NCBI GenBank assembly: GCA_956465555.1
Contig: OY101118.1
Location: 2,005,751-2,069,750 of the forward strand
Length of the DNA stretch: 64,000 nucleotides
Source of the DNA: Nitzschia sp. pyKryTriq1
Lineage: Eukaryota > Bacillariophyta > Bacillariophyceae > Bacillariales > Bacillariaceae
Direction: 5' to 3'
Part shown: piece after piece, positions 1 through 64,000 of the stretch
Layout of the letters: the number at the start of each line of letters is the position of its first letter
Numbering within the stretch: the stretch's first letter is position 1
Notes under the pieces: model-generated
What the model was told of the DNA's origin: nothing
The model's input: the letters and a program-made list of their open reading frames with translations, nothing else
Databases searched by the model: none
Translations under genes and position numbers: made by a program

Positions 1-1056
1 GAGGTCACATGGAGACATGAACCAAAGCCGCATTATATTTATGGCCGATATTATATCCGAGGGGAATCCACGCCAAGAGACGATTTTTTCCCCGTGACTT
101 TTGGAATGGTGGATAGCCCACTGCAAAGAAGTCCATGGTTGGACAAAGAAGAATGAACGCGGATGGACGATCTGCACTCACTCGTTCCCTTTTCACTGTG
201 GAGTGGTACTTGCAAATAGTGGCATGTAGCAAAATTTATCGTGCCAGTACAGACAGTAATACTTCCTACCGGTACCTGGTACCATTGTCATTTTATCTAC
301 CTTAGGGTGTCCTGTTCTTGTTCCCTGATGGTCGTTCACGTCGTCGTCGGAGGCAGGTTTTGATGGTTTTGACGACTCCTCCTCATGACTCATCACCCTC
401 TCCTCGCTCCTCGCCACGCCGAAATTCAGACGGTACCAGGTACCAGTGCTGTACGAATACCGGTACCTGGTACTGTACTCGTACGCCGTGGTTACCTCTG
501 CCGAAATTCCAAAAATGAGAAGTCGAGTGAGTCGTGATCGCGCATGCCTACTCGAGTTTCAGTATTTTTTGCCAGCGCGACACTTCACAAACCAATTAAA
601 TCATCCTGTGACCACGTCGATGCGACTCGCTACTTGTACCGGTACCAGGTACTGTACGTGGTACGGTACAAGTACAGCATAGCAGGTACAGTACAGTGCG
701 AACTGTAACGGTACCACGGTACAGGATTTTCACCTACGAAGGAATCCGTAACACCAGTACTGGTAGATACCTGTAGAGGAGGACCCGTCGTCGTTGTTGT
801 GAAACTCCGAGTATACTTGTTGTCTAGTTTTTCGCCTGGGTTTGCCGCCTTTTCGATAGTGCATGGTACAGCACTCGAGAAGAATCCGAATGTGGAACGA
901 TGACGAATGACGACGATCGACGCAATACGATGGAGAGAGCGAGGTATCGTACATCGTACGCGTACAGTACCTGGTTTTTGTACGAAAAGATAGCAAGGCA
1001 GAAGGCTCGTTATTCTTTAAAGCATCTGAAAGTATCCAAAGCATCTTCGATTGACC
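1..1056. other. Intergenic, with GTAC palindrome clusters
   Basis: I see no convincing gene here; open frames are short, unconserved in appearance, and overlap one another. GTAC/GGTACC palindrome clusters lie at about 271-290, 431-486 and 637-724. The last part is the upstream region of the bZIP gene. Confidence 0.6.
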
Positions 1057-2644
1057 ATGAGTTCTAACCACAATCCAGCAGTTCCTGAATCCCAGGATGA
1101 TTCCGCCAACAAACGAGCAGCTCTGGCCGGACAATGGAGAACTCCTCCCATGCCCGTATATCCGACAAGCACAGGATACGGCCTTCCACCCGGGCAACAT
1201 GCGCCTGCCCCAGCCCAACAACACACCCATATGGCACCTGCTCCCCCGCCCCAAGATACAGGTATGCATACTCTGCCCCCACCCTCGAACATTCCAAGTA
1301 ATTCCGAGGACTATGCAAAAGCCTTGCAGGAAGCCTACAGGAAGGGCGCTGAGGCTGCCGCTCGAATGGCCCAGCAGCAGCAACAACAACAGCAGATCCC
1401 GACGGCAGCGTCGTGTCCCAACTTCTCCACGGGCCCTCACTCTGCACCACCGCCACCTGCCATGACAGGGGAGTCTGTCGAAGATGCAGCCTATTCCCAT
1501 CAAGTGCACCCGACGCACACCTCGCATTCCACGCCGGATCCCCTGGCCAGCAGTTCGATGCCTCCACCGCCTCCGCCCCAGCAACAACAGCAGCTAACCC
1601 ATCTTCACCACTCGCAGCCACATGCCCCTCCAGCTGTCCATCACCATCACCACCACCATCATGCTCCTCCGCCGCCACCGTCGCATCATCACAATCATTA
1701 TGATTATTCGGCTCCAGCTGCTCAGCCTCCCGCGGAATATTCGTCGCCTGTCCCGCAGCCACACCACACGGCGCCGCCCAAGGCACCCCAAGGCCGCTCT
1801 CTCAGTATGCCCGACATGTCGACGTATGCGGCCCAAGCGGAGGAGGAAAAACGTCAAAAGCGGCTGGCAAGAAATAGGGCATCTGCCCGTCTACGAAGAC
1901 TTCGTAAGAAGAATCTGGTACGTGTCTCGACCTTGTTTTGTCTTGTTCTTCGAAGTGATGGTCTGCGTATCCATCATTCTGAATATATCTAACACTCACC
2001 ACATGTTTTGGTGCTCTCAGGTTGACGCTTATGAGACTGAAGTTGGTATTCTGGAGAAGACACTAAAACAGCTCAAGGCCCACGAGTGGGGTCGGGATGA
2101 CAACCATATCGCGCTGTTGGATGCGCTTGGAATGGAACGGGGACAACAAGCCATTCCAGCGGATCAACGTGCTGCGGTCATTCGCGACATCTTGAACCAT
2201 CAAATGCAGCAAGTCGAACTTTTGCGACAGGCCCAACTAGAACAAGAGTGCTTGGCCATGCTTGCTTCCGAAGAGAATGCTGACGACGAAATGGTCCGAG
2301 AATTGCAAGATCTTTTGCAACTGTCGGATGCTCAAAAGCAGGATCTACGAACTTGTAGTCAAGGTTTGGACAAAGAAGTCGAGGCACTCGAGACGATTGC
2401 GGCATCTTTGGAGGCCATGAAAGAAAATGATTGGCTTGTCAACGAAGGGGTGCAGGCAATCACAGATCAATTCACTTCCATCTTGCACAAGAACCAGCTC
2501 TCCAAGTTTTTGCTTTGGACCGATGTCAATGTGGAATCCATCGACCAGTTAGATCACGTCCAAGTGCAGCCACTACAAGGAGCCCCCATTTTCAATTTTG
2601 GCGTAGAGACCACACCGATGGATGACGACGACGGCAGAGCCTAA
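1057..2644 (+). CDS. bZIP transcription factor (two exons)
   Basis: Predicted nuclear basic-leucine-zipper DNA-binding protein of 494 residues. Exons are 1057-1917 and 2021-2644; the 103-bp intron (GTACGT...CTCAG) is phase 0 and cuts the domain just after the basic region. The basic region spans about N273-K285 (NRASARLRRLRKK), matching the family pattern N-x2-S-A-x3-R-x-R-K, with Arg where many bZIPs have Ser or Cys. A short zipper follows across the splice. The N-terminal 260 residues are low complexity: Gln runs near residues 105-113, a His run near 194-203, and Pro tracts. The C-terminal 200 residues are helical and acidic, with no second domain I recognise. The ATG at 1057 is the first in frame; an upstream TTG was ignored. 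Target genes cannot be inferred. Confidence 0.88.
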
Positions 2645-3412
2645 AAGTGATCGTGTTACCTTTCGGCTTTCTGGTAAGAAGACGGGACAATTGCATTCAG
2701 GGACTTGCAAAAATCAAGAAGTTGCATGTGGGTCCACCCTAGATCATTCCTTGCTTCAGCAATAAGCTGGTCGATGGAAGGGGCGTTTCACTATATATTT
2801 CACGCACGGCGATTCGGGAAACTCAATACAACGAGGACGACTCGAATCAATACTTCAAGCCACCATAGACTATAACTTGTACATTCTCGCGTGTGTTATG
2901 GCGGGAAGACATGATGGAATGAAATGAATAAATCACTCGCTCAGTAACTCAAAGGTCACTCGAGGCCTGGATTTATTATTTCCGTTCCGACACGCACGGT
3001 GAATTTTGGAAAGCCATGGACTTGGTGTCCAGACCTACTAATCAAGTTTTCCAATCAAGCTATTATAAATCACAACATACAAATATCGTCATATGAGCTA
3101 CATACCGCTGTACTGGTAGTAGAGTTACTCTACTATAAGAAGAATGATAACACGGTGTAGTGCACCGAGTATCTGGTTACACCATCGGACGAGACTATCA
3201 TAGTAGAGAATCACTTATTGTACTCATACAATGTACAGTGGCATGTATTATTGGCGCACATCATGGCGGTTCGGGCGGGCAAATTAGACTACCGTAAGAC
3301 TTCTCGTAGATTAGTCCTACCGGTAGCTTTACAGGTACCGGTAGATGATAGAGAGGGCCCTTTCTCTCACTACCTTCGACAAGCGAGCGTTTTCGAAAAA
3401 TCATAGCTCTAC

Positions 3413-3472
3413 CACTCTCTCTCTCTCTCTCTCTCTCTCTTAGAGAGTAGAGCTCTCTCTCTCTCCTCTCTC
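3413..3472. repeat. CT dinucleotide microsatellite
   Basis: A CT run is interrupted once by TAGAGAGTAGAG, giving two CT blocks that flank an inverted AG stretch. It lies in intergenic DNA. Confidence 0.9.
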
Positions 3473-3575
3473 TACTATACTACTACTAGTAGTAGAGTAC
3501 CTTTACATACCGGTAGCTCTTGACAGATCTGTTTCAGTTCTTTTTTCACGCGCTCCGTACACTGTTCGTAGAGGT

Positions 3576-3866
3576 ACAGTAAAGTACCCGTACCTGGTAC
3601 TGTACCAGGTACATGTACCACCCAGGACCAGTACCGTACTCGTACTGGTACTTTTACAGTACGTACGTGTACCGTACAACTACGTATCTCCGGGTGTGTT
3701 TCAGCAACACTATACGCCAGGCACGCACGACGAAGGATGGATGAAGGCATTACAGTATTACGTAACAGCAGTTCCATACCCGGTACCTGGTACTGTACGG
3801 TATCCGTAACAGGTACAGTACCTGGTACCGGTACCAGTACGACCCTGGTACTATCGATACCGGTAC
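3576..3866. repeat. Two dense GTAC palindrome clusters
   Basis: By hand count there are about 16 GTAC tetranucleotides between 3576 and 3677, where well under one would be expected by chance. A second block at 3781-3866 contains GGTACCGGTACC-type nested palindromes. It is one of more than twenty such clusters in the window. Confidence 0.85.
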
Positions 3867-4076
3867 ATCGCGTGATTTGTCCACGGCGCGGCGGTCCACG
3901 TACAGTCGTACTTGTACCTGTAAAACAAGAACAGCCCCTCGCCCTGAGCAGCGGCGGCGGCAGAGCGACATGTGATGAATGATGACCTGAATAGTCTCGC
4001 GAGAGGTGGACCGTCCCGCATTGCATCTGGACCAGTATACACTCTCACACACATATCTCTCCCAAGTGAGGAAACA

Positions 4077-6242
4077 ATGGCTCCTTCTGCCTCCGTGGTA
4101 AAGCGCTTTAGCGCTGTGTTACTGCTTCTGCTGGGTCTGAGCGTAGTGGATTCCTTGGATCCAGTTGATGGACCCACGATGGCGAAACGTATCTCTCGCA
4201 AGGAGCGGATGCAAAAGGATCAAGAGGCGGCAGAAAGATATGCCGAACTTCGCCGCAACGGCGCCGATGAGGTGAGCCACACTGCCGAAGCTGCCGCTAT
4301 GCGCAAGTATCAGCTTCGTAAGAAGAAGAGGAAGGGGATTTTGCGAAAACGTGAATCGGATCTGGCATCGGTACTCTTTCCTGGGGTTTCCCCGGAGCTG
4401 TACGCGGACAACGAGGAGGTCTTGATTTACACCGATTTGGTAAACAGCAAGAAGACGCAAGTTCCGTTCGAGTTCTATGATCTCCCAGGCTGCCCTCCTC
4501 CTCGAATGACCGAGGCTCGTAAGAAGAGACAGCGCAAGAATCTAGGAGCTCGTCTCCAAGGTCTGGAGCTCAAGCCTGCCCCTTACACCATGAAAGTCAA
4601 GCATGATATCCCCTGTTCTCCCTTGTGCCAGAACAATATCAAGGCAAAACGGTTGCGGTGGTTGCGCAAACTAGTAGAGAGGCAGTACCGCATTCATATG
4701 ACATTTGATAGCCTCCCTGTCTTGATGAGAAGCAAGGAATTGAACTACGCCGTTCGTGGATACCCCATTGGTTTCAAGGCCCCTCCTAGTTACACGGGTC
4801 TTCCCGAAGACGAGTACTACCTGTACAATCACTTGAAATTCACGATCACGTACATTGAGGTCGAAGATGGAGTTCATATCACTGGATTCGATGTTCATCC
4901 AGTCAGTATGGCCCACGAAATTCCCCAGACGGGACTCACTCCGGCGACGGAAGTTGTCACTTGTAATGCTGAAGGCGCCAGCCCCGTCGTCAATGATCCT
5001 GCCTCGTATCTTGCCATTAAGGCTCCTGCTGGAAGAGATGAGCTCCCTGTCATCTTCTCGTATGAAGTCGAATGGATTCCTTCGGATCTTCCCTGGGCTG
5101 ACCGTTGGGACGTCTACTTGATTGGAAGCCCAGATGACGATATTCATTCGTTCGCCATTATCAACTCGTTGATGATTGTTCTATTCTTAACGGGAGCTAT
5201 TGCGACCATCATGATTCGCACTCTCCGAAAGGATATTGCTGGATACAATGAAATGCAGACCCTCGAGGAAGCCCAAGAAGAAACCGGGTGGAAATTAGTA
5301 CACGGAGATGTTTTTCGTCCTCCAACTTCCCATCCAATGATCTTTTGTGTCATGGTTGGAACAGGTGCTCAAATTGGATCCGCTTTCTTGGCAACCATGC
5401 TTTGTGCTATGGTGGGACTCATCAATCCCATGAGAAAGGGTCAGACATTGACTGCCATTCTCATCCTCTATGTCCTTTGTGGCAGTGTTGCAGGTTATGT
5501 CTCGGCTCGCATCTTCAAGTTTTGCGACGCCAAGGCGTGGAAGCAAAACACCATTCTCACCGCCGCAGGATTGCCAGGGTGCCTCGTGGCTCTCTTTATG
5601 GTGCTCAATGTCTTTCTTCACATTGCCGGTGCAGCTACCGCGGTGGGCTTTATCCCGCTTATTTTGCTTTTCGGCCTGTGGGTTTTCCTCTCTATTCCTC
5701 TCGTTTTTATCGGAAGCTTCTTTGGATTCCGAGCAGAGAAGATCGCTGTACCAGTCAAGACCAACCAGATTGCGAGATATATTCCAGAGTTGCCATGGTA
5801 TGCTAGTCCACCGTACAGCTTCTTGCTCGGTGGCATCCTTCCCTTTGGATCCGTCTGCATTGAACTCTTCTTCATCATGAGCGCATTGTGGCTTCACCAG
5901 ATCTACTACATGATGGGCTTTTTGTTGGCGGTCCTCTTGATTCTGGGAGCCACTTGCGCAGAGGTCTCTGTCGTGATGAGCTACCTCCAGCTATGCGCCG
6001 AAGATCATCGTTGGTGGTGGAAGTCCTTTATGAATTGTGCCAGTGCCGGTCTGTACTTGTTCCTTTATTCGTTGTGGTTCTTATCGAGTCGCCTGGAATT
6101 AGTTGGTGTCCTACCAGTGGTGGTCTACATTACGTACATGGGCATGATTTCGGTGTGTTTCGCCATGTTCTGTGGGTCGGTGGGTGTTCTCTGCAGTTTC
6201 TGGTTCATTCGAAAGATCTACGGGGCCCTCAAGGTGGACTAG
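4077..6242 (+). CDS. Transmembrane 9 superfamily protein (nonaspanin/EMP70)
   Basis: Polytopic membrane protein of the secretory/endosomal system; in other eukaryotes the family acts in Golgi-endosome sorting and adhesion. The single-exon product is 721 residues. It has an N-terminal signal peptide with a Leu-rich core at about residues 13-20, a luminal domain to about 355, a first membrane segment near 359-380, the family hallmark GWKLVHGDVFRPP near 403-415, then eight further hydrophobic segments. It ends in KIYGALKVD, and the final KVD fits the KxD/E Golgi-retention signal known for TM9SF proteins. The ATG at 4077 was chosen because it places the signal peptide at the extreme N-terminus; the frame is open upstream to 3975, where another ATG exists, but that start would bury the signal peptide. 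The luminal domain carries an unusual basic stretch (RKKRKGILRKR). Confidence 0.95.
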   Translation: MAPSASVVKRFSAVLLLLLGLSVVDSLDPVDGPTMAKRISRKERMQKDQEAAERYAELRRNGADEVSHTAEAAAMRKYQLRKKKRKGILRKRESDLASVLFPGVSPELYADNEEVLIYTDLVNSKKTQVPFEFYDLPGCPPPRMTEARKKRQRKNLGARLQGLELKPAPYTMKVKHDIPCSPLCQNNIKAKRLRWLRKLVERQYRIHMTFDSLPVLMRSKELNYAVRGYPIGFKAPPSYTGLPEDEYYLYNHLKFTITYIEVEDGVHITGFDVHPVSMAHEIPQTGLTPATEVVTCNAEGASPVVNDPASYLAIKAPAGRDELPVIFSYEVEWIPSDLPWADRWDVYLIGSPDDDIHSFAIINSLMIVLFLTGAIATIMIRTLRKDIAGYNEMQTLEEAQEETGWKLVHGDVFRPPTSHPMIFCVMVGTGAQIGSAFLATMLCAMVGLINPMRKGQTLTAILILYVLCGSVAGYVSARIFKFCDAKAWKQNTILTAAGLPGCLVALFMVLNVFLHIAGAATAVGFIPLILLFGLWVFLSIPLVFIGSFFGFRAEKIAVPVKTNQIARYIPELPWYASPPYSFLLGGILPFGSVCIELFFIMSALWLHQIYYMMGFLLAVLLILGATCAEVSVVMSYLQLCAEDHRWWWKSFMNCASAGLYLFLYSLWFLSSRLELVGVLPVVVYITYMGMISVCFAMFCGSVGVLCSFWFIRKIYGALKVD

Positions 6243-6830
6243 AATTGTATGCATTCTCGTGTCTCACGGAGGTTTTCAGCTGTGGCATCACCTCTCATGA
6301 CGAATAAGAAGAACGAATAAAGGGTAAATTTCATATCACAACATTCCTTGCTTTCCACTCATTCGTCCTGTGTCTGCAGACACCAATAGTCTCTCAACTA
6401 GTCTACCGGTGGCACCGGTAGCCTCCGTAGTAGAGAAATTCCAGTACCAGGTAATAGCCCCCCATCACCCAATCATCGTTCGAAGGTTTCGGGGGATACA
6501 TCATCATCGCGCTTTCCCGCGCGCGAGGAATCACCTGCAACTAAATGACAACAACCGCACACTACAGCTACCAGCACCTCTCGCCATGACCATGGGAAGT
6601 GGGAAATTCAGATTTCAGTTGACAGTTGACCCTACTCGGGGACAACGAAGAAGCGACTCTTCCACCTGCTGTACGATTTCCGGACCTGCATACAAGTACT
6701 GGTACTGTACCAGGATATATGCATCCCTGCCCCGCTCAGAAACCGGAAAGAGCACTGTATCGCTTCTCAACCTGCTACAGACCGGTAGCATAGACAGTAC
6801 ACATACTCGTAAGTCAAGAAAAATTCAATC
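6243..6830. other. Intergenic between TM9SF and MFAP1
   Basis: No gene is seen. An AATAAA-like sequence near 6315 could serve the TM9SF 3' end. A small GTAC cluster lies at about 6696-6716, roughly 120 bases before the MFAP1 ATG. Confidence 0.5.
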
Positions 6831-8456
6831 ATGGTAAAGTCGTTTGGCATCGAGGACATGACCGCCCTGGCGGGCGGTTCTCAGAACGAGGAGATGGCTG
6901 CCTTTCGGCCTTCCGTGGCTGGCCCTCAACTCGGCCACAATAAGAAAAAGAAATTACCCAACGAGGGGCCAGATCTTTCCACCATGTCGGCAGCGGAGAC
7001 AGCAGCCCTGCTCATGGAAAAGAATGCAGCCAAAGGAGCCTCGAATAATAATCAGTCTTCGCGGTACCGAACAAATCGAGTGTTGGCTCATCACGCCTTG
7101 GCGCAAGAGCTCTCGGTGGAGTTGCAGATCCGACAGCAGGACCAGAAGCCCACGAAAAGGGAGGATAACAATGAGGCAGAAAGTGAAGATGAGTTCACGG
7201 CAGGGCAAGGAGCCGGAGCGAGGCGACAACGCGCTGCCCCCAAAATTATCAGTCGATCGAAGGAAAAACCAGCACAAGATGCCTCCACCCAACATCGGCG
7301 GAAGCGACGAAACTCCGACGACTCCTCTTCGTCGTCTAGTAGCGATGATAGTGATCAAAGTAACAAACGTCGTCGAAGGCCGATGGGTCGAGGGCGCCGC
7401 GACAGCGATGATGATACCAGTAGCGGCAGTGATGAAGAAGATCGAAGACGAGCGAGGCTGCGTGCAAGCCGTGCCCGACAAGAGCCAGTGGTCATTCAAA
7501 CGGTAAGCCAAGCTCCTATTGAAAAAGAAGAAATCGTTGCAGAAGAACATACATCGAGAAAGTTGACTGATCCTCAAAAACCGAGCAAGGCATCCGCCAT
7601 TAGAGGTGATGTGGGGCAGCAACGCAAAATTGAGAAGAAACAAGCCAGCTACACAGAAGAAGAAAGTAGCAGCGATGATGATTCATCCAGCTCCGGCGAT
7701 TCCTCCTCTGACAAGACAAGTAGTAGCAGCGATGAAGAAGGGGCTATTGCCAAACCCGTATTTGTTCCGAAACACAAACGTAATCTACTGCAATCAGAAG
7801 AAAAGAAATGGGAAGAAGAAGAACTCCGAATCGAACGTGAAAAGCAGCGGGCAGAAACACGGAAAATGGAGTCAAGATCAATGGTGGCGAGAACAGTGGC
7901 AGCTGTACAGACTGCGAATGTGGACGATGAGATGGATGAAGAAGGTGGTGGGGCTACCAACGCACCTCCCAACGACGATGATGCCATCGATGTGGAAAAG
8001 GAAAGAGATGCTTGGGAAGTTCGTGAGCTCCGTCGTCTATTGAATGCTATGGATGAGATGAAACGACGTGAAAAGGAAAAGTTAGAGTACGAGCTTAGGA
8101 AACAGATGACAGATGAAGAAGTACTTCAATATGATATCAAAGCAGGGCGGTATCATGCCCCTGGCTCCAACCGTGAAGGAGGGGCTACCGGGAAGTTCAC
8201 GCAACGTTTTTACCATCGTGGTGCCTACTACATGGCTGAAGATGAATGGGATGAGGATGATGTCCGACACAAAGCTGCTGATTATGCCAAGGCGGCTACC
8301 GGCGAAGACAAGATTGATCGTTCTGCCCTCCCCGAAGTCATGCAGGCGAAGGGCTTTGGGTTTGCTCGACAAAACACCCGATACAAAGGACTGGCGAAGG
8401 AAGACACAGCGGACAAAAAGCAGGAGCTCTTGCCTCTGGTACATAAGAAGAAGTAG
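6831..8456 (+). CDS. MFAP1: MFAP1-like spliceosome component
   Basis: Despite its historical animal name (microfibrillar-associated protein 1), this family is a nuclear pre-mRNA splicing factor of the spliceosomal B complex. The product is 541 residues from one exon. Residues 1-390 are highly charged and disordered, with several Ser/Asp/Glu runs (for example near 165-180 and 285-305) and RRR-rich blocks. The conserved MFAP1 C-terminal domain runs from about 392 to 525: a long charged helix (EVRELRRLLNAMDEMKRRE), then the diagnostic FTQRFYHRGAYYMAEDEWDE and LPEVMQAKGFGFARQNTRYK. The ATG sits directly after an A-rich leader. It is tail-to-tail with the next gene, with only 101 bases between the stop codons, so the 3' UTRs may overlap. 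Confidence 0.93.
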   Translation: MVKSFGIEDMTALAGGSQNEEMAAFRPSVAGPQLGHNKKKKLPNEGPDLSTMSAAETAALLMEKNAAKGASNNNQSSRYRTNRVLAHHALAQELSVELQIRQQDQKPTKREDNNEAESEDEFTAGQGAGARRQRAAPKIISRSKEKPAQDASTQHRRKRRNSDDSSSSSSSDDSDQSNKRRRRPMGRGRRDSDDDTSSGSDEEDRRRARLRASRARQEPVVIQTVSQAPIEKEEIVAEEHTSRKLTDPQKPSKASAIRGDVGQQRKIEKKQASYTEEESSSDDDSSSSGDSSSDKTSSSSDEEGAIAKPVFVPKHKRNLLQSEEKKWEEEELRIEREKQRAETRKMESRSMVARTVAAVQTANVDDEMDEEGGGATNAPPNDDDAIDVEKERDAWEVRELRRLLNAMDEMKRREKEKLEYELRKQMTDEEVLQYDIKAGRYHAPGSNREGGATGKFTQRFYHRGAYYMAEDEWDEDDVRHKAADYAKAATGEDKIDRSALPEVMQAKGFGFARQNTRYKGLAKEDTADKKQELLPLVHKKK

Positions 8457-8557
8457 GACTCTACAGGTACTACTGGACGTAAGAGAAAGGTCAATTTTTA
8501 CGACTAGAGTCTTCTTCCCCAGGTATGTTTCCCCTTCGACACCCCGACGATTTTTGC

Positions 8558-11500
8558 CTATGCATCAGTGTCTACTTGTTCGTAAACCCACACTCGGCCA
8601 ACTTTGCTCAATTTTCCATCATAGGTCAGCGCTGGGGCTCCCCCGACTACGTGGCTACCGTCACTGGACAGAGCAATAGACTGCCCAAAGAGGCCCCCTT
8701 CACTATCGAGCCGTCCAAGCTTCGATCCCACCTGTGTCCAGCTGCTACCGTCGTACCTCATAATTTTGACAAATCCAGCATTCTTGCCAAACGTGTCGTT
8801 CTCTGGGCTTCCAATCGCCAAGGTATCACCAGCTATTGACAACGCAACAGCAGAACCGAACCTGTCAAATTGTGCGTCGCCATTCATAGGCTCGCCCATT
8901 GGCATCCAAACTTTCGCAACGGCATCGTAATTGTAGGCGATTACACGGCCGACGCTGGTGCCTTTCTCAGAATAGCCATTTGAACCGACGGCCATGATAC
9001 CCCCGTCGTTTCCAAGTGCTAGCGAGACTCCAAAGGTCTCTCGAACCTTTTCCCCAAAGAGGCTCGGCCCAACTTGTACCCAGTTGTCCTCGTTTTCAAA
9101 ATCGAAGACACGAACTTCGCCTCTGAGGCGGTCGGATCCGACAGCTGATGCGGCCAATCGCCGACCATCACGGGACAACGCTATAGACCAGCCAAATAGT
9201 TCATTTGCTCCCCTTCCATGTAATTCTTGGCCAAGTTGCGCCCAGGTACCGTCGACGTTGTGATACATACGGACTGTCCCAACGTCGGTGGAAGTCTCTC
9301 CAAAACTTGCATATTGGTCCCCCACAGCAAGTATTTCACCGTTGGAGGAGAGTGCAAGTGAGGTACCGAAGGCGCTGGTTCCAACTAAGGCCGAGCCGTC
9401 AAGAATATCACCCAGCATTTCCCACTTTCCGTCTGATTCTTCTTGGTACATGGCAACGTACCCTCCGTCTGCTGTACCAGGAGCGCCAAACGCAACTCGT
9501 TTGCCGTCTTCCGAGATGACTACAGCAGTACCAGCATTGCCATCTACCTCGTGACCATGCAACTCAAAGGTGGTGGCCCAGCCAGTCCCGTTGAAATCCA
9601 TTATGAACACTCCACCCACCTGGGAGCTAATCCCCTCGTCGTTTCGCCTGTCCAACCCAGGAAGCCCTATGGCAACACGATATCCATCCCCTGACATGGC
9701 AACGCTGTAGCCATATTGGATGCTGTCGCTATTCGTTGGTCCCGTCAGCAGGTCGCCGAGTTGGTCCCAGCCTCTTATGGTGGGTACACAGTCGTCTTTG
9801 CAATCTTGGTCACCCCCATCGCTCGAGAAGACGACGCCCATCGCAATGCCCGCCCCTATTGCAAGGCAGAGGAAAAACAAAAATGCTTGAAAGAGACGGA
9901 CACGCTTGCGGACGGCCTTTTCGTCATCCCCAGGTTCCACGACTTGAGCCTGCGCATAGTCCACCTCGTACAGCTCTGCCTCAACAGGTGCAGAGGTTAC
10001 GACCGGTCGAAAGGCTGGTCTTTCTTCAGGTGGATCCCGTTGTGACGATGATATCACATCGGCGTGTGTGTTGTCGTCATCACTGACGACAGTGTCATCT
10101 TCAAAACCAGAGTCGTAACCGGAAGAAGGCTGGCCCATCTGGTCCGCACTCGAACTGATAGGTCGTACAGAAAAGGCCCCCGGTAGGACGACTGGGACGC
10201 CAGCTTGAGCTTCTAGATCTCTTGAACTTTCTTGGTCATCTGCCTCTTGAAGAATGTCAGATGCCATCACAGGCCCAAATGGCAGGCCATCATGGTCGGA
10301 GGCGGCACCAGTGCCTGGATCCTCTTCTTCTCGTTCGTGGTCCCCTGATGCAGGCGACACCGCATGGGCACAAGGACCAGCCTCACCATCATCATTGTGG
10401 AACTTCTCCTTTTCGTCGGATGATCGTTTATGTCGAGATGAGCTACTGGCCTCCGAGAGTGATCGACGAGAATTTCTTGCAGAATTCTTCTCATCACTGG
10501 GACGTGACTTTCTAGTCGAGACTTTGCCGACAGTAGTATTCGCCTGCCCCTTTCCACCTTTGCTGACAGAAGGAGGCAACGATGCTGTCCTTTCAATTGC
10601 TCGCAGCGACTTCAAACTTGATGGGGGTTCGCCATTCTCTTTGGCAGAGGCTTGCATGCTGTTTCGACGTCTGGCAATATGCATCGAGGACGACCGCGAA
10701 ATAATGTTGTTTCGAGTCTTGTCGTCCAAGTCAATACCACTGCTGAACGTGGCGACAGAAGCTCCATTCGCAGTTTCCGCGCTTTCCGTTTGTGCGTCCC
10801 AACCTTCTTCATTGGTTTCGTCACGGCTGTAGATGGTCGAACCGGAGCTTTTTCGCACCGGAATGGTGGGGGGCGAGTTAGAGCAATTCGAGTTCGACTT
10901 GGGAGGCTGATCCATGCGTGTGACAATTCCGCCAGTCACACTGTCTCTCAAAGCATAATGAATCTTCTGTTGGCGGTGAAGAGAGTTCAAGCCTGTAGAT
11001 GTATTCGCAAGGATCGCGCTCTTCCTCCCCCGAAAACGGGGAGTCTCTTGGGACAAGATATCGTCGCTGCCAGAGGATCCCATCGATCGAGAGGAAGTCG
11101 GAGGAAAGTCGTCCACCACAAGTTGGTCAGGTTCTCGAAGCACAGAAGAGTGACTAAAGGACGACGGGGCATCCATAGATTGCAAGAAGGATCTTCCGGG
11201 TTCTGTTCTTGCGGTGAAAGACGAGAACATTGCGTGACGTTTCGCCTCCGCTAACGAGCAAGCCTTTATGCAAGGAGAGGAGAGTCGACGCTCGATGATC
11301 GCCCTCTCGGTACCTCTCATCTTGAGGTTGTGCTCCTTCGCGGCGATGTCGTTTGCAACCACCTCAGAGATTAGGATTTGATTCTGTCTTTCTTGTTCCT
11401 GCGGGGTAGGTCCAGCGGGAATCCCAATGGCAATCACATTCGGATCCGTCGCGATTGAGGCCATATCTTCGGCGTAGGATGACTCATCTGCGTAGCTTGC

Positions 11501-12256
11501 CTCGAGAAACGAGAAGTCATCGTCAGCCATACTCAAGAGCTCCTCGTCGCCAGTCGCGTAGCTGGTGATACTACTGTTGGCGAAACTGCGCACGCTGCTC
11601 CTCGGGGACTTTTGAAGAAGCGAACGCCTGGAGGTGAGCCGCGGTGGGAGAGAATCCGTCCTGCGGGGTCCTGGTGGCTTTGCTTCTGGCATCGGTGCCT
11701 TGGATGAAGGGAACCACGCTGATTTCCCGGCAAAGGGCGACATGGTTGCCACCTGAGGTCTGAGGGCGTTGAGTGGTGATTTCTTCTTGTTCGCGAGTGT
11801 CTCGTGGTGACGAGCAGCACTTTGGGTAGCGCACTCTAAAGTAGTATTGCTCCGGGTAGGCCCGCTCATCGCTCTTGAACGCGGGGGCGGCTTACTGGCT
11901 TCGGAAGCGAGCTTCAAGCACGAGAAGGTATCGATGCTAGTAGACACTGAAGGAATCATCTTTCGAGAGACTGCTCCTTGAGTGTGTCCTTCTCCGTTGC
12001 GATAGTCTACGATCGCTTCTTCTCGTGGAGGGCACAAGTCAGAAGAGCCCCCTCCCCGCTGACGGCTTCCGAAGCATGGTGAAGTGTTCTGCCATTGCTG
12101 CTGGTGGGGGTGGTGGCGTTCACAAGGATATTGCCCTTGTTCCTGAACACCTCTCCATTGGATGTGATTATCATTGTTGGAAGACTCTGAGCTGCCAGAA
12201 CTTGCTCTCGCTGCTGCTCGAGAAGCTTCATGATGATTCGAACCCGCATGCTCCAT
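8558..12256 (-). CDS. Single-pass membrane protein with FG-GAP-like repeats
   Basis: Large uncharacterised protein of 1232 residues in one exon. Residues 1 to about 787 are low complexity (Ser, Arg, Pro, acidic patches) and probably cytoplasmic. One hydrophobic segment near 788-810 (FQAFLFFLCLAIGAGIAMG) follows a basic RKRVR stop, suggesting a type II topology. The outer part (about 811-1232) has a short Cys pair (CKDDC), then at least five repeats ending in forms such as SVAMSGDGYRVAIGLP, SLALSSNGEILAVGDQ, SIALSRDGRRLAASA and AVALSIAGDTLAIGSPE. These resemble the FG-GAP/beta-propeller repeats of integrin-alpha-like proteins. Such proteins are common in diatoms and usually unassigned. The ATG at 12256 is the first true ATG in frame; only a TTG lies upstream, so a missed 5' exon is possible. 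Function unknown; an adhesion or sensing role would be a guess. Confidence 0.85.
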   Translation of the reverse strand: MEHAGSNHHEASRAAARASSGSSESSNNDNHIQWRGVQEQGQYPCERHHPHQQQWQNTSPCFGSRQRGGGSSDLCPPREEAIVDYRNGEGHTQGAVSRKMIPSVSTSIDTFSCLKLASEASKPPPRSRAMSGPTRSNTTLECATQSAARHHETLANKKKSPLNALRPQVATMSPFAGKSAWFPSSKAPMPEAKPPGPRRTDSLPPRLTSRRSLLQKSPRSSVRSFANSSITSYATGDEELLSMADDDFSFLEASYADESSYAEDMASIATDPNVIAIGIPAGPTPQEQERQNQILISEVVANDIAAKEHNLKMRGTERAIIERRLSSPCIKACSLAEAKRHAMFSSFTARTEPGRSFLQSMDAPSSFSHSSVLREPDQLVVDDFPPTSSRSMGSSGSDDILSQETPRFRGRKSAILANTSTGLNSLHRQQKIHYALRDSVTGGIVTRMDQPPKSNSNCSNSPPTIPVRKSSGSTIYSRDETNEEGWDAQTESAETANGASVATFSSGIDLDDKTRNNIISRSSSMHIARRRNSMQASAKENGEPPSSLKSLRAIERTASLPPSVSKGGKGQANTTVGKVSTRKSRPSDEKNSARNSRRSLSEASSSSRHKRSSDEKEKFHNDDGEAGPCAHAVSPASGDHEREEEDPGTGAASDHDGLPFGPVMASDILQEADDQESSRDLEAQAGVPVVLPGAFSVRPISSSADQMGQPSSGYDSGFEDDTVVSDDDNTHADVISSSQRDPPEERPAFRPVVTSAPVEAELYEVDYAQAQVVEPGDDEKAVRKRVRLFQAFLFFLCLAIGAGIAMGVVFSSDGGDQDCKDDCVPTIRGWDQLGDLLTGPTNSDSIQYGYSVAMSGDGYRVAIGLPGLDRRNDEGISSQVGGVFIMDFNGTGWATTFELHGHEVDGNAGTAVVISEDGKRVAFGAPGTADGGYVAMYQEESDGKWEMLGDILDGSALVGTSAFGTSLALSSNGEILAVGDQYASFGETSTDVGTVRMYHNVDGTWAQLGQELHGRGANELFGWSIALSRDGRRLAASAVGSDRLRGEVRVFDFENEDNWVQVGPSLFGEKVRETFGVSLALGNDGGIMAVGSNGYSEKGTSVGRVIAYNYDAVAKVWMPMGEPMNGDAQFDRFGSAVALSIAGDTLAIGSPENDTFGKNAGFVKIMRYDGSSWTQVGSKLGRLDSEGGLFGQSIALSSDGSHVVGGAPALTYDGKLSKVGRVWVYEQVDTDA

Positions 12257-13584
12257 TGTGAAACTACTTCTGCCTCTTGTTGTTGGGTGCGACAAACTAC
12301 TCGGGCACGACAAAAAATGATAGTTGACGATGACTCTTCCGTTCTCTTGCCGGTTTGCAGAGGATCCAGATCATTGGAAGTGTGGACGAGCTCGAGTGGT
12401 GGTGGTGGTGGTGGTGCCTTCCTTCGCAGGTTTCGAGGACGTTTTTCGTCTTCCACTTTCGACGACGACGACTCCTCGCACACCGAAGAAGGAGGATCAT
12501 GCTACGTAATGCTCGCATCTGGACAGCTTCCGATGGAAAAGCGCTTTGGCAAAACTATTAGCAGGCAATAATATTTACTTATGGAAATCACAGTTCCTGA
12601 GAAAATAGCTCTTTGGCACAGAGCCGACTACCAGAATTTTCGTGGGGGGTGGCCGACCTCCCTGGAGTGGCCGACGTCCGCTCTTTTCTTAAGGGACGAC
12701 AAGCGAAACCGATTTTTCACTTATCAACAACGGAATGTCGTAGATGCACTGGGACACGGAAACTACTGTATGTACCGGTACCACCGCAGGTATACCCGGT
12801 AGTAGCATGAGTACGGCGAGTATTTTCGTTGTTTAGCGCGGGAAAAATAGAAATGCAATAAATAAAAATGATGAGGTGATGGAGATGGATCGTATTGGCG
12901 GAGGTGATACGTTCAGAATGTACGTATGATGTGCCTTTGTCATTCATAGAAGTACTACTCGTACAGGTAGTAAATAGGTGAACCATACCTCATACAAGTA
13001 CCCTCTCTACCCCCGTTGCTACTCTAGCTAGTAGAGACCCAGCGAGATACGGTACCTCATACCTTGTAATGTACGGGAGGTAGGTGGACTACTATTATGA
13101 TACTTCTTCTTTGACACCGACCATCCAAACAATCATCATCTGCTTTCTCTTTTATGTTACTTTTGGTGGAACTTGAAAGGATGTTGTTGGAAGGATGGCT
13201 GGCAAGATACCGGTAGCGATACTGGAACTCGCCTTCAATCCAAAGACCACAAGTCAGCCGTGGTAAACTGTTTATATGCAGCTAGTAAATGAAATAGTAT
13301 TAGTTTGCGTGATTCAACAATACATCTGCAGTTCGTGTGGTGATTCAACAAGACATCTGTTGAAGACCGTTCCGCAGCTTCAAATCCGACGGGGAGGAGT
13401 TCGTTGACTATGCTTCAAGCAAAAGCTCAACCAATGGGGTATCATTAGAGCATTCAAGTAAAAACTACAATCAATATCTTCATTTATTGGGGACATTTTC
13501 CGTGAATCAACTCTGGCCACATTCCTCTAGAGCAAACAACCATGCATTTTTCTGACCTTTGAGTCCTGGCCCAATGTCACCCAT
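12257..13584. other. Intergenic, no gene seen
   Basis: It lies between the 5' end of the FG-GAP-like gene and the 3' end of the CBS gene. A GTAC cluster is at about 12771-12800, and scattered GGTACC and CTAGTAG words occur near 12965-13080. Open frames over 12007-12571 are shadows of the neighbouring gene's 5' region. Confidence 0.5.
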
Positions 13585-15265
13585 CTATTTTTCTTCTTTG
13601 CTGACAAAATCCAGCAAATCAATGCGGGTGACAATACCACTGACGACACATCGGCTCGCCACCCTGCCCTTGTTTGCACTGGACACCGTCGTACTATCAA
13701 CTGATGTTACTCCACTGTCTTCTTCTCCATCCTTCCCCTTGCCATCGGGGTCCAGATCCACCTTCCTGCGTTTATTGCCGGCAGAAGGCCCAGAAAAACA
13801 TCGTTGCTCGGCCACAATCAACACGTAGGGGTCGTGATCTAAAGCGCTGGCAACGTTGGCCAACGTATCATTCATTGAGAATTTGTGAAAGGTCTTGTAA
13901 ATCACCCCGGCTTGCTCCACTGACTCGTCTGGCATTGCCCGCCCCGATAGAAGAGTTTTCGTCATGTTTCCTTCCGTGACAACTCCAATCACGGCTCCTT
14001 CTTCACTCAATACAGGAACCATATCAAATCCTTCGTCCTTGAGAAGCGAAATGGCATCTTTGCATGTCACGTCCGAGGTTATGGTCAAAGGAGTACTCAG
14101 AGGTAAATCATAGACCCGCTTTTGAGCCCACCAATTGGTGAACATTTTCGTCTTGATCAAATCGTTGTCAACAAAGCCATGATCCAACATCCAATCATCG
14201 GATAGAGCTTTGGTCATGTAGTTACGAACACTATCAGGAAGGATGATCACGCACCTTTGGCCAGCGTTCAAAGAGGCTGCCGCCTTGAGAGCACAGGACA
14301 CGGCTGAGCCACTACTTCCTCCACAAAGCAGACCTTCGTCGCGAATCAGACGTCGCATCATGACCAATGATTCAGTGTCGTTTGATTTGTACCATTTATC
14401 GACCAAAGAACGATCGAGGACGTCTGGGATGAAGTCGTAGCCGACACCTTCCACATGATACGCCTCTAACTTGTTCTTCTCGTTCAAAGACTCTGGTAGT
14501 GCCAGCAAGCTCCCTTCTGGGTCCACTCCGACAACAATGATATCGGGGTTGTGTTCTTTGAGCTTTTTGGCAATTCCAGAACTAGAAGACAGGGGAGGGA
14601 GGTCGCGGATGAGAGCTAGCTGGGCAGAAAAGGTTGACGGGTACATCGCGCCGAAGAAGAATCACTTACATAGTCCCACCAGTACCCGCACCTGCAACTA
14701 GCATGTCGACTTTGCCGCCGCACTGCCGAAGAATTTCTTCTGCTGTTCCATCGTAGTGAGCCATTGGATTACCCGGATTGGAATACTGATTCAGAATGTG
14801 AGCGTTAGGAATCTCCTCCATCAATCTCTTTGCTACACTGATGTGACTTTCAGGCGCATCATAGGCAGCTTCCGTCGGAGTCCGAATGATTTCAGCACCT
14901 AATGCCTTGAGGACGTCTACCTTCTCCTTACTCATTTTCTCTGGAAGAGTAATGATGGTTTTGTAGCCCTTGACTGCTCCAGCCAAAGCAATACCTATTC
15001 CTGTATTCCCAGACGTGGGTTCAATCAACGTGTCACCCTTCTTGATCTTTCCAGCCTTTTCTGCGTCCTCGATCATGCGTTTGCCAATTCTGTCCTTGAC
15101 ACTTCCACCAGCATTAAAAAATTCACACTTGACGAGCAGTTCGCACTTCAGTTCCCGGCCCACACGGTTGAGCCTCACCATAGGAGTCTCCCCAATCACA
15201 TCGAGCACGGAGTCACAAATACCGTTTGACCTGTCGATCGGAGCTTGGGGCTTCTTCTGTGGCAT
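13585..15265 (-). CDS. CBS: Cystathionine beta-synthase (two exons)
   Basis: PLP enzyme that condenses serine with homocysteine to cystathionine, the first step of transsulfuration. Exons are 15265-14670 and 14581-13585; the 88-bp intron (GTAAGT...TCTAG) splits an Ile codon and restores [18 protein letters not shown], the expected family sequence. The product is 530 residues. The fold-II PLP core spans about 15-330, with the PLP lysine K57 in GGSVKDRI and the phosphate loop TSGNTG near 84-89. The motifs [13 protein letters not shown] and [11 protein letters not shown] support CBS rather than cysteine synthase. Two C-terminal CBS (Bateman) domains follow, interrupted by a low-complexity insert. 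The N-terminus starts almost at the catalytic domain, so the animal haem-binding extension (Cys and His ligands) is absent. Another in-frame ATG at 15358 would add 31 residues with a short hydrophobic stretch; I prefer 15265. Confidence 0.95.
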
Positions 15266-15777
15266 GACGCAAGAGTGAAATGCGTTACAATTTCGACAGT
15301 CTAACAGAAAGAAGAAACAGGACACATACGTGATGTGTAAGTGCGGCAGGGTGTACATATCGAGAACTCAGCTGCAGAGCGGCAGTTCATTGTTTTTCAA
15401 CCGTCTTGGCCATCTACGAAGTAATACTTACAACCGAGAAAGAAAATGAAACTGGCATAGTTTGTGATGAATCATGTGACATCTTCAGAACACTTTCCTG
15501 AGTAGCGTTCCGGTGTCATACTCTGCAATCTGCAAATGAGAAAGAGCAAATGCACTTTTACTGTGCCGTACGGTACACTTACGTGTACCGGTACGTTACG
15601 TAATGATAGCGGGCAGAATAGCACACGCGTTCTTGGACACGACCAACATCACACCGGTACCGGTACCTAGCAGGTACGAGCTGTATCTATACTCGTACCA
15701 AACGACTACTTCGAATCAAACATCCACGACTGACACTTATTTTCGGGTCGAGCGACTGAATGATGACTGACGACGAC

Positions 15778-15820
<43 letters not shown>

Positions 15821-16761
15821 TCTCTCCCTCCTTCTCGTAACCGCCCCGTTCCCCTCTTTTTACAAAAAGGGCGAACATCGTTACCGGTACATACCGGTAG
15901 TACATACAAGTACCAAACGCAATGGGGGAAGATAGACAGTCCCGGTACATAGTCTACTTGACACATACTACGCGTACTTTGTATCTTTTACCTTGTCATC
16001 CAGCTCTAGTAGAGTAGCTCCAACTCGCTTTTCGCTCGGAGTGATGCCCACTTCACTTGCTTTTATTTTAACTATTCTCAATTTTTGTTGGCCAAACTTC
16101 CTCTTGGAGGAAAAATAAGACCCAATGACGACAGAACATTTTGAAGAATGCGGGCGGTCCTTGCTCTTACCCAACTACTACCGGTACCCGGCATCGGAAC
16201 TCGTCGGAGTAGGCGCCAACTTTTAAGCCGGGCGCTCAAGAAACCGCTGTCACCAGCAGCAAGAAGCCCCTGTCAGCAAGAAGCCACTCAAATGGTCGGT
16301 AAGAATGACACTCCTTTGCTTCTCCATACATGTACCTGTACTCTAGTAGCTAGTAGTACATACCGGTAGACCAAGGACCAGATGTGCTCCACACCTCGGA
16401 GTGGGCACTCAGTTTGTTGTTTTGTACTACTTCAGTACCCGCAAGAAATTCAATTCAATTCAATTCTAGACAGCTTGGCTTGTTACTAGAAAATACAGCA
16501 TGTAAATCTATAGTTTTTATGTAGAGTAAAGAGAAGTAGCTAGCAGAGCAATTGTAGAAGAAGAGGACCCACCCGTAGAGTAGCGTCCGTGAGAATGTTG
16601 CAGCATCGGGTTACAAACGCGAGTGCTTACCATGGACTGGAATAGCAAAGTTATTTGATTCATTCATTCATTCTTACTTGCTCTTGCAAAGAGAAAGATG
16701 AGGTGAACGGACTTTCCAGCATGATCAAACAAGTAAACAATCAAGACAGGTCGATCATTAC
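15266..16761. other. Intergenic with GAC microsatellite and GTAC clusters
   Basis: No gene is supported. It contains GTAC clusters at about 15567-15684 and 15891-15952, a GAC microsatellite, and an imperfect AATTC repeat near 16449-16467. The open frames across 15687-15966 are translations of the microsatellite. Confidence 0.6.
15769..15820. repeat. GAC trinucleotide microsatellite
   Basis: Roughly fifteen copies of GAC/CGA lie in a row, with one early interruption. It is intergenic and gives poly-Arg or poly-Ser in shadow frames. Confidence 0.92.
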
Positions 16762-18147
16762 TTAGCCGTAGATTCGAACGCGGCTCACTCCACCATCCGG
16801 GTAGGTAGAGAGGCGGACATGAGTGACTGCACGGGTGGAGTGCTGCAGTTGTTCCTTCCTTCGCTCAAAGACATGCTCTGAATCTGGCGACATGCGAGTT
16901 CGTGGTACCAAAGGAAACCACTCTGCATCGTCGATAGCGCTAGTAGCGGGAGCGTAGCAGCCCTCGAGCATGACACTCTCCGGATAGTTACCTCGAAAGT
17001 GCTTTGTGTCGAGAATGATTCTGGCAACACCTTTCTCAGCAATCTTGCCCAACTTGAGAATCGCCCAGTCCATTAGTGGACTATCAATCAGATGAGTTTC
17101 AGGGTTTTTGATCAAGACAGATGGTCGACTTGGGTGGCGGGCAGTCTCCCAACCATCGCCCATGTCTACACCAAGATTCTTCTGAAGGAGGCGCCATGGC
17201 TCTCCATAGTGCTTGTTCGAACATGCGACTCCCTCACCGCCAAGTTCTAGCGAAGAGATTTCTTCATATTCGTAGGGAAGGCGAGACGGTGGCAAGTCTG
17301 TGCTCGAGTGCTTGACCACAGTGCACACCTCTCCCGTCTCAATGGGCATGTACAGAGGCTTGGTGGCGGGCTTGACGACGCCTAAAGAGTCACCCCACAA
17401 CTTGAGTCGTGCTACTCCACCATCGGGAAAGTAGTTGACACGGATGATAGTTCCCACTTGAGCTTGATCTAATGTGAAGTAGTGCATTCTCGTTGTTTCG
17501 TAGCCAGGCGATAGACTTGTTGTTGGCAAGAGCTCCTTCCATTCCACAGCTTTGCAAGCTTCTACAGCCTGTCGAACTTCATCGGGTGTCTGTCCAGTTC
17601 CTTGGACTCCACCGTACAGCAATCGTTCAAAGGCATGTGGGAGTTGTTTCACCAACCCACTAAGCTGATCGCTCGATAGATCGGCAATCTGAATGCTCAC
17701 CTTCGGCACGTGGTTACCGGTAAAGTGGGCAGTGTCGAGTTCCATCGCAGCAATCTCGGCTCGACTGGAGAGCTGAATCAAGCACCAGTCGTGGCCTTCT
17801 TCGCGGCGTCTTCTGGTCTCCCATCCGTCCATGACCTTGCCCTGTTCGCAATACGCCTCAGCGTCGAAGTGGGGTGGGGTGTCCTTTAACAGATTATCGG
17901 CAGCCGCGAACCAGTCATCGGTAGCAAAGAGAGTCTTGGCACCGCCACCGGCGCTGCATAGGTTCGAGTATCGATGGGCAAAGGGGCCTTGGGGGGCGAC
18001 ATTCGTGCAGGGCAGGAACTGTTGCTGGTCAAAGTCCGCAACGCTGTTGATAGAAACGGAATGTGCCAATCGCTTCACATTGCCGTTTCTTCCTTGGTTA
18101 GAATCGAGGGCGTGGGTTTCTTCGTGGATGATAGTGGTGGAAGTCAT
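16762..18147 (-). CDS. ALLC: Allantoicase
   Basis: Hydrolyses allantoate to ureidoglycolate plus urea in purine (ureide) breakdown, releasing nitrogen. The product is 461 residues, longer than the roughly 340 of the yeast enzyme because of an extra N-terminus of about 60 residues. Two homologous allantoicase repeats are visible. The first, about 75-260, has DDWFAAADNLL, KVMDGWETRRRREEGHDW and LDTAHFTGNHVPKVS. The second, about 305-461, has DMGDGWETARH, DWAILKLGKIAEKGVARI and LDTKHFRGNYPESVMLEG. There is no clear signal peptide; the N-terminus has an SKL-free, histidine- and Gln-containing tail of unknown role. The ATG at 18147 is the only sensible start. No purine-pathway neighbour is present. 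Confidence 0.95.
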   Translation of the reverse strand: MTSTTIIHEETHALDSNQGRNGNVKRLAHSVSINSVADFDQQQFLPCTNVAPQGPFAHRYSNLCSAGGGAKTLFATDDWFAAADNLLKDTPPHFDAEAYCEQGKVMDGWETRRRREEGHDWCLIQLSSRAEIAAMELDTAHFTGNHVPKVSIQIADLSSDQLSGLVKQLPHAFERLLYGGVQGTGQTPDEVRQAVEACKAVEWKELLPTTSLSPGYETTRMHYFTLDQAQVGTIIRVNYFPDGGVARLKLWGDSLGVVKPATKPLYMPIETGEVCTVVKHSSTDLPPSRLPYEYEEISSLELGGEGVACSNKHYGEPWRLLQKNLGVDMGDGWETARHPSRPSVLIKNPETHLIDSPLMDWAILKLGKIAEKGVARIILDTKHFRGNYPESVMLEGCYAPATSAIDDAEWFPLVPRTRMSPDSEHVFERRKEQLQHSTRAVTHVRLSTYPDGGVSRVRIYG

Positions 18148-19349
18148 ACTCGAAATGATGATGAAAGGGTGCTGCTCGTTCGTTATCGGTTAGGCGGAAT
18201 AAGTACGGAATCCAATGTTCAATCAAAGATAATATGAGAACATGCTGCGAGGAAAGCTTCCTCCTCCTACAGGTACAAGAGTACTTTCACACCAAAAACG
18301 ACTCCTTTCCTCCTCCAACTCCGTGCGACGTTCCCTTCCTCGGCTTCTCGCTCTGCTCGGAGTGGGGTAAACATCCAAAAAGAATTCTGCATTTTGGGGC
18401 CCAATAAGCAAGCGAGAGAATTCGCATTATCCACGTTTCAAAACACGTCGACGCACGGCGGTCGGTACTTGTACTGTACTGGTACTACTTGTACGAGCTG
18501 TATCGTACTGTTGCCGGTTACCGGGTGCCACGCACCCCCACGCACGCACGAACGGGTGGTTACGACCCGTTAACCGAACAGCCACTTACGCATGTACCGG
18601 TACGAGTACAGTTAGTACCAGTTCGTCGTACTTGCACTGGTACTTGTGCAGAGTACAGTACCTGTAGACTTGTACCAGGTACCGGTGTAGAGAAATACCG
18701 GTATGACCGGCCGGCGCTGGACGGCTGCGCAATTTCTGTCTGTCCTCTGTCCGCGCCCTCGATTAAAATTTGACTCCTCTGACTCTCCAGCAAAAGTAAC
18801 TTGTGTTCGGTGTTCGGCCCGCGCGCCCCGCCAGATGTGTCGAAGCGGGATCCTTGGAAGGACCACCACGCACGCACTCGGATCGAAAACAGACAGACAG
18901 GTCGTCCTAATCGAAGTTTATCGAAGAGCTTCTCAGATAAAGTGTCGCGTGTATTATTGCGCGAACACAAGGAAGGAAGAAGCCCCACCGACCACGCGCT
19001 ACTGAGTTGCTTCCCGCACACGCCGGCCGGAGAACCATACCCGCAGGCCGCCCACAACCGCGTCAACAAGCACCATGCGCCGCGCTGCATGCCAGAAAGA
19101 CGGGTGCGCGTGTTTCGGCTGCAAAATGTGGTGGTTCGCCACGATTTTCCATCGGCGCTGTTTATTACTACAGTACTGATTAGTCTACCAGTATTTTTGT
19201 CGTGAAAGAGCGCTTTGGAAATCAGCCGCCGGCGGCCCCTCTACCTCTATCATCCTCCGTCCGCCAGTAAAAATTGCAGGAGAGAACACGGATAAAAAGA
19301 CCCCAAAATTTCCATCACACAAAAAAATATTAAAATAGTCACTTCCACC
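18148..19349. other. Divergent upstream region with GTAC clusters
   Basis: It separates allantoicase (-) from the SIM-bearing protein (+), so it contains both promoters. GTAC clusters lie at about 18462-18500 and 18595-18706. Open frames of 130-180 codons on both strands overlap these clusters, look unlike protein, and several lack an ATG; I do not call them. Confidence 0.55.
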
Positions 19350-21680
19350 ATGAACGATTACGGGAGCTTTGACCTTGATAGCTTTGGCGGCAACGGCTAT
19401 CAAATGTCAAATATCGTCCAGCAGCAGTCACAGCAACGATATTCAGGCCGAGGCCCCGACATGGATAACTACGACCCCAGTCGATTAGTAGGCAACCAGC
19501 AGCAGATGCCATTCATCGCGCCTTACAATACTTCAGGTAGCACTCATCATAGCGGTGCTGGAACCCCCACCCATCGAACCTTGATGCCGGCATCGGCAGG
19601 ACCACTGGCGGCTCCCCCCAACGCGATGAACGTTCACGGTCTCTCACAACACGCACCGCAACAAATAGGAGTACGGGGAATCCCCGATTTCGAACCGTTG
19701 CCGCTATCCGCAACGGCGTTGCAGCAGATGCATCACCCCGGTCCACTTCATCCATCGACGTCGGCCCAACTCAAAACGGCCAGTAGTCATTCAAACGCCA
19801 ATACCAACGGAATCATTAACAACCCGCGGCGGCGAGGACCGATGGCGTCCGGGCCCTCGGCAGCTCTCACGGGCTTCTTTGCGCCGCCCCAGAACAACAG
19901 CTATTCGGCATCGTCATCATCACAGACAAGAAAAGACACACAGCATCATCAACAACATCAACGCCAACCGCAACAACCACTTGTACCGGAACCATCGCCC
20001 GCTGACCCGTGGCTAGAGGAGCTGCGGGTGACCGTGTCGGGGTTGTCGCTAGAACCAATGAAAGGGACAGATGTATTGGAAAGGGTGGAAGCGAGGTCGC
20101 AAGAAGTCATCTCGAAGTACCTCCCGTGCGTAGATTTTCTTGTGCAGTGTCAACAAGAGCTCCGGAAAGGTCTGGCAGCAGCGACTTCCAAGCGGATGGC
20201 GCATCATATGTTTCGAGACGCCATGACGCCAAGGCAGTTTTATAATACTTACATTGCGAATTTGCCCGAGAGATTTTATCGGAAAAACCGGAAGACTATG
20301 AAGCCGGAAGATCTGGCTGCGGCTGTCAAGGAGTTACAGACACTCTGTGCGAATGCGCGGGCACAGGAGAGACAGGGGTGCGAGGTCGTCAAGAACACTT
20401 TTTTGGGGGGTATGAAAGATGGAGAATCGTGGGGGCTGCGGAAATGGCTGTCCAAACATGGCGGAGCACTGTATATTTGCAATGATTCCGAGTGCATCTT
20501 GCACTCATGTCAGAATCTGGATAGGTCGCTCGATTCCACGAAGAAACTAGGAAAGAAGCTGAGACCGATTGCAAAGAAAACCCTCGCTAGGCTCAAGGCA
20601 GATGTTCCCTCTTCTTACCAAGAGCACAGTACCGCACACCCATACCTCCCCTTCTTCCATCGACTCGAAGCGGCTCTCAAAGGAATGTCCAATTTTGATC
20701 CCGAGGACGATGATGTGATTTGTATCGATGACGATGACGAAGTAGAAGACCTAAAAGCGCAAAAACCTCCTCCTCAACCAGAGAAAAAGCGAAAAGCCAG
20801 CAGCTCAAATTCCAAGAAGTCGATAATATCCCCAGCTCTGCCTGCAGCGAAAAAGCCAAAATCCGAATCTTCGGATGATGATGACAGTATTATTGAAATT
20901 CTTGACTCGATTTCGAAAAAGAAAGCGGATGTTCCGATCGACACGTCTGACGATGCTTCCTATATGCAGGAACTACTCAAAACCTTCGATGACGATGTCG
21001 CCGATTTTTTTGGTGGAGGCGATCCAGACTTTGATAGTATTACACTCGCACCAGGCGGAAAGAAAGATGCATACGACCTGGCTGCTGGGATAGATCGTTT
21101 AGCAATCATGTTTGATGCAAACCAAGAAGCGTTGGTGAGACCGAGAAACATTTCGGTGGCCAGTTTCTGGGATGAGGCGCAGAAGTACGCCTCTGCTTTA
21201 CGGATATTCTCGAAGCTACTCCGAAGTGGGGACTCTGTCTTGTATTTGGAACCCACAACTGACGAGGATATGGTTCGTATAGGGAACCCACCGTACTCGA
21301 ACATCATTCGACACCCCCTCTGCTTTCGAGATATAGTCACGGCACTTTTGGAAGAAAAAGATGACATGGCCCAGAACGTGACGAGCAACGACGGACGGCT
21401 GTCTACCGCCAGCCTTGATGACTGGAATATGTGGCATGGATACGATTTGCTTCAAGCGATCGATCTTGTTTTGGTGAACTCATTAGCGTACGGGAAGGCC
21501 ACTGATGAAGGGAGGTCCAGCGACAGATCCAAAACCAATAAGTTGCGAAAGATTCTTTGGGATTCCATCAAGACAGTTGTCGACACCCACATTGGTGCCT
21601 ACGATCAAGAGGAAAAACGGCGATGCACACCCACGCGGCGAGGTGAAGGCAGCGGTTTCGTCGTGTTCAAGGGGAACTGA
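19350..21680 (+). CDS. Unknown protein with two SUMO-interaction-like motifs
   Basis: I do not recognise a named family. The product is 776 residues from one exon with a good ATG context (CACCATG). Residues 1-220 are low complexity, rich in Gln, Asn, His, Ser and Pro. A folded, helical part spans about 225-430, containing WGLRKWLSKHGGALYICND and a few Cys. Next come two short hydrophobic strands inside acid runs: DDDVICIDDDD (V456-I459) and DDDDSIIEILDS (I514-L518). Both fit the consensus for SUMO-interaction motifs and flank a KKRK-type nuclear signal (PEKKRKASS). A second helical domain spans about 570-740. A nuclear role linked to SUMO is an inference from these motifs alone. It is tail-to-tail with the ubiquitin protease gene, 175 bases apart. 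Confidence 0.82.
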   Translation: MNDYGSFDLDSFGGNGYQMSNIVQQQSQQRYSGRGPDMDNYDPSRLVGNQQQMPFIAPYNTSGSTHHSGAGTPTHRTLMPASAGPLAAPPNAMNVHGLSQHAPQQIGVRGIPDFEPLPLSATALQQMHHPGPLHPSTSAQLKTASSHSNANTNGIINNPRRRGPMASGPSAALTGFFAPPQNNSYSASSSSQTRKDTQHHQQHQRQPQQPLVPEPSPADPWLEELRVTVSGLSLEPMKGTDVLERVEARSQEVISKYLPCVDFLVQCQQELRKGLAAATSKRMAHHMFRDAMTPRQFYNTYIANLPERFYRKNRKTMKPEDLAAAVKELQTLCANARAQERQGCEVVKNTFLGGMKDGESWGLRKWLSKHGGALYICNDSECILHSCQNLDRSLDSTKKLGKKLRPIAKKTLARLKADVPSSYQEHSTAHPYLPFFHRLEAALKGMSNFDPEDDDVICIDDDDEVEDLKAQKPPPQPEKKRKASSSNSKKSIISPALPAAKKPKSESSDDDDSIIEILDSISKKKADVPIDTSDDASYMQELLKTFDDDVADFFGGGDPDFDSITLAPGGKKDAYDLAAGIDRLAIMFDANQEALVRPRNISVASFWDEAQKYASALRIFSKLLRSGDSVLYLEPTTDEDMVRIGNPPYSNIIRHPLCFRDIVTALLEEKDDMAQNVTSNDGRLSTASLDDWNMWHGYDLLQAIDLVLVNSLAYGKATDEGRSSDRSKTNKLRKILWDSIKTVVDTHIGAYDQEEKRRCTPTRRGEGSGFVVFKGN

Positions 21681-21855
21681 ACCAACTTGCCCTCCGTGTA
21701 GACAGACCAGCCAGAATGACTTATCAAAATGGAATTCCAACAGCACTATTCTACTAGAGACGAGATCTTAGAGAAAGTTTTCTGAACGCGCGACTGCTGT
21801 AGTAGCAAACACAATTTTTAGCAAGAGAGAGAAATTCAAAAATACTACTACCATA

Positions 21856-23730
21856 CTATACTGTGCGTTCCGAGTCTCCTCCGTTCCTTCTTGATGCCAG
21901 AGACTGAGTCGATGATGCGTTTCTGCCGTTGGGATCGGGCCTCGGCTCACTAGACTGACGCGCAGCTATTCGATCACTTCGCCGTGCCCCCGAAGGAGGA
22001 TCTTGAGCATCAGTTTTGGATCGAGTCTGGTACGAATTCTTTGTTGCGCGTTTGAGCTGTGGACCACCGGGTCGCTTGCCCGAGGCAGTCAGTTCATTGG
22101 TAACTTTCCGACCCTTCAATGATTCCAAGGACGGACCCATCAATCCGTCATGAACCCTCCTTGAAGATCTCGTGAAATTGCGGACCTGGCTTCGATCATC
22201 CATTTGGGTGTGGGGCCAGAGGTCCGGTCTGCTGACGCTTTGCCGTCGAATCATTGGGCTTCGTTCATTCAAGGGAACACTAATATCGCCTTCAGATCGG
22301 TTGTAAAAGAGGACATACGCCGATTCGGTCTGTTGTTGGTGAATCGATTCACCCACTGTTCGGTAGTGACTGTCATTGAATTCATACCACAAATCGTCGA
22401 ATCGATTCAAGGTGGTCGCTGTGTAATGCCCCCCACCCAAACCCCCCATGTGGTTGGATACCGCATACAAGTCATAAACTGGATAGACCCCCCTTTCATT
22501 TTGGACATACTGTTTCAGATCCCACTGACTTACGGGGTACGAAATTGATTGATCATTCTTTGATCCCACCTTTCCGTACTCATTATACTTGAACCGCTTT
22601 AGATGGACGATCAAGATGGGCGGAAGGATCCAAAGATCTGATTTCTTGGTGGCATCAACGTGCTTTTTGCACTTTTCACAGTACCATTGATCTGCCCCTG
22701 TGAGAGTCTCCTCGTGTAAGTATAAATCTATGCAGTCATCAAGCGACTTTGCCTGGTCCGAGATGGGTAGGGACAAGTACATGAAAGGTTCGAATCGAAT
22801 GTTCATGTGACCACAAACCAGGCATTTACAAGTGTTGCGCAGTTGACCTTGAAAGAGGTCGACTACTAGAGACTTGTTACGTCTCAAGTAATTTTTCCAC
22901 GCATCAATTGCATCCTGTTCATCTTTCGTCCCATCGCAGTCTTTGTCTTCGATGTAGGGTCTGGTTTTGACTCTATTCAGGTCCTCGTGGATACCATCCA
23001 ATAGATAGGACAGAAGCTCCTGCGAATCATGCTGATGGTAACCACTGAATTGCGGGGCAAAAGTCGACAGTTGCTGCTTGAAAGTAGAAGGGTCCACCAC
23101 TGAGTTGGATCCAAGCCACATTTTCTTCATGAGCTCGGCGTAGGCCACCACAAGCTCCCCTCCCGTGCCTAGAAAGTTGTCCTTGTTGATTTCAGAACGA
23201 TAGTCGTACCCCAAGAAATAGTCCGTTAGCGGTATCGTCGCACTGAGACACTGTAAACTGCTGTTAATAAAGCACGTATTCCCCAAATTTCGAAGACCGA
23301 TCACCCCCATTGGAACCGATTTATCATGCTTGCTTCGTTCTGCTTCTGATAAATTATACATGACCGCATCATGGACATGGGTATAGGTTGAAGCCCTGGC
23401 CCGAGGGGAACCAGGGACATCATCGAGGGGGTTGCCGCTACGATCGTTTCGTGAATTCACACGAAAGAGGCTGTGCCGCAGGGGAGGTTTCTTCCCGTCG
23501 GGTCGATTCCGTTTGGTGCCAGCGGAAACAGGGGGGTCGCCTTCGACCGGCACAAAAGCATCCCGAGTGCCGTTGCTTATTCGTCCTTGTTCAACGGCTA
23601 TTATGTCGTCGAGATTGTCATCGTGTTCCATGTCTTGAGACCTAGAGCAGTGACCTCCCATTGAAGATGGCCTGGAAGGTTTCCGCAGCCTTTCAAAAGT
23701 CAGTACTCTCCAAAGTCGGCCAAACACCAT
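21856..23730 (-). CDS. Ubiquitin-specific protease (USP/UBP, peptidase C19)
   Basis: Cysteine protease that removes ubiquitin from proteins. The product is 624 residues. The catalytic domain spans about 141-485: Cys box GLRNLGNTCFINSSLQCL with catalytic C153, QHDSQELLSYLLDGIHEDLN, zinc-ribbon pairs CKCLVCGH and CEKCKKH, and the His box GGLGGGHYTATT with H435, then YEFNDSHYRTV supplying the Asn/Asp and YVLFYNR. All catalytic elements are present. The layout recalls the USP4/15/UBP12-yeast group but without DUSP or UBL domains. The C-terminus is basic and disordered, rich in SRR and KR. Start is uncertain: ATG at 23730, or ATG at 23661, which would begin MGGHCSRS, a good N-myristoylation context. 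Confidence 0.93.
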   Translation of the reverse strand: MVFGRLWRVLTFERLRKPSRPSSMGGHCSRSQDMEHDDNLDDIIAVEQGRISNGTRDAFVPVEGDPPVSAGTKRNRPDGKKPPLRHSLFRVNSRNDRSGNPLDDVPGSPRARASTYTHVHDAVMYNLSEAERSKHDKSVPMGVIGLRNLGNTCFINSSLQCLSATIPLTDYFLGYDYRSEINKDNFLGTGGELVVAYAELMKKMWLGSNSVVDPSTFKQQLSTFAPQFSGYHQHDSQELLSYLLDGIHEDLNRVKTRPYIEDKDCDGTKDEQDAIDAWKNYLRRNKSLVVDLFQGQLRNTCKCLVCGHMNIRFEPFMYLSLPISDQAKSLDDCIDLYLHEETLTGADQWYCEKCKKHVDATKKSDLWILPPILIVHLKRFKYNEYGKVGSKNDQSISYPVSQWDLKQYVQNERGVYPVYDLYAVSNHMGGLGGGHYTATTLNRFDDLWYEFNDSHYRTVGESIHQQQTESAYVLFYNRSEGDISVPLNERSPMIRRQSVSRPDLWPHTQMDDRSQVRNFTRSSRRVHDGLMGPSLESLKGRKVTNELTASGKRPGGPQLKRATKNSYQTRSKTDAQDPPSGARRSDRIAARQSSEPRPDPNGRNASSTQSLASRRNGGDSERTV

Positions 23731-24266
23731 CAGCGACGAACGAGCGAAGGTTGTGCAAAAGGGGGCGCTTGGGCCTTTCAGTGATCAAAGGTGCAAATTC
23801 CTGCAAACCACATACGATGTGCGGCTGCTTTCTTCCTCCAGTGTTGCTACTGATTTCTGTAGATGCAACGCAAACTGGAGAAAGATACAAAAATGGGAGG
23901 GATTGTACGAACCAGTACTGTTACCATTCAAACTACAACGAAAGAATGGAAACCTGTCGCTTGTCGGTGGACGAGAGTTGTGATAAGTGTTTCGTCCGAT
24001 GACACAACCCTCATCTACCCGTACTGATGATGAGACTGCGTACCGTACAGTAAGGTATGTTCGTACAGTTACTGGCTTGTATCCGGTACGGGATTTTACG
24101 TAGACCTACTAGCCAACAAGTTGGGCAAATCGCTAATTTTCTGAAGAATATTCGGGGGAATTTTTGTCTAATCTCTCCCTCTAGACTAGTTATTTCGGGG
24201 ACGCCCATATTGACAGTGCGAATACAGTACGTTACGGTACAGTACGAGTACATACCGGTACGAAAG
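23731..24266. other. Intergenic between USP 5' end and TPMT-like 3' end
   Basis: No gene is seen. Scattered GTAC words lie at 24029-24093, and a cluster at about 24229-24261 sits directly after the TPMT-like stop codon. Confidence 0.5.
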
Positions 24267-25272
24267 TTACTTAGCTTGAATCAAGTAAGCAACTTCCAAA
24301 AGTTTGTCTAGTCCTTCATAACGTTTCCGATCTTCAGGCTTGAGCTCCAGTTGATCGGTCTCTTGGAGTAGTGTCATAGATTTGACCCATTCTTGCCCCT
24401 CAAACAATTCACGTGCAGTAGCTTCTGGAATGGAATGAGGAGGGCCCATTTTCATTGCTTCTTCCTCCCCTCGACGTTCCAAAACAACGAGGAGCATTCT
24501 CCCTCCAGGAGCAATCAGCTTCCCAATGATTTTGACATACTTCTCACGCAGTTCTGGGTCGATTGCAACAATGGAAGCGCGATCATAGATGACGCCAAAT
24601 TTTCCTCCCGTCTTGCTATCATCAAGGGCAAAATAGTCGCCTCTAAGAAGAGTGATCTTTTCACCTTTAAATCGTTCGAATCCTCCCTCTATCCCTTTTG
24701 ATTCAACCTTTAGATCAGCTTGCTCTTCGGCAAACTCCTCCAGAGCCTGTCGAATACCTTCTACACCGACGACTTCATCCGCCATGGGCACCAAAAACGG
24801 CATATCAACAGTTTTTCCACACAGTGGAACAAAGACTCTCCTATTGGTGCAGACCTTTTCTAGCTCCTCCTCATCTTTCTTCGGTAGTAGTTTTTCAATG
24901 TGGTCCTTGAGGACGTCGTTGACATCTGCCAGGTGAAAGCCGATTCTTTTGTTTTTCCACTATTTATTTTTATTCATGAAACATCATAAAATGGCGGAAA
25001 TGGGCAAAGTGAGACCACCTTGCCTACGAACATATAATATTTCGCTAGCGACTCATTCAGAACGACTAGAAACTTACCCGATCTTCCCAGGGAGCAAGAT
25101 TCTTCGACTTTTCATCTGGAACAAGATCAACAGTATCGCTGCTTTCGTCCACCTTTGGCTTTTTCTGGGGTGGTTGCTGTTCGGAGATGGCCATGACTGA
25201 TAGAGCACCTGCTGGAACCACGAAAGGTACAACTATGAGTGCAAATACTGCAAACGAAAGATGCTGCTTCAT
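24267..25272 (-). CDS. TPMT: TPMT-like S-adenosylmethionine methyltransferase with signal-type N-terminus (two exons)
   Basis: Predicted thiopurine S-methyltransferase-type enzyme; natural substrates are probably thiols or selenium/sulfur compounds or halides (family knowledge). Exons are 25272-25078 and 24959-24267; the 118-bp intron (GTAAGT...AATAG) is phase 0. Splicing joins APWEDR to WKNKRIGFH, giving the diagnostic TPMT pattern W-x3-W-x6-F-H (W66 is the first residue of exon 2). Other family marks are VFVPLCGKTVDMPFL and VVGVEGI (SAM site) and VIYDRASIVAIDPELREKY. The product is 295 residues, with about 50 more at the N-terminus than human TPMT. That part begins with a hydrophobic segment (LSFAVFALIVVPFVVPAG) that looks like a signal peptide, suggesting the ER, secretion or a plastid-associated compartment. 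The gene is head-to-head with the truncated haemoglobin gene. Confidence 0.9.
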
Positions 25273-25752
25273 AACATAAATGTCTCTCGGTTTTTGCGAA
25301 GCTCATTGCTAATTCGCACCCTTCACTCCTCACTCTTCGTACCGGTACATGATGCGACCGACTAATGCCGAAGGCCGATGGTGGTCACGAATAATGGACG
25401 ATCGATGACGATGAAAATCTGCTTGTTCCACCAGTTCCTCGCGCCACATCATCTCCATTTCTGTAAAATAGTTCGCACAACCACCAAAAAGCGGTCCGAC
25501 TAGTCAAGCAACGTACTTTGTGAAATAGTTTTTCTCGCTTTATTTTCTCCGTCAAGCAGGACCGCCGCGGCGCTTCGACCTTTGGGACGATGTTCGATGT
25601 TCCGATAGATCCCTGTATATTCCGATGGTTACGACGATGACGATGATTCTCGCAAAAAGCCCAAATGCCCCATTCTCTTATTCACAGCAGTGAACATTCA
25701 TCACTGATATCTCAGCCAATCCCCTCTGTATGACCACCAGGCGGGAGTAAGC
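25273..25752. promoter_or_regulatory. Shared upstream region of TPMT-like and globin genes
   Basis: These 480 bases lie between two divergent ATGs and must hold both promoters. A six-codon upstream ORF (25730-25750) ends two bases before the globin ATG. I saw no TATA box I would defend. Confidence 0.5.
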
Positions 25753-26553
25753 ATGAGCAAGCTTGTGCTTCAAGAGTCAGCTTTCAAGTCCTCGGGGGTC
25801 TCGGTGGCAGAATCGGAGGAGGCCCTGCACCTCGAGCCCACTTTGTTCGTTTTACTGGGGGAGAAGGGTTTCGAGGAATTGTCCACGCTTTTCTATAATC
25901 GAGTCTTTGACGACAAGGAAACGCAATGGTTTCTAAATATCTTTGCGAGCAGTAGCAAAGCTGAGGCCATTGAGAATCAAGTAAGAATCTGGCAAAAATT
26001 GAAGAATCTTCGTCTACGTGCTATTACTCGATGCTGATCTTCCTATTCCTCCGTAAACAAACACAAACAGTATCGATTTTTTGTTCAAACCTTTGGAGGT
26101 CCTGATTTGTATCGGTAGGTCGATAACAATTTGCTACGTCTGGGCTAGCTATGATCCAAATATTCTAAGTACGAATACTCACAATCATCACAGGCAAAAG
26201 AAAGGAAAGTACACGAGGCTGGCTGGACGGCATGCACCGTATCCTATTGGACACCGCGCAGCAGATCGATGGGTGGAACACATGGAAGCTGCAATGTCCG
26301 AACATTCTATCTTGAAAGAGAATAGGGAGTCCCTAGAGAAGCTCTCAAAGTACTTTCGGTATACAGCCCACTACATCGTAGTTGCTTCTGCATACATGAG
26401 ACCCGACCAGGTACGTCGAATTCCTTGTTGGAAGTCAAGGCAGTCTACGTTTTCCCGCGCCTGTCTCCCGTCCGACATCCAGTCTTTTAAAGCCTCACCA
26501 CCTGCTGCTAGTTGAGTGGTGGATCCCAAGTCGACCCTGGTAGAATCTGGTAG
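25753..26553 (+). CDS. Group II truncated haemoglobin (four exons)
   Basis: 2-on-2 haem protein expected to bind O2 or NO. Exons are 25753-25980, 26071-26114, 26194-26410 and 26512-26553, all with GT-AG ends, summing to 176 residues. Exon 1 gives the A-C helices, with a Phe-Tyr pair F47-Y48 at the expected B9-B10 site. Exon 2 is only 44 bp and encodes YRFFVQTFGGPDLYR, the E-helix and Gly-Gly-Pro of the family. Exon 3 gives GRHAPYPIGHRAADRWVEHM: H104 is the likely proximal (F8) histidine and W117 the group II G8 tryptophan. Exon 4 adds a 13-residue tail, LSGGSQVDPGRIW. A gene model without the small exons would miss the haem pocket. Its stop lies 56 bases from the convergent LRR gene. Confidence 0.9.
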
Positions 26554-26608
26554 CACCTTGAGGGAGCCTGTGTATTTTTTGGATCCAAACGTGTTGCATG
26601 CTTCGCTT

Positions 26609-27886
26609 TCAAGTCCTCTTACCAAATGGTACAGGTCCTTGCAGTAAATGGAAAATGACGGTAGCGCGTGTTTCCTTCTCCTTTTCGTAGAGCCGATTGA
26701 CTCTCTCAAACACAAGTTGCCAGAGAGCCAGAGGATAGGGCGGCGACTGAGAGTTTTCATGTAGTAGACGACGCCCCCCGGTGTTAATCGCCAAGTAGTA
26801 ATCAATTTGTTCCGACGCCATAAACCCACGAGGCATCGCAAGGTCACACAAGTACATGTTCGTTCGTAGTCCGTTGAGAAGGGCATCAGCTCCGTTTTCG
26901 CCAAAGCGGTTGGCTTCTATGTTGAGAGAATCCAAACCACGGATTCTGGGAAGATACTTTCCGATCAATTGCATAGCCCTATCATCCAGGACGTTACTCA
27001 TCAAATTGATGGAACGTAATGTCGTATTTTTGACCAAGGACGCCACGAGGCTCTGGATGTCATATATCGACAGCATATTGAAGGACAAATCAAGCTGCTG
27101 CAAGGCCCTATTGGACACAATTGCCAAACCTAGCAACGATAGATCCAAACTCCCACCACATTCTCCAGGATGCTGATTGGTCAAGTTGAGAGACATCAAG
27201 GCCCTGTCCTCTTGGAGAAGAATTCCCGCCAGGGCAGCGGCCCCATCCGATCGACACAAGTTGCCTGACAAGTCGACTTTCTTGATGGATCGAGGAAGTC
27301 GTTTGATAACAACTTTCAGATGCTCATCACTTAACCGACAATGTGCGAGTTTGATTGCCTCTAGCGAGGGGCTCTGATGATTCAGTCCATCGGCCAGCTC
27401 ATGTACAACTTCTGAAGATTCAAACCGACAGTTTTCCAAGCATAGTTCTTTCAAACTAGAACAAGCAGGGAAGGAGAGAACATTCCAGACGGCTCCTGAG
27501 TACGTGAGATGCTGCAAGCTGATAAGGCGCCGAAGACAAGACTCCACAAAAGTGTCCAAACAGGATCCTAGACACATGTCGAGATCCAAGTGGCGGCAAT
27601 GTGAAAGGCTGGCGATTATGGCATCCCCAAAATCCACTGTAGCAAAGTCCACGTGTTTTAATTCGAGTATCTGGAAATTGTCATCTCGGCCGAACATCGA
27701 AATACCTGCCAGAATTTCAGCGTTTCTTTCCTGAGACCACCAGCCGTGAAAAGATGCCCTCTTTGTATTCCCGGTGGTATTATCCGGCGATGGTGATGAT
27801 TCCTCTTTCGTCGCGTTCGTTGCTACTATTGAATGACCATATTCGACTTGTTCGATCGATTCTTTGGCCGCCGGTCCTTCCATCAT
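26609..27886 (-). CDS. Leucine-rich-repeat protein (RNI-like)
   Basis: 425 residues, one exon, two adjacent ATGs at the start. From about residue 70 to 340 it carries repeats of the RNase-inhibitor type, seen as LKELCLENCRFESSE, LEAIKLAHCRLSDEHL, IKKVDLSGNLCRSDGAAAL, LQQLDLSFNMLSIYDIQSL, LRSINLMSNVLDDRAMQLI and LDSLNIEANRFGENGADAL. The N-terminus is acidic and Ser/Thr-rich; the C-terminal 80 residues lack repeats (YPLALWQLVFERVNRLYE). There is no signal peptide or membrane segment, so it is probably intracellular and used for protein binding. Partner unknown. It is head-to-head with the LanC-like gene. Confidence 0.85.
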   Translation of the reverse strand: MMEGPAAKESIEQVEYGHSIVATNATKEESSPSPDNTTGNTKRASFHGWWSQERNAEILAGISMFGRDDNFQILELKHVDFATVDFGDAIIASLSHCRHLDLDMCLGSCLDTFVESCLRRLISLQHLTYSGAVWNVLSFPACSSLKELCLENCRFESSEVVHELADGLNHQSPSLEAIKLAHCRLSDEHLKVVIKRLPRSIKKVDLSGNLCRSDGAAALAGILLQEDRALMSLNLTNQHPGECGGSLDLSLLGLAIVSNRALQQLDLSFNMLSIYDIQSLVASLVKNTTLRSINLMSNVLDDRAMQLIGKYLPRIRGLDSLNIEANRFGENGADALLNGLRTNMYLCDLAMPRGFMASEQIDYYLAINTGGRRLLHENSQSPPYPLALWQLVFERVNRLYEKEKETRATVIFHLLQGPVPFGKRT

Positions 27887-28436
27887 TGTTTTTGTGATTG
27901 TTCTTGTGGTCCCATTGTTTTCTCCAAGAGGATTCAGCTGCTTGGTCCTTTGAGAGCTGCTCGCACTTCGTTTTCAAGTTGAATGATAATACAGTATAAC
28001 AGACATGGGTGAAGAACGAGAGGGAAGAGAGAAGAGTAAGGAGTGACCGCGATGGGAGATGCAAGGTGTCTACCGGTCCGCCCCCGCCCTTTGATGCAGT
28101 GAATTTCTGAAGCGTGGAAAACGCCGCGCAAAAAATAATACCTACAGCGTACGAGCGGAACATGTGTCGTGACTGATTCATTCGTGATCAATTTGAGAAC
28201 ACCGTATCTTTCGTCGGATTCATAATAATATCTTTCATCTTTCATCTTTTGTGCTTGTACTGCTACTGCTACTGCTACTGCTGCATGCTGCATGCTGCAT
28301 GCTGCAATGAGAAAGATGAGGATGGCACCACCGCATCGTCACAATCTACCTACTAGTAGAGAGCACAAGATCCGTTGTCAAACGACGAGCCGCCGATGTT
28401 GTCAGACAACACGCTTGAAAATCGATCAGAAGAACA
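27887..28436. promoter_or_regulatory. Divergent upstream region with TGC-type microsatellite
   Basis: These 550 bases separate the LRR (-) and LanC-like (+) genes and hold both promoters. Near 28256-28305 there is TGCTAC repeated about four times followed by GCATGCT repeated three to four times; GCATGC is itself a palindrome. Confidence 0.6.
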
Positions 28437-29873
28437 ATGAGAGTGGATCGGTCTCGATGTTTCTCACCATTGTCTGATGACGACTCTTCCTCGCAATCCT
28501 CCAACAACTCGACGATCTCACCCGACGAGCTTCTAAAATATTGCGAGCAGCTCGCAAAGCGATGTGTAGACCGCACTTCGCGACGAGGGTCTCTATATTG
28601 TGGAGGGTTAGGTCCCCATGTGTACTTGCGACTTCGACTGGCACAGAAACTCATGAAAGAACAGGAGAATCCCCCGGGCAGGACCCGTCATCACGAAACG
28701 ACGACGAAAGCAGTCCTACTACTACAGCAAGCCCACGCGGACGCCCAGTATGTACTCAACCATGCGCGTGAGAATGAAACAAGGGTCACATTCTTGGAAA
28801 GCCAACGGATTGGGGCCATGTGCTTATTGGTGGTGGTGGAAAAGACCATGGCGGAGTACCGACACCAACAACAAGAACCTCAGCAGGGCTCCTCGCAACA
28901 ACGTGCATGGCGAGGGTCCGTTGACAGGATTGTTGGTGAGTTATCTAGAAAATGTCAGATGTTGGCACCCGAGGAATGCAAGGTCCTCTACGGACGAGCG
29001 GGTGCCTTGGCAGCAATATTCTATTTACGGATAGAATTGGAATCACCAAAGCTGGGAAGTGCATTCGTAGTTGCCACAGCCACAGATGTTTTGCGACAAG
29101 GATTGAAGGAAGCCGAAAACATTGACGAGACGAATGTTATCGCAACAAGGCTACCACCACTCCTATGGAAATGGCACGGGAAAAATTACTTGGGCGCGGC
29201 TCATGGCGTGGTGGGTATATTACATATTCTGATGCATCTTCAAAGTCAAGAGTGGGATCAGGTCTGTCTGGAACTGCCTCAGATACGATCCAAAATCAAG
29301 GATACTATCGCCTCCTTAGCAACTTTATGCCATATCTCTGGCAACCTTACCTCGTCCTTGTCGAAGCACCCCGTCACTGAGAGGAATGATCGATTAGTAC
29401 AGTGGTGTCATGGGGCGCCAGGCCACTTGTTACTTTTACTCAAGGCAAGTCAAGTATTCCAAGAACCAAACTTCCTTCAAGCTGCAGAAGACATTGCCGA
29501 AGGAGTCATATGGCCTAGAGGATTGCTAAAGAAAGGCGTGGGGCTGTGTCATGGCATCTCCGGCAATGGATATTCTTTGCTGTGTTTAGCAGCAGGAGCA
29601 GCAGCAGCAGCAGCAGGTGCTGCTACCAGGAATCAGGGTTTGGTGGAGGAGTCGTCTTCCCTCAAGTGGAAAGGGCGTGCTATGCAATACGCCAAATTTG
29701 CAATGGATCATTTCCAGGAGCTAGAGAGTATTCCAGATCGTCCATATTCCTTGTATGAGGGTGCTTGTGGGTTGTGCGCATTCTTACTGGATTGTGCTTC
29801 ATATTTCGAGGATAGCAGTGGATTGGGTACTGACAAGGGCAGAGTTCCACGATTTCCACTCTATGACTTCTGA
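28437..29873 (+). CDS. LANCL: LanC-like protein (eukaryotic LANCL family)
   Basis: Zinc protein related to bacterial lantibiotic cyclases. Eukaryotic LANCL proteins add glutathione to dehydroamino acids in damaged proteins (family knowledge). The product is 478 residues from one exon. The toroid motifs are visible in order: LGAAHGVVGILHIL, WCHGAPGHLLLLLKAS, GLCHGISGNGYSLLCLA and YEGACGLCAFLLDC. The three zinc ligands are all present: C324, C371 and H372. The N-terminus has a Ser/Asp-rich stretch, then a helix resembling the LANCL start. An Ala-rich run (about residues 385-393) comes from a GCA microsatellite. No lanthipeptide precursor or dehydratase lies nearby, so this is not a lantibiotic cluster. 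Confidence 0.93.
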   Translation: MRVDRSRCFSPLSDDDSSSQSSNNSTISPDELLKYCEQLAKRCVDRTSRRGSLYCGGLGPHVYLRLRLAQKLMKEQENPPGRTRHHETTTKAVLLLQQAHADAQYVLNHARENETRVTFLESQRIGAMCLLVVVEKTMAEYRHQQQEPQQGSSQQRAWRGSVDRIVGELSRKCQMLAPEECKVLYGRAGALAAIFYLRIELESPKLGSAFVVATATDVLRQGLKEAENIDETNVIATRLPPLLWKWHGKNYLGAAHGVVGILHILMHLQSQEWDQVCLELPQIRSKIKDTIASLATLCHISGNLTSSLSKHPVTERNDRLVQWCHGAPGHLLLLLKASQVFQEPNFLQAAEDIAEGVIWPRGLLKKGVGLCHGISGNGYSLLCLAAGAAAAAAGAATRNQGLVEESSSLKWKGRAMQYAKFAMDHFQELESIPDRPYSLYEGACGLCAFLLDCASYFEDSSGLGTDKGRVPRFPLYDF

Positions 29874-29973
29874 AGTACAGTAGTATTCAAAAAAGCCAAT
29901 GATACGCCGCATGAATGAATGATTGAATAAACTCCGCTGGCTCGAAATTCGTACATCTACATAGAGTTAGCGT

Positions 29974-30735
29974 TTAGAACACAATTTCAAAGTCTCCACC
30001 CTCCTGGTCTTCAAAGAGATTGTCAAACAGGGTTCCAAAATCATCTGCCAATAGTTCGTCTTGGTCATCCTCACTCGTCCAACTGTTGATTTTGGCCTTC
30101 AAGTTCCGGTAGAAAGTAGGTGTGTAAAATTTATGATGCGCCATGATCAAAAAGTCCCCTCCTTTGGATGCTGTAAAGTTCTTGGCATCCAGCGGACGGA
30201 CGATCCGATTGCTAATCTTCTGTGGGGTCTTACCAGTCTCCACATCGAACGAAGTGGGATCTCCCTGCACCCACCATGGGAAAGGCCCCCTTTGAATCCC
30301 TCGGTAGGTGGGATACATCCAGCACATCTTCTTGTTGTTGGAAAAGACATAAGCGTCCTGGTACATATCATACTGGTACGGCAAGTAACTTGCTGCAGGG
30401 CCTACGTTGAAAACCAGGATGCCGTAGTCGCAGGGTGCAGTGAATTCGCGGGCGTATTCGATTTGCTGGTTCTTCTTCAGAGTAGCCATGTAGTTGATAT
30501 GACCATGGCTGTGATGACCTTGCAACCCTGTTGAGTTACAATGTCCCACAAGATTATTATTGCAGGCCAGAACTAGAAGACCTGCGAACAATGTGACGAG
30601 AATACTGGTACCCACAATACGAATGCGACGCTTCGAAATCGCGGTCGAGTCTTGTCTCGCGGGCGTTGGATCCGAGGGGTTTGTAGCGACATCTTTGTCG
30701 AGGATTAGAGGTCGTTGAAGCTCTTCGTCTTGCAT
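29974..30735 (-). CDS. Single-pass membrane protein, unknown
   Basis: Not recognised. From the first true ATG (30735) it is 253 residues; the frame is open upstream but only to a TTG. One hydrophobic segment at about 41-57 (IVGTSILVTLFAGLLVLAC) follows a basic SKRRIRI stretch, suggesting type II topology. The outer part has about five Cys, one N-glycosylation site of the N-x-S/T type (CNSTG), and aromatic-rich motifs such as MCWMYPTYRGIQRGPFPWW and FLIMAHHKFYTPTFYRNLK. The C-terminus is acidic (EDQEGGDFEIVF). The aromatic core looks like a folded lipid- or ligand-binding domain, but this is only an impression. Confidence 0.7.
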   Translation of the reverse strand: MQDEELQRPLILDKDVATNPSDPTPARQDSTAISKRRIRIVGTSILVTLFAGLLVLACNNNLVGHCNSTGLQGHHSHGHINYMATLKKNQQIEYAREFTAPCDYGILVFNVGPAASYLPYQYDMYQDAYVFSNNKKMCWMYPTYRGIQRGPFPWWVQGDPTSFDVETGKTPQKISNRIVRPLDAKNFTASKGGDFLIMAHHKFYTPTFYRNLKAKINSWTSEDDQDELLADDFGTLFDNLFEDQEGGDFEIVF

Positions 30736-31747
30736 CTTGTCGCGGTAAGTATATACTGTGGTTCCGAAGGAGGAGGAGTATGATGCGAGTAAAGCGGTCA
30801 ACGGTCACCCGAAGAAGCAGGAATTAAATATCATCATGCGGAAAGCGGATCACATATCATTGTTCATCGTCGAAAGACAGCAGAAACGGAGCGAGAGCAC
30901 CGCGGCAGCGAAAACCCCGCGCTGGTGTTATCCGGGGGGGGGGGATCGGCGCGGTCCGTCCCCCAAACCCAAACTCTCGCTCCAGTGTATCCATATCATA
31001 CATACTTACTGGGCCACTACCGAAATTGTCAGAGTACCTGGTACCCAGACTGGTACGGTCTGGGTACGCCACGTCAGCAAAAACCGGTAGTGGTTCCCGA
31101 ACCACTATGTACCAGTTTCTGTTACGACAATCCCGCGAAATTCCAAATCCCGCGGAATTTTAGTTTGAATCCACGAAATCGAAATCCCACGGGATTTTGA
31201 TCCTCTCTCCCGACAAAAATACGTGTCGCTTCCGACAGGACTATTGAGAGCCTACCATCCACGACAGTCGGAATCTCTTCCCCCCTCTTCCAACCCCAAC
31301 CCCAACTACTGTACTGACACTGTCTATCTGACATTCTAAGATTAATAGTGTTATCCTTCTGTTTGATTTGAATCAGTTTTTGAAACTCTAGAGTGTGCAC
31401 ACTGTAGTTAGAGGTATCGAGTGACGAGGAAAGTGATTGTCAGGCTCGACTGGCTCGACAGTTTTTGGGGATGAGAACTCAGGTTCGCCTCTGATCGAGA
31501 GGAAGATTCCCTTCTACTGACAGACTAACAGACCGGACCCAGATCTGGTGCGCGCGTACCCAGACTCCTCGGATCTGGGTACGACAATTTCGGGAATGAC
31601 CCAATAAGGAACGCACGATCGAGAGAGGCTTCGCATAAAACCTCTCGAGCCGTTTGGTTTGAGTTTTTCCATTAAAAAAATCCAACGCAAAATCTCAACC
31701 TCTATTATATCTCCCGTCGTATTACTGTAACCAAGAAAACAAACAAA
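30736..31747. other. Intergenic upstream of thioredoxin
   Basis: No gene is seen. It includes an 11-base G run at about 30933-30943, a GTAC cluster at about 31036-31066, and near-palindromic words of the form AAATCCCGCGGAATTT around 31134-31200. Confidence 0.5.
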
Positions 31748-32199
31748 ATGAAGTACATCAAAAACATGGACGAATGGAAAACCCTGCTTGAGACGTCCAA
31801 GTCCAAGCTCGTGGTTGTAGATTTCACGGCGTCATGGTAGGTGCAATATGCGCGAGAGTCAGTCAGTCAGTCAGTCCCCAGTCTCGATAATAACCGCGGT
31901 GGTTGCTCTTGCTTGTAAATATTTCTCAACTACGTATTTTAAAATGTCTCATCTCGTTGTATATAACATTTAGGTGCGGTCCATGCAAATTCATTGCCCC
32001 AATCTTTGAGAAATTGGCAGAAGAAAACCCGGAAGCAGAGTTCGTCAAAGTGGACGTCGACGATGCAGATGATGTCGCGGCCGCGGTTGGGATACAAGCC
32101 ATGCCCACGTTCCACTTTTACAAGGGGGGAGTCAAGGTCGATGAAATGATGGGTGCTGACCAGGCTACTCTTGCGAGCAAGGTTGCCAAGAACAAATAA
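31748..32199 (+). CDS. Thioredoxin, h-type-like (two exons)
   Basis: Small disulfide reductase of 104 residues, a normal single-domain thioredoxin. Exons are 31748-31836 and 31974-32199; the 137-bp intron (GTAGGT...TTTAG) splits the Trp codon of the active site itself, giving ASW-CGPCK with W30, C31 and C34. KLVVVDFTASW, FVKVDVDD and the cis-proline loop AMPTFHFYKGG complete the fold. There is no targeting peptide, so it is probably cytosolic and kept reduced by an NADPH thioredoxin reductase. The intron contains a short GTCA repeat (31858-31876). Confidence 0.95.
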
Positions 32200-32599
32200 A
32201 TAATATTCGGGAGTCGATAGTTATATGTGAGGCGCCTCTGACATTATATTATTGTGTGACGTCTTGGCATTGAATCCGTAGTGGCTGCGTTCATATCGGT
32301 TGTGGGTATGAAGATCATCACGGCGAGCCATTAAAATCTTAACAAAATAATTTGTATCTCAGAACTTTGCAGCTAGCGCTTGTGAGAAATACTGTAGAGT
32401 TCTCCGGAGGTTTTACCCTCCAATACAATGAGACGGCACGTAAACGTGCAGTCGTTATGCAGTGCCGGAATTCCAGTCAGCAGGATCCACCAATATTCAA
32501 TAGTCTTGTTCCATCGAAGAGAGACAGCCACCTGCAGACAGCACTCGTCCACAAATCCGTTGTTTACACCAGCATCAGCTGCAGCCGCCTGCTCACCTT
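32200..32599. other. Intergenic between convergent thioredoxin and PSMB3 genes
   Basis: 400 bases holding two 3' ends. An AATAAT-like word follows the thioredoxin stop. I see nothing else. Confidence 0.5.
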
Positions 32600-33452
32600 T
32601 TAATCGTTTCGACTGGCTAAGTCATATTCAACGATCCCATCCCTGGTGATAAGGTACACCAATGCCCCATATCCACTCAGACAATCTCGTTCCAGTGCAC
32701 TTTGAAATGCTTTACCGCACGCCTCTACCAAGTCTTCGGCTTCTAGACCCGGTTTCCAAAGAGCCTCGGCAGTGCCATAGAGCGAAGTCGACGCTGCCCC
32801 CGAACACGCAAAGGAAGTGGAAAGGGACTGAGCACCAATAGAATCCATACCACACAAATAAGGCAACCCAGTTCTTTCTTTCAGTCCAATGATCAGTGGC
32901 TGGACATAAAATCTCCCTCGATTTTGGTACAATACATGACTCGTCAGAGATGCCAAAGCTTGTGGTGAAATGCGCCTCAAACGAGATACCTCACTGATCC
33001 CTTCTTTTGGTACAACCTCGAACCCCAGGGCCCTATTCAACTTTGTATTTACTTCCATTTGCAAATGCTCAGACAACGACTGTACATCTCCGTCCAAGCC
33101 TACAAATGCTACCATCAAAGTTGGCTGTGGAATCCAGACATGCCGCGGTGCAACAGTAACCATCTATTAGAGGAAAACATGAGGAAAAATCATTTCGAAG
33201 CAATTGGATGAGACTAAATGGCTTGCGCGCCATGCAGCATGAACACTTTCACACTTCACGAACCTGTGGGCCGCTGCCAAATCTTTTATCTACCGCCACC
33301 GCAACGGCATCCTTTCCTGCCATTGCCAAAATCGACCCTCCATTGATTGCAAAGGGATCTTGGTCTTGGGCTAGAATCTTGCAAGTTAAGAGGAATAGGA
33401 AAACGACCAGGAGTGGTAGGTTTGTAGCTGCGAGAAGGGTTGGACAGCGCAT
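32600..33452 (-). CDS. PSMB3: Proteasome subunit beta-3-like, with signal-peptide-like N-terminus (two exons)
   Basis: Non-catalytic beta-3 subunit of the 20S proteasome. Exons are 33452-33264 and 33163-32600; the 100-bp intron (GTTCGT...AATAG) is phase 0 and rebuilds GSGPQMVTVAPRHVW, aligning with the animal beta-3 QAQMVTTDFQKIF region. The core starts at NGGSILAMAGKDAVAVAVDKRFG and ends DLASRND. It is fairly diverged. The 250 residues exceed the usual 205 because about 37 residues precede the core, beginning MRCPTLLAATNLP then LLVVFLFLLTCKILAQ, which looks like a cleavable signal peptide. That is unexpected for a cytosolic/nuclear complex. Caution: the DNA for the hydrophobic part is pyrimidine-rich and ends CTAG, so it could instead be the 3' end of an intron from an unseen first exon. 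Confidence 0.85.
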
Positions 33453-33802
33453 ATTCAGTGTTGACCTGGTTGGAAATATTACTGGCACAACACGCACCAA
33501 TAATGATAATTTGAAATGCTTGATTCGGTGCGGTTATTTCACAGATGTCAATCGCGTTGGATTTTGAACGGAATCCTCACTGGCTTCTGAAGAACAATCA
33601 GTTTCATGAGAGGCTGGATGAGATCGATGGCAACACACTCAATTCGTAACAGGGATACGAAGTACCGGTAGATCGGAGTTAGTTCGATGATGATGCTTGA
33701 TGCCCTCGATCATCCAACTGCAGACTATTACCGGTACCGGTATGGTACAGTACGAGTACCGGTGCGATGCGATCGATGAATTCGGCTACTGTACGCCGTG
33801 CG

Positions 33803-33980
33803 GGTGAAAAGAGTCCACTGCGAGTCACCAAGTGGACTGTCTACTGGCGTTGCAAGAGACAAGAGAGATTCATTGCTCTCGAGCGTCAAGGTACTTGTAC
33901 CAGGTAGTAGCCAAATTAGACAGAGCACTTTTTCGCTGCTTTATGATATTTCATAGGTAGTTGTAGTAGTAGGTACGAGG
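33803..33980 (+). repeat. Dispersed repeat, copy A
   Basis: It shares with copy B (about 61740-61955) an ordered series of blocks: AGTCCACTG, GGACTGTCTACT, TTCATTGCTCTCGA, CGTCAAGGTA, AAATTAGACAG, then CACTTTTTCGCTGCTTTA, followed by a TAG-rich tail. GTACC words interrupt the element. Confidence 0.75.
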
Positions 33981-34190
33981 AATGAGTAGCAAGAACTTGG
34001 TCAAAATTGTACTCCACAAGTCGAGAGTCCCATGTCAACAATTTCAATCAATCTGAGTGCACACTACAGCACCGGAAGCCACCTCCATATGGTGAATTGG
34101 AACACGTTAGCACTGATCTCTTTCTACTGCGATGACTCGAGGATTGCCAAGGCCATACGTCTCTTGGTATCAATTCGTGAACTAAAAGAT

Positions 34191-34210
34191 ATTTTATAAG
34201 CTTATAAAAT
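34191..34210. repeat. Perfect 20-bp palindrome just after the HSF stop codon
   Basis: ATTTTATAAGCTTATAAAAT reads the same on both strands and begins four bases past the HSF stop codon. In RNA it would form a 10-bp hairpin with no loop, or a shorter stem with a small loop. A role in 3'-end formation is possible but unproved. Confidence 0.85.
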
Positions 34211-34214
34211 TTCT

Positions 34215-35808
34215 TTAGACAGCAGCCTTCTGGGCTGATTTCGACTTGCTTGATTCTGCTTGCTTCGCCTCCTTTGATTTCGATTTGTCACTTTTTGAGT
34301 TCTTGTTCCCCCGTGTGATGTATTTACACAAATGCTTGTTCTCTCTTTGGAAGTTATCGTGATGGTACGCACCCCTGTATCTGTCTTTGTGGAGTCTCGA
34401 GAAGCCATACTTTCGCAATTGTCTTCTGAACGACTCATACCGAGACTGATCAAAGTATAGCGGCATCACCTTCTCCACAAATAATCTACAGTCATGGACT
34501 TTGAATGCCAAACCATCTGGTTCCCATGAGATAATATCTTGGAATCCGTTAATCTCAACCTCATCCAGCATTTCGTGCAGCTTCCAGGGAAAACTACGAG
34601 GCTCGGAGGCAGCCGCAGCTGACTCGGCAGGTGCAGCTTTTGCTTCCGCAAACGCAGCACTTGTCGGCAGGGTAGGACTTTCCCCTGCCGAGAGGTCATC
34701 CATGAGGTCGCATGCCGCTGGTAGAGTGTTAGCTATCACCTGCAACGAGGATGGTGAAACTTCGTAGTTTCCTCTCCCGAAAAAGTTCATTTGAGGGAGT
34801 CCTTTACTAGCTTCGCCCTGGTTACGGGATTGGGCATCCTGGGGCCCATTCTTGAACAGCTGCCTGTCATCAAAGTCCAGCAGGAAAGAGAGTTCTTCTG
34901 CCGATGGCATGACTGCCGAAATAGAGGAATCGAGACTCATGGAGTCCATGTCTAGCGACGGTAGACCATCTTGATCACCGAAGTTGACTCCGGCTTCAAA
35001 CATGTTTGAGGCTGGTACAGACATCAGACTGCCCTTGTCGACCAAGATATCATTCTGCCACGATGGACCCTTGATACTTCCGGTATAGTTGACTTCAAAG
35101 TCATTCTTCTTCAGAGTCGAATCAGGCTGCCATCTAGGCATGCCACTTTGCTTAAAGTGGGGGAAGTTGTCCAATGTGAAGTCGGTGTTTGATTCCTGTA
35201 AGATGAGATTATCAAAGTGAGATCATAAGGTCATGAGCGAAAAGAAAAGTTTGTCCGACTGGAAATGTACTTACTGATCCGGTTTTCGCGTCCACTGGCA
35301 TGACCACTGATGAGTTGTTGCTGTTGCCGGTCCACTTCTGCCGAGATATCTCGAGCGAGACGGACTTTCTTCCTCGCACGAAATGATCATGGGTGTAGCT
35401 TCCCCTCGTCAGACCTTTGTGGACTCTCGTGAAACCGTACAGATTGAGCTGTCTCTGCCAGGACTTGAACTTGATAGCTCCAAAGTACAGCGGTAGAACG
35501 TCCTTCACAAATCGTTCCTGGTTATGAACCTTGAACGATGCACCATCAGCTTGCCAAGAGACCACATCAGTGAAGCCGTTCTTCTCGGCGTCAATGAGAC
35601 ACTTGTAAAGCTTGGATGGAAAAGAAGCTGGGCTTTCAAAGTTCAAATGGAAATCCTTGCTTTGCTTGTTTTCTACCGCTTGGATGTCTTCGAGGCCAAA
35701 GCCATGAATATTGCTCCCGGCGTTTTCGGCCGGCAATTCCGATATCCGCTCCAGGAAATAGGGAGTAAACCCAGTATCAGTCTCAGAGTCCTGTCTAGCG
35801 ATTTGCAT
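34215..35808 (-). CDS. HSF-type transcription factor with two DNA-binding domains (two exons)
   Basis: Exons are 35808-35275 and 35195-34215; the 79-bp intron (GTAAGT...TACAG) is phase 0, giving 504 residues. Each exon encodes one heat-shock-factor DNA-binding domain. Domain 1 (about 62-147) has FPSKLYKCLIDAEKNGF, VSWQADGASFKVHN and FKSWQRQLNLYGFTRVHKG. Domain 2 (about 379-475) has FPWKLHEMLDEVEINGF, ISWEPDGLAFKVHD and YESFRRQLRKYGFSRLHKD. Both keep the recognition-helix core (F/S-x-RQL-x-x-YGF) and the wing RGxYxHDxF. Between them lies an acidic, Phe/Leu-containing stretch (SAEELSFLLDFDDRQLF) that could activate transcription. The C-terminus is Lys/Ser-rich. There is no clear HR-A/B coiled coil, so it may bind as a monomer through its two domains. 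If the intron is not spliced, domain 1 alone would end at 35212. Confidence 0.88.
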
Positions 35809-37341
35809 GTTGTCTGTTAATCGTTGATGGTGACGATATTAATGATAATGATGAATGAGTAAAATAATGGTTTACTGTTGTTGCTGGGCTTCGTTGTTCG
35901 TTTCTTTGTATTGAAATTGTGTGTCACTTGTTATTGTGTTTTGTTTTTGGTTCATAGCTGGGCTTTCTGTGGCTACCACAGTACTCGTTTGCTGTAGGTC
36001 CTACGTAACGGCGAAAATTGGTGCCGGCCGCGGCATGCAGTGTCAACATGTGCCGGTGTGGTACAGTAAGTACAGTAGGTGCCGGTAGAACAGCACCATT
36101 ACCATTGCAATTTTGCGTATGGTTCTCTGGTCAACATGTGTTGGTGTTTGGTGTGCTGTGTGCTGTGTGGTTCGCACTGCGGCGGCGGCGACTGACTCAC
36201 TCCTCCTTTCGCAATGGTTCAACGCAGCTTTCCCGTAGCGGAGAACCCAATTTCCAAGACCGTGGCTGTGGCATCTTCTTTTCAACGAAGTCGGACAATC
36301 TATTTAAAGGAAGGCACCGAACCCTATTGCACTTCACTTATACCCCCTCCCTTCGCATATTTAAGATCCAAGGAATATATGCTATGGCGTTAAATGCAAG
36401 TACCTGGTACACTTAACTTGCTTAGAAATCGGGTACAGTGAGTGCTTTTCTCTTACTACGTGATACACGCGTTGACAAAAAATTCGCCTCGTTCCGTTCT
36501 CACGTAGTAGCGGTCCGAAATTCCACTTAAACTTCAAGCAGAACTTGAACTTTCAACAAGCTTTCAACTCTCTGACGACGACGACGACGTTGAAGCGCAG
36601 GATTTAGCACGACGATTGCGGAGAAACCATTCAAAATCAAGTACACGAAAAGCCATATGTATGCGGTTCCCAGGAAGACGGCGACGAAAGAAAAAGCGCT
36701 TGAGGACGTGGCTGTGTGAAAAATTCTCTTCAAGGATCCTTTTCTTCTCTTTTATTGATATATGCCTTGACGACGGAACTGTCCTTCATTTCCGCGGTAT
36801 GTTGTGCTTCTTGTGCTACAAAATTCTGGACGAAGCATTGAAGATCTGGTCGTGGGGCACAAGTGTATCGGCAGGCGTGTGTCCCTTTGTTCCGCCGACG
36901 CATGTGTCCACAGCTATGTAGTATGGCGCAGGCCGAGCGAGATGCGCAGATGGTCACGGATCTCTGGTCGGGGTAGTCGAATTATTTCACGCACGGGTAT
37001 GGGTAGGTATCTATCCAGGAATGTGTTTGTATAAGTATCATAAGGTGTTTTTCATGTTTACGTGTATACATATGCAAGATGTGCCCGCGCGCCCGCCCGC
37101 TCGCCGACAGCCGACGCCGCGCGCCTCTGGCCCGCAGGCGGCGCCATCGCTCCGGCGAAGGATTTTTGTGTGCGAGCGATGATGCATGCGTTGTGCCAGT
37201 AGGTACGAGTACTGTACCAGGTAGTGTTGCGTCGGCAGTGCGCCTCCGGACGTACCGGTAATAACCCAACACCCCACTACGTATCGGAAAGTCTCTCAAC
37301 CAGCAACCTGTCGGTATTCATTTGTAACTGAAATTGTCACC
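35809..37341. other. Divergent upstream region of HSF and COX5b genes
   Basis: 1.5 kb without a supported gene. A small frame at 36527-36733 (-) would encode a hydrophobic peptide but has no ATG. There is a GAC run near 36576-36591, a GC-rich patch at 37085-37160, and a GTAC cluster at about 37202-37257. Confidence 0.5.
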
Positions 37342-38154
37342 ATGCTGGCCAACGCTGCTCGTTCGTAAGTTTTCGTCGCATATCGTATTTAGAATGAAGC
37401 ACCATGGAGCCGGAAGAAGAGGGAAGATAAATAGGGTGGTTGGTAAACGGCCATCGTCGTTGGGATTCGCGTTCCAATGTTTTTTCAGCTTTCTTACCGC
37501 ACTTCTTGGTCGAGCGAGTCAAATTTTCCATTTTGTGCTGTGAAAACTCAGCCAACAGCCAACGTTCGAAGACTCCTTTGAGCAGTTATTGTATCCAGTG
37601 AGCTCATCTAACTTGTTGCCTATTTGTTTTACAGAATTTCACGTGTCGCTTGTCGACGCGTGCAGGCTCCTTTGGCAGTCCGAGGGTTTGCTGATAAGAA
37701 GGAAGATGGAGGTGTGGGAGACTTGTTCTCGAAACCCACCATCCCATTTGGAATTGGAAAGTTCCTCGGAGAGGAGTCAGATTACAAGATTCCCACGGAC
37801 AAGCAGCACAAGTCGAAGACTGCCCACATGCCTGACTTTATCCCAGAAGACGTCAGGAAGGATATGAAGGAGCTTGGTTTGGACGGTATTGAAGATTTGG
37901 ACGAGTTGGAGGCCCGAAACACTGAGGGATACAATGACTTGGGTTTGGTCCCCCCGGAGGGAACTGGAACCTTTGCTTCGCCCATTCTGATTCCTTCCCG
38001 ACGAGCGTCTCGGGCCGTTGGGTACGAGGATCCCGATTCTCATGCCATGTTCTGGTTCACCATCCACAACGACAACAACACTTACTACATCAAGGATCTC
38101 GGGCTCTTTTTCAAGATGCTTCACATCCCTGACGAAAGCCATGCTCACCATTAA
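37342..38154 (+). CDS. COX5B: Cytochrome c oxidase subunit Vb-like, lacking zinc ligands (two exons)
   Basis: Predicted nuclear-encoded matrix-side subunit of mitochondrial complex IV. Exons are 37342-37364 (23 bp) and 37635-38154; the 270-bp intron (GTAAGT...TACAG) splits a Ser codon. The product is 180 residues. The N-terminus MLANAARSISRVACRRV and the RGFA site look like a mitochondrial presequence. The C-terminal half matches COX5b: DLGLVPPEGTGTFASPILIP, RRASRAVGY and AMFWFTIHN, then LGLFFKMLHI. The four Cys that bind zinc in animal and plant COX5b are all replaced, and the mature part has no Cys at all. The acidic middle (about 70-110) is longer than in animals. An alternative is a stramenopile complex IV subunit only distantly related to COX5b. 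Confidence 0.82.
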
Positions 38155-38269
38155 GCGTTACATTAATGCGATAGGATGGTAGCTGACTGTGTTTTGATCC
38201 TTGGTGAATTGCATCAACATCAAAAATTTGAGTTTCAAGTCTAAGAGTAATGTATTTATTTTTATGACC

Positions 38270-39384
38270 TCACAGAGCTAGATTGAGTACCTGTTTTGGT
38301 CGTTTTAGAGCCTCTAGCTGCTTCTGCTCGTTTTTCTCTGCATGGGCTCTCTCATCGTCGGTCATCCAAGTTGAAGGTCCTTGATAGTCTGCTTGGTCAT
38401 CGAAAACTTCGGTCCGTCTTGCGAACTCTCGATCGAAGCGTAGCAACCGCTCTTTTTGTTGCCAGCCTGGATCATTGGAATGACTGGAGGTTCAAACACG
38501 AAACTGTCAGCAAAGTAGTATCGCCGAACCTGATCGAACTTTCATGTCGTACTGCAAACGTGGGTACTTACTCTTGTCCATCGTAGACATCATCCACCAT
38601 ATAGCCACAAAACGGGCAAAAATCGTAGCCCTCTTCGATACATGAGATTCGACCACAGTATAAGCAGTTTGTCAAGGGTTTGTGGAAAGTGCCATAGCAG
38701 CCGCAGACCCTTTTCGCCCCCCCTCGCGTAGGCCTCAATTTTTCAATTGTTTCTGACAACTCTTCCGCCTTGCTATTATTCGAAGACGCCACCTCCGAAG
38801 CAGAATTTTTGCCTGTTTCTGGACCTTTGCTAATGGGTCTCGCTTTATGTTGTGCCTGGTCCTGTGACTGTTGCTTCTTTTTGGGTGGCGGTACCCGCGA
38901 TTTATTCTGCTTTTGATTACGACGAGACTCCACAACTGCCTGGTCGGATGACTGCTGGGATGACGTTGGTGCGGGGTTTGGAGACTGGTTCGGGGCTGTC
39001 GCCGCCACTGCCGGGCCCGGCTTGGAATCTTTGCCGAGTACACTAACATTGGAACCTTGATGTTCGGAAGGAAAAGTCAAAGTCAATGGCTCCCCGTGAT
39101 TGTATTTTCCCATATTGTTCACGAATTCCAAGAGCTCTGGGGTGCCGCTGTCTCCAAGCAATTGCATGAGATATTCAAATAGGTCCTGTAGAACGAAAGC
39201 GAAAGAATTCAGCAAAAATACGACGACACCAAATACACTCGAAAAGTGGACATGGGCAAGGCTGAAGAACACCTACATCTCTTGACTCGATCGCAAGGAG
39301 GTGCTCCAAAACATCCGAGGCTCCATCTTCAAAGCCAAGCAACTTGCCAAGAGTCGTCTCAAGAATGGTTCTATCGCTCGACAT
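38270..39384 (-). CDS. TRIP4: ASC-1/TRIP4-type zinc-finger protein (three exons)
   Basis: Subunit of the activating-signal-cointegrator complex, which in animals and yeast (Rqt4) helps split stalled ribosomes. Exons are 39384-39277, 39185-38572 and 38483-38270, totalling 311 residues. The third exon is easy to miss: splicing at GACAAGA-GTAAGT to CCTCCAG-TCATTCC yields QDHSNDPGW then RLLRFDREFARRTEVFDDQ and ADYQGPSTWM, the stretch that follows the finger in plant and animal ASC-1. The zinc-binding domain (about 196-231) has CGCYGTFHKPLTNCLYCGR, then C-I-E-E-G and CPFCG, with all Cys and His ligands. The N-terminal 80 residues are helical (DLFEYLMQLLGDSGTPELLE), then comes a basic Gln/Lys/Pro linker. 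There is no ASCH domain, so it is shorter than animal TRIP4. It is convergent with COX5b, 115 bases apart. Confidence 0.9.
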
Positions 39385-39965
39385 GCTTGTCCTCCCGTGC
39401 GAAGATGCTTAAAGCCTTTCAGATTCTCTAGAGAAGTCTCTCTGTATTCGGTTATCTGTTGTCTGTCAATAAGATTTGGTCCCGTCAATGTGCAAGGTGA
39501 AAGCTGAAAGCTCAATGCTAATAGAAGCCAAAAGCGTGAAAATAAAATTGAACCTTGAAAATCTGCTTGAAAAAAGCTGAAAGCTGATGAGAAAGCTGAG
39601 CAGGTTGAAACGTCTGAAACACGTGTGAGTTTTTGCGGTCGTTTCAGTCGTCTGCATAAAATCCTGTTGTAGGAATGAAGACAACACGATGTGAATGGGC
39701 TCTTTGCTTTGCAGTAGAGCTACGGTACAAGTACTGGTAACGCACACGTACCGGTACACCGGGTCGAGCTCTTCCAGTATTATTACTATCTCCTACACAT
39801 AGCTGATAGAAGAGACGACTCATCGTCGCTGTTCACAGTCAGTCTATGCTAGATTTGAAGCCCAACTGCTGGAAGACTACCACCGACTACAAGTACTCCT
39901 GTACAACCATGACTTGCTACGCAACATGATATCATAGGAGAGGACATGGCACCGATTTTTCTTTT
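39385..39965. other. Intergenic, no gene seen
   Basis: It holds the ASC-1 upstream region and the FAD-monooxygenase 3' end. The words GAAAGCTGA/AAGCTGAA recur about six times between 39500 and 39605. A GTAC cluster lies at about 39722-39756. Confidence 0.55.
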
Positions 39966-41318
39966 CTATAGTGGTTGCCGTGTGCGATCGAGCCACCAAA
40001 ATGGCTTGGAAACTAAAATGGCCCACCGACTACGCCTTGCAATGTCGGAATAAGGGTCTGATGGATCTGACAGCCCCTTCATGACGGTGGACATTGCGAG
40101 AAAGAACGCTGCCTTGACCAAAGGTCTTGACCTAATATGAGAAATCAAATTCAAGTCGGACAGCGCTTTGCCTTCCTGTTGATTTGTCTCGCAGCAATTT
40201 TGTATGGAACAATCGATATCTCCTTCGTCCGTGTTGTAGGCAAGTTCCTCTGCGAGCCTTGCTGCACTTTCCATGGCGTACGCGCACCCTTGACCGAGCA
40301 AACTGTACATTCCGACCGCAGCATCTCCGATGAGAACCGTTTTTACCTCTGGAACATAGTGTTTGTTCAAGATCATATAACTTGTATCGCCAGCCGGTTG
40401 GTCCAAAAATGACTGAATAATCTCCTCTGACGGAAACTCAGTCACATTGGGCATTGCCGCACGAATCGAGGTCTTGAGCTCTTCCGGGTTGGACGCACCG
40501 AAGGGATTCTGGTTGATTGCTTTCTGTTTGCGAAAATTGAGTAGTACGAAACGGCCCTTGTATCGTGGAAGCAAACGTCCGACATCTTCCTTGTTCTTAT
40601 AGGAGAGTGCACGACCAACTTCGCCCAATTCTGGCTGTGAAGGGATCTGCAACGCTTTCCACGTGCTTCCCGAGGAGTACCGCTGTCCAGAAATAAGTCC
40701 CTTGTCGAGGAGGCTTGTCCGCACAGACGAATTTACCCCGTCGCCTCCCACCAGAAGCGAGAAAGGAACCCACCGACCGCCGTCTTGCGAAGAAGCAAAA
40801 TCCTCCACAAAAACACAGCAGTTTCCATCGTCATTCGAAGGCTGAATATCTGAAAGCATACAATTGAAGTGGATCTTTAATCGGCCTTTCCCATTGGTGC
40901 AAAACTCCTTCTCCAATATATGGATGCACTCTGCACATAAGTCCCGACGGTTCACCATCCATGTCGTCGGGCCTCGACCATCTCCCAGTTTGATGGGGTG
41001 CCCAACCGCTGCCACAGCCTCAAACAGCCCGGGTATTTTCTTCAAGGTATGCTGCGCACGATTTCCAATGCCAAACCCAAAGGCATTGTCTCCAGCAACG
41101 CATTCGCTGCTTTGGGCTTCCTTAAATCGAGCTGGTCTCGGCCGTCGTTCATAAATTTCAATTCTTGCCTCTGGATTCAACTGTAAATAGCGAAGCGTGA
41201 ACATCAACGACGCGGGCCCCGCTCCAGCAACCACAATCATGGGGGCATCCGACGACAAGGCAAATACAGGAAAAATGCTGGCAAACAATAGGAGAATAAT
41301 TCCCATGCCCGGCTGCAT
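39966..41318 (-). CDS. FAD-dependent monooxygenase with signal peptide
   Basis: Flavoprotein hydroxylase of the kynurenine-3-monooxygenase / aromatic-hydroxylase type, 450 residues in one exon. A signal-peptide-like start (MGIILLLFASIFPVFALSS) precedes the Rossmann motif PMIVVAGAGPASLMF (G32-x-G34). The middle DG motif is VGGDGVNSSVRTSLL. The third FAD motif is VLIGDAAVGMYSLLGQGCAYAM. The substrate cannot be told. Because of the signal peptide it should enter the secretory system or a plastid compartment; the residue after a likely cut in PVFA-LSS is Leu, not the usual Phe of diatom plastid import, so a plastid is possible but not favoured. There is a second ATG 12 bases in. Confidence 0.88.
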   Translation of the reverse strand: MQPGMGIILLLFASIFPVFALSSDAPMIVVAGAGPASLMFTLRYLQLNPEARIEIYERRPRPARFKEAQSSECVAGDNAFGFGIGNRAQHTLKKIPGLFEAVAAVGHPIKLGDGRGPTTWMVNRRDLCAECIHILEKEFCTNGKGRLKIHFNCMLSDIQPSNDDGNCCVFVEDFASSQDGGRWVPFSLLVGGDGVNSSVRTSLLDKGLISGQRYSSGSTWKALQIPSQPELGEVGRALSYKNKEDVGRLLPRYKGRFVLLNFRKQKAINQNPFGASNPEELKTSIRAAMPNVTEFPSEEIIQSFLDQPAGDTSYMILNKHYVPEVKTVLIGDAAVGMYSLLGQGCAYAMESAARLAEELAYNTDEGDIDCSIQNCCETNQQEGKALSDLNLISHIRSRPLVKAAFFLAMSTVMKGLSDPSDPYSDIARRSRWAILVSKPFWWLDRTRQPL

Positions 41319-42498
41319 TTTTAGGTATTAATATGTAACTTGGACTCAGACTGTTCGCAGAAATTGAATGTCAATGGAGGGAGAACTATATTATGTACTT
41401 CTTTCTATGTCTTGCTCGTTCGTTTGCCGCCATTGAATGTCAACCAATAGTCCCTGGTGCCTGATGCTGAGGCACCTATGTTGCCTGTTGTTGGCTCTGT
41501 TGTTGGCTTCGTTGGCTGGATTTGGATGACGAGCGGGACGTGGCCTTGAACGATATTCTTGTCACTTTAACTGCCGGTACGAGAATGTTGTTGTCTACTG
41601 AAGTAAGCCGTGCCGCAGCGCCAAAAGATTCATTCCATGATGCCTCTGCATTCGACGACGACGTTCTCCTCTACGGTACCAGGTACCAGGTACGGTGAAG
41701 ACTACCGGTACGTGCCGGTATGAGTAATCGTACATACAAGTACCGGTTCAGTGCGAGTAGAGCACACGGCAGCGGCGGGCACAGGGCCCGGGGGCCCGGG
41801 GGGGTAGACACAAGGACACAGAACGACGCAAGTACACGGTACCGTACGTACGTACAGTATGATGGTACACCATCCGGCCGCCCCCCTCCCCCCGCCCCGC
41901 CCCCGCTCGCCACCCGGTACGATTACTTGCTAGTACCGAGTTCTCTTCTCCGACGAAGAGGTGGTGTGCAATAATGCGATCATGACGCGGTTGTGACGAA
42001 CAAGAGTGACGAACGTATTGCTCGGCTTTTCGTTAATTGAGGAAGGTTCGAGTGAAATTTAGCATTTTCCTACTTATAGGATTACACGTCACGGTAGGTT
42101 CTGTCTGGTCCTTCGCGATAATTCTCGCGTGTTCCCTTGCTTGCGTGAACGTACACGGACGGTACGTACTTGAACAGTACCGGTACCGTAGCTTCCCACT
42201 CGATCGTCGCTTCCGAAATTCCGAAAAAAATGCGGGTTGTTTCGTTTTTCTTCTCCGTTTCACTCACCATCACTACAGTAAAAACTAATGAAGAATTGCA
42301 ACAAGAACCAAAGACGCAATTCGTCGTCCACCTTTACACAACAAAGTATACATCGAACAGACGAACGTGTCCAAATTCTTTGCGTCGCTATAAATAAAGA
42401 GTTGGTTTCAAATTGAAGATTTCTCCCTGTGGAAGCCTCGCCATCAACCTTCACAAAATCACAAGAGTCAAATCAAGTTCCTTACATACTCCGGTAGT
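41319..42498. other. Intergenic with GTAC clusters and G/C tracts
   Basis: It contains GTAC clusters at about 41674-41745, 41832-41866 and 42153-42190, and G- or C-rich tracts at 41785-41806 and 41878-41912. It is the shared upstream region of the FAD monooxygenase (-) and the TPR-like gene (+). No gene is supported. Confidence 0.6.
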
Positions 42499-43306
42499 AT
42501 GAACAGGCTGGCGATAGAGTTGAACAACCACGCCGTGTCCGAGCTTCAAAATGGAAGCTTATACAACGCGATAGAGTCGATTTCTCTAGCTTGTAGTATG
42601 ATGTCACTCCAAGGTCACGTCCACTCCACAACGATAGACCCCACCAGATACAGATTTCATTGGTCAGAGTGCAGCCCGGAAGCCCTTAAAACTCATTCAG
42701 ACCAAGCCGACTGCACAAATGAAAAGTGTTTATATCTTGGCTTTCTCTTGATCTCGCCGCCTGAAGGAAGTAATGATAGCGAAAACTCGGAGAGATTTTG
42801 TCCGTGTGCCTTTGCGTGGGCAATACTGTACAAGTAAGTGCGCTCTTCTTCATCGGTAGTGGTGTCTGTTCTCAGGGTTGAGCAATCGAAATACTTCGAG
42901 TGGTAGCTAAAGAATCTGGCTTTCTTGCCTTGTCTTGTATTGTCTTGTATTTTTCTTTGAACTAAGCATGTCGCTTATATTCGCTATCGCTGGCCTTGTG
43001 ACTGGTGAGAAAGGTAACATCTTCCTGCAATGTGCTGGGTCCTATCTCAGTCAGGTGAAGATCCGTACTGAGGCTTCTGAAGAGACACCTTCGAAAGACT
43101 GGAGCCGCCTTCAAATCGCAGTTCTCAATAATCAGATTTGTATTTCCAATGAGCTCTGTATGCATACACAAGCCAAAGAACAGCTTCTTGAAATGAGGCA
43201 GAGATTACACGGAGCATCTGTTTTTTTGGAGTCTCATGTCCTCCAAGATTTCGTGCTGAACCTCCAATGCCTACACGGGAAGGGCAATTTAGCTTCGGCA
43301 GCCTAG
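42499..43306 (+). CDS. Unknown protein, short helical-repeat (TPR-like) type (two exons)
   Basis: Exons are 42499-42833 and 42967-43306; the 133-bp intron (GTAAGT...CTAAG) splits an Asn codon and joins AWAILYN to MSLIFAIAGL. The product is 224 residues. The pattern LNNHAVSELQNGSLYNAIESISLA ... YNMSLIFAIAGL ... QIAVLNNQICISNELCMHTQAKEQLLEMRQRL recalls a helical-repeat protein family that I have seen often in diatoms, in which NNALxxLLxGxYxxAxxxL and YNLALxxHLxGL motifs recur. No function is known to me. The middle is Cys-containing and poorly conserved in feel. Confidence 0.72.
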
Positions 43307-45059
43307 ACGTACAAACGATACGTGTGACCTTGGCTTTTTGGTGGTTAGGTATCGATACTTGTAGTGTAATACACTGATTCGGCTCTCAAACGTCATATCA
43401 CTCTGTGCTGCCCTCGTGTCATGCGCACAGACACAGGTGATTCAAAAAGCAGTGCCATATCTTCGATTTGTGAGACAGCGAATGGAGTTTTTCTGCAGTG
43501 GCAATGTTAATAGTTTTGTTTTGCTTCTTCTCTTTTTCGCCGGTGGGACCTGGAGCAGCCATCAGTGTGGCCATAGACTGATTTGGATTCTCCATGCCTG
43601 CCATACTGCAGAAGTATAAGGACGAGTAGTTGTGAATGACTTTTACGAGTACTGAAACCAAGTCATATCGCACCTGGGTAGACCTTCGAAGATGTAGAAT
43701 GTTCAACGGGTTGTGGCTGTTTGTGAACGGATTCGTCGAGACTCATAACAGTTTCCAGTGTCACCATCTTCATTTCTGTCTAAGGTACCAATGAACAGGG
43801 TGACACCAATCCTTTCGTATTCTTTCGAATGCCATTTCTCCAAACCATTGATTTCTCAAATCAAACTTGACGTCGCCATCGATGGTCTCCACTTGTGGTT
43901 TGGGTCATGTTCTTATGGGCCTGCACTTCACAGCAACATGCTAGATGCTAGCTGTATCGCAATTTCAAAGCGCATACGAATACCAGCAACTTGGAACATG
44001 TTTCTCAGATGAGGGCGGTTCCCCGCTCGGTGCGAACACTTGGTATTTTTCACATTTTTGATGAATTCGTCTAAAGGATCCGGCAACGGTCGGAATCCTT
44101 ATGTTCACGACGCATTTGTAGATTCTCGCTCCAATAGACAGAACCAAGCTTTTCTGCATGATGGCTCAATGGCTATAGATTTAAGTCACCAGCGGGAGCC
44201 ACACGATGACTTGCTATTTCCTGTTGCCTGTTGCTTCTGTATTTGAAAAGCCAATGAACGACTTCGTCTGGCTTTTAGTGAGCAAGTATTAGATCGTCTT
44301 TGGTGGCTAGAGGCTAGTAGCCCTACCGGTAGTAGAGAGAGCCGTCGTCGGCGGCAAATTTAACAGAAAATTGGTGCGGCGTTACGAGTACCGGTACGAA
44401 TGTGATCGATGATCGATGATGGATGACGACAGTCGTTTCTGAACCTACCGGTATCAGATTTTCACGCACTCGGATGCTTCAAGCTCTCATCCGTCCATCG
44501 AACAGCCACCAATTTCGATCGAATGGGTTATGAGCGCTATTTTCGCGGTCTTGCGCCTGTCGCATTGGCCGACGTGTTCTCGTCCTGGCTGCTCATTGGT
44601 GCTTTAGTTGTATGCGTTCCTGAATAATTTAATATTCGTCCGTCACTACTGTCTCCCACGCGTTCGTTTTTTCGCGCGATTCTGAACCACGAAAACAAAA
44701 TTGCACGACGGGCGGTGGTGGTGGAGATTCATTTTCAACGAAACGCCGACCACACAGACCATCCATCTCGGAACGATCACTTTTTTTGCGTCCTTCGATT
44801 AGGTAAGCAGAGAGGACCATGCAACCTTCTGTCTTGTTGGTGGCAACATCCGCAGTACTCCTCTCAGAAGAAGAATGGAAAAGTTTTGCAGAGCACTTCC
44901 CAAGTTGGGCTGTCGTCATTGTTGGCGCCATTTTCCCGAATTGAAACTGATGCATTTTGTTCTTTTTTCGGTGTTTGTCCTTGACGACCCCCATTTCTGA
45001 CCCAGTCATTGTCGTTGTTCTTTCCAGCAATCCGCATTGCTTATCGATTCATAACAAAA
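43307..45059. other. Intergenic upstream of EF-3, no gene seen
   Basis: About 1.75 kb. Frames of 65-130 codons exist on both strands, but none has recognisable motifs. Words like ATCGATGATCGATGATGGATGA lie near 44405-44427. The last 400 bases are the EF-3 upstream region. Confidence 0.5.
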
Positions 45060-48000
45060 ATGTCTCTTGAAGCGAAATTTGAAAAACTTTCTGTCGACGA
45101 CGCCTCCTCCGTCGTCGATACTGTCAAATCCGAGGGTGTTGAAAAATCGGGCTTGGCGGCGAATGTTTCCGTCCTTGCGGCACGATGCGCTTCCGATGAC
45201 GATGCCGAAGCCCTTGCTGCTTTGAAGACAGTGAAGGCTTTGGCTGAAAGCGGCATTACTGCAGCTCAAGTATTCACAAAGGAATGCCTTGGCGCATGTA
45301 AGTCACCAAAAGTCTCGCAACATTTTTCCATCTGAGTTTTCACCGAAAGAATTTTTCTGGCGAACTGTGTGAGGTCACAGTTGTCTACTGTGCAAACATT
45401 GCCATTTTACCGGGATACGACTTTGATGTTGCCAAAATGTACAGAAATGATCGGAAAAATCTGACTCTTTTTCTTTCTCCCTTCCTTCTTCACCTTCGCC
45501 TATTTCTCAGGTCTCGAGCAAGCCAATGCCAAGAGTGGCGAAGTGAAGTCTGCTGCCACGGAAGCTGCTTTCGCTATCTGCGACAATGTCAACCCCTTCG
45601 CCATGAAGTCGCTCCTTCCTACCATCTTCTCCTGCCTTCCTGTTGAGAAGAAGTGGCCCATTCGTGAGCTTGCGCTCCTGTGCATTGCGCGCTTCCAGCC
45701 CATCGCACCCAAGCAGCTCGGTGACGCCCTTCCCCTTGTTGTACCTGAAGTCACAGCTTGTATGTGGGACACAAAGAAGCAAGTCAAGGTTGCCGCCACT
45801 GACGCGATGAAGAAGGCCCTGGATGTCATCGGAAACCGCGACATTGAGCACATGACTTCTAAGATTTTGACTGCCATCACCAAGCCCAAGGAAGTCCCTG
45901 AAATCATGCACGAAATGGCCGGTGTTACGTTCGTCCAAAGCGTGGAGTCTCCTGCTCTTGCCATGGTTGTTCCCCTATTGCTTCGTGGACTAAAAGAAAA
46001 ATCTACTGCTACCAAGCGTCAAGCTGCTGTTATCATTGACAACATGAGTAAGCTTGTCGATGATCCTATCGGCGCTGCTCCTTTCCTTCCTTTGTTGCTT
46101 CCTGCCTTGGAAACCAACGCAACCAGTATCGCTGATCCTGAAGCTCGTGAAGTTACGGAGCGTGCTGTGAAACAATTGAACCGCCTCAAGGGATTGGCCG
46201 ACAAGGCTATGTCGGTCCGTGGAGATGTCTCCAAGTTGGAGACAGAATTCAAGAAGGCTTTCAACGCAACTGATTCTGAAGAATCTAAATTGGCCACCAT
46301 CAAGTATGCGTGTGTTATTGCCACAACGATGATGGACTTGCATTTTATGGAGGATCTTCAGTGGAAAAAGAACATCCTCCCCTTCATGGAGCCATACTAT
46401 CCCAAGGATGATGCTGAGAAGAACATTGAGGTTGTCCGTGAAGAGGCTGAAAAAATGTTGGAGATCCCCGACGAAGAGGACGACGACGAAGATGCCGAGG
46501 AATTGTGCAACTGTATGTTTACTCTCGCCTATGGTACCAAGATTCTTCTCCACAACACCAAGATGAAGCTTCTCAGAGGACACCGATACGGTCTTCTTGG
46601 ACCCAATGATTGTGGAAAGACCACTCTCATGAGATCTATTGCCAATAACCAAGTTGAAGGTTTCCCTGATGTGACCCAAGTTCGTACTGTGTTTGTTGAG
46701 GCCGATATTCAGGGAGAACAATCCCACCTTTCTTGTGTGCAGTACGTTGCTGCTGACACAAAACTCCAAGCAATGGGAGTCACCGAGGACCAGATCCGTT
46801 CGGTTCTTTCCACTGTCGGATTTACTTTGGACGGAAAGGCCAAGCCCGATCACGCCGTGTCTACTTTGAGTGGAGGGTGGCGCATGAAACTTGCCTTGGC
46901 GCGTGCCATGCTTCAACAAGCTGATATCCTCCTCTTGGATGAGCCCACAAATCACTTGGGTAAGTTCACGTTCGCATGGATGTGCAAAACTAATTTGATC
47001 CCGACTTTTATCTAACATGTGTTTTCACAGATGTCATCAACGTGGCCTGGGTCAAGACCTACCTCAACTCTTTGACGAATGTCACTTCTATCATTGTCAG
47101 TCATGATTCTGGTTTGTTGAACGATTGCTGTACCAACATTCTTTCTTTCGACAACTTGAAGCTTCGAAATTACAAAGGTAACCTCGACGAGTATGTCAAG
47201 GTCAACCCTGCCGCCCGTTCGTACTTCTCTTTCTCTGAGTCGAAGATGAAGTTCAAGTTCCCCTCCCCGGGACCCATCGAAGGAGTCAAATCCAAGGGGA
47301 AAGCCCTCATGAAAATGAGCAACTGTACTTTCACTTATCCAGTCAACCAAACCCCAACTCTTTTCAACATTACCGTTCAGGTGTCGCTAAGTTCCCGTGT
47401 TGCGTGTATCGGAGAGAACGGAGCAGGGAAGTCGACCATGATCAAGCTTCTAGTCGGAGAAATTGTTCCCCAAGAAGGAGACGTCTGGAAGCACCCTAAC
47501 GCACGTGTTGCTTACGTCGCCCAACATGCCTTCCACCACATTGAAAGCCATTTGGGCAAGACCCCCAATGAGTACATTCGATGGCGATTTGCCAACGGCG
47601 GTGAAGATAAGGAGAGTTTGGTCAAGGTTGCGTTGCAGTTCACTGATGAGGAACTTGCCCTCCAGAAGAAGCCCTTCGAGCTTCAGATCGTCGATGAAGC
47701 CTCTGGAAAGATTTCCAAGGTCAAGAAGGTTGTGGCAGAACTTGTTGGTGGACGTAAGATGAACAAGAGTAAGGAATACGAATATGAGGTGAAGTATGCT
47801 GGATCAACCGTGGATTCCGGTGAATACTTGCCTGCCAAGACCTTGAAGAAGATGGGGTGGGAAAAGAACATGAAGGCTGTCGATCTCAAGCTTGCCCAGC
47901 TCGCTGGTATTTTCGTCAAGCCTTTGTCCACAAAGAATGTTGAGGAGCACTTGGAAGGTTGCGGTCTTGCCCGCGAGTTCGGAACACACTACCGTATGTC

Positions 48001-48466
48001 CGCTCTCTCTGGTGGACAAAAGGTCAAGGTCGTTTTGGCCGCTGCCATGTGGATGCAACCACACATCGTCATCTTGGACGAACCCACCAACTACCTTGAT
48101 CGTGAGAGTTTGGGAGCTCTTGCCGGCGCTATCGAAGATTTCGAAGGAGGTATTATCATCATTTCGCACAACAACGAATTCGTGTCGAAGCTTTGTCCTG
48201 AAACCTGGGTCATGGACGCCGGTCATCTTGAGACTAAGGGAGATGCCGATTGGATGTTAAAGCAAGATACTAAGATCGATGACCAACAACAATTGACTGA
48301 AATGACGGATGCCGCCGGTAACAAGGTCGAAATGAAGCAAGAGAAGAAGAAGCTCTCGAAGAAGGAAGAAAAGGTTCTCATCAAGAAGATTAAGCAAAAG
48401 ATCAAGGATGGAGAAGCGCTTGATTCCGACGAGGAAGAGTTGGCCTTCGAGAAGGACCTTTTGTAA
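45060..48466 (+). CDS. TEF3: Translation elongation factor 3 (EF-3, ABC-F ATPase; three exons)
   Basis: Ribosome-bound ATPase that helps release E-site tRNA during elongation; best known in fungi. Exons are 45060-45297, 45511-46959 and 47031-48466, giving 1040 residues against 1044 in yeast. Residues 1-310 are HEAT-like repeats (AAFAICDNVNPFAMKSLLPTI), followed by a helical bundle. ABC1 has Walker A GPNDCGKTTLMRSIA, signature LSGGWRMKLALARAML and Walker B ILLLDEPTNHLD; the second intron falls inside this last motif. ABC2 has GENGAGKSTMIKLL, signature LSGGQKVKVVLAAAMW and IVILDEPTNYLDRESLG, with the EF-3-specific chromodomain-like insert around KEYEYEVKYAG. The Lys-rich C-terminal tail (KKLSKKEEKVLIKKIKQK) matches the fungal ribosome-binding tail. 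All catalytic motifs are intact. Confidence 0.97.
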
Positions 48467-49819
48467 ATGTAGTTCTTGGTTTAAGGGACATTATAAATAG
48501 GAAAATGCATGTTGAATACCGTTGCACTCTTCACTACGAGAAATAGTTTTTGCTCTCTTTTAAGAGGGAATGGTCTACTGCTACCACATTTCGCAAACGA
48601 CAAAAATGGCAGTGGGGGTGTGACCCATTCTTCATTCTTAGTCGACCATTAAAGGAGCCGGTGCGCTTTGCAGGCTCAGTACGACCTACCGCACCCTTCA
48701 GTAAGTATGGGCCGGCCGGAGGAAGATGCTTTTGTTTTAGAAGCAGCCTACGTTATTAATCCTTTAGAGATTTCAGCGTGGAATTTGAGGGCCGTCGCTC
48801 TGATTGTACAGGTCCTTGTACGTAGCATTGTATATGGGGCTTGTGGCCGCAGAGCAAGGATGACTGGTAGGAGAGTAGGAATCTGTAGTGATAGTGAAGT
48901 TGGAAGTCAGAATGAAAGATGATGAGAGATCAATAATGGAGTCATCGAGAACTGAACACAAGGCAAGGCTTCGGCTCAAGACACTTTTCACACGCCAGGA
49001 CTCAGGGTATATTAAAGTTGTGATTGGAAATCGTCACGGATTGTCCGATGCCAGTAGTCATTGGTCAAAAGGTTTTCATCAACGTCCAGACCGAGCAAAT
49101 GAATTCCATCTGACAGTACGAATAACAGATTGGATTCTTCTCATTACACTAGAAAGTGTTCTGAAGGTGTCCTAAGTTTGGGTCTTCATGTGGAATTCAC
49201 GCTTTCGGTGGCGGGTTGGGTGTGTTGTGTGCTCCTTGCTGCCTTATATCATTCACCATTTCAAGTGCAAAGTATCGACATGCATGATTCCGTCTCATTA
49301 TATCAGTAAAATTTGCGATCATTATGATAGTGGGGCAGCAAGGAAAATTTCATGTTGCATTTGTGGAAAAACTGTGCCCAAAATTGAAACGTACCTTCAA
49401 AAAAGCATATAGCGGCAGGAATGGGCGTGTGGCCAAATCATTCCTAGTAGTCCTATTCTGTCATCTGCCGAGATGAACATGCATTCATCCGAGAAATCAA
49501 CACATTGACTTATACTCCTGTTTGCAATAACAAGTACATACCGGTGGTCTCAAGCTTCATCTTGGATCATTGTCACTACAGTAGCTGATGGATCTTGAAT
49601 GATGCGCAGATTGTTTCGAGTTTTGAGCGTCGCGTGTCCCCGCAATAAAATCTGGTGGCTGGCGTGCACCGGCCAAAAGCACGGGCGGGCGGGGCCCAAG
49701 AACCATGAAGCCGCCAAGCCCAATCGAGTCCAATTAATCGTACTTCAAGTACTAACATAGCCCTAATACAAAGCTAGGTTCTACTACTCTACTAGGAGTA
49801 GGTTCTGCCGAAAGGAGCT

Positions 49820-49858
49820 CTACTAATAGTAGTAGTATATCGTAAAGCAGCGAAAAAG

Positions 49859-49862
<4 letters not shown>
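49820..49862 (-). repeat. Dispersed repeat, partial copy C
   Basis: On the minus strand it reads GACTTTTTCGCTGCTTTACG then ATATACTACTACTA, matching the core and trinucleotide tail of copies A and B. The rest of the element is missing, replaced by a CT/TA microsatellite. Confidence 0.65.

Positions 49863-49902
<40 letters not shown>
49858..49902. repeat. CT/TA compound microsatellite
   Basis: A TC run of about 9 units is followed by a TA run of about 14 units. Confidence 0.92.
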
Positions 49903-49905
<3 letters not shown>

Positions 49906-50504
49906 GGGAGAGATTTGATAGGTAATAATGGCCTGTACGATGTTCTAGAGCAAAAATGATAGAGTGAGTTCTCGAGTGACAAAGTTCGAGATATTTTATC
50001 ACAAGAATAGTCGTACGTTTACAGCACACGAACCGAGAGAGTCCTGCTTCTTGAACAGCAGCAATCAATTGTCGGTGTGATGCCACTACATGTCTTGCAG
50101 CAAGAAGAACGACGGGACAATCAGTTGGTTTGTCAGAAGCAGAGCAGTCGAAGTTATGCCGTTCTTCTACAGAATCAAACAATTATGGTTTGATGGACCA
50201 GAACTAGGAAAAGGTTGTACCGGTATAATATCAGAGTGTCTCCCTGTCCTGTGATTGGCACATACGTACCGGTGTTTGAACAGTACTGTAGTACAATCTG
50301 AGAGCTACTCTAGACTATACTACGTACAATTTGCACATCGACAATGATAGCGCAAAGTTGGATATATAATTGCACGTAGATTGTTTCTTCTTGATTCTAT
50401 ATCTCTTATAATTCCCTGGTTTAGATTTCTCTCCTCGCGTTCAGCCAAAGCGGAAGGAAAAGCCAACGTCTCAGCTTTTAGCTCAACAAATCATGACGAC
50501 ATTT

Positions 50505-50888
50505 CTAGTCTTCTTCTTCCTCTTCGTATTCTTCTTCTTCTTCCTCCTCCGCCTCGTCGTCGTTCACGTTGAGCTGCTGTACCTCTTCGACGATCTCTTC
50601 AACTTCTTCAACCTCCTCTTCGTATTCCTCCTCTTCCTCTTGGTCGGGCGCTGGGCCGCCCCCTCCTCCAAAAAGTGAGCGAGCCATGTCGAAGTTTGTA
50701 TTCTTTTTGATTTGATCACGACCTGTAGCCTTCCACTTTTGGTCACGGTCATGTTGCTCCTTGCGAATGTCCTTCTCGATGGTGTCTGTGATGTTGACAT
50801 CCTTGAGGTCCTTTTTTGTCTGCCGAACTTTATTTTCTTCGTTCTTTTTCTTCTTGGTTTGACCAAGAGCGAACATCATATCAGCCAT
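50505..50888 (-). CDS. Small protein with basic head and acidic tail
   Basis: 127 residues, one exon, with an ATG at 50888. Not recognised. The first half is charged and helical (KVRQTKKDLKDVNITDTIEK then QKWKATGRDQIKKNTNFDMA). A GGGGG hinge follows, and the last 45 residues are almost all Glu with Val and Tyr. The ordered non-repetitive first half, the clean start, and codon use like neighbouring genes argue that it is real. The pattern suits a nuclear or ribosome-associated chaperone-like protein, but that is a guess. Confidence 0.6.
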   Translation of the reverse strand: MADMMFALGQTKKKKNEENKVRQTKKDLKDVNITDTIEKDIRKEQHDRDQKWKATGRDQIKKNTNFDMARSLFGGGGGPAPDQEEEEEYEEEVEEVEEIVEEVQQLNVNDDEAEEEEEEEYEEEEED

Positions 50889-52117
50889 GGTAGCAGAGAT
50901 TTATTTTTACGTCGAAATCGACAACGATTTTGAAGGTGGGAGGAGCTGGATCAATTGTAATCGAAGAGAAGAAGGGGCGATCTTCCTCTTCGTTTTGTTT
51001 GTGTCGTCGGTCGACCCGTGTCGTGCGTGACAAAATGTTATTGCTTAGGTTTTAAGGTTTTGCTGGTGGTGGTACCGGTGGTGTACTGTAGACTACAGTA
51101 CCAGGTACTGTACTTGTACCAGTCTTCTCTCGTCCCGGTACAGTGCAGCGCACAGGTTATTTGTTTTCCTTTTACGGCGTTGTCTCGTAGAAGTCGTACT
51201 ACTGCTTGCCGATGACTATTGCTACCATGACCCAAAAAAGATCGGACTACATAACGGTACAATCGTGTCTGACCGTCCATCAGACCCCAATGTCCTTATC
51301 GAACCGTCCGTCAGTCCAACGAACGATCTCGAACTATCGTCTCGGAACCAAATCTTGAATCTTGGAAAGCAACTGAAACGGAACACACTTCATATATCTT
51401 TAGTCGGTTCCGAATGATCTACTTCCGTGAACCAGACATCACAATCATATTCTAATCTTATAATTTGGAAAGTCAATCATTTTACACTGTTTTTAGTTTA
51501 TTGTGCGATATCGGTCTGGACAACCAGTATCCCCACGCTTCATATGTCGAGAGGGAGAAATGGATGGAAGCCGCCCGCATTGAAATCGAAGCTCTCAAAA
51601 AGATGCACTGTTGGGACGAAGTTCCAATATCCGATGCTGGAAACGCCAAGAAGACAAATTCTTCCTAAGAATTTGATGGGGCTTTCTCCAGACCCAATCA
51701 TCGACCATCTGTCATGGTGGTCTATCTGAGTGTGAGTATATCGCCACGGGTCTCGAGAGCGTCCGTCTGTACGTACTACGTACATACCACTACTCGTATG
51801 CACCATACGTAGGTACAACGGGAATATAATATTATTATAATCATGTACCCTCACACGGTAATGACCACGGTAGTAGAGATGCGAGAGGGAAGATATGATA
51901 CATCATGATACCGGTAGCCGGTAATCTTTGCGGTCAGACGACTTCACTATCAACTCTACTTCATTCTTCTTGAGTCTTGAGACACAAAACCAGCCATAGA
52001 ACCGACCGCCCATCGGAATGGACCTTTTGGTATCGTAGATACTCCTACAACGTACCAGTACTGTGAAACACTGAATTTTGTCTGTGCGACTTTCCCTCTC
52101 GTCGTGCGTGGATCTTC
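50889..52117. other. Intergenic with GTAC cluster and a copia fossil
   Basis: It has a GTAC cluster at about 51069-51143, CCGTC/ACCGTCC words near 51270-51310, and a retrotransposon fragment at 51500-51690. The end is the upstream region of the flavin-reductase-like gene. Confidence 0.6.
51500..51690 (+). mobile_element. Ty1/copia retrotransposon fossil (fragment before the reverse-transcriptase domain)
   Basis: The peptide EKWMEAARIEIEALKKMHCW followed by DEVPIS resembles the conserved stretch at the start of the copia reverse-transcriptase region, in a form like the diatom CoDi groups. Only about 190 bases are recognisable; no LTR, gag, integrase or RNase H was seen nearby. It is a broken, small remnant and likely old. 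Confidence 0.7.
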
Positions 52118-52756
52118 ATGATTATTCTTTTGTATTCGAAGCTGATGCTTGTCGCGGTATGCATTGCTCTCGGAAGTGCGTTGCAGCCTACACTCGCGCC
52201 CCCTTTACTGGACGTACCCATTTACTCGCTAGCGACTTTGAATAAAGATGGGAGCACAAACATGAACATTATGACCTATGCTACCCCTGTGTCTGTTCAA
52301 CCCTCTCGAGTTTGGTCTTTGGGGGTTTACCGAGAAACATTAACGGAAGAAAATCTGTTGAGAAAACCCACCGGGGTGCTGCAGCTGCTGACTAACGATC
52401 ACATGAGTCTAGTGGCTATCCTCGGTGGTAATTCTGGACGAGACCTAAACAAGAAGGAGGCATGTGCGAAGGCAGGATTCGATTGGATTAATTGCAATGA
52501 TTTTGAGGGGATAAAAGTGTTACCGGACTGTGCGTCGTATTTGGTGTTCACGATACAAGGTGGTGTTGTGGATGCTGGTTCCCACCTCATTATACCATAC
52601 TGTGAGGTCAAGTCGATGTATTCTTCAGGGGACGTAGTTAGTTCAAGCGATCATCTCAGGACAGGAAGACTTCGGGAACTGGGGATCATAACAGAGCAAG
52701 GTCGTGTTGCGGATATGCTGCGTGATGTCGCCAATCGTGGCTTTCTATTGTCATAG
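52118..52756 (+). CDS. Flavin-reductase-like FMN-binding protein with signal peptide
   Basis: 212 residues, one exon. A hydrophobic start (KLMLVAVCIALGSALQ) looks like a signal peptide; ATGs at 52118 and 52145 both precede it. The rest matches the flavin-reductase-like split-barrel fold: IYSLATLNKDGSTNMNIMTY and TPVSVQPSRVWSLGVYRETL near the start, then VLQLLTNDH, LVAILGGNSGRD and YLVFTIQGGVVDAGSHLI. Members bind FMN and reduce flavins or other small molecules with NAD(P)H. The substrate and compartment cannot be told; the signal peptide implies entry into the secretory or complex-plastid route. Confidence 0.82.
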   Translation: MIILLYSKLMLVAVCIALGSALQPTLAPPLLDVPIYSLATLNKDGSTNMNIMTYATPVSVQPSRVWSLGVYRETLTEENLLRKPTGVLQLLTNDHMSLVAILGGNSGRDLNKKEACAKAGFDWINCNDFEGIKVLPDCASYLVFTIQGGVVDAGSHLIIPYCEVKSMYSSGDVVSSSDHLRTGRLRELGIITEQGRVADMLRDVANRGFLLS

Positions 52757-52848
52757 ATTATACCGACAGGCTCAAGGGCGAGCATGGAATCAATCAGATG
52801 CCAAAAAGAATTTCATCCCCTGGAGTAGTTCTGCATTAAATTTTAAAA

Positions 52849-54336
52849 CTAATGACGATTTTGCGCAACGCTGTATCGATTGACTGGAGAAATCACTTCC
52901 TCTTCGTTGAATCCACCTTCTCCAAAATTCTCGTTTGAAATATTGCGTACTCCAAGCCGCCCCTCGCGAATGCTCGAGGGAGCCTTTCTGTGCTCTACTG
53001 CACTTTCATGTGGACTCTGTACTGACCAATTGTTGTTCGCTTCAAGACTTGTCCGATTTGTGAAGACATTCAGCTCTAGATTCCCTAAAATATCATGGTG
53101 CCGAGGGGTATCGTCTGCGCCAAGCTTTCGCTCGTACTGTTTTGACACTTGAAGAAGGATTTCGGCAAGGACAGGGCTCCTCATATTTGGAAGTACTTCT
53201 TTGAAAAGGGACTCTGAGTTTTCTGCAACGATATTCCTCCACTCTGAGACCAATGCATGAATACAGCGCGACTCAAAAGAGCTCAGAGATCGCTTGTCGT
53301 TTGCCTTCGACGCGTCGTCGCATTCCTTCGAGCTCAAGAAAGAGTCTACTTGCATCATTTTAAACGCAGCGTGGCTGTCCAATGCGGGTAAGTGTTTTGG
53401 GTTCGTGAGTCGCTCAAACGTCTGCCGAGTAAGGGGATGCTTTGTTCTTGTTGAAATGATAGCATGGAAGCAACATTCTGAAACTACCGTACTAAGTACC
53501 CGCGACCGCTTTATTTCCCAGTCGCCTGAAAACTTTCGAGGATCTTCGCCTTTCAGAACTTTCATAACTTGCGCTCGTCTATGAAGAATATGCGCAAGCA
53601 TTTCCGGAGGAACTTTGGAAGCTTCCTTGGGATATTTCGCCAAATAGCCACAAATTTTGGAGTTTGTCAGGAGGACCAATTTGTCAAATTTCTCTCGGTT
53701 CTGCTGGCGTCGAGTGTACGAGAGGAATTCAATGGACTGATCGAAGTCTAGATATGTTTCAACAAACGTTTGGATTGCAGTCATAAGCATTTCATTTTCA
53801 AACCGCTCCGCCAAAGCGTAGATCGAACAAACACGATTTGGAGAGAGTGAAAGTGTAGCCTCGCAGTACATAAAATCCAATAAACTTGGGAATGCCTCAG
53901 CTTCAGAAGGTGACAATTCGATCTGTGTAATGGTCGAATGTGGCATTTGTTTTATTCGGTCATTGAACAATTTCACGAATCCATTACATCTCCTTGGACC
54001 CCATACGAGCACATTGGAATGACAGTTGTACCAAGTAATTTGATCGTCTTCGACCGTTGTGACTTCGATGGTCCAATCACTGAATGACGCCTTAGGATCG
54101 GATCTCCAACTCAAACCACTGGTATGATTTTGCTTCCTTTGTTGCGGTGGAGTACAATTTGAATTCGCTGATATTGGTATATTATTTTGTATCCTTGACG
54201 CGTTTCGGCTCTTGGAAGACGAGACAACGGCATCATGTATCGATGGTGACTCGTCACTAATGATTACTTGGCTGATGCCATCATCAATGATCTCTATGCC
54301 AACTAAGGAATCAAAATCTGCGTTATCATTTAACAT
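52849..54336 (-). CDS. BTB/POZ domain protein
   Basis: 495 residues, one exon. A BTB/POZ fold spans about 84-195: FSDWTIEVTTVEDDQ, YNCHSNVLVWGPRRCNGFVK, ITQIELSPSEAEAFPSLLDF and YALAERFENEMLMTAIQTFV. A BACK-like helical stretch follows (about 200-290). The C-terminal part is helical and then disordered. BTB proteins usually pair with cullin-3 as ubiquitin-ligase adaptors or self-associate; which applies here is not shown. The insert TTVEDDQITW in the first strand pair is typical of the algal forms with a looser match to animal BTB. There are no Kelch, zinc-finger or NPH3 parts. Confidence 0.85.
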   Translation of the reverse strand: MLNDNADFDSLVGIEIIDDGISQVIISDESPSIHDAVVSSSKSRNASRIQNNIPISANSNCTPPQQRKQNHTSGLSWRSDPKASFSDWTIEVTTVEDDQITWYNCHSNVLVWGPRRCNGFVKLFNDRIKQMPHSTITQIELSPSEAEAFPSLLDFMYCEATLSLSPNRVCSIYALAERFENEMLMTAIQTFVETYLDFDQSIEFLSYTRRQQNREKFDKLVLLTNSKICGYLAKYPKEASKVPPEMLAHILHRRAQVMKVLKGEDPRKFSGDWEIKRSRVLSTVVSECCFHAIISTRTKHPLTRQTFERLTNPKHLPALDSHAAFKMMQVDSFLSSKECDDASKANDKRSLSSFESRCIHALVSEWRNIVAENSESLFKEVLPNMRSPVLAEILLQVSKQYERKLGADDTPRHHDILGNLELNVFTNRTSLEANNNWSVQSPHESAVEHRKAPSSIREGRLGVRNISNENFGEGGFNEEEVISPVNRYSVAQNRH

Positions 54337-55015
54337 GATCGATCGACAATTTCAATTATGACAGATTGCTTCAACCGCTCAGCTATCAAAGTGAACGTGA
54401 TAGAGACCATTTTGTCTATAGTCCAAATCGCTGTTTTCCGCCATGTTGCTTTTCGCGCGTGATCGAGTTATGTAGTAGCATATCCATACACCACTACAGT
54501 ACCCGGTACGCGCACTGTACACGTACCGGTACCAGGTACTGTGTAACAATCATCAAGCTTGAATTTGAGAAGAAGATTGTCGTTTGCCACAGACTGACTC
54601 GGGAAATTATTGGCTGGCTCGACAAATATTCAGATTATATTCGTGAATCGATATCATCAAAAAATGTTTGCATATGCTTTTGGCGTTAACGAAGCCGGCC
54701 ACGTCGAGCGCGGGGCGAGCTTCAAGCCGGGCGTACATGTAAAAGAGCGTGATAAATCGACACCAGAAGGAGAATGCTACAGGTACAGCTGTATCAGCTA
54801 TCAGTACCTGGTACTTGTACCAGTACCGGTACTTGTGCAGTACGTGAAGGGCAACGTTTCTGAAACAAAAGTAGCGGCTGCTCTGATCAAACAAGGATAA
54901 GGATGTTCGAGCATAACTATGCGTAATAAAATAACCTAAACATTCATCCTACGCTTGGTACGATTGGCAAGGGCAGAGGTACTAGGTTGGCAAGATCCGA
55001 GTTGTTTCTACGCCC
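54337..55015. other. Intergenic with GTAC clusters
   Basis: It lies between the BTB 5' end and the eIF3a 3' end. GTAC clusters are at about 54500-54542 and 54803-54843. No gene is supported; frames at 54607-54900 run through a cluster. Confidence 0.55.
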
Positions 55016-58000
55016 CTAGCGCTGCCAACGACTATTGCCGCCGGCGCTGGGTCCTCCACCGCCGTCACGGCGATCGTCGCGACTACCGCCAACGGGGCCT
55101 GCACCACCGTCCCGTCGATCACCATACCCGCCATCATCGCGGTCACCAAAACGACGATCACCTCCACCGTCACGTCCACCGCCGTAACCTCCTCCGGCGC
55201 CGCCTCGATCACGGCCCTCATAGCGTCCACCGCCATAGCTGCTGCCACGATCGTCAACACGGCTGCCGCCGCCTTGTCCACGACGGGATGGTGGGACATA
55301 CCTGCTGCCGCTACCACCGCCGGCGGCAGATTCCAAGCCAGTGGCGCTTCGACCTCCTCGACTCTCCTGTGCCCGGCTCTTCTCTTCGCGTTCCTTGGCC
55401 ATTCGGGATGCTTCGGCTTGACGTTTTTCCTCGTCTTGCCTATCGCGCTCTCTCCTGGCTTCATCCTTCTTCCTCTTTTCCTCTGCAGCCAGTCTTTCTT
55501 CCTCTTCTCGAATTCGTCTCTCTTCTTCTGCGACAATTCTCTTCTCCTCGTCTTGTTTTCTCTTCCTGGCTCGTTGCATCTTCTCCTTTTCAGCTCGGAT
55601 TTCGGCATCTTCATCAGCTTGTCGACATAGAACATCGTATTTGAGTTGTCGTCCCTCCATTGCCTTGTCTTCGAACTCTGTCATGTAATCAAAGACAGCG
55701 TGCACAGACAATAATTCTTTGTCTTTTTTATCAGACTCCCATTGTTTCTTCGCGCGTTGGGCCTTTTCGATGACTTCTTTCTCGTACTGCTCTCGGTCCG
55801 CTTTGACCTTCGCTTCGTACTTCGTCTTGATCAGAGGCAATTCTTCGATGCGAATGGCACGAACAAGGTGATCTAGACGCTTGGCAACTTCCTTTGTCTT
55901 TCTTTCGGCCTCATCGCGCTTCTTGTTGATCTTATCTTGGTGCTCCTTCTGCAAAGCCGCGGTATCCAAGACGGCAATTTCTTCCTGAGTCAAGGCATCA
56001 GTATTGTGGCCCATGGCTTGAAGTAGCTGTTGTTTCTTGAGATTTTCCATCTCTTGTTGGATTTTGCGCTGTTTTTCCTGTTCGCGCAGTTTCTGTTCCC
56101 TCTGGATACGGCGGTCTTCTTCGGCCTTTCGGGCTGCATCCTCTGCAGCGGTCTTCTCAGCCTCTTGACGAACCTTCTCTTGGGCGAGACGTTCGATTTC
56201 TTCCTTGCGTTGCTCGATCCAGGCCTTGCGTTCGAGCATTTTGGTGTGATCAGCATCTCTAGACTCGCGCACTGAATCGTACAATTGACTGCGCGCTTCG
56301 TTTTTAGATGTCGATGCGTCAGACGACAAAGATTTGCAAACCTTTTCCAGCTGCTGAGCAAGGGAGGTCAATTGCGATCGCATTGTGTAAGACTCTAGTT
56401 GCGCATCGCCGAAGCGCAAGCATCCGGCACGGTGATCCAATCGCACAACCAAGCCCTTGTGTGTTTGGGTGAATAACACCATGGCCTTCTCGACCTGTTC
56501 GAATGTCATGCCTAGTCCAGCCGTCAGCTCCTTCAAGAAGTCAATGCGGACGCTGTGATAAGCCGAGCTCAAGTTCCATAGCAACTTCAACAAAAGGACA
56601 CTTTGAATGGGTTCCACATATCGGCCCAGCGAAGATTCTTCTCCGCTTTGTTGAGACAGTTCTTCTAATAGAGGCTTTGCAGTTTCGACCAATACCAAAG
56701 GATCAGAATCACGTTCCAAAAGATAGTAGAGCTGTTGCAAATAGGGTGGCACTTGTTCAAAGATTCCACGAGATGTAATTTCCTCGAGGAGGTTTTCACG
56801 AGTCGGGTTGCGGGTATGAAAGCCCAACAATGTCGCCATGCGGGCCATCTTTTCCTGCATGACAGAGTCGTCGAATCGACTGGTACCACTGACAGAGGCT
56901 CCATTGGTGGTTGCCGCGTCACCCTGAGTGGGGAGTGATGGGATACAGAGGGCGGCCAAAAGAACGGCACTAGCTTGCTCGGCCTTCAATTCCTCGCTCA
57001 TACTTTTGTTGTATTCCTTGCAAAGCGCATAATACTTGTACCAAGCAAACGCATGAAAGAGATGGTTCTCGGATACCCAGAACAAAGTGGTGAGCTGCTC
57101 GTAGTACTTTGCCATGAGCTTGGCCTTGGGAGCGGGCAGATCCGGATTGGCCTTTCGACGTTGGTGTGAAATTTGCAGAATATTGTAGATATCCTCAACG
57201 GTCCGGAATCCTTCAGTGTACAAGTGCAAAACACTAGCAGTCTCCAACTGAGCAAATCGCGTCTGGAGATGCAACTCAATGGCCTCGTTGGTCCATCCTT
57301 CCCAGCCGCGAACCTATGCATGGGAGACAAAAAATTCAATGGATTGCGAGAAAAGAAAGCGTTTAGAGAAGGTACTTAAGATGACCAAAAATCGAGGTGT
57401 AGACTAGGTATTCCTGCCTTCTTACCTTGTTGTTTGATTTCTCCTCTCCGCCGCCGTACTTCTGGAGGTTTCCCAAGTGCATGCGCAGCATGTCACACAA
57501 TCGGCGGAATTCAGTGCGACGCTGGTACGTACGGCAGAATCGCAAGGCGCCGACGGCAGACGCGTGGTAGACGTGTTCTAGTTTTGAGTTGCTTCTCAAA
57601 ATATCTAATACGGCGCGATAGATTTCCCAAAGAAACTTCAGTGATGGCAAAACCATCAGAGAATCGCGTTGATTCTTGGCCGGGTCCGTGGACATGCTAG
57701 AGAGCAAAATGGCCTGGGGGCCGATTCCATCATCGTCTTGCCCATCGATCGACAGAATGTTCGTGATAGACGACGGGGCGTCGTCGGCACCCGCGGCATC
57801 CGCTGCGGCCTTTGCTTTGCTGCACTTGTCTTCCGCCTTTTCCAGCAGATAGCGGATCACTTTCTCCAAACTTCCCGGGGCTTGAGATTGAGCAAGATTA
57901 CGGTACTGATGAAGACCATCTTTCGCCTCTCGCGCCTTGTGGAGTTTCAGACAAAGGTCCAAGTACGCAATCATAATTTGCTCGTAGGCAGGCGACCAAG

Positions 58001-58127
58001 TACGGTGTCTCCTGCTACTCAAGACGTCGTGCAGCAAAGTCAAGGCGGCCTCATTTTGGTGGATTCCCTCCAACTCCAACGCCCTGCGAAGAGCCAACTC
58101 TGGCTTGTGGAAGAATGTGGATGACAT
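55016..58127 (-). CDS. EIF3A: Translation initiation factor eIF3 subunit a (two exons)
   Basis: Largest scaffold subunit of eIF3, which brings the 40S ribosome and mRNA together. Exons are 58127-57426 and 57313-55016; the 112-bp intron (GTAAGA...CATAG) is phase 0 and joins SNNK to VRGWEGWTNEAIELHLQTRF. The product is 999 residues. The N-terminal HEAT/TPR-like half begins MSSTFFHKPELALRRALELE, a family signature; a PCI domain spans about 360-540 (LWNLSSAYHSVRIDFLKEL). A long Arg/Glu/Lys coiled coil (about 560-880) is the spectrin-like domain. The last 100 residues are Gly-rich with RYEGRDRGG, YGDRRDGG and SRDDRRDGG blocks, similar to the DDDRxxRR repeats of animal eIF3a but richer in Gly. The long minus-strand open frame has a Gly/Arg shadow frame on the plus strand that I ignored. 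Confidence 0.96.
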
Positions 58128-58787
58128 CGTAGCACCAAGTCTGCTTGTTGCTTTCTACTACAACAGACACTCGTCAGTTCTTGACAATGCTTTTGTCCAA
58201 GTCTCTGGTTTGGATATGACGCAAACTAACCTTGATACTACTGACTACTGCCGAGCAATCGCTGCTTCAATCGCTGCCACAGACCGCGCTGTTGGTTGCT
58301 TTCTGGTCGGTTGGTGTTGTTGGCCGCACATTGTCTTTCTTCGGAGTTAGGCAACCCATAACCTATTCATATCTCGAATGCATGATGGACCGTCTGCTCT
58401 CTTTTTCAACTTCTTGTCGAGGAAGTCGTCCCTTGCTTGGGTCGTCTGGATCGAATGGTTCGAACTGTATGTCTCCTGTCTGTCTCCTGTCTGTCTGTCT
58501 GTCACTCCTCGCCAAGTTTTGGTCTGCCGCGGCCGTCACGAAATCCTCACTAAATTTGTCCCAGAAGCCCGTTTTGCAAGACTCACTCCTCAAGCACCTC
58601 ATCTTCATCTCTCCGGATTTTTTCGCTTTCAACAACTAACAACTCGTTATTTGGCCACGAGTACCTGCTGTATCCTTGGCATCAAAGAAGAAGAAGTGCA
58701 CAACCCGTGCCACCAATATAATACAATACAATACAATACAATACACACCTCTGAAAGGAAGGAATCAATCAACCTTTCAACCACACG
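58128..58787. promoter_or_regulatory. Divergent upstream region of eIF3a and membrane-protein genes
   Basis: 660 bases shared by two divergent genes. There is a CTGT repeat near 58471-58503 and a pentanucleotide ATACA repeat just before the plus-strand gene. No gene is supported. Confidence 0.5.
58716..58746. repeat. ATACA pentanucleotide microsatellite
   Basis: Five near-perfect ATACA units, 42-70 bases before the next ATG, so possibly within its 5' UTR. Confidence 0.9.
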
Positions 58788-59699
58788 ATGGCTACTACTA
58801 GTTTTCTTCGAAACCTGGCCATTGTCCTTGCGGTTGGAGGCATCCGCAAAGCGGCTTCCGAAGTCGACTGCTTCGATCTTGCTCCCTATGCCATCAATCC
58901 TGAATTTTTAAGCATATTGACAGGTGGGGGTGATATACCCAGTAATACCGCTGTGTATTTTGAGTTTCCTTCCACTTTTGTAGAAGGTGGGGTTCTCTAT
59001 TGTCTGAAAGATATTGCGATTCCAAATACAGTCGGGAATAAGCCTTGTGGAGATTCCGAGGAATGCTGGCTCGCTGTAGGAAATCGGGCCAGTAGAGAAA
59101 TGAGAGGAGTTTCGGCGGCACAGTATGGCTGTCTTTGCTCTGGCACGGACATGAAGAATCCTTCGACTTTATCAACAACTGAAAATGTGTCCGATGTGTG
59201 TGGTTTACAGAACGAGGATTCGTGGGGGGTTTCTTGTCATGATGCCACAAACGGTCAAGCCTACCTTTCGAATGATGAAGGTTCGTCGGCTACTGCTTCC
59301 AAGTTTGCCAGTGCCTACATCAGCATCTGCTCTGCGGTATCCTCGAACTGTGGTGTTTGTCAAGATGGTGGTGGGCTCCATCCCTCGTTCGTGGTTGGTA
59401 TTCAGTGGGTCTCAAACCTGCAGGATCAATGTATGAGCAACCCGTTTGCTAGCTACGTAGACTACTGCTCGACTGGTCTTACTGTCGCATCTATTGTTGG
59501 AATAGCGATTGGTGGAGTCCTATTCATTGCTGCTGTAGGTGGACTATGTCATTACTACCGGGTGGTTCGTGTGAAGAAGGGGGGTGACCTTTGTGAGAGG
59601 AAATATCCTGATGTCGAAGGGCAACGGAATCATCCAAAATCTGACGTTCCTCCCGTGGAAGAAATATCCATCACCACAGATGGTTCACCTGTAGAATAA
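58788..59699 (+). CDS. Secreted/type I membrane protein, Cys-rich, unknown
   Basis: 303 residues, one exon. It has a signal peptide (about 1-23, LRNLAIVLAVGGIRKAASE), an ectodomain of about 205 residues with some fifteen Cys spaced as in disulfide-bonded modules (YGCLCSG, NCGVCQDGGG, DQCMSNPF), one membrane segment near 232-254 (SIVGIAIGGVLFIAAVGG), and a basic then acidic cytoplasmic tail of about 45 residues. I do not recognise the ectodomain. The layout suits a surface receptor or wall-associated protein; that is inference. It shares its upstream region with eIF3a. Confidence 0.8.
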   Translation: MATTSFLRNLAIVLAVGGIRKAASEVDCFDLAPYAINPEFLSILTGGGDIPSNTAVYFEFPSTFVEGGVLYCLKDIAIPNTVGNKPCGDSEECWLAVGNRASREMRGVSAAQYGCLCSGTDMKNPSTLSTTENVSDVCGLQNEDSWGVSCHDATNGQAYLSNDEGSSATASKFASAYISICSAVSSNCGVCQDGGGLHPSFVVGIQWVSNLQDQCMSNPFASYVDYCSTGLTVASIVGIAIGGVLFIAAVGGLCHYYRVVRVKKGGDLCERKYPDVEGQRNHPKSDVPPVEEISITTDGSPVE

Positions 59700-59800
59700 T
59701 CGGGGTTCAAGTGCGTAATTTAGGTCAACTACGTACTGATAAAACGAGCACCCCGCTACGACATCTTTCGAGGCTAAATTAGCTATAAAGCAAGAAGTGG

Positions 59801-61066
59801 TTACGAGTGTAGTACATTCTGGAGGCTCCAGAGGCGTACCGTTCTATCGCAAGCACCGGAAGCAAGTGTTTGCCCATCGGAGCTGAATGACATAGACTCA
59901 ACGCGATCTTTGTGATCTTTCAAAACTGCTACGCATTCAGCGGTATCTAGATCAAATATCCGAATTTGAGATCCTTCGCCAGTACATGCCATTTTCGTTC
60001 CTTCTCTTGTGAATACAAAATTTGTCACAGCGCTCCAGCCATTTCCAAGATTAAAGGATCGCACGCAGGAGTAATCCGTCAGATCCCATAATTTTACCAT
60101 GGCAACCCGACACCCGACAACCAAAAATTCTCGAATACCGCCATCTGGCGTCTTGACGTCCACCAATGCCATTGCGGTAAGATATGCATCATAGTCGCCC
60201 ACTTGTATCGTGCGTTCCAAATCCCTCAATTCCATGGTACTTTGTGTCTCCCAATTCCATAATCGAACCTGCTCATTGTTAAAGGTGTACGCCATCACAT
60301 TTCTGCCACTACGTTGAGGAAAAACCACACTCTCACAACATTTGATCCCCAGCCTTGTCCGCCAAGGTATGCTCCCCAAATTTGATGGTGGACCTGAATG
60401 GATTTTTTCCAATCGAATCATGCGATCATTGCCCCAGACCGCAACCATTTCTCCACAGGGTGAAAACCTAACATATCGCATTGCAAACACCCTCAGAACA
60501 AGCTGCCTCGTGCAACGATATTGAGGAACCCCTTTGCTTCCAGTAGCCGAGTCGTAGTCGGCATCTTCTTCGTTGCTCCACAACCGTATTGTTCCATCCG
60601 TTCGACTGCAGGACGCGAGTATACCTTCAGGGCTGAACGACACGTCACTCACAATTCCACCGTGTCCCTTCAAAGCTTGGTCCATTCCATGCCGACGATT
60701 CCACAGTACAATCGTTTTTGAGTTGGCAGGAACAATCGCCAACGAGGAAGAGTCCGGTGAAAATGCGACCGTGATAATGGGTCGTTTGAAACGAAACTTT
60801 CCCTGGGGCCATGCGCCTTCGTATCCGAACTGTTTAGATGTGTCGTAAATGTCTCTACAAGTGGCACATAATCGATTCTGAGAGACGCGGTCCAGAAACG
60901 GCAGAACATGTGCCACCCAAATGGCACCTGGGACCCTAGGAGTTTTTTCGGAAGACGAAGTATCGTCCGCGGATGGCACCTCATCTGGGGATAATGAATC
61001 GTGTGATCTCGCAGTTGTCGTTGCCCGTCGCGAGTGTCTCTGGTAGAAACGTTGAATTCGTTTCAT
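59801..61066 (-). CDS. WD40-repeat protein with F-box-like start
   Basis: 421 residues from the first true ATG (61066); the frame is open upstream to 61180 but only from a TTG. After a basic, Ser-rich N-terminus, residues about 47-80 (AIWVAHVLPFLDRVSQNRLC then ATCRDIYD) look like a degenerate F-box. WD40 repeats fill about 90-421, with IITVAFSPDSSSLAIV, IVSDVSFSPEGILASCS plus GTIRLWS, MRYVRFSPCGEMVAVWG, VRLWNWE, VKLWDLTD, IRIFDLDT and VESMSFSSDGQTLASGACDR then TVRLW. This is one propeller of about seven blades. F-box plus WD40 suggests a substrate adaptor of an SCF-type ubiquitin ligase, but the F-box call is weak. Confidence 0.82.
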   Translation of the reverse strand: MKRIQRFYQRHSRRATTTARSHDSLSPDEVPSADDTSSSEKTPRVPGAIWVAHVLPFLDRVSQNRLCATCRDIYDTSKQFGYEGAWPQGKFRFKRPIITVAFSPDSSSLAIVPANSKTIVLWNRRHGMDQALKGHGGIVSDVSFSPEGILASCSRTDGTIRLWSNEEDADYDSATGSKGVPQYRCTRQLVLRVFAMRYVRFSPCGEMVAVWGNDRMIRLEKIHSGPPSNLGSIPWRTRLGIKCCESVVFPQRSGRNVMAYTFNNEQVRLWNWETQSTMELRDLERTIQVGDYDAYLTAMALVDVKTPDGGIREFLVVGCRVAMVKLWDLTDYSCVRSFNLGNGWSAVTNFVFTREGTKMACTGEGSQIRIFDLDTAECVAVLKDHKDRVESMSFSSDGQTLASGACDRTVRLWSLQNVLHS

Positions 61067-62623
61067 CGCTGTCTTGGCTCGATGTAAGAGGGTCCACCAA
61101 AGTTGGACGAAATCCCCATGCCAAAGTAGTGAACACTCTGACCTGGGCCAACGATATATCACTGGTGTAAAAGACACCAAAGACTCCTCTCTACTCTAGC
61201 GTATCAAGCTACAGGTATGTGCCGTGCTCTGTTACTCTGGACCTTTTGAAGGCGGTCACTCATCTCCGAGATGACTACGACTTGTACCATACCGGTACTT
61301 CTGTACCGGTAGCGGTATGGTACTGTAGCTGTTGATTGTCGGCATTACAACTTGTACTGTACCTGGTACTGTACTGGTAAAGTACGAGTGAGTAGGCTGC
61401 AGGTCGGTGCGGAGGAGGCAGGATTATTGAATATTCGTTCTTCGAATTTCGGGCGCGCGGGCGGGGACGTGCAAAGTTCGCTTGTCCACGTCACGATGTT
61501 GCGTGTGCACCACCGGTACCGGTACAAGTACGTGTACCACCGTTAGAGATTTTTCGAGTCGTCGTCGCAGCCAGCTACTATTGTAACGGTACCTGGTACC
61601 TGGTACTGTTCTTTACGGTACATACCGGTACGAACCGGACAAGATGAATGATACTTACCGGTACAGTACTGCTGGTACCGGGCGGGGTAAATAAAAAAGT
61701 CTTATTTACCCCTGGATACTACTACTAGCTACCAGAGGGGTGAACACAGTCCACTGAGTCAAGCAGAGGACGACTGTCTACTATCTGGCGCGGCTACTAT
61801 CGTTCCGGCGGAAGAGAGGTTCATTGCTCTCGACCGTCAAGGTAGTAATTAAATTAGACAGTGGCTGCACTTTTTCGCTGCTTTACGATATAGTAGTAGA
61901 GTAGTCTCTACTACTAGAGTAGTAGTGTAGTCTCTACTACTAGAGTAGTAGTACTCTGGTACCGGGTAGAGTACTAGAAGAGTACAGTAGTAGTACCGTA
62001 TCGTCATGCTGTCATCTCTGTACTACATGTGGTCTCTCTCCTGCTCTACTACTACTACAGTACCTGGTACTCGTACTCTCTGGGTACCGGTAGAGTCTAC
62101 CTCTACTACAGTACTACCGGTACCTACTACTAAGTAGTAGAGAGATGATAGTAGAGAAGAAGAATCTCCCAGTCCTCTCAACTAATTCGCTACAGACAGG
62201 AGGCAAGATCTGTGAGGTTGAGAGGTGATCATGCATACCCTCCAACAAGAAGTTCGTACTTAGTATCTACTCCTACTGCTACAGAAGTAGCGTAGAGTGG
62301 CTTCAGCTAGTTTATGATCCTCTCGGACTACTACTCTAGTATGATAATGATGTGTGTGGGTGCGCGCTGACAGAGGTGAATACGCAGAATAGACCACAGA
62401 GACTTCGAAGAAGTAGTAGCTCTCAAGTTATTTCTGCTAGCATGGACGACTCGTCCACTGAATCCTGAAATGACTGAATCCTACCAGCACATACAGGTAC
62501 CCACTCAAATGTGAGGAATCGTGTCATCTTCTTGTCAGCATTCCGTGATATTTCCATAAGCTTTAGGTCTGGCTTAGACCGGCTAGTTCTAGTAGAGTGG
62601 TAAAACTGCAGCTAGCTAGCAAG
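61067..62623. other. Long intergenic region, densest repeats of the window
   Basis: It has no supported gene. It holds GTAC clusters at about 61283-61388, 61512-61680 and 61960-62122, dispersed repeat copy B, and tandem CTACTACTAGAGTAGTAG hairpins at about 61895-61955. Short CTAGTAG words continue to about 62420. Confidence 0.65.
61740..61955 (+). repeat. Dispersed repeat, copy B, with hairpin tail
   Basis: The body (61740-61893) matches copy A in ordered blocks. It runs into two tandem units of about 27 bp, each holding CTACTACTAGAGTAGTAG, an 8-bp inverted repeat with a 2-base loop. Confidence 0.75.
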
Positions 62624-63649
62624 TTATGGCAAATCGAATCTGGTCAAGCTGTCAGGAAAGAATTTCCAGGGTATTCTGCGGTAGAATTCGTCCAATAGAG
62701 ATCGTCCTTCCCATCTCGGGGAAGGCATCTCGCTCAGCCGGAGCAGTTGTCGAGAAAACTGTCCGGTCTTCAGGAAGTTCCATCGCTCCCACAACTCGGA
62801 ACTTGTAGTGCCGGATGGTTGGCTTTCCCAGAGTCCGTGAGATGGCTGGAATGTAACTTGCATAGTCGGTAATTGCGGCCAACTGCTCGAGAGCCAGTTG
62901 GCAAGGAGAGCAGGGTCGTCGTCCGAAATATTGGTGGGAACACGGGCCGCCAGATCGGTGCTCATAAAGTAAAGCTCGGTGCTCATGAAAGTTCTTGCCA
63001 CCATTTGTCGGCACTTCCACATCGAGAAACCCCCACAATCCCATCTATCACGTGGAAGGCCCCCAATCACCCTATACAAATCTGGTGAAGCAAGCATGTC
63101 CCCAGTGGCCTCCAAGAATTTATCAGGAAACAAAAGTGTAGTCGCGTCCACCTTTGCTACATAATCTACATCAGCTCTCGACGCATAACGGAACCACCTC
63201 GACAGGAGGGAGTAATCTCGAGCTTCAGGTAAATAAGTAATGTCTTTTGCATCTCCGAATATGGGTGCGGACGATCCGTAGTCTTCAATCAGCGAAGATG
63301 GCAACACAAAGGTATAGGCGATCTGACAGTACGTTGGGAGTTGCACCCCATCTCCCAATACACATATTCTGGGGTCACTCGCTAGATAGGTCCGCCTAAG
63401 GATTTCTCGAGTAGTATCATCGTCCGGATGACTTACAATCCCCCAAGCAAATCGCACGGGTTCAGACTCCACTAACCGCCTTCTCCTCCGCGTTGAAGAC
63501 GCCAGTACTGATCCGATTGTACCCCGCAGTTGCCGCCGTTTTCCCCCGTCTACAATACGAGTTTCGTCACCGTGGTCGGGCACTACAGCAAAGTTGAGAA
63601 GTGTTCCCAAGACGCAGAGCGCCCCCAGTATTGCTAATGATTGCTTCAT
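62624..63649 (-). CDS. Type II Golgi-type glycosyltransferase-like protein (GT31-like)
   Basis: 341 residues, one exon. A short N-terminal membrane anchor (about 3-23, SLAILGALCVLGTLLNFAVV) is followed by a basic stem (RRRRRL). The domain resembles beta-1,3-galactosyl/glucosaminyltransferases of family GT31: DTTREILRRTYLA recalls R-x2-I-R-x-TW, then ICVLGDGVQLPTYCQIAYTF, SRWFRYASRADVDYVAKVDA, and YRVIGGLPRDRWDCGGFSMW. The usual metal-binding DxD is seen only as KVDATT, so activity is uncertain. Likely Golgi, making wall or glycoprotein glycans if active. The relation is by motif order only and is moderate. Confidence 0.65.
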   Translation of the reverse strand: MKQSLAILGALCVLGTLLNFAVVPDHGDETRIVDGGKRRQLRGTIGSVLASSTRRRRRLVESEPVRFAWGIVSHPDDDTTREILRRTYLASDPRICVLGDGVQLPTYCQIAYTFVLPSSLIEDYGSSAPIFGDAKDITYLPEARDYSLLSRWFRYASRADVDYVAKVDATTLLFPDKFLEATGDMLASPDLYRVIGGLPRDRWDCGGFSMWKCRQMVARTFMSTELYFMSTDLAARVPTNISDDDPALLANWLSSSWPQLPTMQVTFQPSHGLWESQPSGTTSSELWERWNFLKTGQFSRQLLRLSEMPSPRWEGRSLLDEFYRRIPWKFFPDSLTRFDLP

Positions 63650-64000
63650 GTCGACTTTCTAACTAGACTAGTTTTTGTACCTGTATTAGCTTCCGATCTT
63701 CATCTTCTCTTAAAATACATGTGTGGGCCTATTGTGCTGTTTTCTGGTTGTTTCTGACTAAATACGTGTATCACAACGTGTACTGTACCGGTACCGGTAC
63801 ACGTACTGTACAGAGGGGAAGAATTTTTTGATAAATTCCGCGAGAGCGTTTGCTTTTTTGGCGTTGCATGGCTCTGCAGGAGCGCGCCGACCGAGCTGGC
63901 CCGCCGTTAATTTGCGCCCATGAATGTCGCAGTTACTTTCACACGACAACCACCCAAAAATTTCGAATGTCAACGACACGACTGATCAAATCATGGTACA
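63650..64000. other. Upstream region at window edge
   Basis: No gene is seen. A GTAC cluster lies at about 63779-63810, some 130 bases before the glycosyltransferase-like ATG on the minus strand. Sequence ends at the window edge. Confidence 0.5.

Follow-up and report, generated by a model that had tools for sequence, protein, structure and literature searches.

Excision scars are usually regarded as small marks beside transposons. The Stowaway miniature elements of grasses, which are mariner-like and use TA, leave small excision footprints beside recognisable elements, and the Minos footprint consists of 4 bases, CGAG/CTCG. Sleeping Beauty and Frog Prince leave C(A/T)GTA at TA targets (PMC3878927, Table 1). 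In the oomycete Phytophthora infestans, a stramenopile, a motif study presents M94 (TACCGGTA) and M93 (TACATGTA) as 'high-confidence' predicted motifs over-represented in stage-induced promoters (PMC3597505). A search of the open-access journal literature on TACCGGTA, ACCGGTAC and GTACCGGT found nothing but that motif paper, and no description of clusters such as those reported here was found in work on diatom GTAC/GGTACC motifs, intergenic palindromes, Tc1/MITE elements and excision footprints (partly among the best matches listed).

The window (the whole stretch of DNA analysed, 64,000 nt) holds 427 GTAC, which form 32 clusters when a cluster is taken to be 4 or more GTAC separated by no more than 60 bp; the more than 20 clusters of the original prediction are therefore a real observation. 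Their supposed absence from coding DNA holds for 31 of the 32 and fails at 9446-9531, within predicted coding sequence 8563-12058, and the 31 noncoding clusters compare with 0-5 in 20 order-1 simulations. All ten intervals named earlier are noncoding, with 5-14 GTAC apiece, and the coding segments at 45009-48456 contain 8 GTAC, in agreement with the estimate of about eight for EF-3; the block said to hold about 16 GTAC in 100 bp was overcounted, as the densest 100 bp in the window has 14. The proposed comparison of genic and intergenic DNA, carried out on a 264-kb sample (the window and 20 sampled pieces of 10 kb each, coding segments being assigned by a script), gave 10.3 GTAC/kb in noncoding and 2.8/kb in coding DNA, while genome-wide TACCGGTA occurs 15,515 times against 839 for the mirrored palindrome ATGGCCAT, and GGTACCGGTACC 501 times against 19 for its mirrored word. 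An Rfam scan of the window produced no match at gathering thresholds.

The true unit of these clusters is TA-C-N(1..3)-G-TA (with CWG, CCGG, other CNNG or CCWGG between the TAs), not GTAC. Because C opens and G closes each insert, the point where two modules meet always reads G-TA-C, and GTAC is thus a junction, a by-product of adjacent inserts. As a unit in its own right GTAC was rejected, being near chance level outside modules: GTAC touching no module makes up 8.0% of 4954 free TAs, or about 396, where 382 are expected for all GTAC and 1047 are present. In 99.5 kb of noncoding DNA, TA-X-TA with X = C..G was counted 221 times at length 3 (23.9 expected, order-1), 390 times at length 4 (24.0) and 119 times at length 5 (23.9). 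By class, the noncoding counts were 124 for CCGG (1.07 expected under order-1, 3.3 under order-2), 58 for CCWGG (0.56 and 1.4) and 169 for CWG (13.4 and 30); CGAG/CTCG reached 63 against 3.4 expected, and CSG was weakly enriched at 52 against 10.5. GTAC spacing peaks at 5 (87), 6 (149) and 7 (67), where the commonest linkers are A/T (65/87), CG (46/149) and CTG/CAG (47/67), respectively. Unlike the other classes, CCWGG is mostly flanked by GTAC on both sides (47/58), and for this reason it may have another origin than the remaining modules. Thirty-six intron-like gaps totalling 2817 bp contain 17 GTAC (8.5 expected) and 5 modules.

Modules also follow one another in chains. Noncoding DNA contains 129 chains of at least 2 modules, against 3-12 in 5 order-2 simulations, and coding DNA contains 3; the longest reach 8 modules. 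The following chains are listed in the window (no strand is assigned):

458-483: chain TA-CCGG-TA-CCTGG-TA-CTG-TA-CTCG-TA (chain parse), noncoding, in cluster 433-484
631-674: the window's longest chain, 7 modules, CTTG, CCGG, CCAGG, CTG, CGTGG, CGG, CAAG (chain parse)
3585-3650: a 5-module and a 3-module chain upstream of the EMP70 gene, within the 100 bp starting at 3584 whose 14 GTAC make it the densest block
3777-3839: two 4-module chains, CCCGG, CCTGG, CTG, CGG and CAG, CCTGG, CCGG, CCAG (chain parse)
18465-18682: two adjacent clusters of 6 and 10 GTAC, with chain CTTG-CTG-CTGG at 18466-18484
41672-41692: chain CGG-CCAGG-CCAGG (chain parse)
51094-51118: chain CAG-CCAGG-CTG-CTTG (chain parse)
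54518-54545: chain CACG-CCGG-CCAGG-CTGTG (chain parse)
54805-54831: chain CCTGG-CTTG-CCAG-CCGG (chain parse)
61355-61379: chain CTG-CCTGG-CTG-CTGG (chain parse)
61517-61536: chain CCGG-CAAG-CGTG (chain parse)
63781-63810: chain CTG-CCGG-CCGG-CACG-CTG (chain parse)

That modules originate by insertion at TA, with duplication of the TA, is well supported in R80, a dispersed repeat of which 139 copies have the ancestral length. Nine of 30 distinct lengthened copies return to the ancestor on deletion of 14 whole modules at TA (with 2 mismatches allowed; 1 mismatch gives 8 copies), and the next best of 256 dinucleotide/end grammars explains 3. The inserts in these nine copies are CAG, CTG, CGG, CCGG, CTGG, CTTG, CTAG, CCAGG, CCTGG and CGAAG, and the corresponding site without the CAG scar, GTATTAGCT, appears twice among 100 R80 copies listed. 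Two copies in the window illustrate the filled and the empty state:

33885-33922, + strand: R80 copy with a 13-bp insertion (33894-33906) at TA, reading TA-CTTG-TA-CCAGG-TA, where ancestral copies have GTCAAGGTAG
61836-61860, + strand: R80 copy of ancestral length (empty site)

The other 21 of the 30 lengthened copies are not wholly explained by modules, and 6 of these are +3 changes, mostly resembling slippage of TAG/TAC; modules explain 0 of 10 lengthened copies at another TA of R80, though one of these contains TA-CTTTG-TA. The interpretation offered by the original prediction is accordingly supported in part. Landing sites of a small element come nearest to the evidence, given insertion at TA in R80, with the correction that the seed is a TA receiving a 3-5 base C..G insert; repeated local copying of a palindromic seed agrees with the chaining of modules and with the variability of clusters in the one duplication compared, and is mistaken in its seed, which is TA and not GTAC.

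We favor, as an even call, the reading that the modules are nested excision scars of TA-targeting Tc1/mariner-like transposons, overlaid by array instability; a transposon is the most likely agent, and the inserts are most likely element ends. Each module would be the scar of one insertion at TA, with 3-5 bases (C first, G last) between two copies of the TA: the landing element would duplicate the TA, and on departure it would leave its terminal bases as short 3' overhangs that pair mutually and are sealed by end joining. In this pairing C would lie opposite G at the edges, and the mismatched centre of an odd-length overhang would be resolved to A or T. Every scar would carry two TAs, allowing later events to nest and chain. 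Scars would persist intergenically, selection would remove them from exons, and instability of the arrays, through slippage or through recombination between scars, probably adds much of the cluster turnover. A broader claim, which we consider doubtful, is that an engine writes C-N(1..3)-G-TA into TA steps genome-wide and is still doing so, at a rate per TA roughly that of base substitution by a rough count, such that much intergenic DNA would be stacked scars; its agent would be a few hyperactive, near-invisible, locally hopping and non-accumulating transposons, or else a TA-cutting enzyme without a transposon.

Turnover was assessed in a segmental duplication (one duplicated pair, compared under three scoring schemes and two density definitions with open reading frames left out). 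Gap openings are 3-5 times as frequent in GTAC-dense as in GTAC-free noncoding DNA (27-60 vs. 8-12 per kb), and mismatches are more frequent too (2.7-5.8% vs. 1.5-1.9%); the gap excess becomes 13-16-fold if the baseline is all GTAC-free columns, many of which lie within open reading frames. Among scorable indels of 5-40 bp, 3/19 or 4/16 parse as modules, which ranks first of 256 grammars, and under stricter isolation 1/8 do and the lead is lost. Most indels inside clusters have no clean parse as scars, and the units of the L042 C7 tandem array are too similar to reveal any. In coding DNA, frame-shifting modules show no excess over expectation (CWG 8 vs. 6.5, CSG 5 vs. 6.2, CCWGG 0 vs. 0.5, other CNNNG 11 vs. 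13.7), whereas 6-bp modules do (CCGG 4 vs. 0.7, other CNNG 27 vs. 13.3). When codons were shuffled, TAC-N2-GTA (31 vs. 16.5) was reached by 1/200 shuffles, although for the controls CAT-N4-ATG and CAT-N7-ATG the figure was also as low as 0/200 and TAC-N5-GTA was also raised (23 vs. 16.5, 11/200 shuffles); given these controls, the coding-frame test is weak and suggestive only.

Candidate donor elements were sought by their ends and by transposase profiles. One transposon family present here is bounded by TA on either side (TA|CGGCCGATCAAAACCC; 1474 bp in L037, 437 bp in L039); it ends in CGG, which predicts the weakly enriched CSG class, and no elements with CAG, CCGG or CCWGG ends were found in the pieces read. 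Among flanks of inverted 11-mers in the 264-kb sample, TA leads with 16 (next AT, 7), most of which are simply scar words; once these were masked, TA retained 5 pairs, none convincing. The DDE_3 profile gave 2 matches with one family of ends, not fitting the scars, and Transposase_1 gave 0 matches, its control being silent too. DDE_1 identified one single-copy gene (L032), rejected as a donor for its lack of inverted repeats and its single occurrence; its first catalytic D, judged by eye against the motif, looks replaced. Also rejected were an inverted repeat in L016 (single copy) and L025/L026 (ends CGCTACATTTTGCGG, differing flanking letters, and TA at just one end of L025). A scan of viral contigs for GTACCGGTACCWGGTAC yielded two phage-like contigs, both chance matches.

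The failure to find a matching donor in the DNA and profiles searched is one reason to take seriously a transposon-free process at TA, in which a TA-cutting nuclease or recurrent breaks, healed through a handful of self-complementary bases, or else switches of template from one short inverted repeat to another, would create the modules and slippage would then lengthen and shorten the arrays. We judge this unlikely, though to be reckoned with: the diversity of inserts in the nine R80 copies exceeds what a few transposon families would leave, and GTAC-dense noncoding DNA is rich in indels, complex ones included, but the fixed C and G ends and exact TA duplication are readily sourced from transposon ends, as are the A/T centre preference of odd-length inserts and the identity of the CWG module with C(A/T)GTA. 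Fold-back copying, moreover, is not indicated and was rejected as the origin of isolated scars. Isolated TACCGGTA, with no G before and no C after, number 23 of 124 (1.07 expected for all TACCGGTA), and their flanks are mirrored in 8 of 23, close to the one in three that would arise with any of the remaining three letters allowed at either flank; the 46 of 124 flanked by G..C are likewise mirrored, but these represent junctions between modules. Those same 23 isolated copies, together with the gain of whole modules in R80, count against common micro- or minisatellite drift among short words containing TA, which appears quite improbable. Drift would account for the enriched TAG/TAC runs (TAGTAGTA, 52 vs. 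1.5), the +3 changes in 6/30 lengthened R80 copies and the behavior of the indel-rich clusters as unstable repeats, but the clusters go almost unseen by Tandem Repeats Finder, two of whose 10 rows for the window touch a cluster, with overlaps of 35 bp and 2 bp. Head-to-tail tandem arrays are rejected on the same count, as the original prediction had anticipated.

A selective explanation, which we regard as improbable, holds that the clusters are homotypic groups of binding sites for a regulatory protein, their core being GTAC or similar to TACCGGTA, and that selection maintains them near promoters, TA insertion merely making new sites. Plant SBP proteins bind GTAC cores, and density is indeed greater on 5' than on 3' flanks (11.5 vs. 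9.8 GTAC/kb; 7.6 vs. 4.6 modules/kb), with a peak of 21.9 GTAC/kb at 300-400 bp upstream of predicted coding starts; the upstream preference suggested earlier is thus present, if only moderate. GTAC is also found in tail-to-tail gaps, at 8.2/kb in 35 gaps and 8.0/kb in the 16 shorter than 300 bp, which weakens the claim that clusters are missing there and speaks against promoter sites. Instead of the conservation relative to comparable flanking DNA expected of a factor-site cluster, GTAC-dense noncoding columns of the one duplicated pair change faster than GTAC-free noncoding ones; spacing varies (5, 6, 7), and modules are inserted inside the unrelated R80 repeat. The two predicted promoter motifs of the Phytophthora study (PMC3597505), TACCGGTA (M94) and TACATGTA (M93), speak for binding sites; against this, TACATGTA occurs just 7 times against 1.7 expected in the noncoding sample. 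Overall, cluster change and insertion grammar disfavor the protein-binding array that had been put forward.

If the modules are nested excision scars, such scars would rank among the main builders of a compact eukaryotic genome's intergenic DNA, and their alphabet would form a fossil record of elements once active, even after their loss. Motif discovery would call for caution, TACCGGTA being a predicted Phytophthora promoter motif (PMC3597505). Were the engine real, spacer DNA would grow through footprint accretion, and some stramenopile 'promoter motifs' of the form TA-CNNG-TA might be its scars.

In Stowaway, footprints lie beside elements; the DNA read here, by contrast, is full of scars and poor in elements. 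The CGAG/CTCG module (63 vs. 3.4) matches the form of the Minos footprint. With Tc1/mariner footprints the modules share the TA target and the duplicated TA, and for the CWG module, that class only, C(A/T)GTA is identical (PMC3878927, Table 1); unlike those footprints, the inserts here have 3, 4 or 5 bases and several sequences, chain up to 8, and include 15,515 TACCGGTA genome-wide, with no donor for the main classes found in the DNA read. The Phytophthora motifs M94 and M93 (PMC3597505) are likewise TA-CNNG-TA palindromes, M94 being the commonest 4-base module here; there they are predicted binding sites, whereas modules of this kind here also join 5- and 7-bp relatives in chains and are seen as insertions.

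The window (bases 2005751-2069750 of contig 4, in an assembly of 40.65 Mb and 20 contigs) holds 427 GTAC words in 32 clusters, a cluster being at least four GTACs with gaps of no more than 60 bp. A phase-specific Markov model, decoded by the Viterbi algorithm, was used to call coding segments; its noncoding state was a dinucleotide model only, so that the GTAC words themselves would be less likely to shape the coding/noncoding split. When the window was combined with twenty 10-kb pieces (one per 500 kb of contigs 1-3), GTAC density was 10.3/kb in noncoding and 2.8/kb in coding DNA. The original prediction that these clusters are a real noncoding feature was thus borne out, and all ten of the intervals that it named are noncoding; its claim that the clusters avoid coding DNA holds for all but one of the 32, the exception being cluster 9446-9531, in predicted coding DNA. 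A Pfam scan of ten long open frames in the window gave a match at E ≤0.001 in nine (among them EMP70, MFAP1, allantoicase, ubiquitin hydrolase, LanC-like, EF-3, and eIF3a) and none in one, and a leucine-rich-repeat match fell under its own cut-off. A 1270-aa open frame on the minus strand (8561-12370) has a weak FG-GAP_2 match; a protein search with it scored 7,988 candidates, of which seven proteins reached E ≤0.001, one being identical across 80% of its length.

Although the observation was right, GTAC was misread as the unit. Spacing between GTACs peaks at 5, 6, and 7 bases, with further peaks around 11-12 and 17-18. Each of the three main spacings has characteristic linkers: A or T at spacing 5 (65/87), most commonly CG at spacing 6 (46/149), and CTG or CAG at spacing 7 (47/67). 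The most enriched X in TA-X-TA begins with C, ends with G, and is 3, 4, or 5 bases long, that is, a module of the form TA-C-N(1..3)-G-TA. Such C..G inserts exceed the order-1 expectation 9.3-fold at length 3, 16.3-fold at length 4, and 5.0-fold at length 5.

Enrichment of individual inserts, as TA-X-TA, over the order-1 expectation
CCGG, 116x
CCWGG, 104x
CTAG, 23x
CGAG/CTCG, 18.5x
CAAG/CTTG, 16x
CCAG/CTGG, 16x
CWG, 12.6x

The excess shrinks but stays large against an order-2 expectation (CCGG, 124 vs 3.3; CCWGG, 58 vs 1.4; CWG, 169 vs 30). Isolated TACCGGTA, with no preceding G and no following C, accounts for 23 of 124 copies, the expectation for all TACCGGTA being about 1, and genome-wide this word occurs 15,515 times vs 839 for the mirrored palindrome. 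Since approximately 396 of the 1047 GTACs present lie outside modules, and 382 are expected in all, the GTAC excess reflects the abutment of modules. In the 99.5 kb of noncoding DNA there are 129 chains of at least two abutting modules, vs 3-12 in five order-2 simulations; coding DNA holds three. There, frame-shifting modules (5 and 7 bp) occur at chance level and 6-bp modules above chance; a coding-frame shuffle test was suggestive only, with two control words behaving similarly. A second class of intergenic self-complementary words comprises palindromic TAG/CTA runs such as CTACTAGTAG, at window 61892-61952 and elsewhere (15 vs 0.08 expected in noncoding DNA).

How modules arise could be followed in a dispersed repeat some 65 bp long, R80, found by comparing the sampled pieces with one another (419 first-look candidates, of which 40 were scored).

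Loci with R80 copies
window 33885-33950, R80 copy
window 61836-61905, R80 copy
L005, L014, and L020 (further loci of the assembly), R80 copies

Where sibling copies have CAAGGTAG, the one at window 33885-33922 has CAAGGTA-CTTG-TA-CCAGG-TAG. A genome-wide pattern census returned 139 copies of ancestral length between exact anchors (100 of these listed) and 32 longer ones, 30 of them distinct; an earlier census with other anchors had given 24 longer copies. The 30 were scored under 256 grammars, each combining a target dinucleotide with two end bases, and a copy was deemed explained if removal of whole 3-5-base inserts plus the duplicated dinucleotide restored the ancestor. TA with C..G explains 9/30 with two mismatches allowed and 8/30 with one; the runner-up, GT with A..G, explains 3/30 (partly the same events shifted by one base), and all others one or none. 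The nine copies carry 14 modules in total (CAG; CCGG; CGAAG+CTG; CTAG twice; CTTG+CCAGG; CGG+CTG; CCAGG; CCTGG; CTGG+CTG), and five of them carry two modules; insertion events therefore cluster. Of the 21 unexplained copies, six have +3 changes, for the most part TAG/TAC-like, and others have tandem duplications or complex changes; one may be a chance match, and in four a clear module lies, by eye, next to another change (contig:position C2:3112134, C3:2198578, C8:528329, and C13:104170). At a second TA of R80 (TTTACG), modules explain 0/10 lengthened copies, one of which contains TA-CTTTG-TA. Modules are gained per TA at about the order of magnitude at which bases are substituted: approximately 169 copies contain 14 modules, and among the 100 ancestral-length copies listed, 18 have, by eye, a nine-base core unlike its four common forms. 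The exact anchors make this a rough comparison. An origin of modules by insertion at TA is well supported and very probable, judging from a single repeat family, R80, and from the grammar seen across the sample. R80 has no Rfam match in the window, and several copies adjoin TAG/TAC runs. Another dispersed repeat, containing GCGCTATCGCA and AAAACTCGA, occurs at L014:3336-3394 and L025:3014-3071 (83% alike); a related palindrome, TAGCGCTA, is more frequent than expected (10 vs 1.03).

Cluster turnover was examined in L040 and L041, a segmental duplication on contigs 1 and 3 (92% identity over 6 kb) recognized through one odd R80 copy common to both, which offers a natural experiment on the mutation spectrum of this organism. 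Noncoding columns only were compared, with reading frames excluded, under three scoring schemes, two exclusions, and two density definitions, one of which counted only GTACs present in both copies. In GTAC-dense columns, gap openings run at 27-60 per kb and mismatches at 2.7-5.8%, vs 8-12 and 1.5-1.9% in GTAC-free noncoding columns, a 3-5-fold indel excess in this one duplicated pair that may be inflated, repeats being harder to align. Among scorable 5-40 bp indels, TA with C..G ranks first of 256 grammars, yet fits 3/19 or 4/16; under stricter isolation it fits 1/8 and loses the lead. These rates and fits mark the clusters as hypervariable; most indels that can be aligned in them are not clean scars, and array instability probably contributes to turnover.

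The best single explanation for the agent behind the modules is transposon excision, which we consider about evenly poised between right and wrong. Published accounts describe Tc1/mariner transposases as making staggered breaks at TA-flanked elements, with end joining after excision leaving the overhang between two TAs (PMC7827188; PMC3878927). This model accounts for the duplicated TA, the first C and last G of the inserts, and the A/T centre of those of odd length. It also covers nesting, as every scar supplies new TAs, GTAC at module junctions, and the rarity of modules in exons.

Transposon-related features in further loci of the assembly
L037:1501-2974 (contig 12), TA-flanked DNA transposon, 1474 bp, ends CGGCCGATCAAAACCCGCCGG
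L039:1097-1533 (contig 3), same family, 437 bp
L038, third end of the same family
L025:110-2759 and L026, DDE_3 (IS630/Tc1-like) transposon family
L032:2047-4632 (contig 7), 862-aa open frame with a pogo-type DDE_1 domain
L039:1885-2866, separate 982-bp inverted-repeat element, ends GGGACCTTCGGGAATTCGC

The first family has the structure TA|CGGCCGATCAAAACCC...|TA, with TA at both ends of each of the two full copies; in the longer copy the arms span about 330 bp and match almost perfectly, and there is a 275-aa open frame. From its CGGCCGATCAAAACCC end the family would be expected to leave CGG/CCG scars, which are weakly enriched (52 vs 10.5 expected). The 264-kb sample and shorter loci yielded no element whose ends are CAG, CCGG, or CCWGG; as that sample is about 0.65% of the genome, low-copy donors could have been missed. 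If donors are really absent, a TA-cutting enzyme acting without a transposon would be the better reading. Profile searches gave two matches to DDE_3, one gene for DDE_1, and none for Transposase_1, for which the control was silent too. The DDE_3 family has arms of about 105 bp beginning CGCTACATTTTGCGGAACA; letters outside its ends vary by copy, and in L025 TA flanks one end but not the other. The sole DDE_1 gene found has no inverted repeats nearby and looks like a domesticated transposase gene. The 982-bp element contains an internal array of GGTTAACCGC palindromes.

Modules might alternatively be sites read by a regulatory protein. As the original prediction held for the clusters, 5' flanks exceed 3' flanks in density, with a peak 300-400 bp upstream of predicted starts, which would suit such sites; however, GTAC is present in tail-to-tail gaps too, and GTAC-dense regions vary more. 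In the oomycete Phytophthora infestans, TACCGGTA (M94) and TACATGTA (M93) are high-confidence predicted promoter motifs (PMC3597505), which favors protein binding, but TACATGTA occurs only 7 times vs 1.7 expected in the sampled noncoding DNA. Both motifs have the form TA-CNNG-TA, like the modules described here, a likeness that could reflect either a stramenopile factor or the same kind of scar in Phytophthora.
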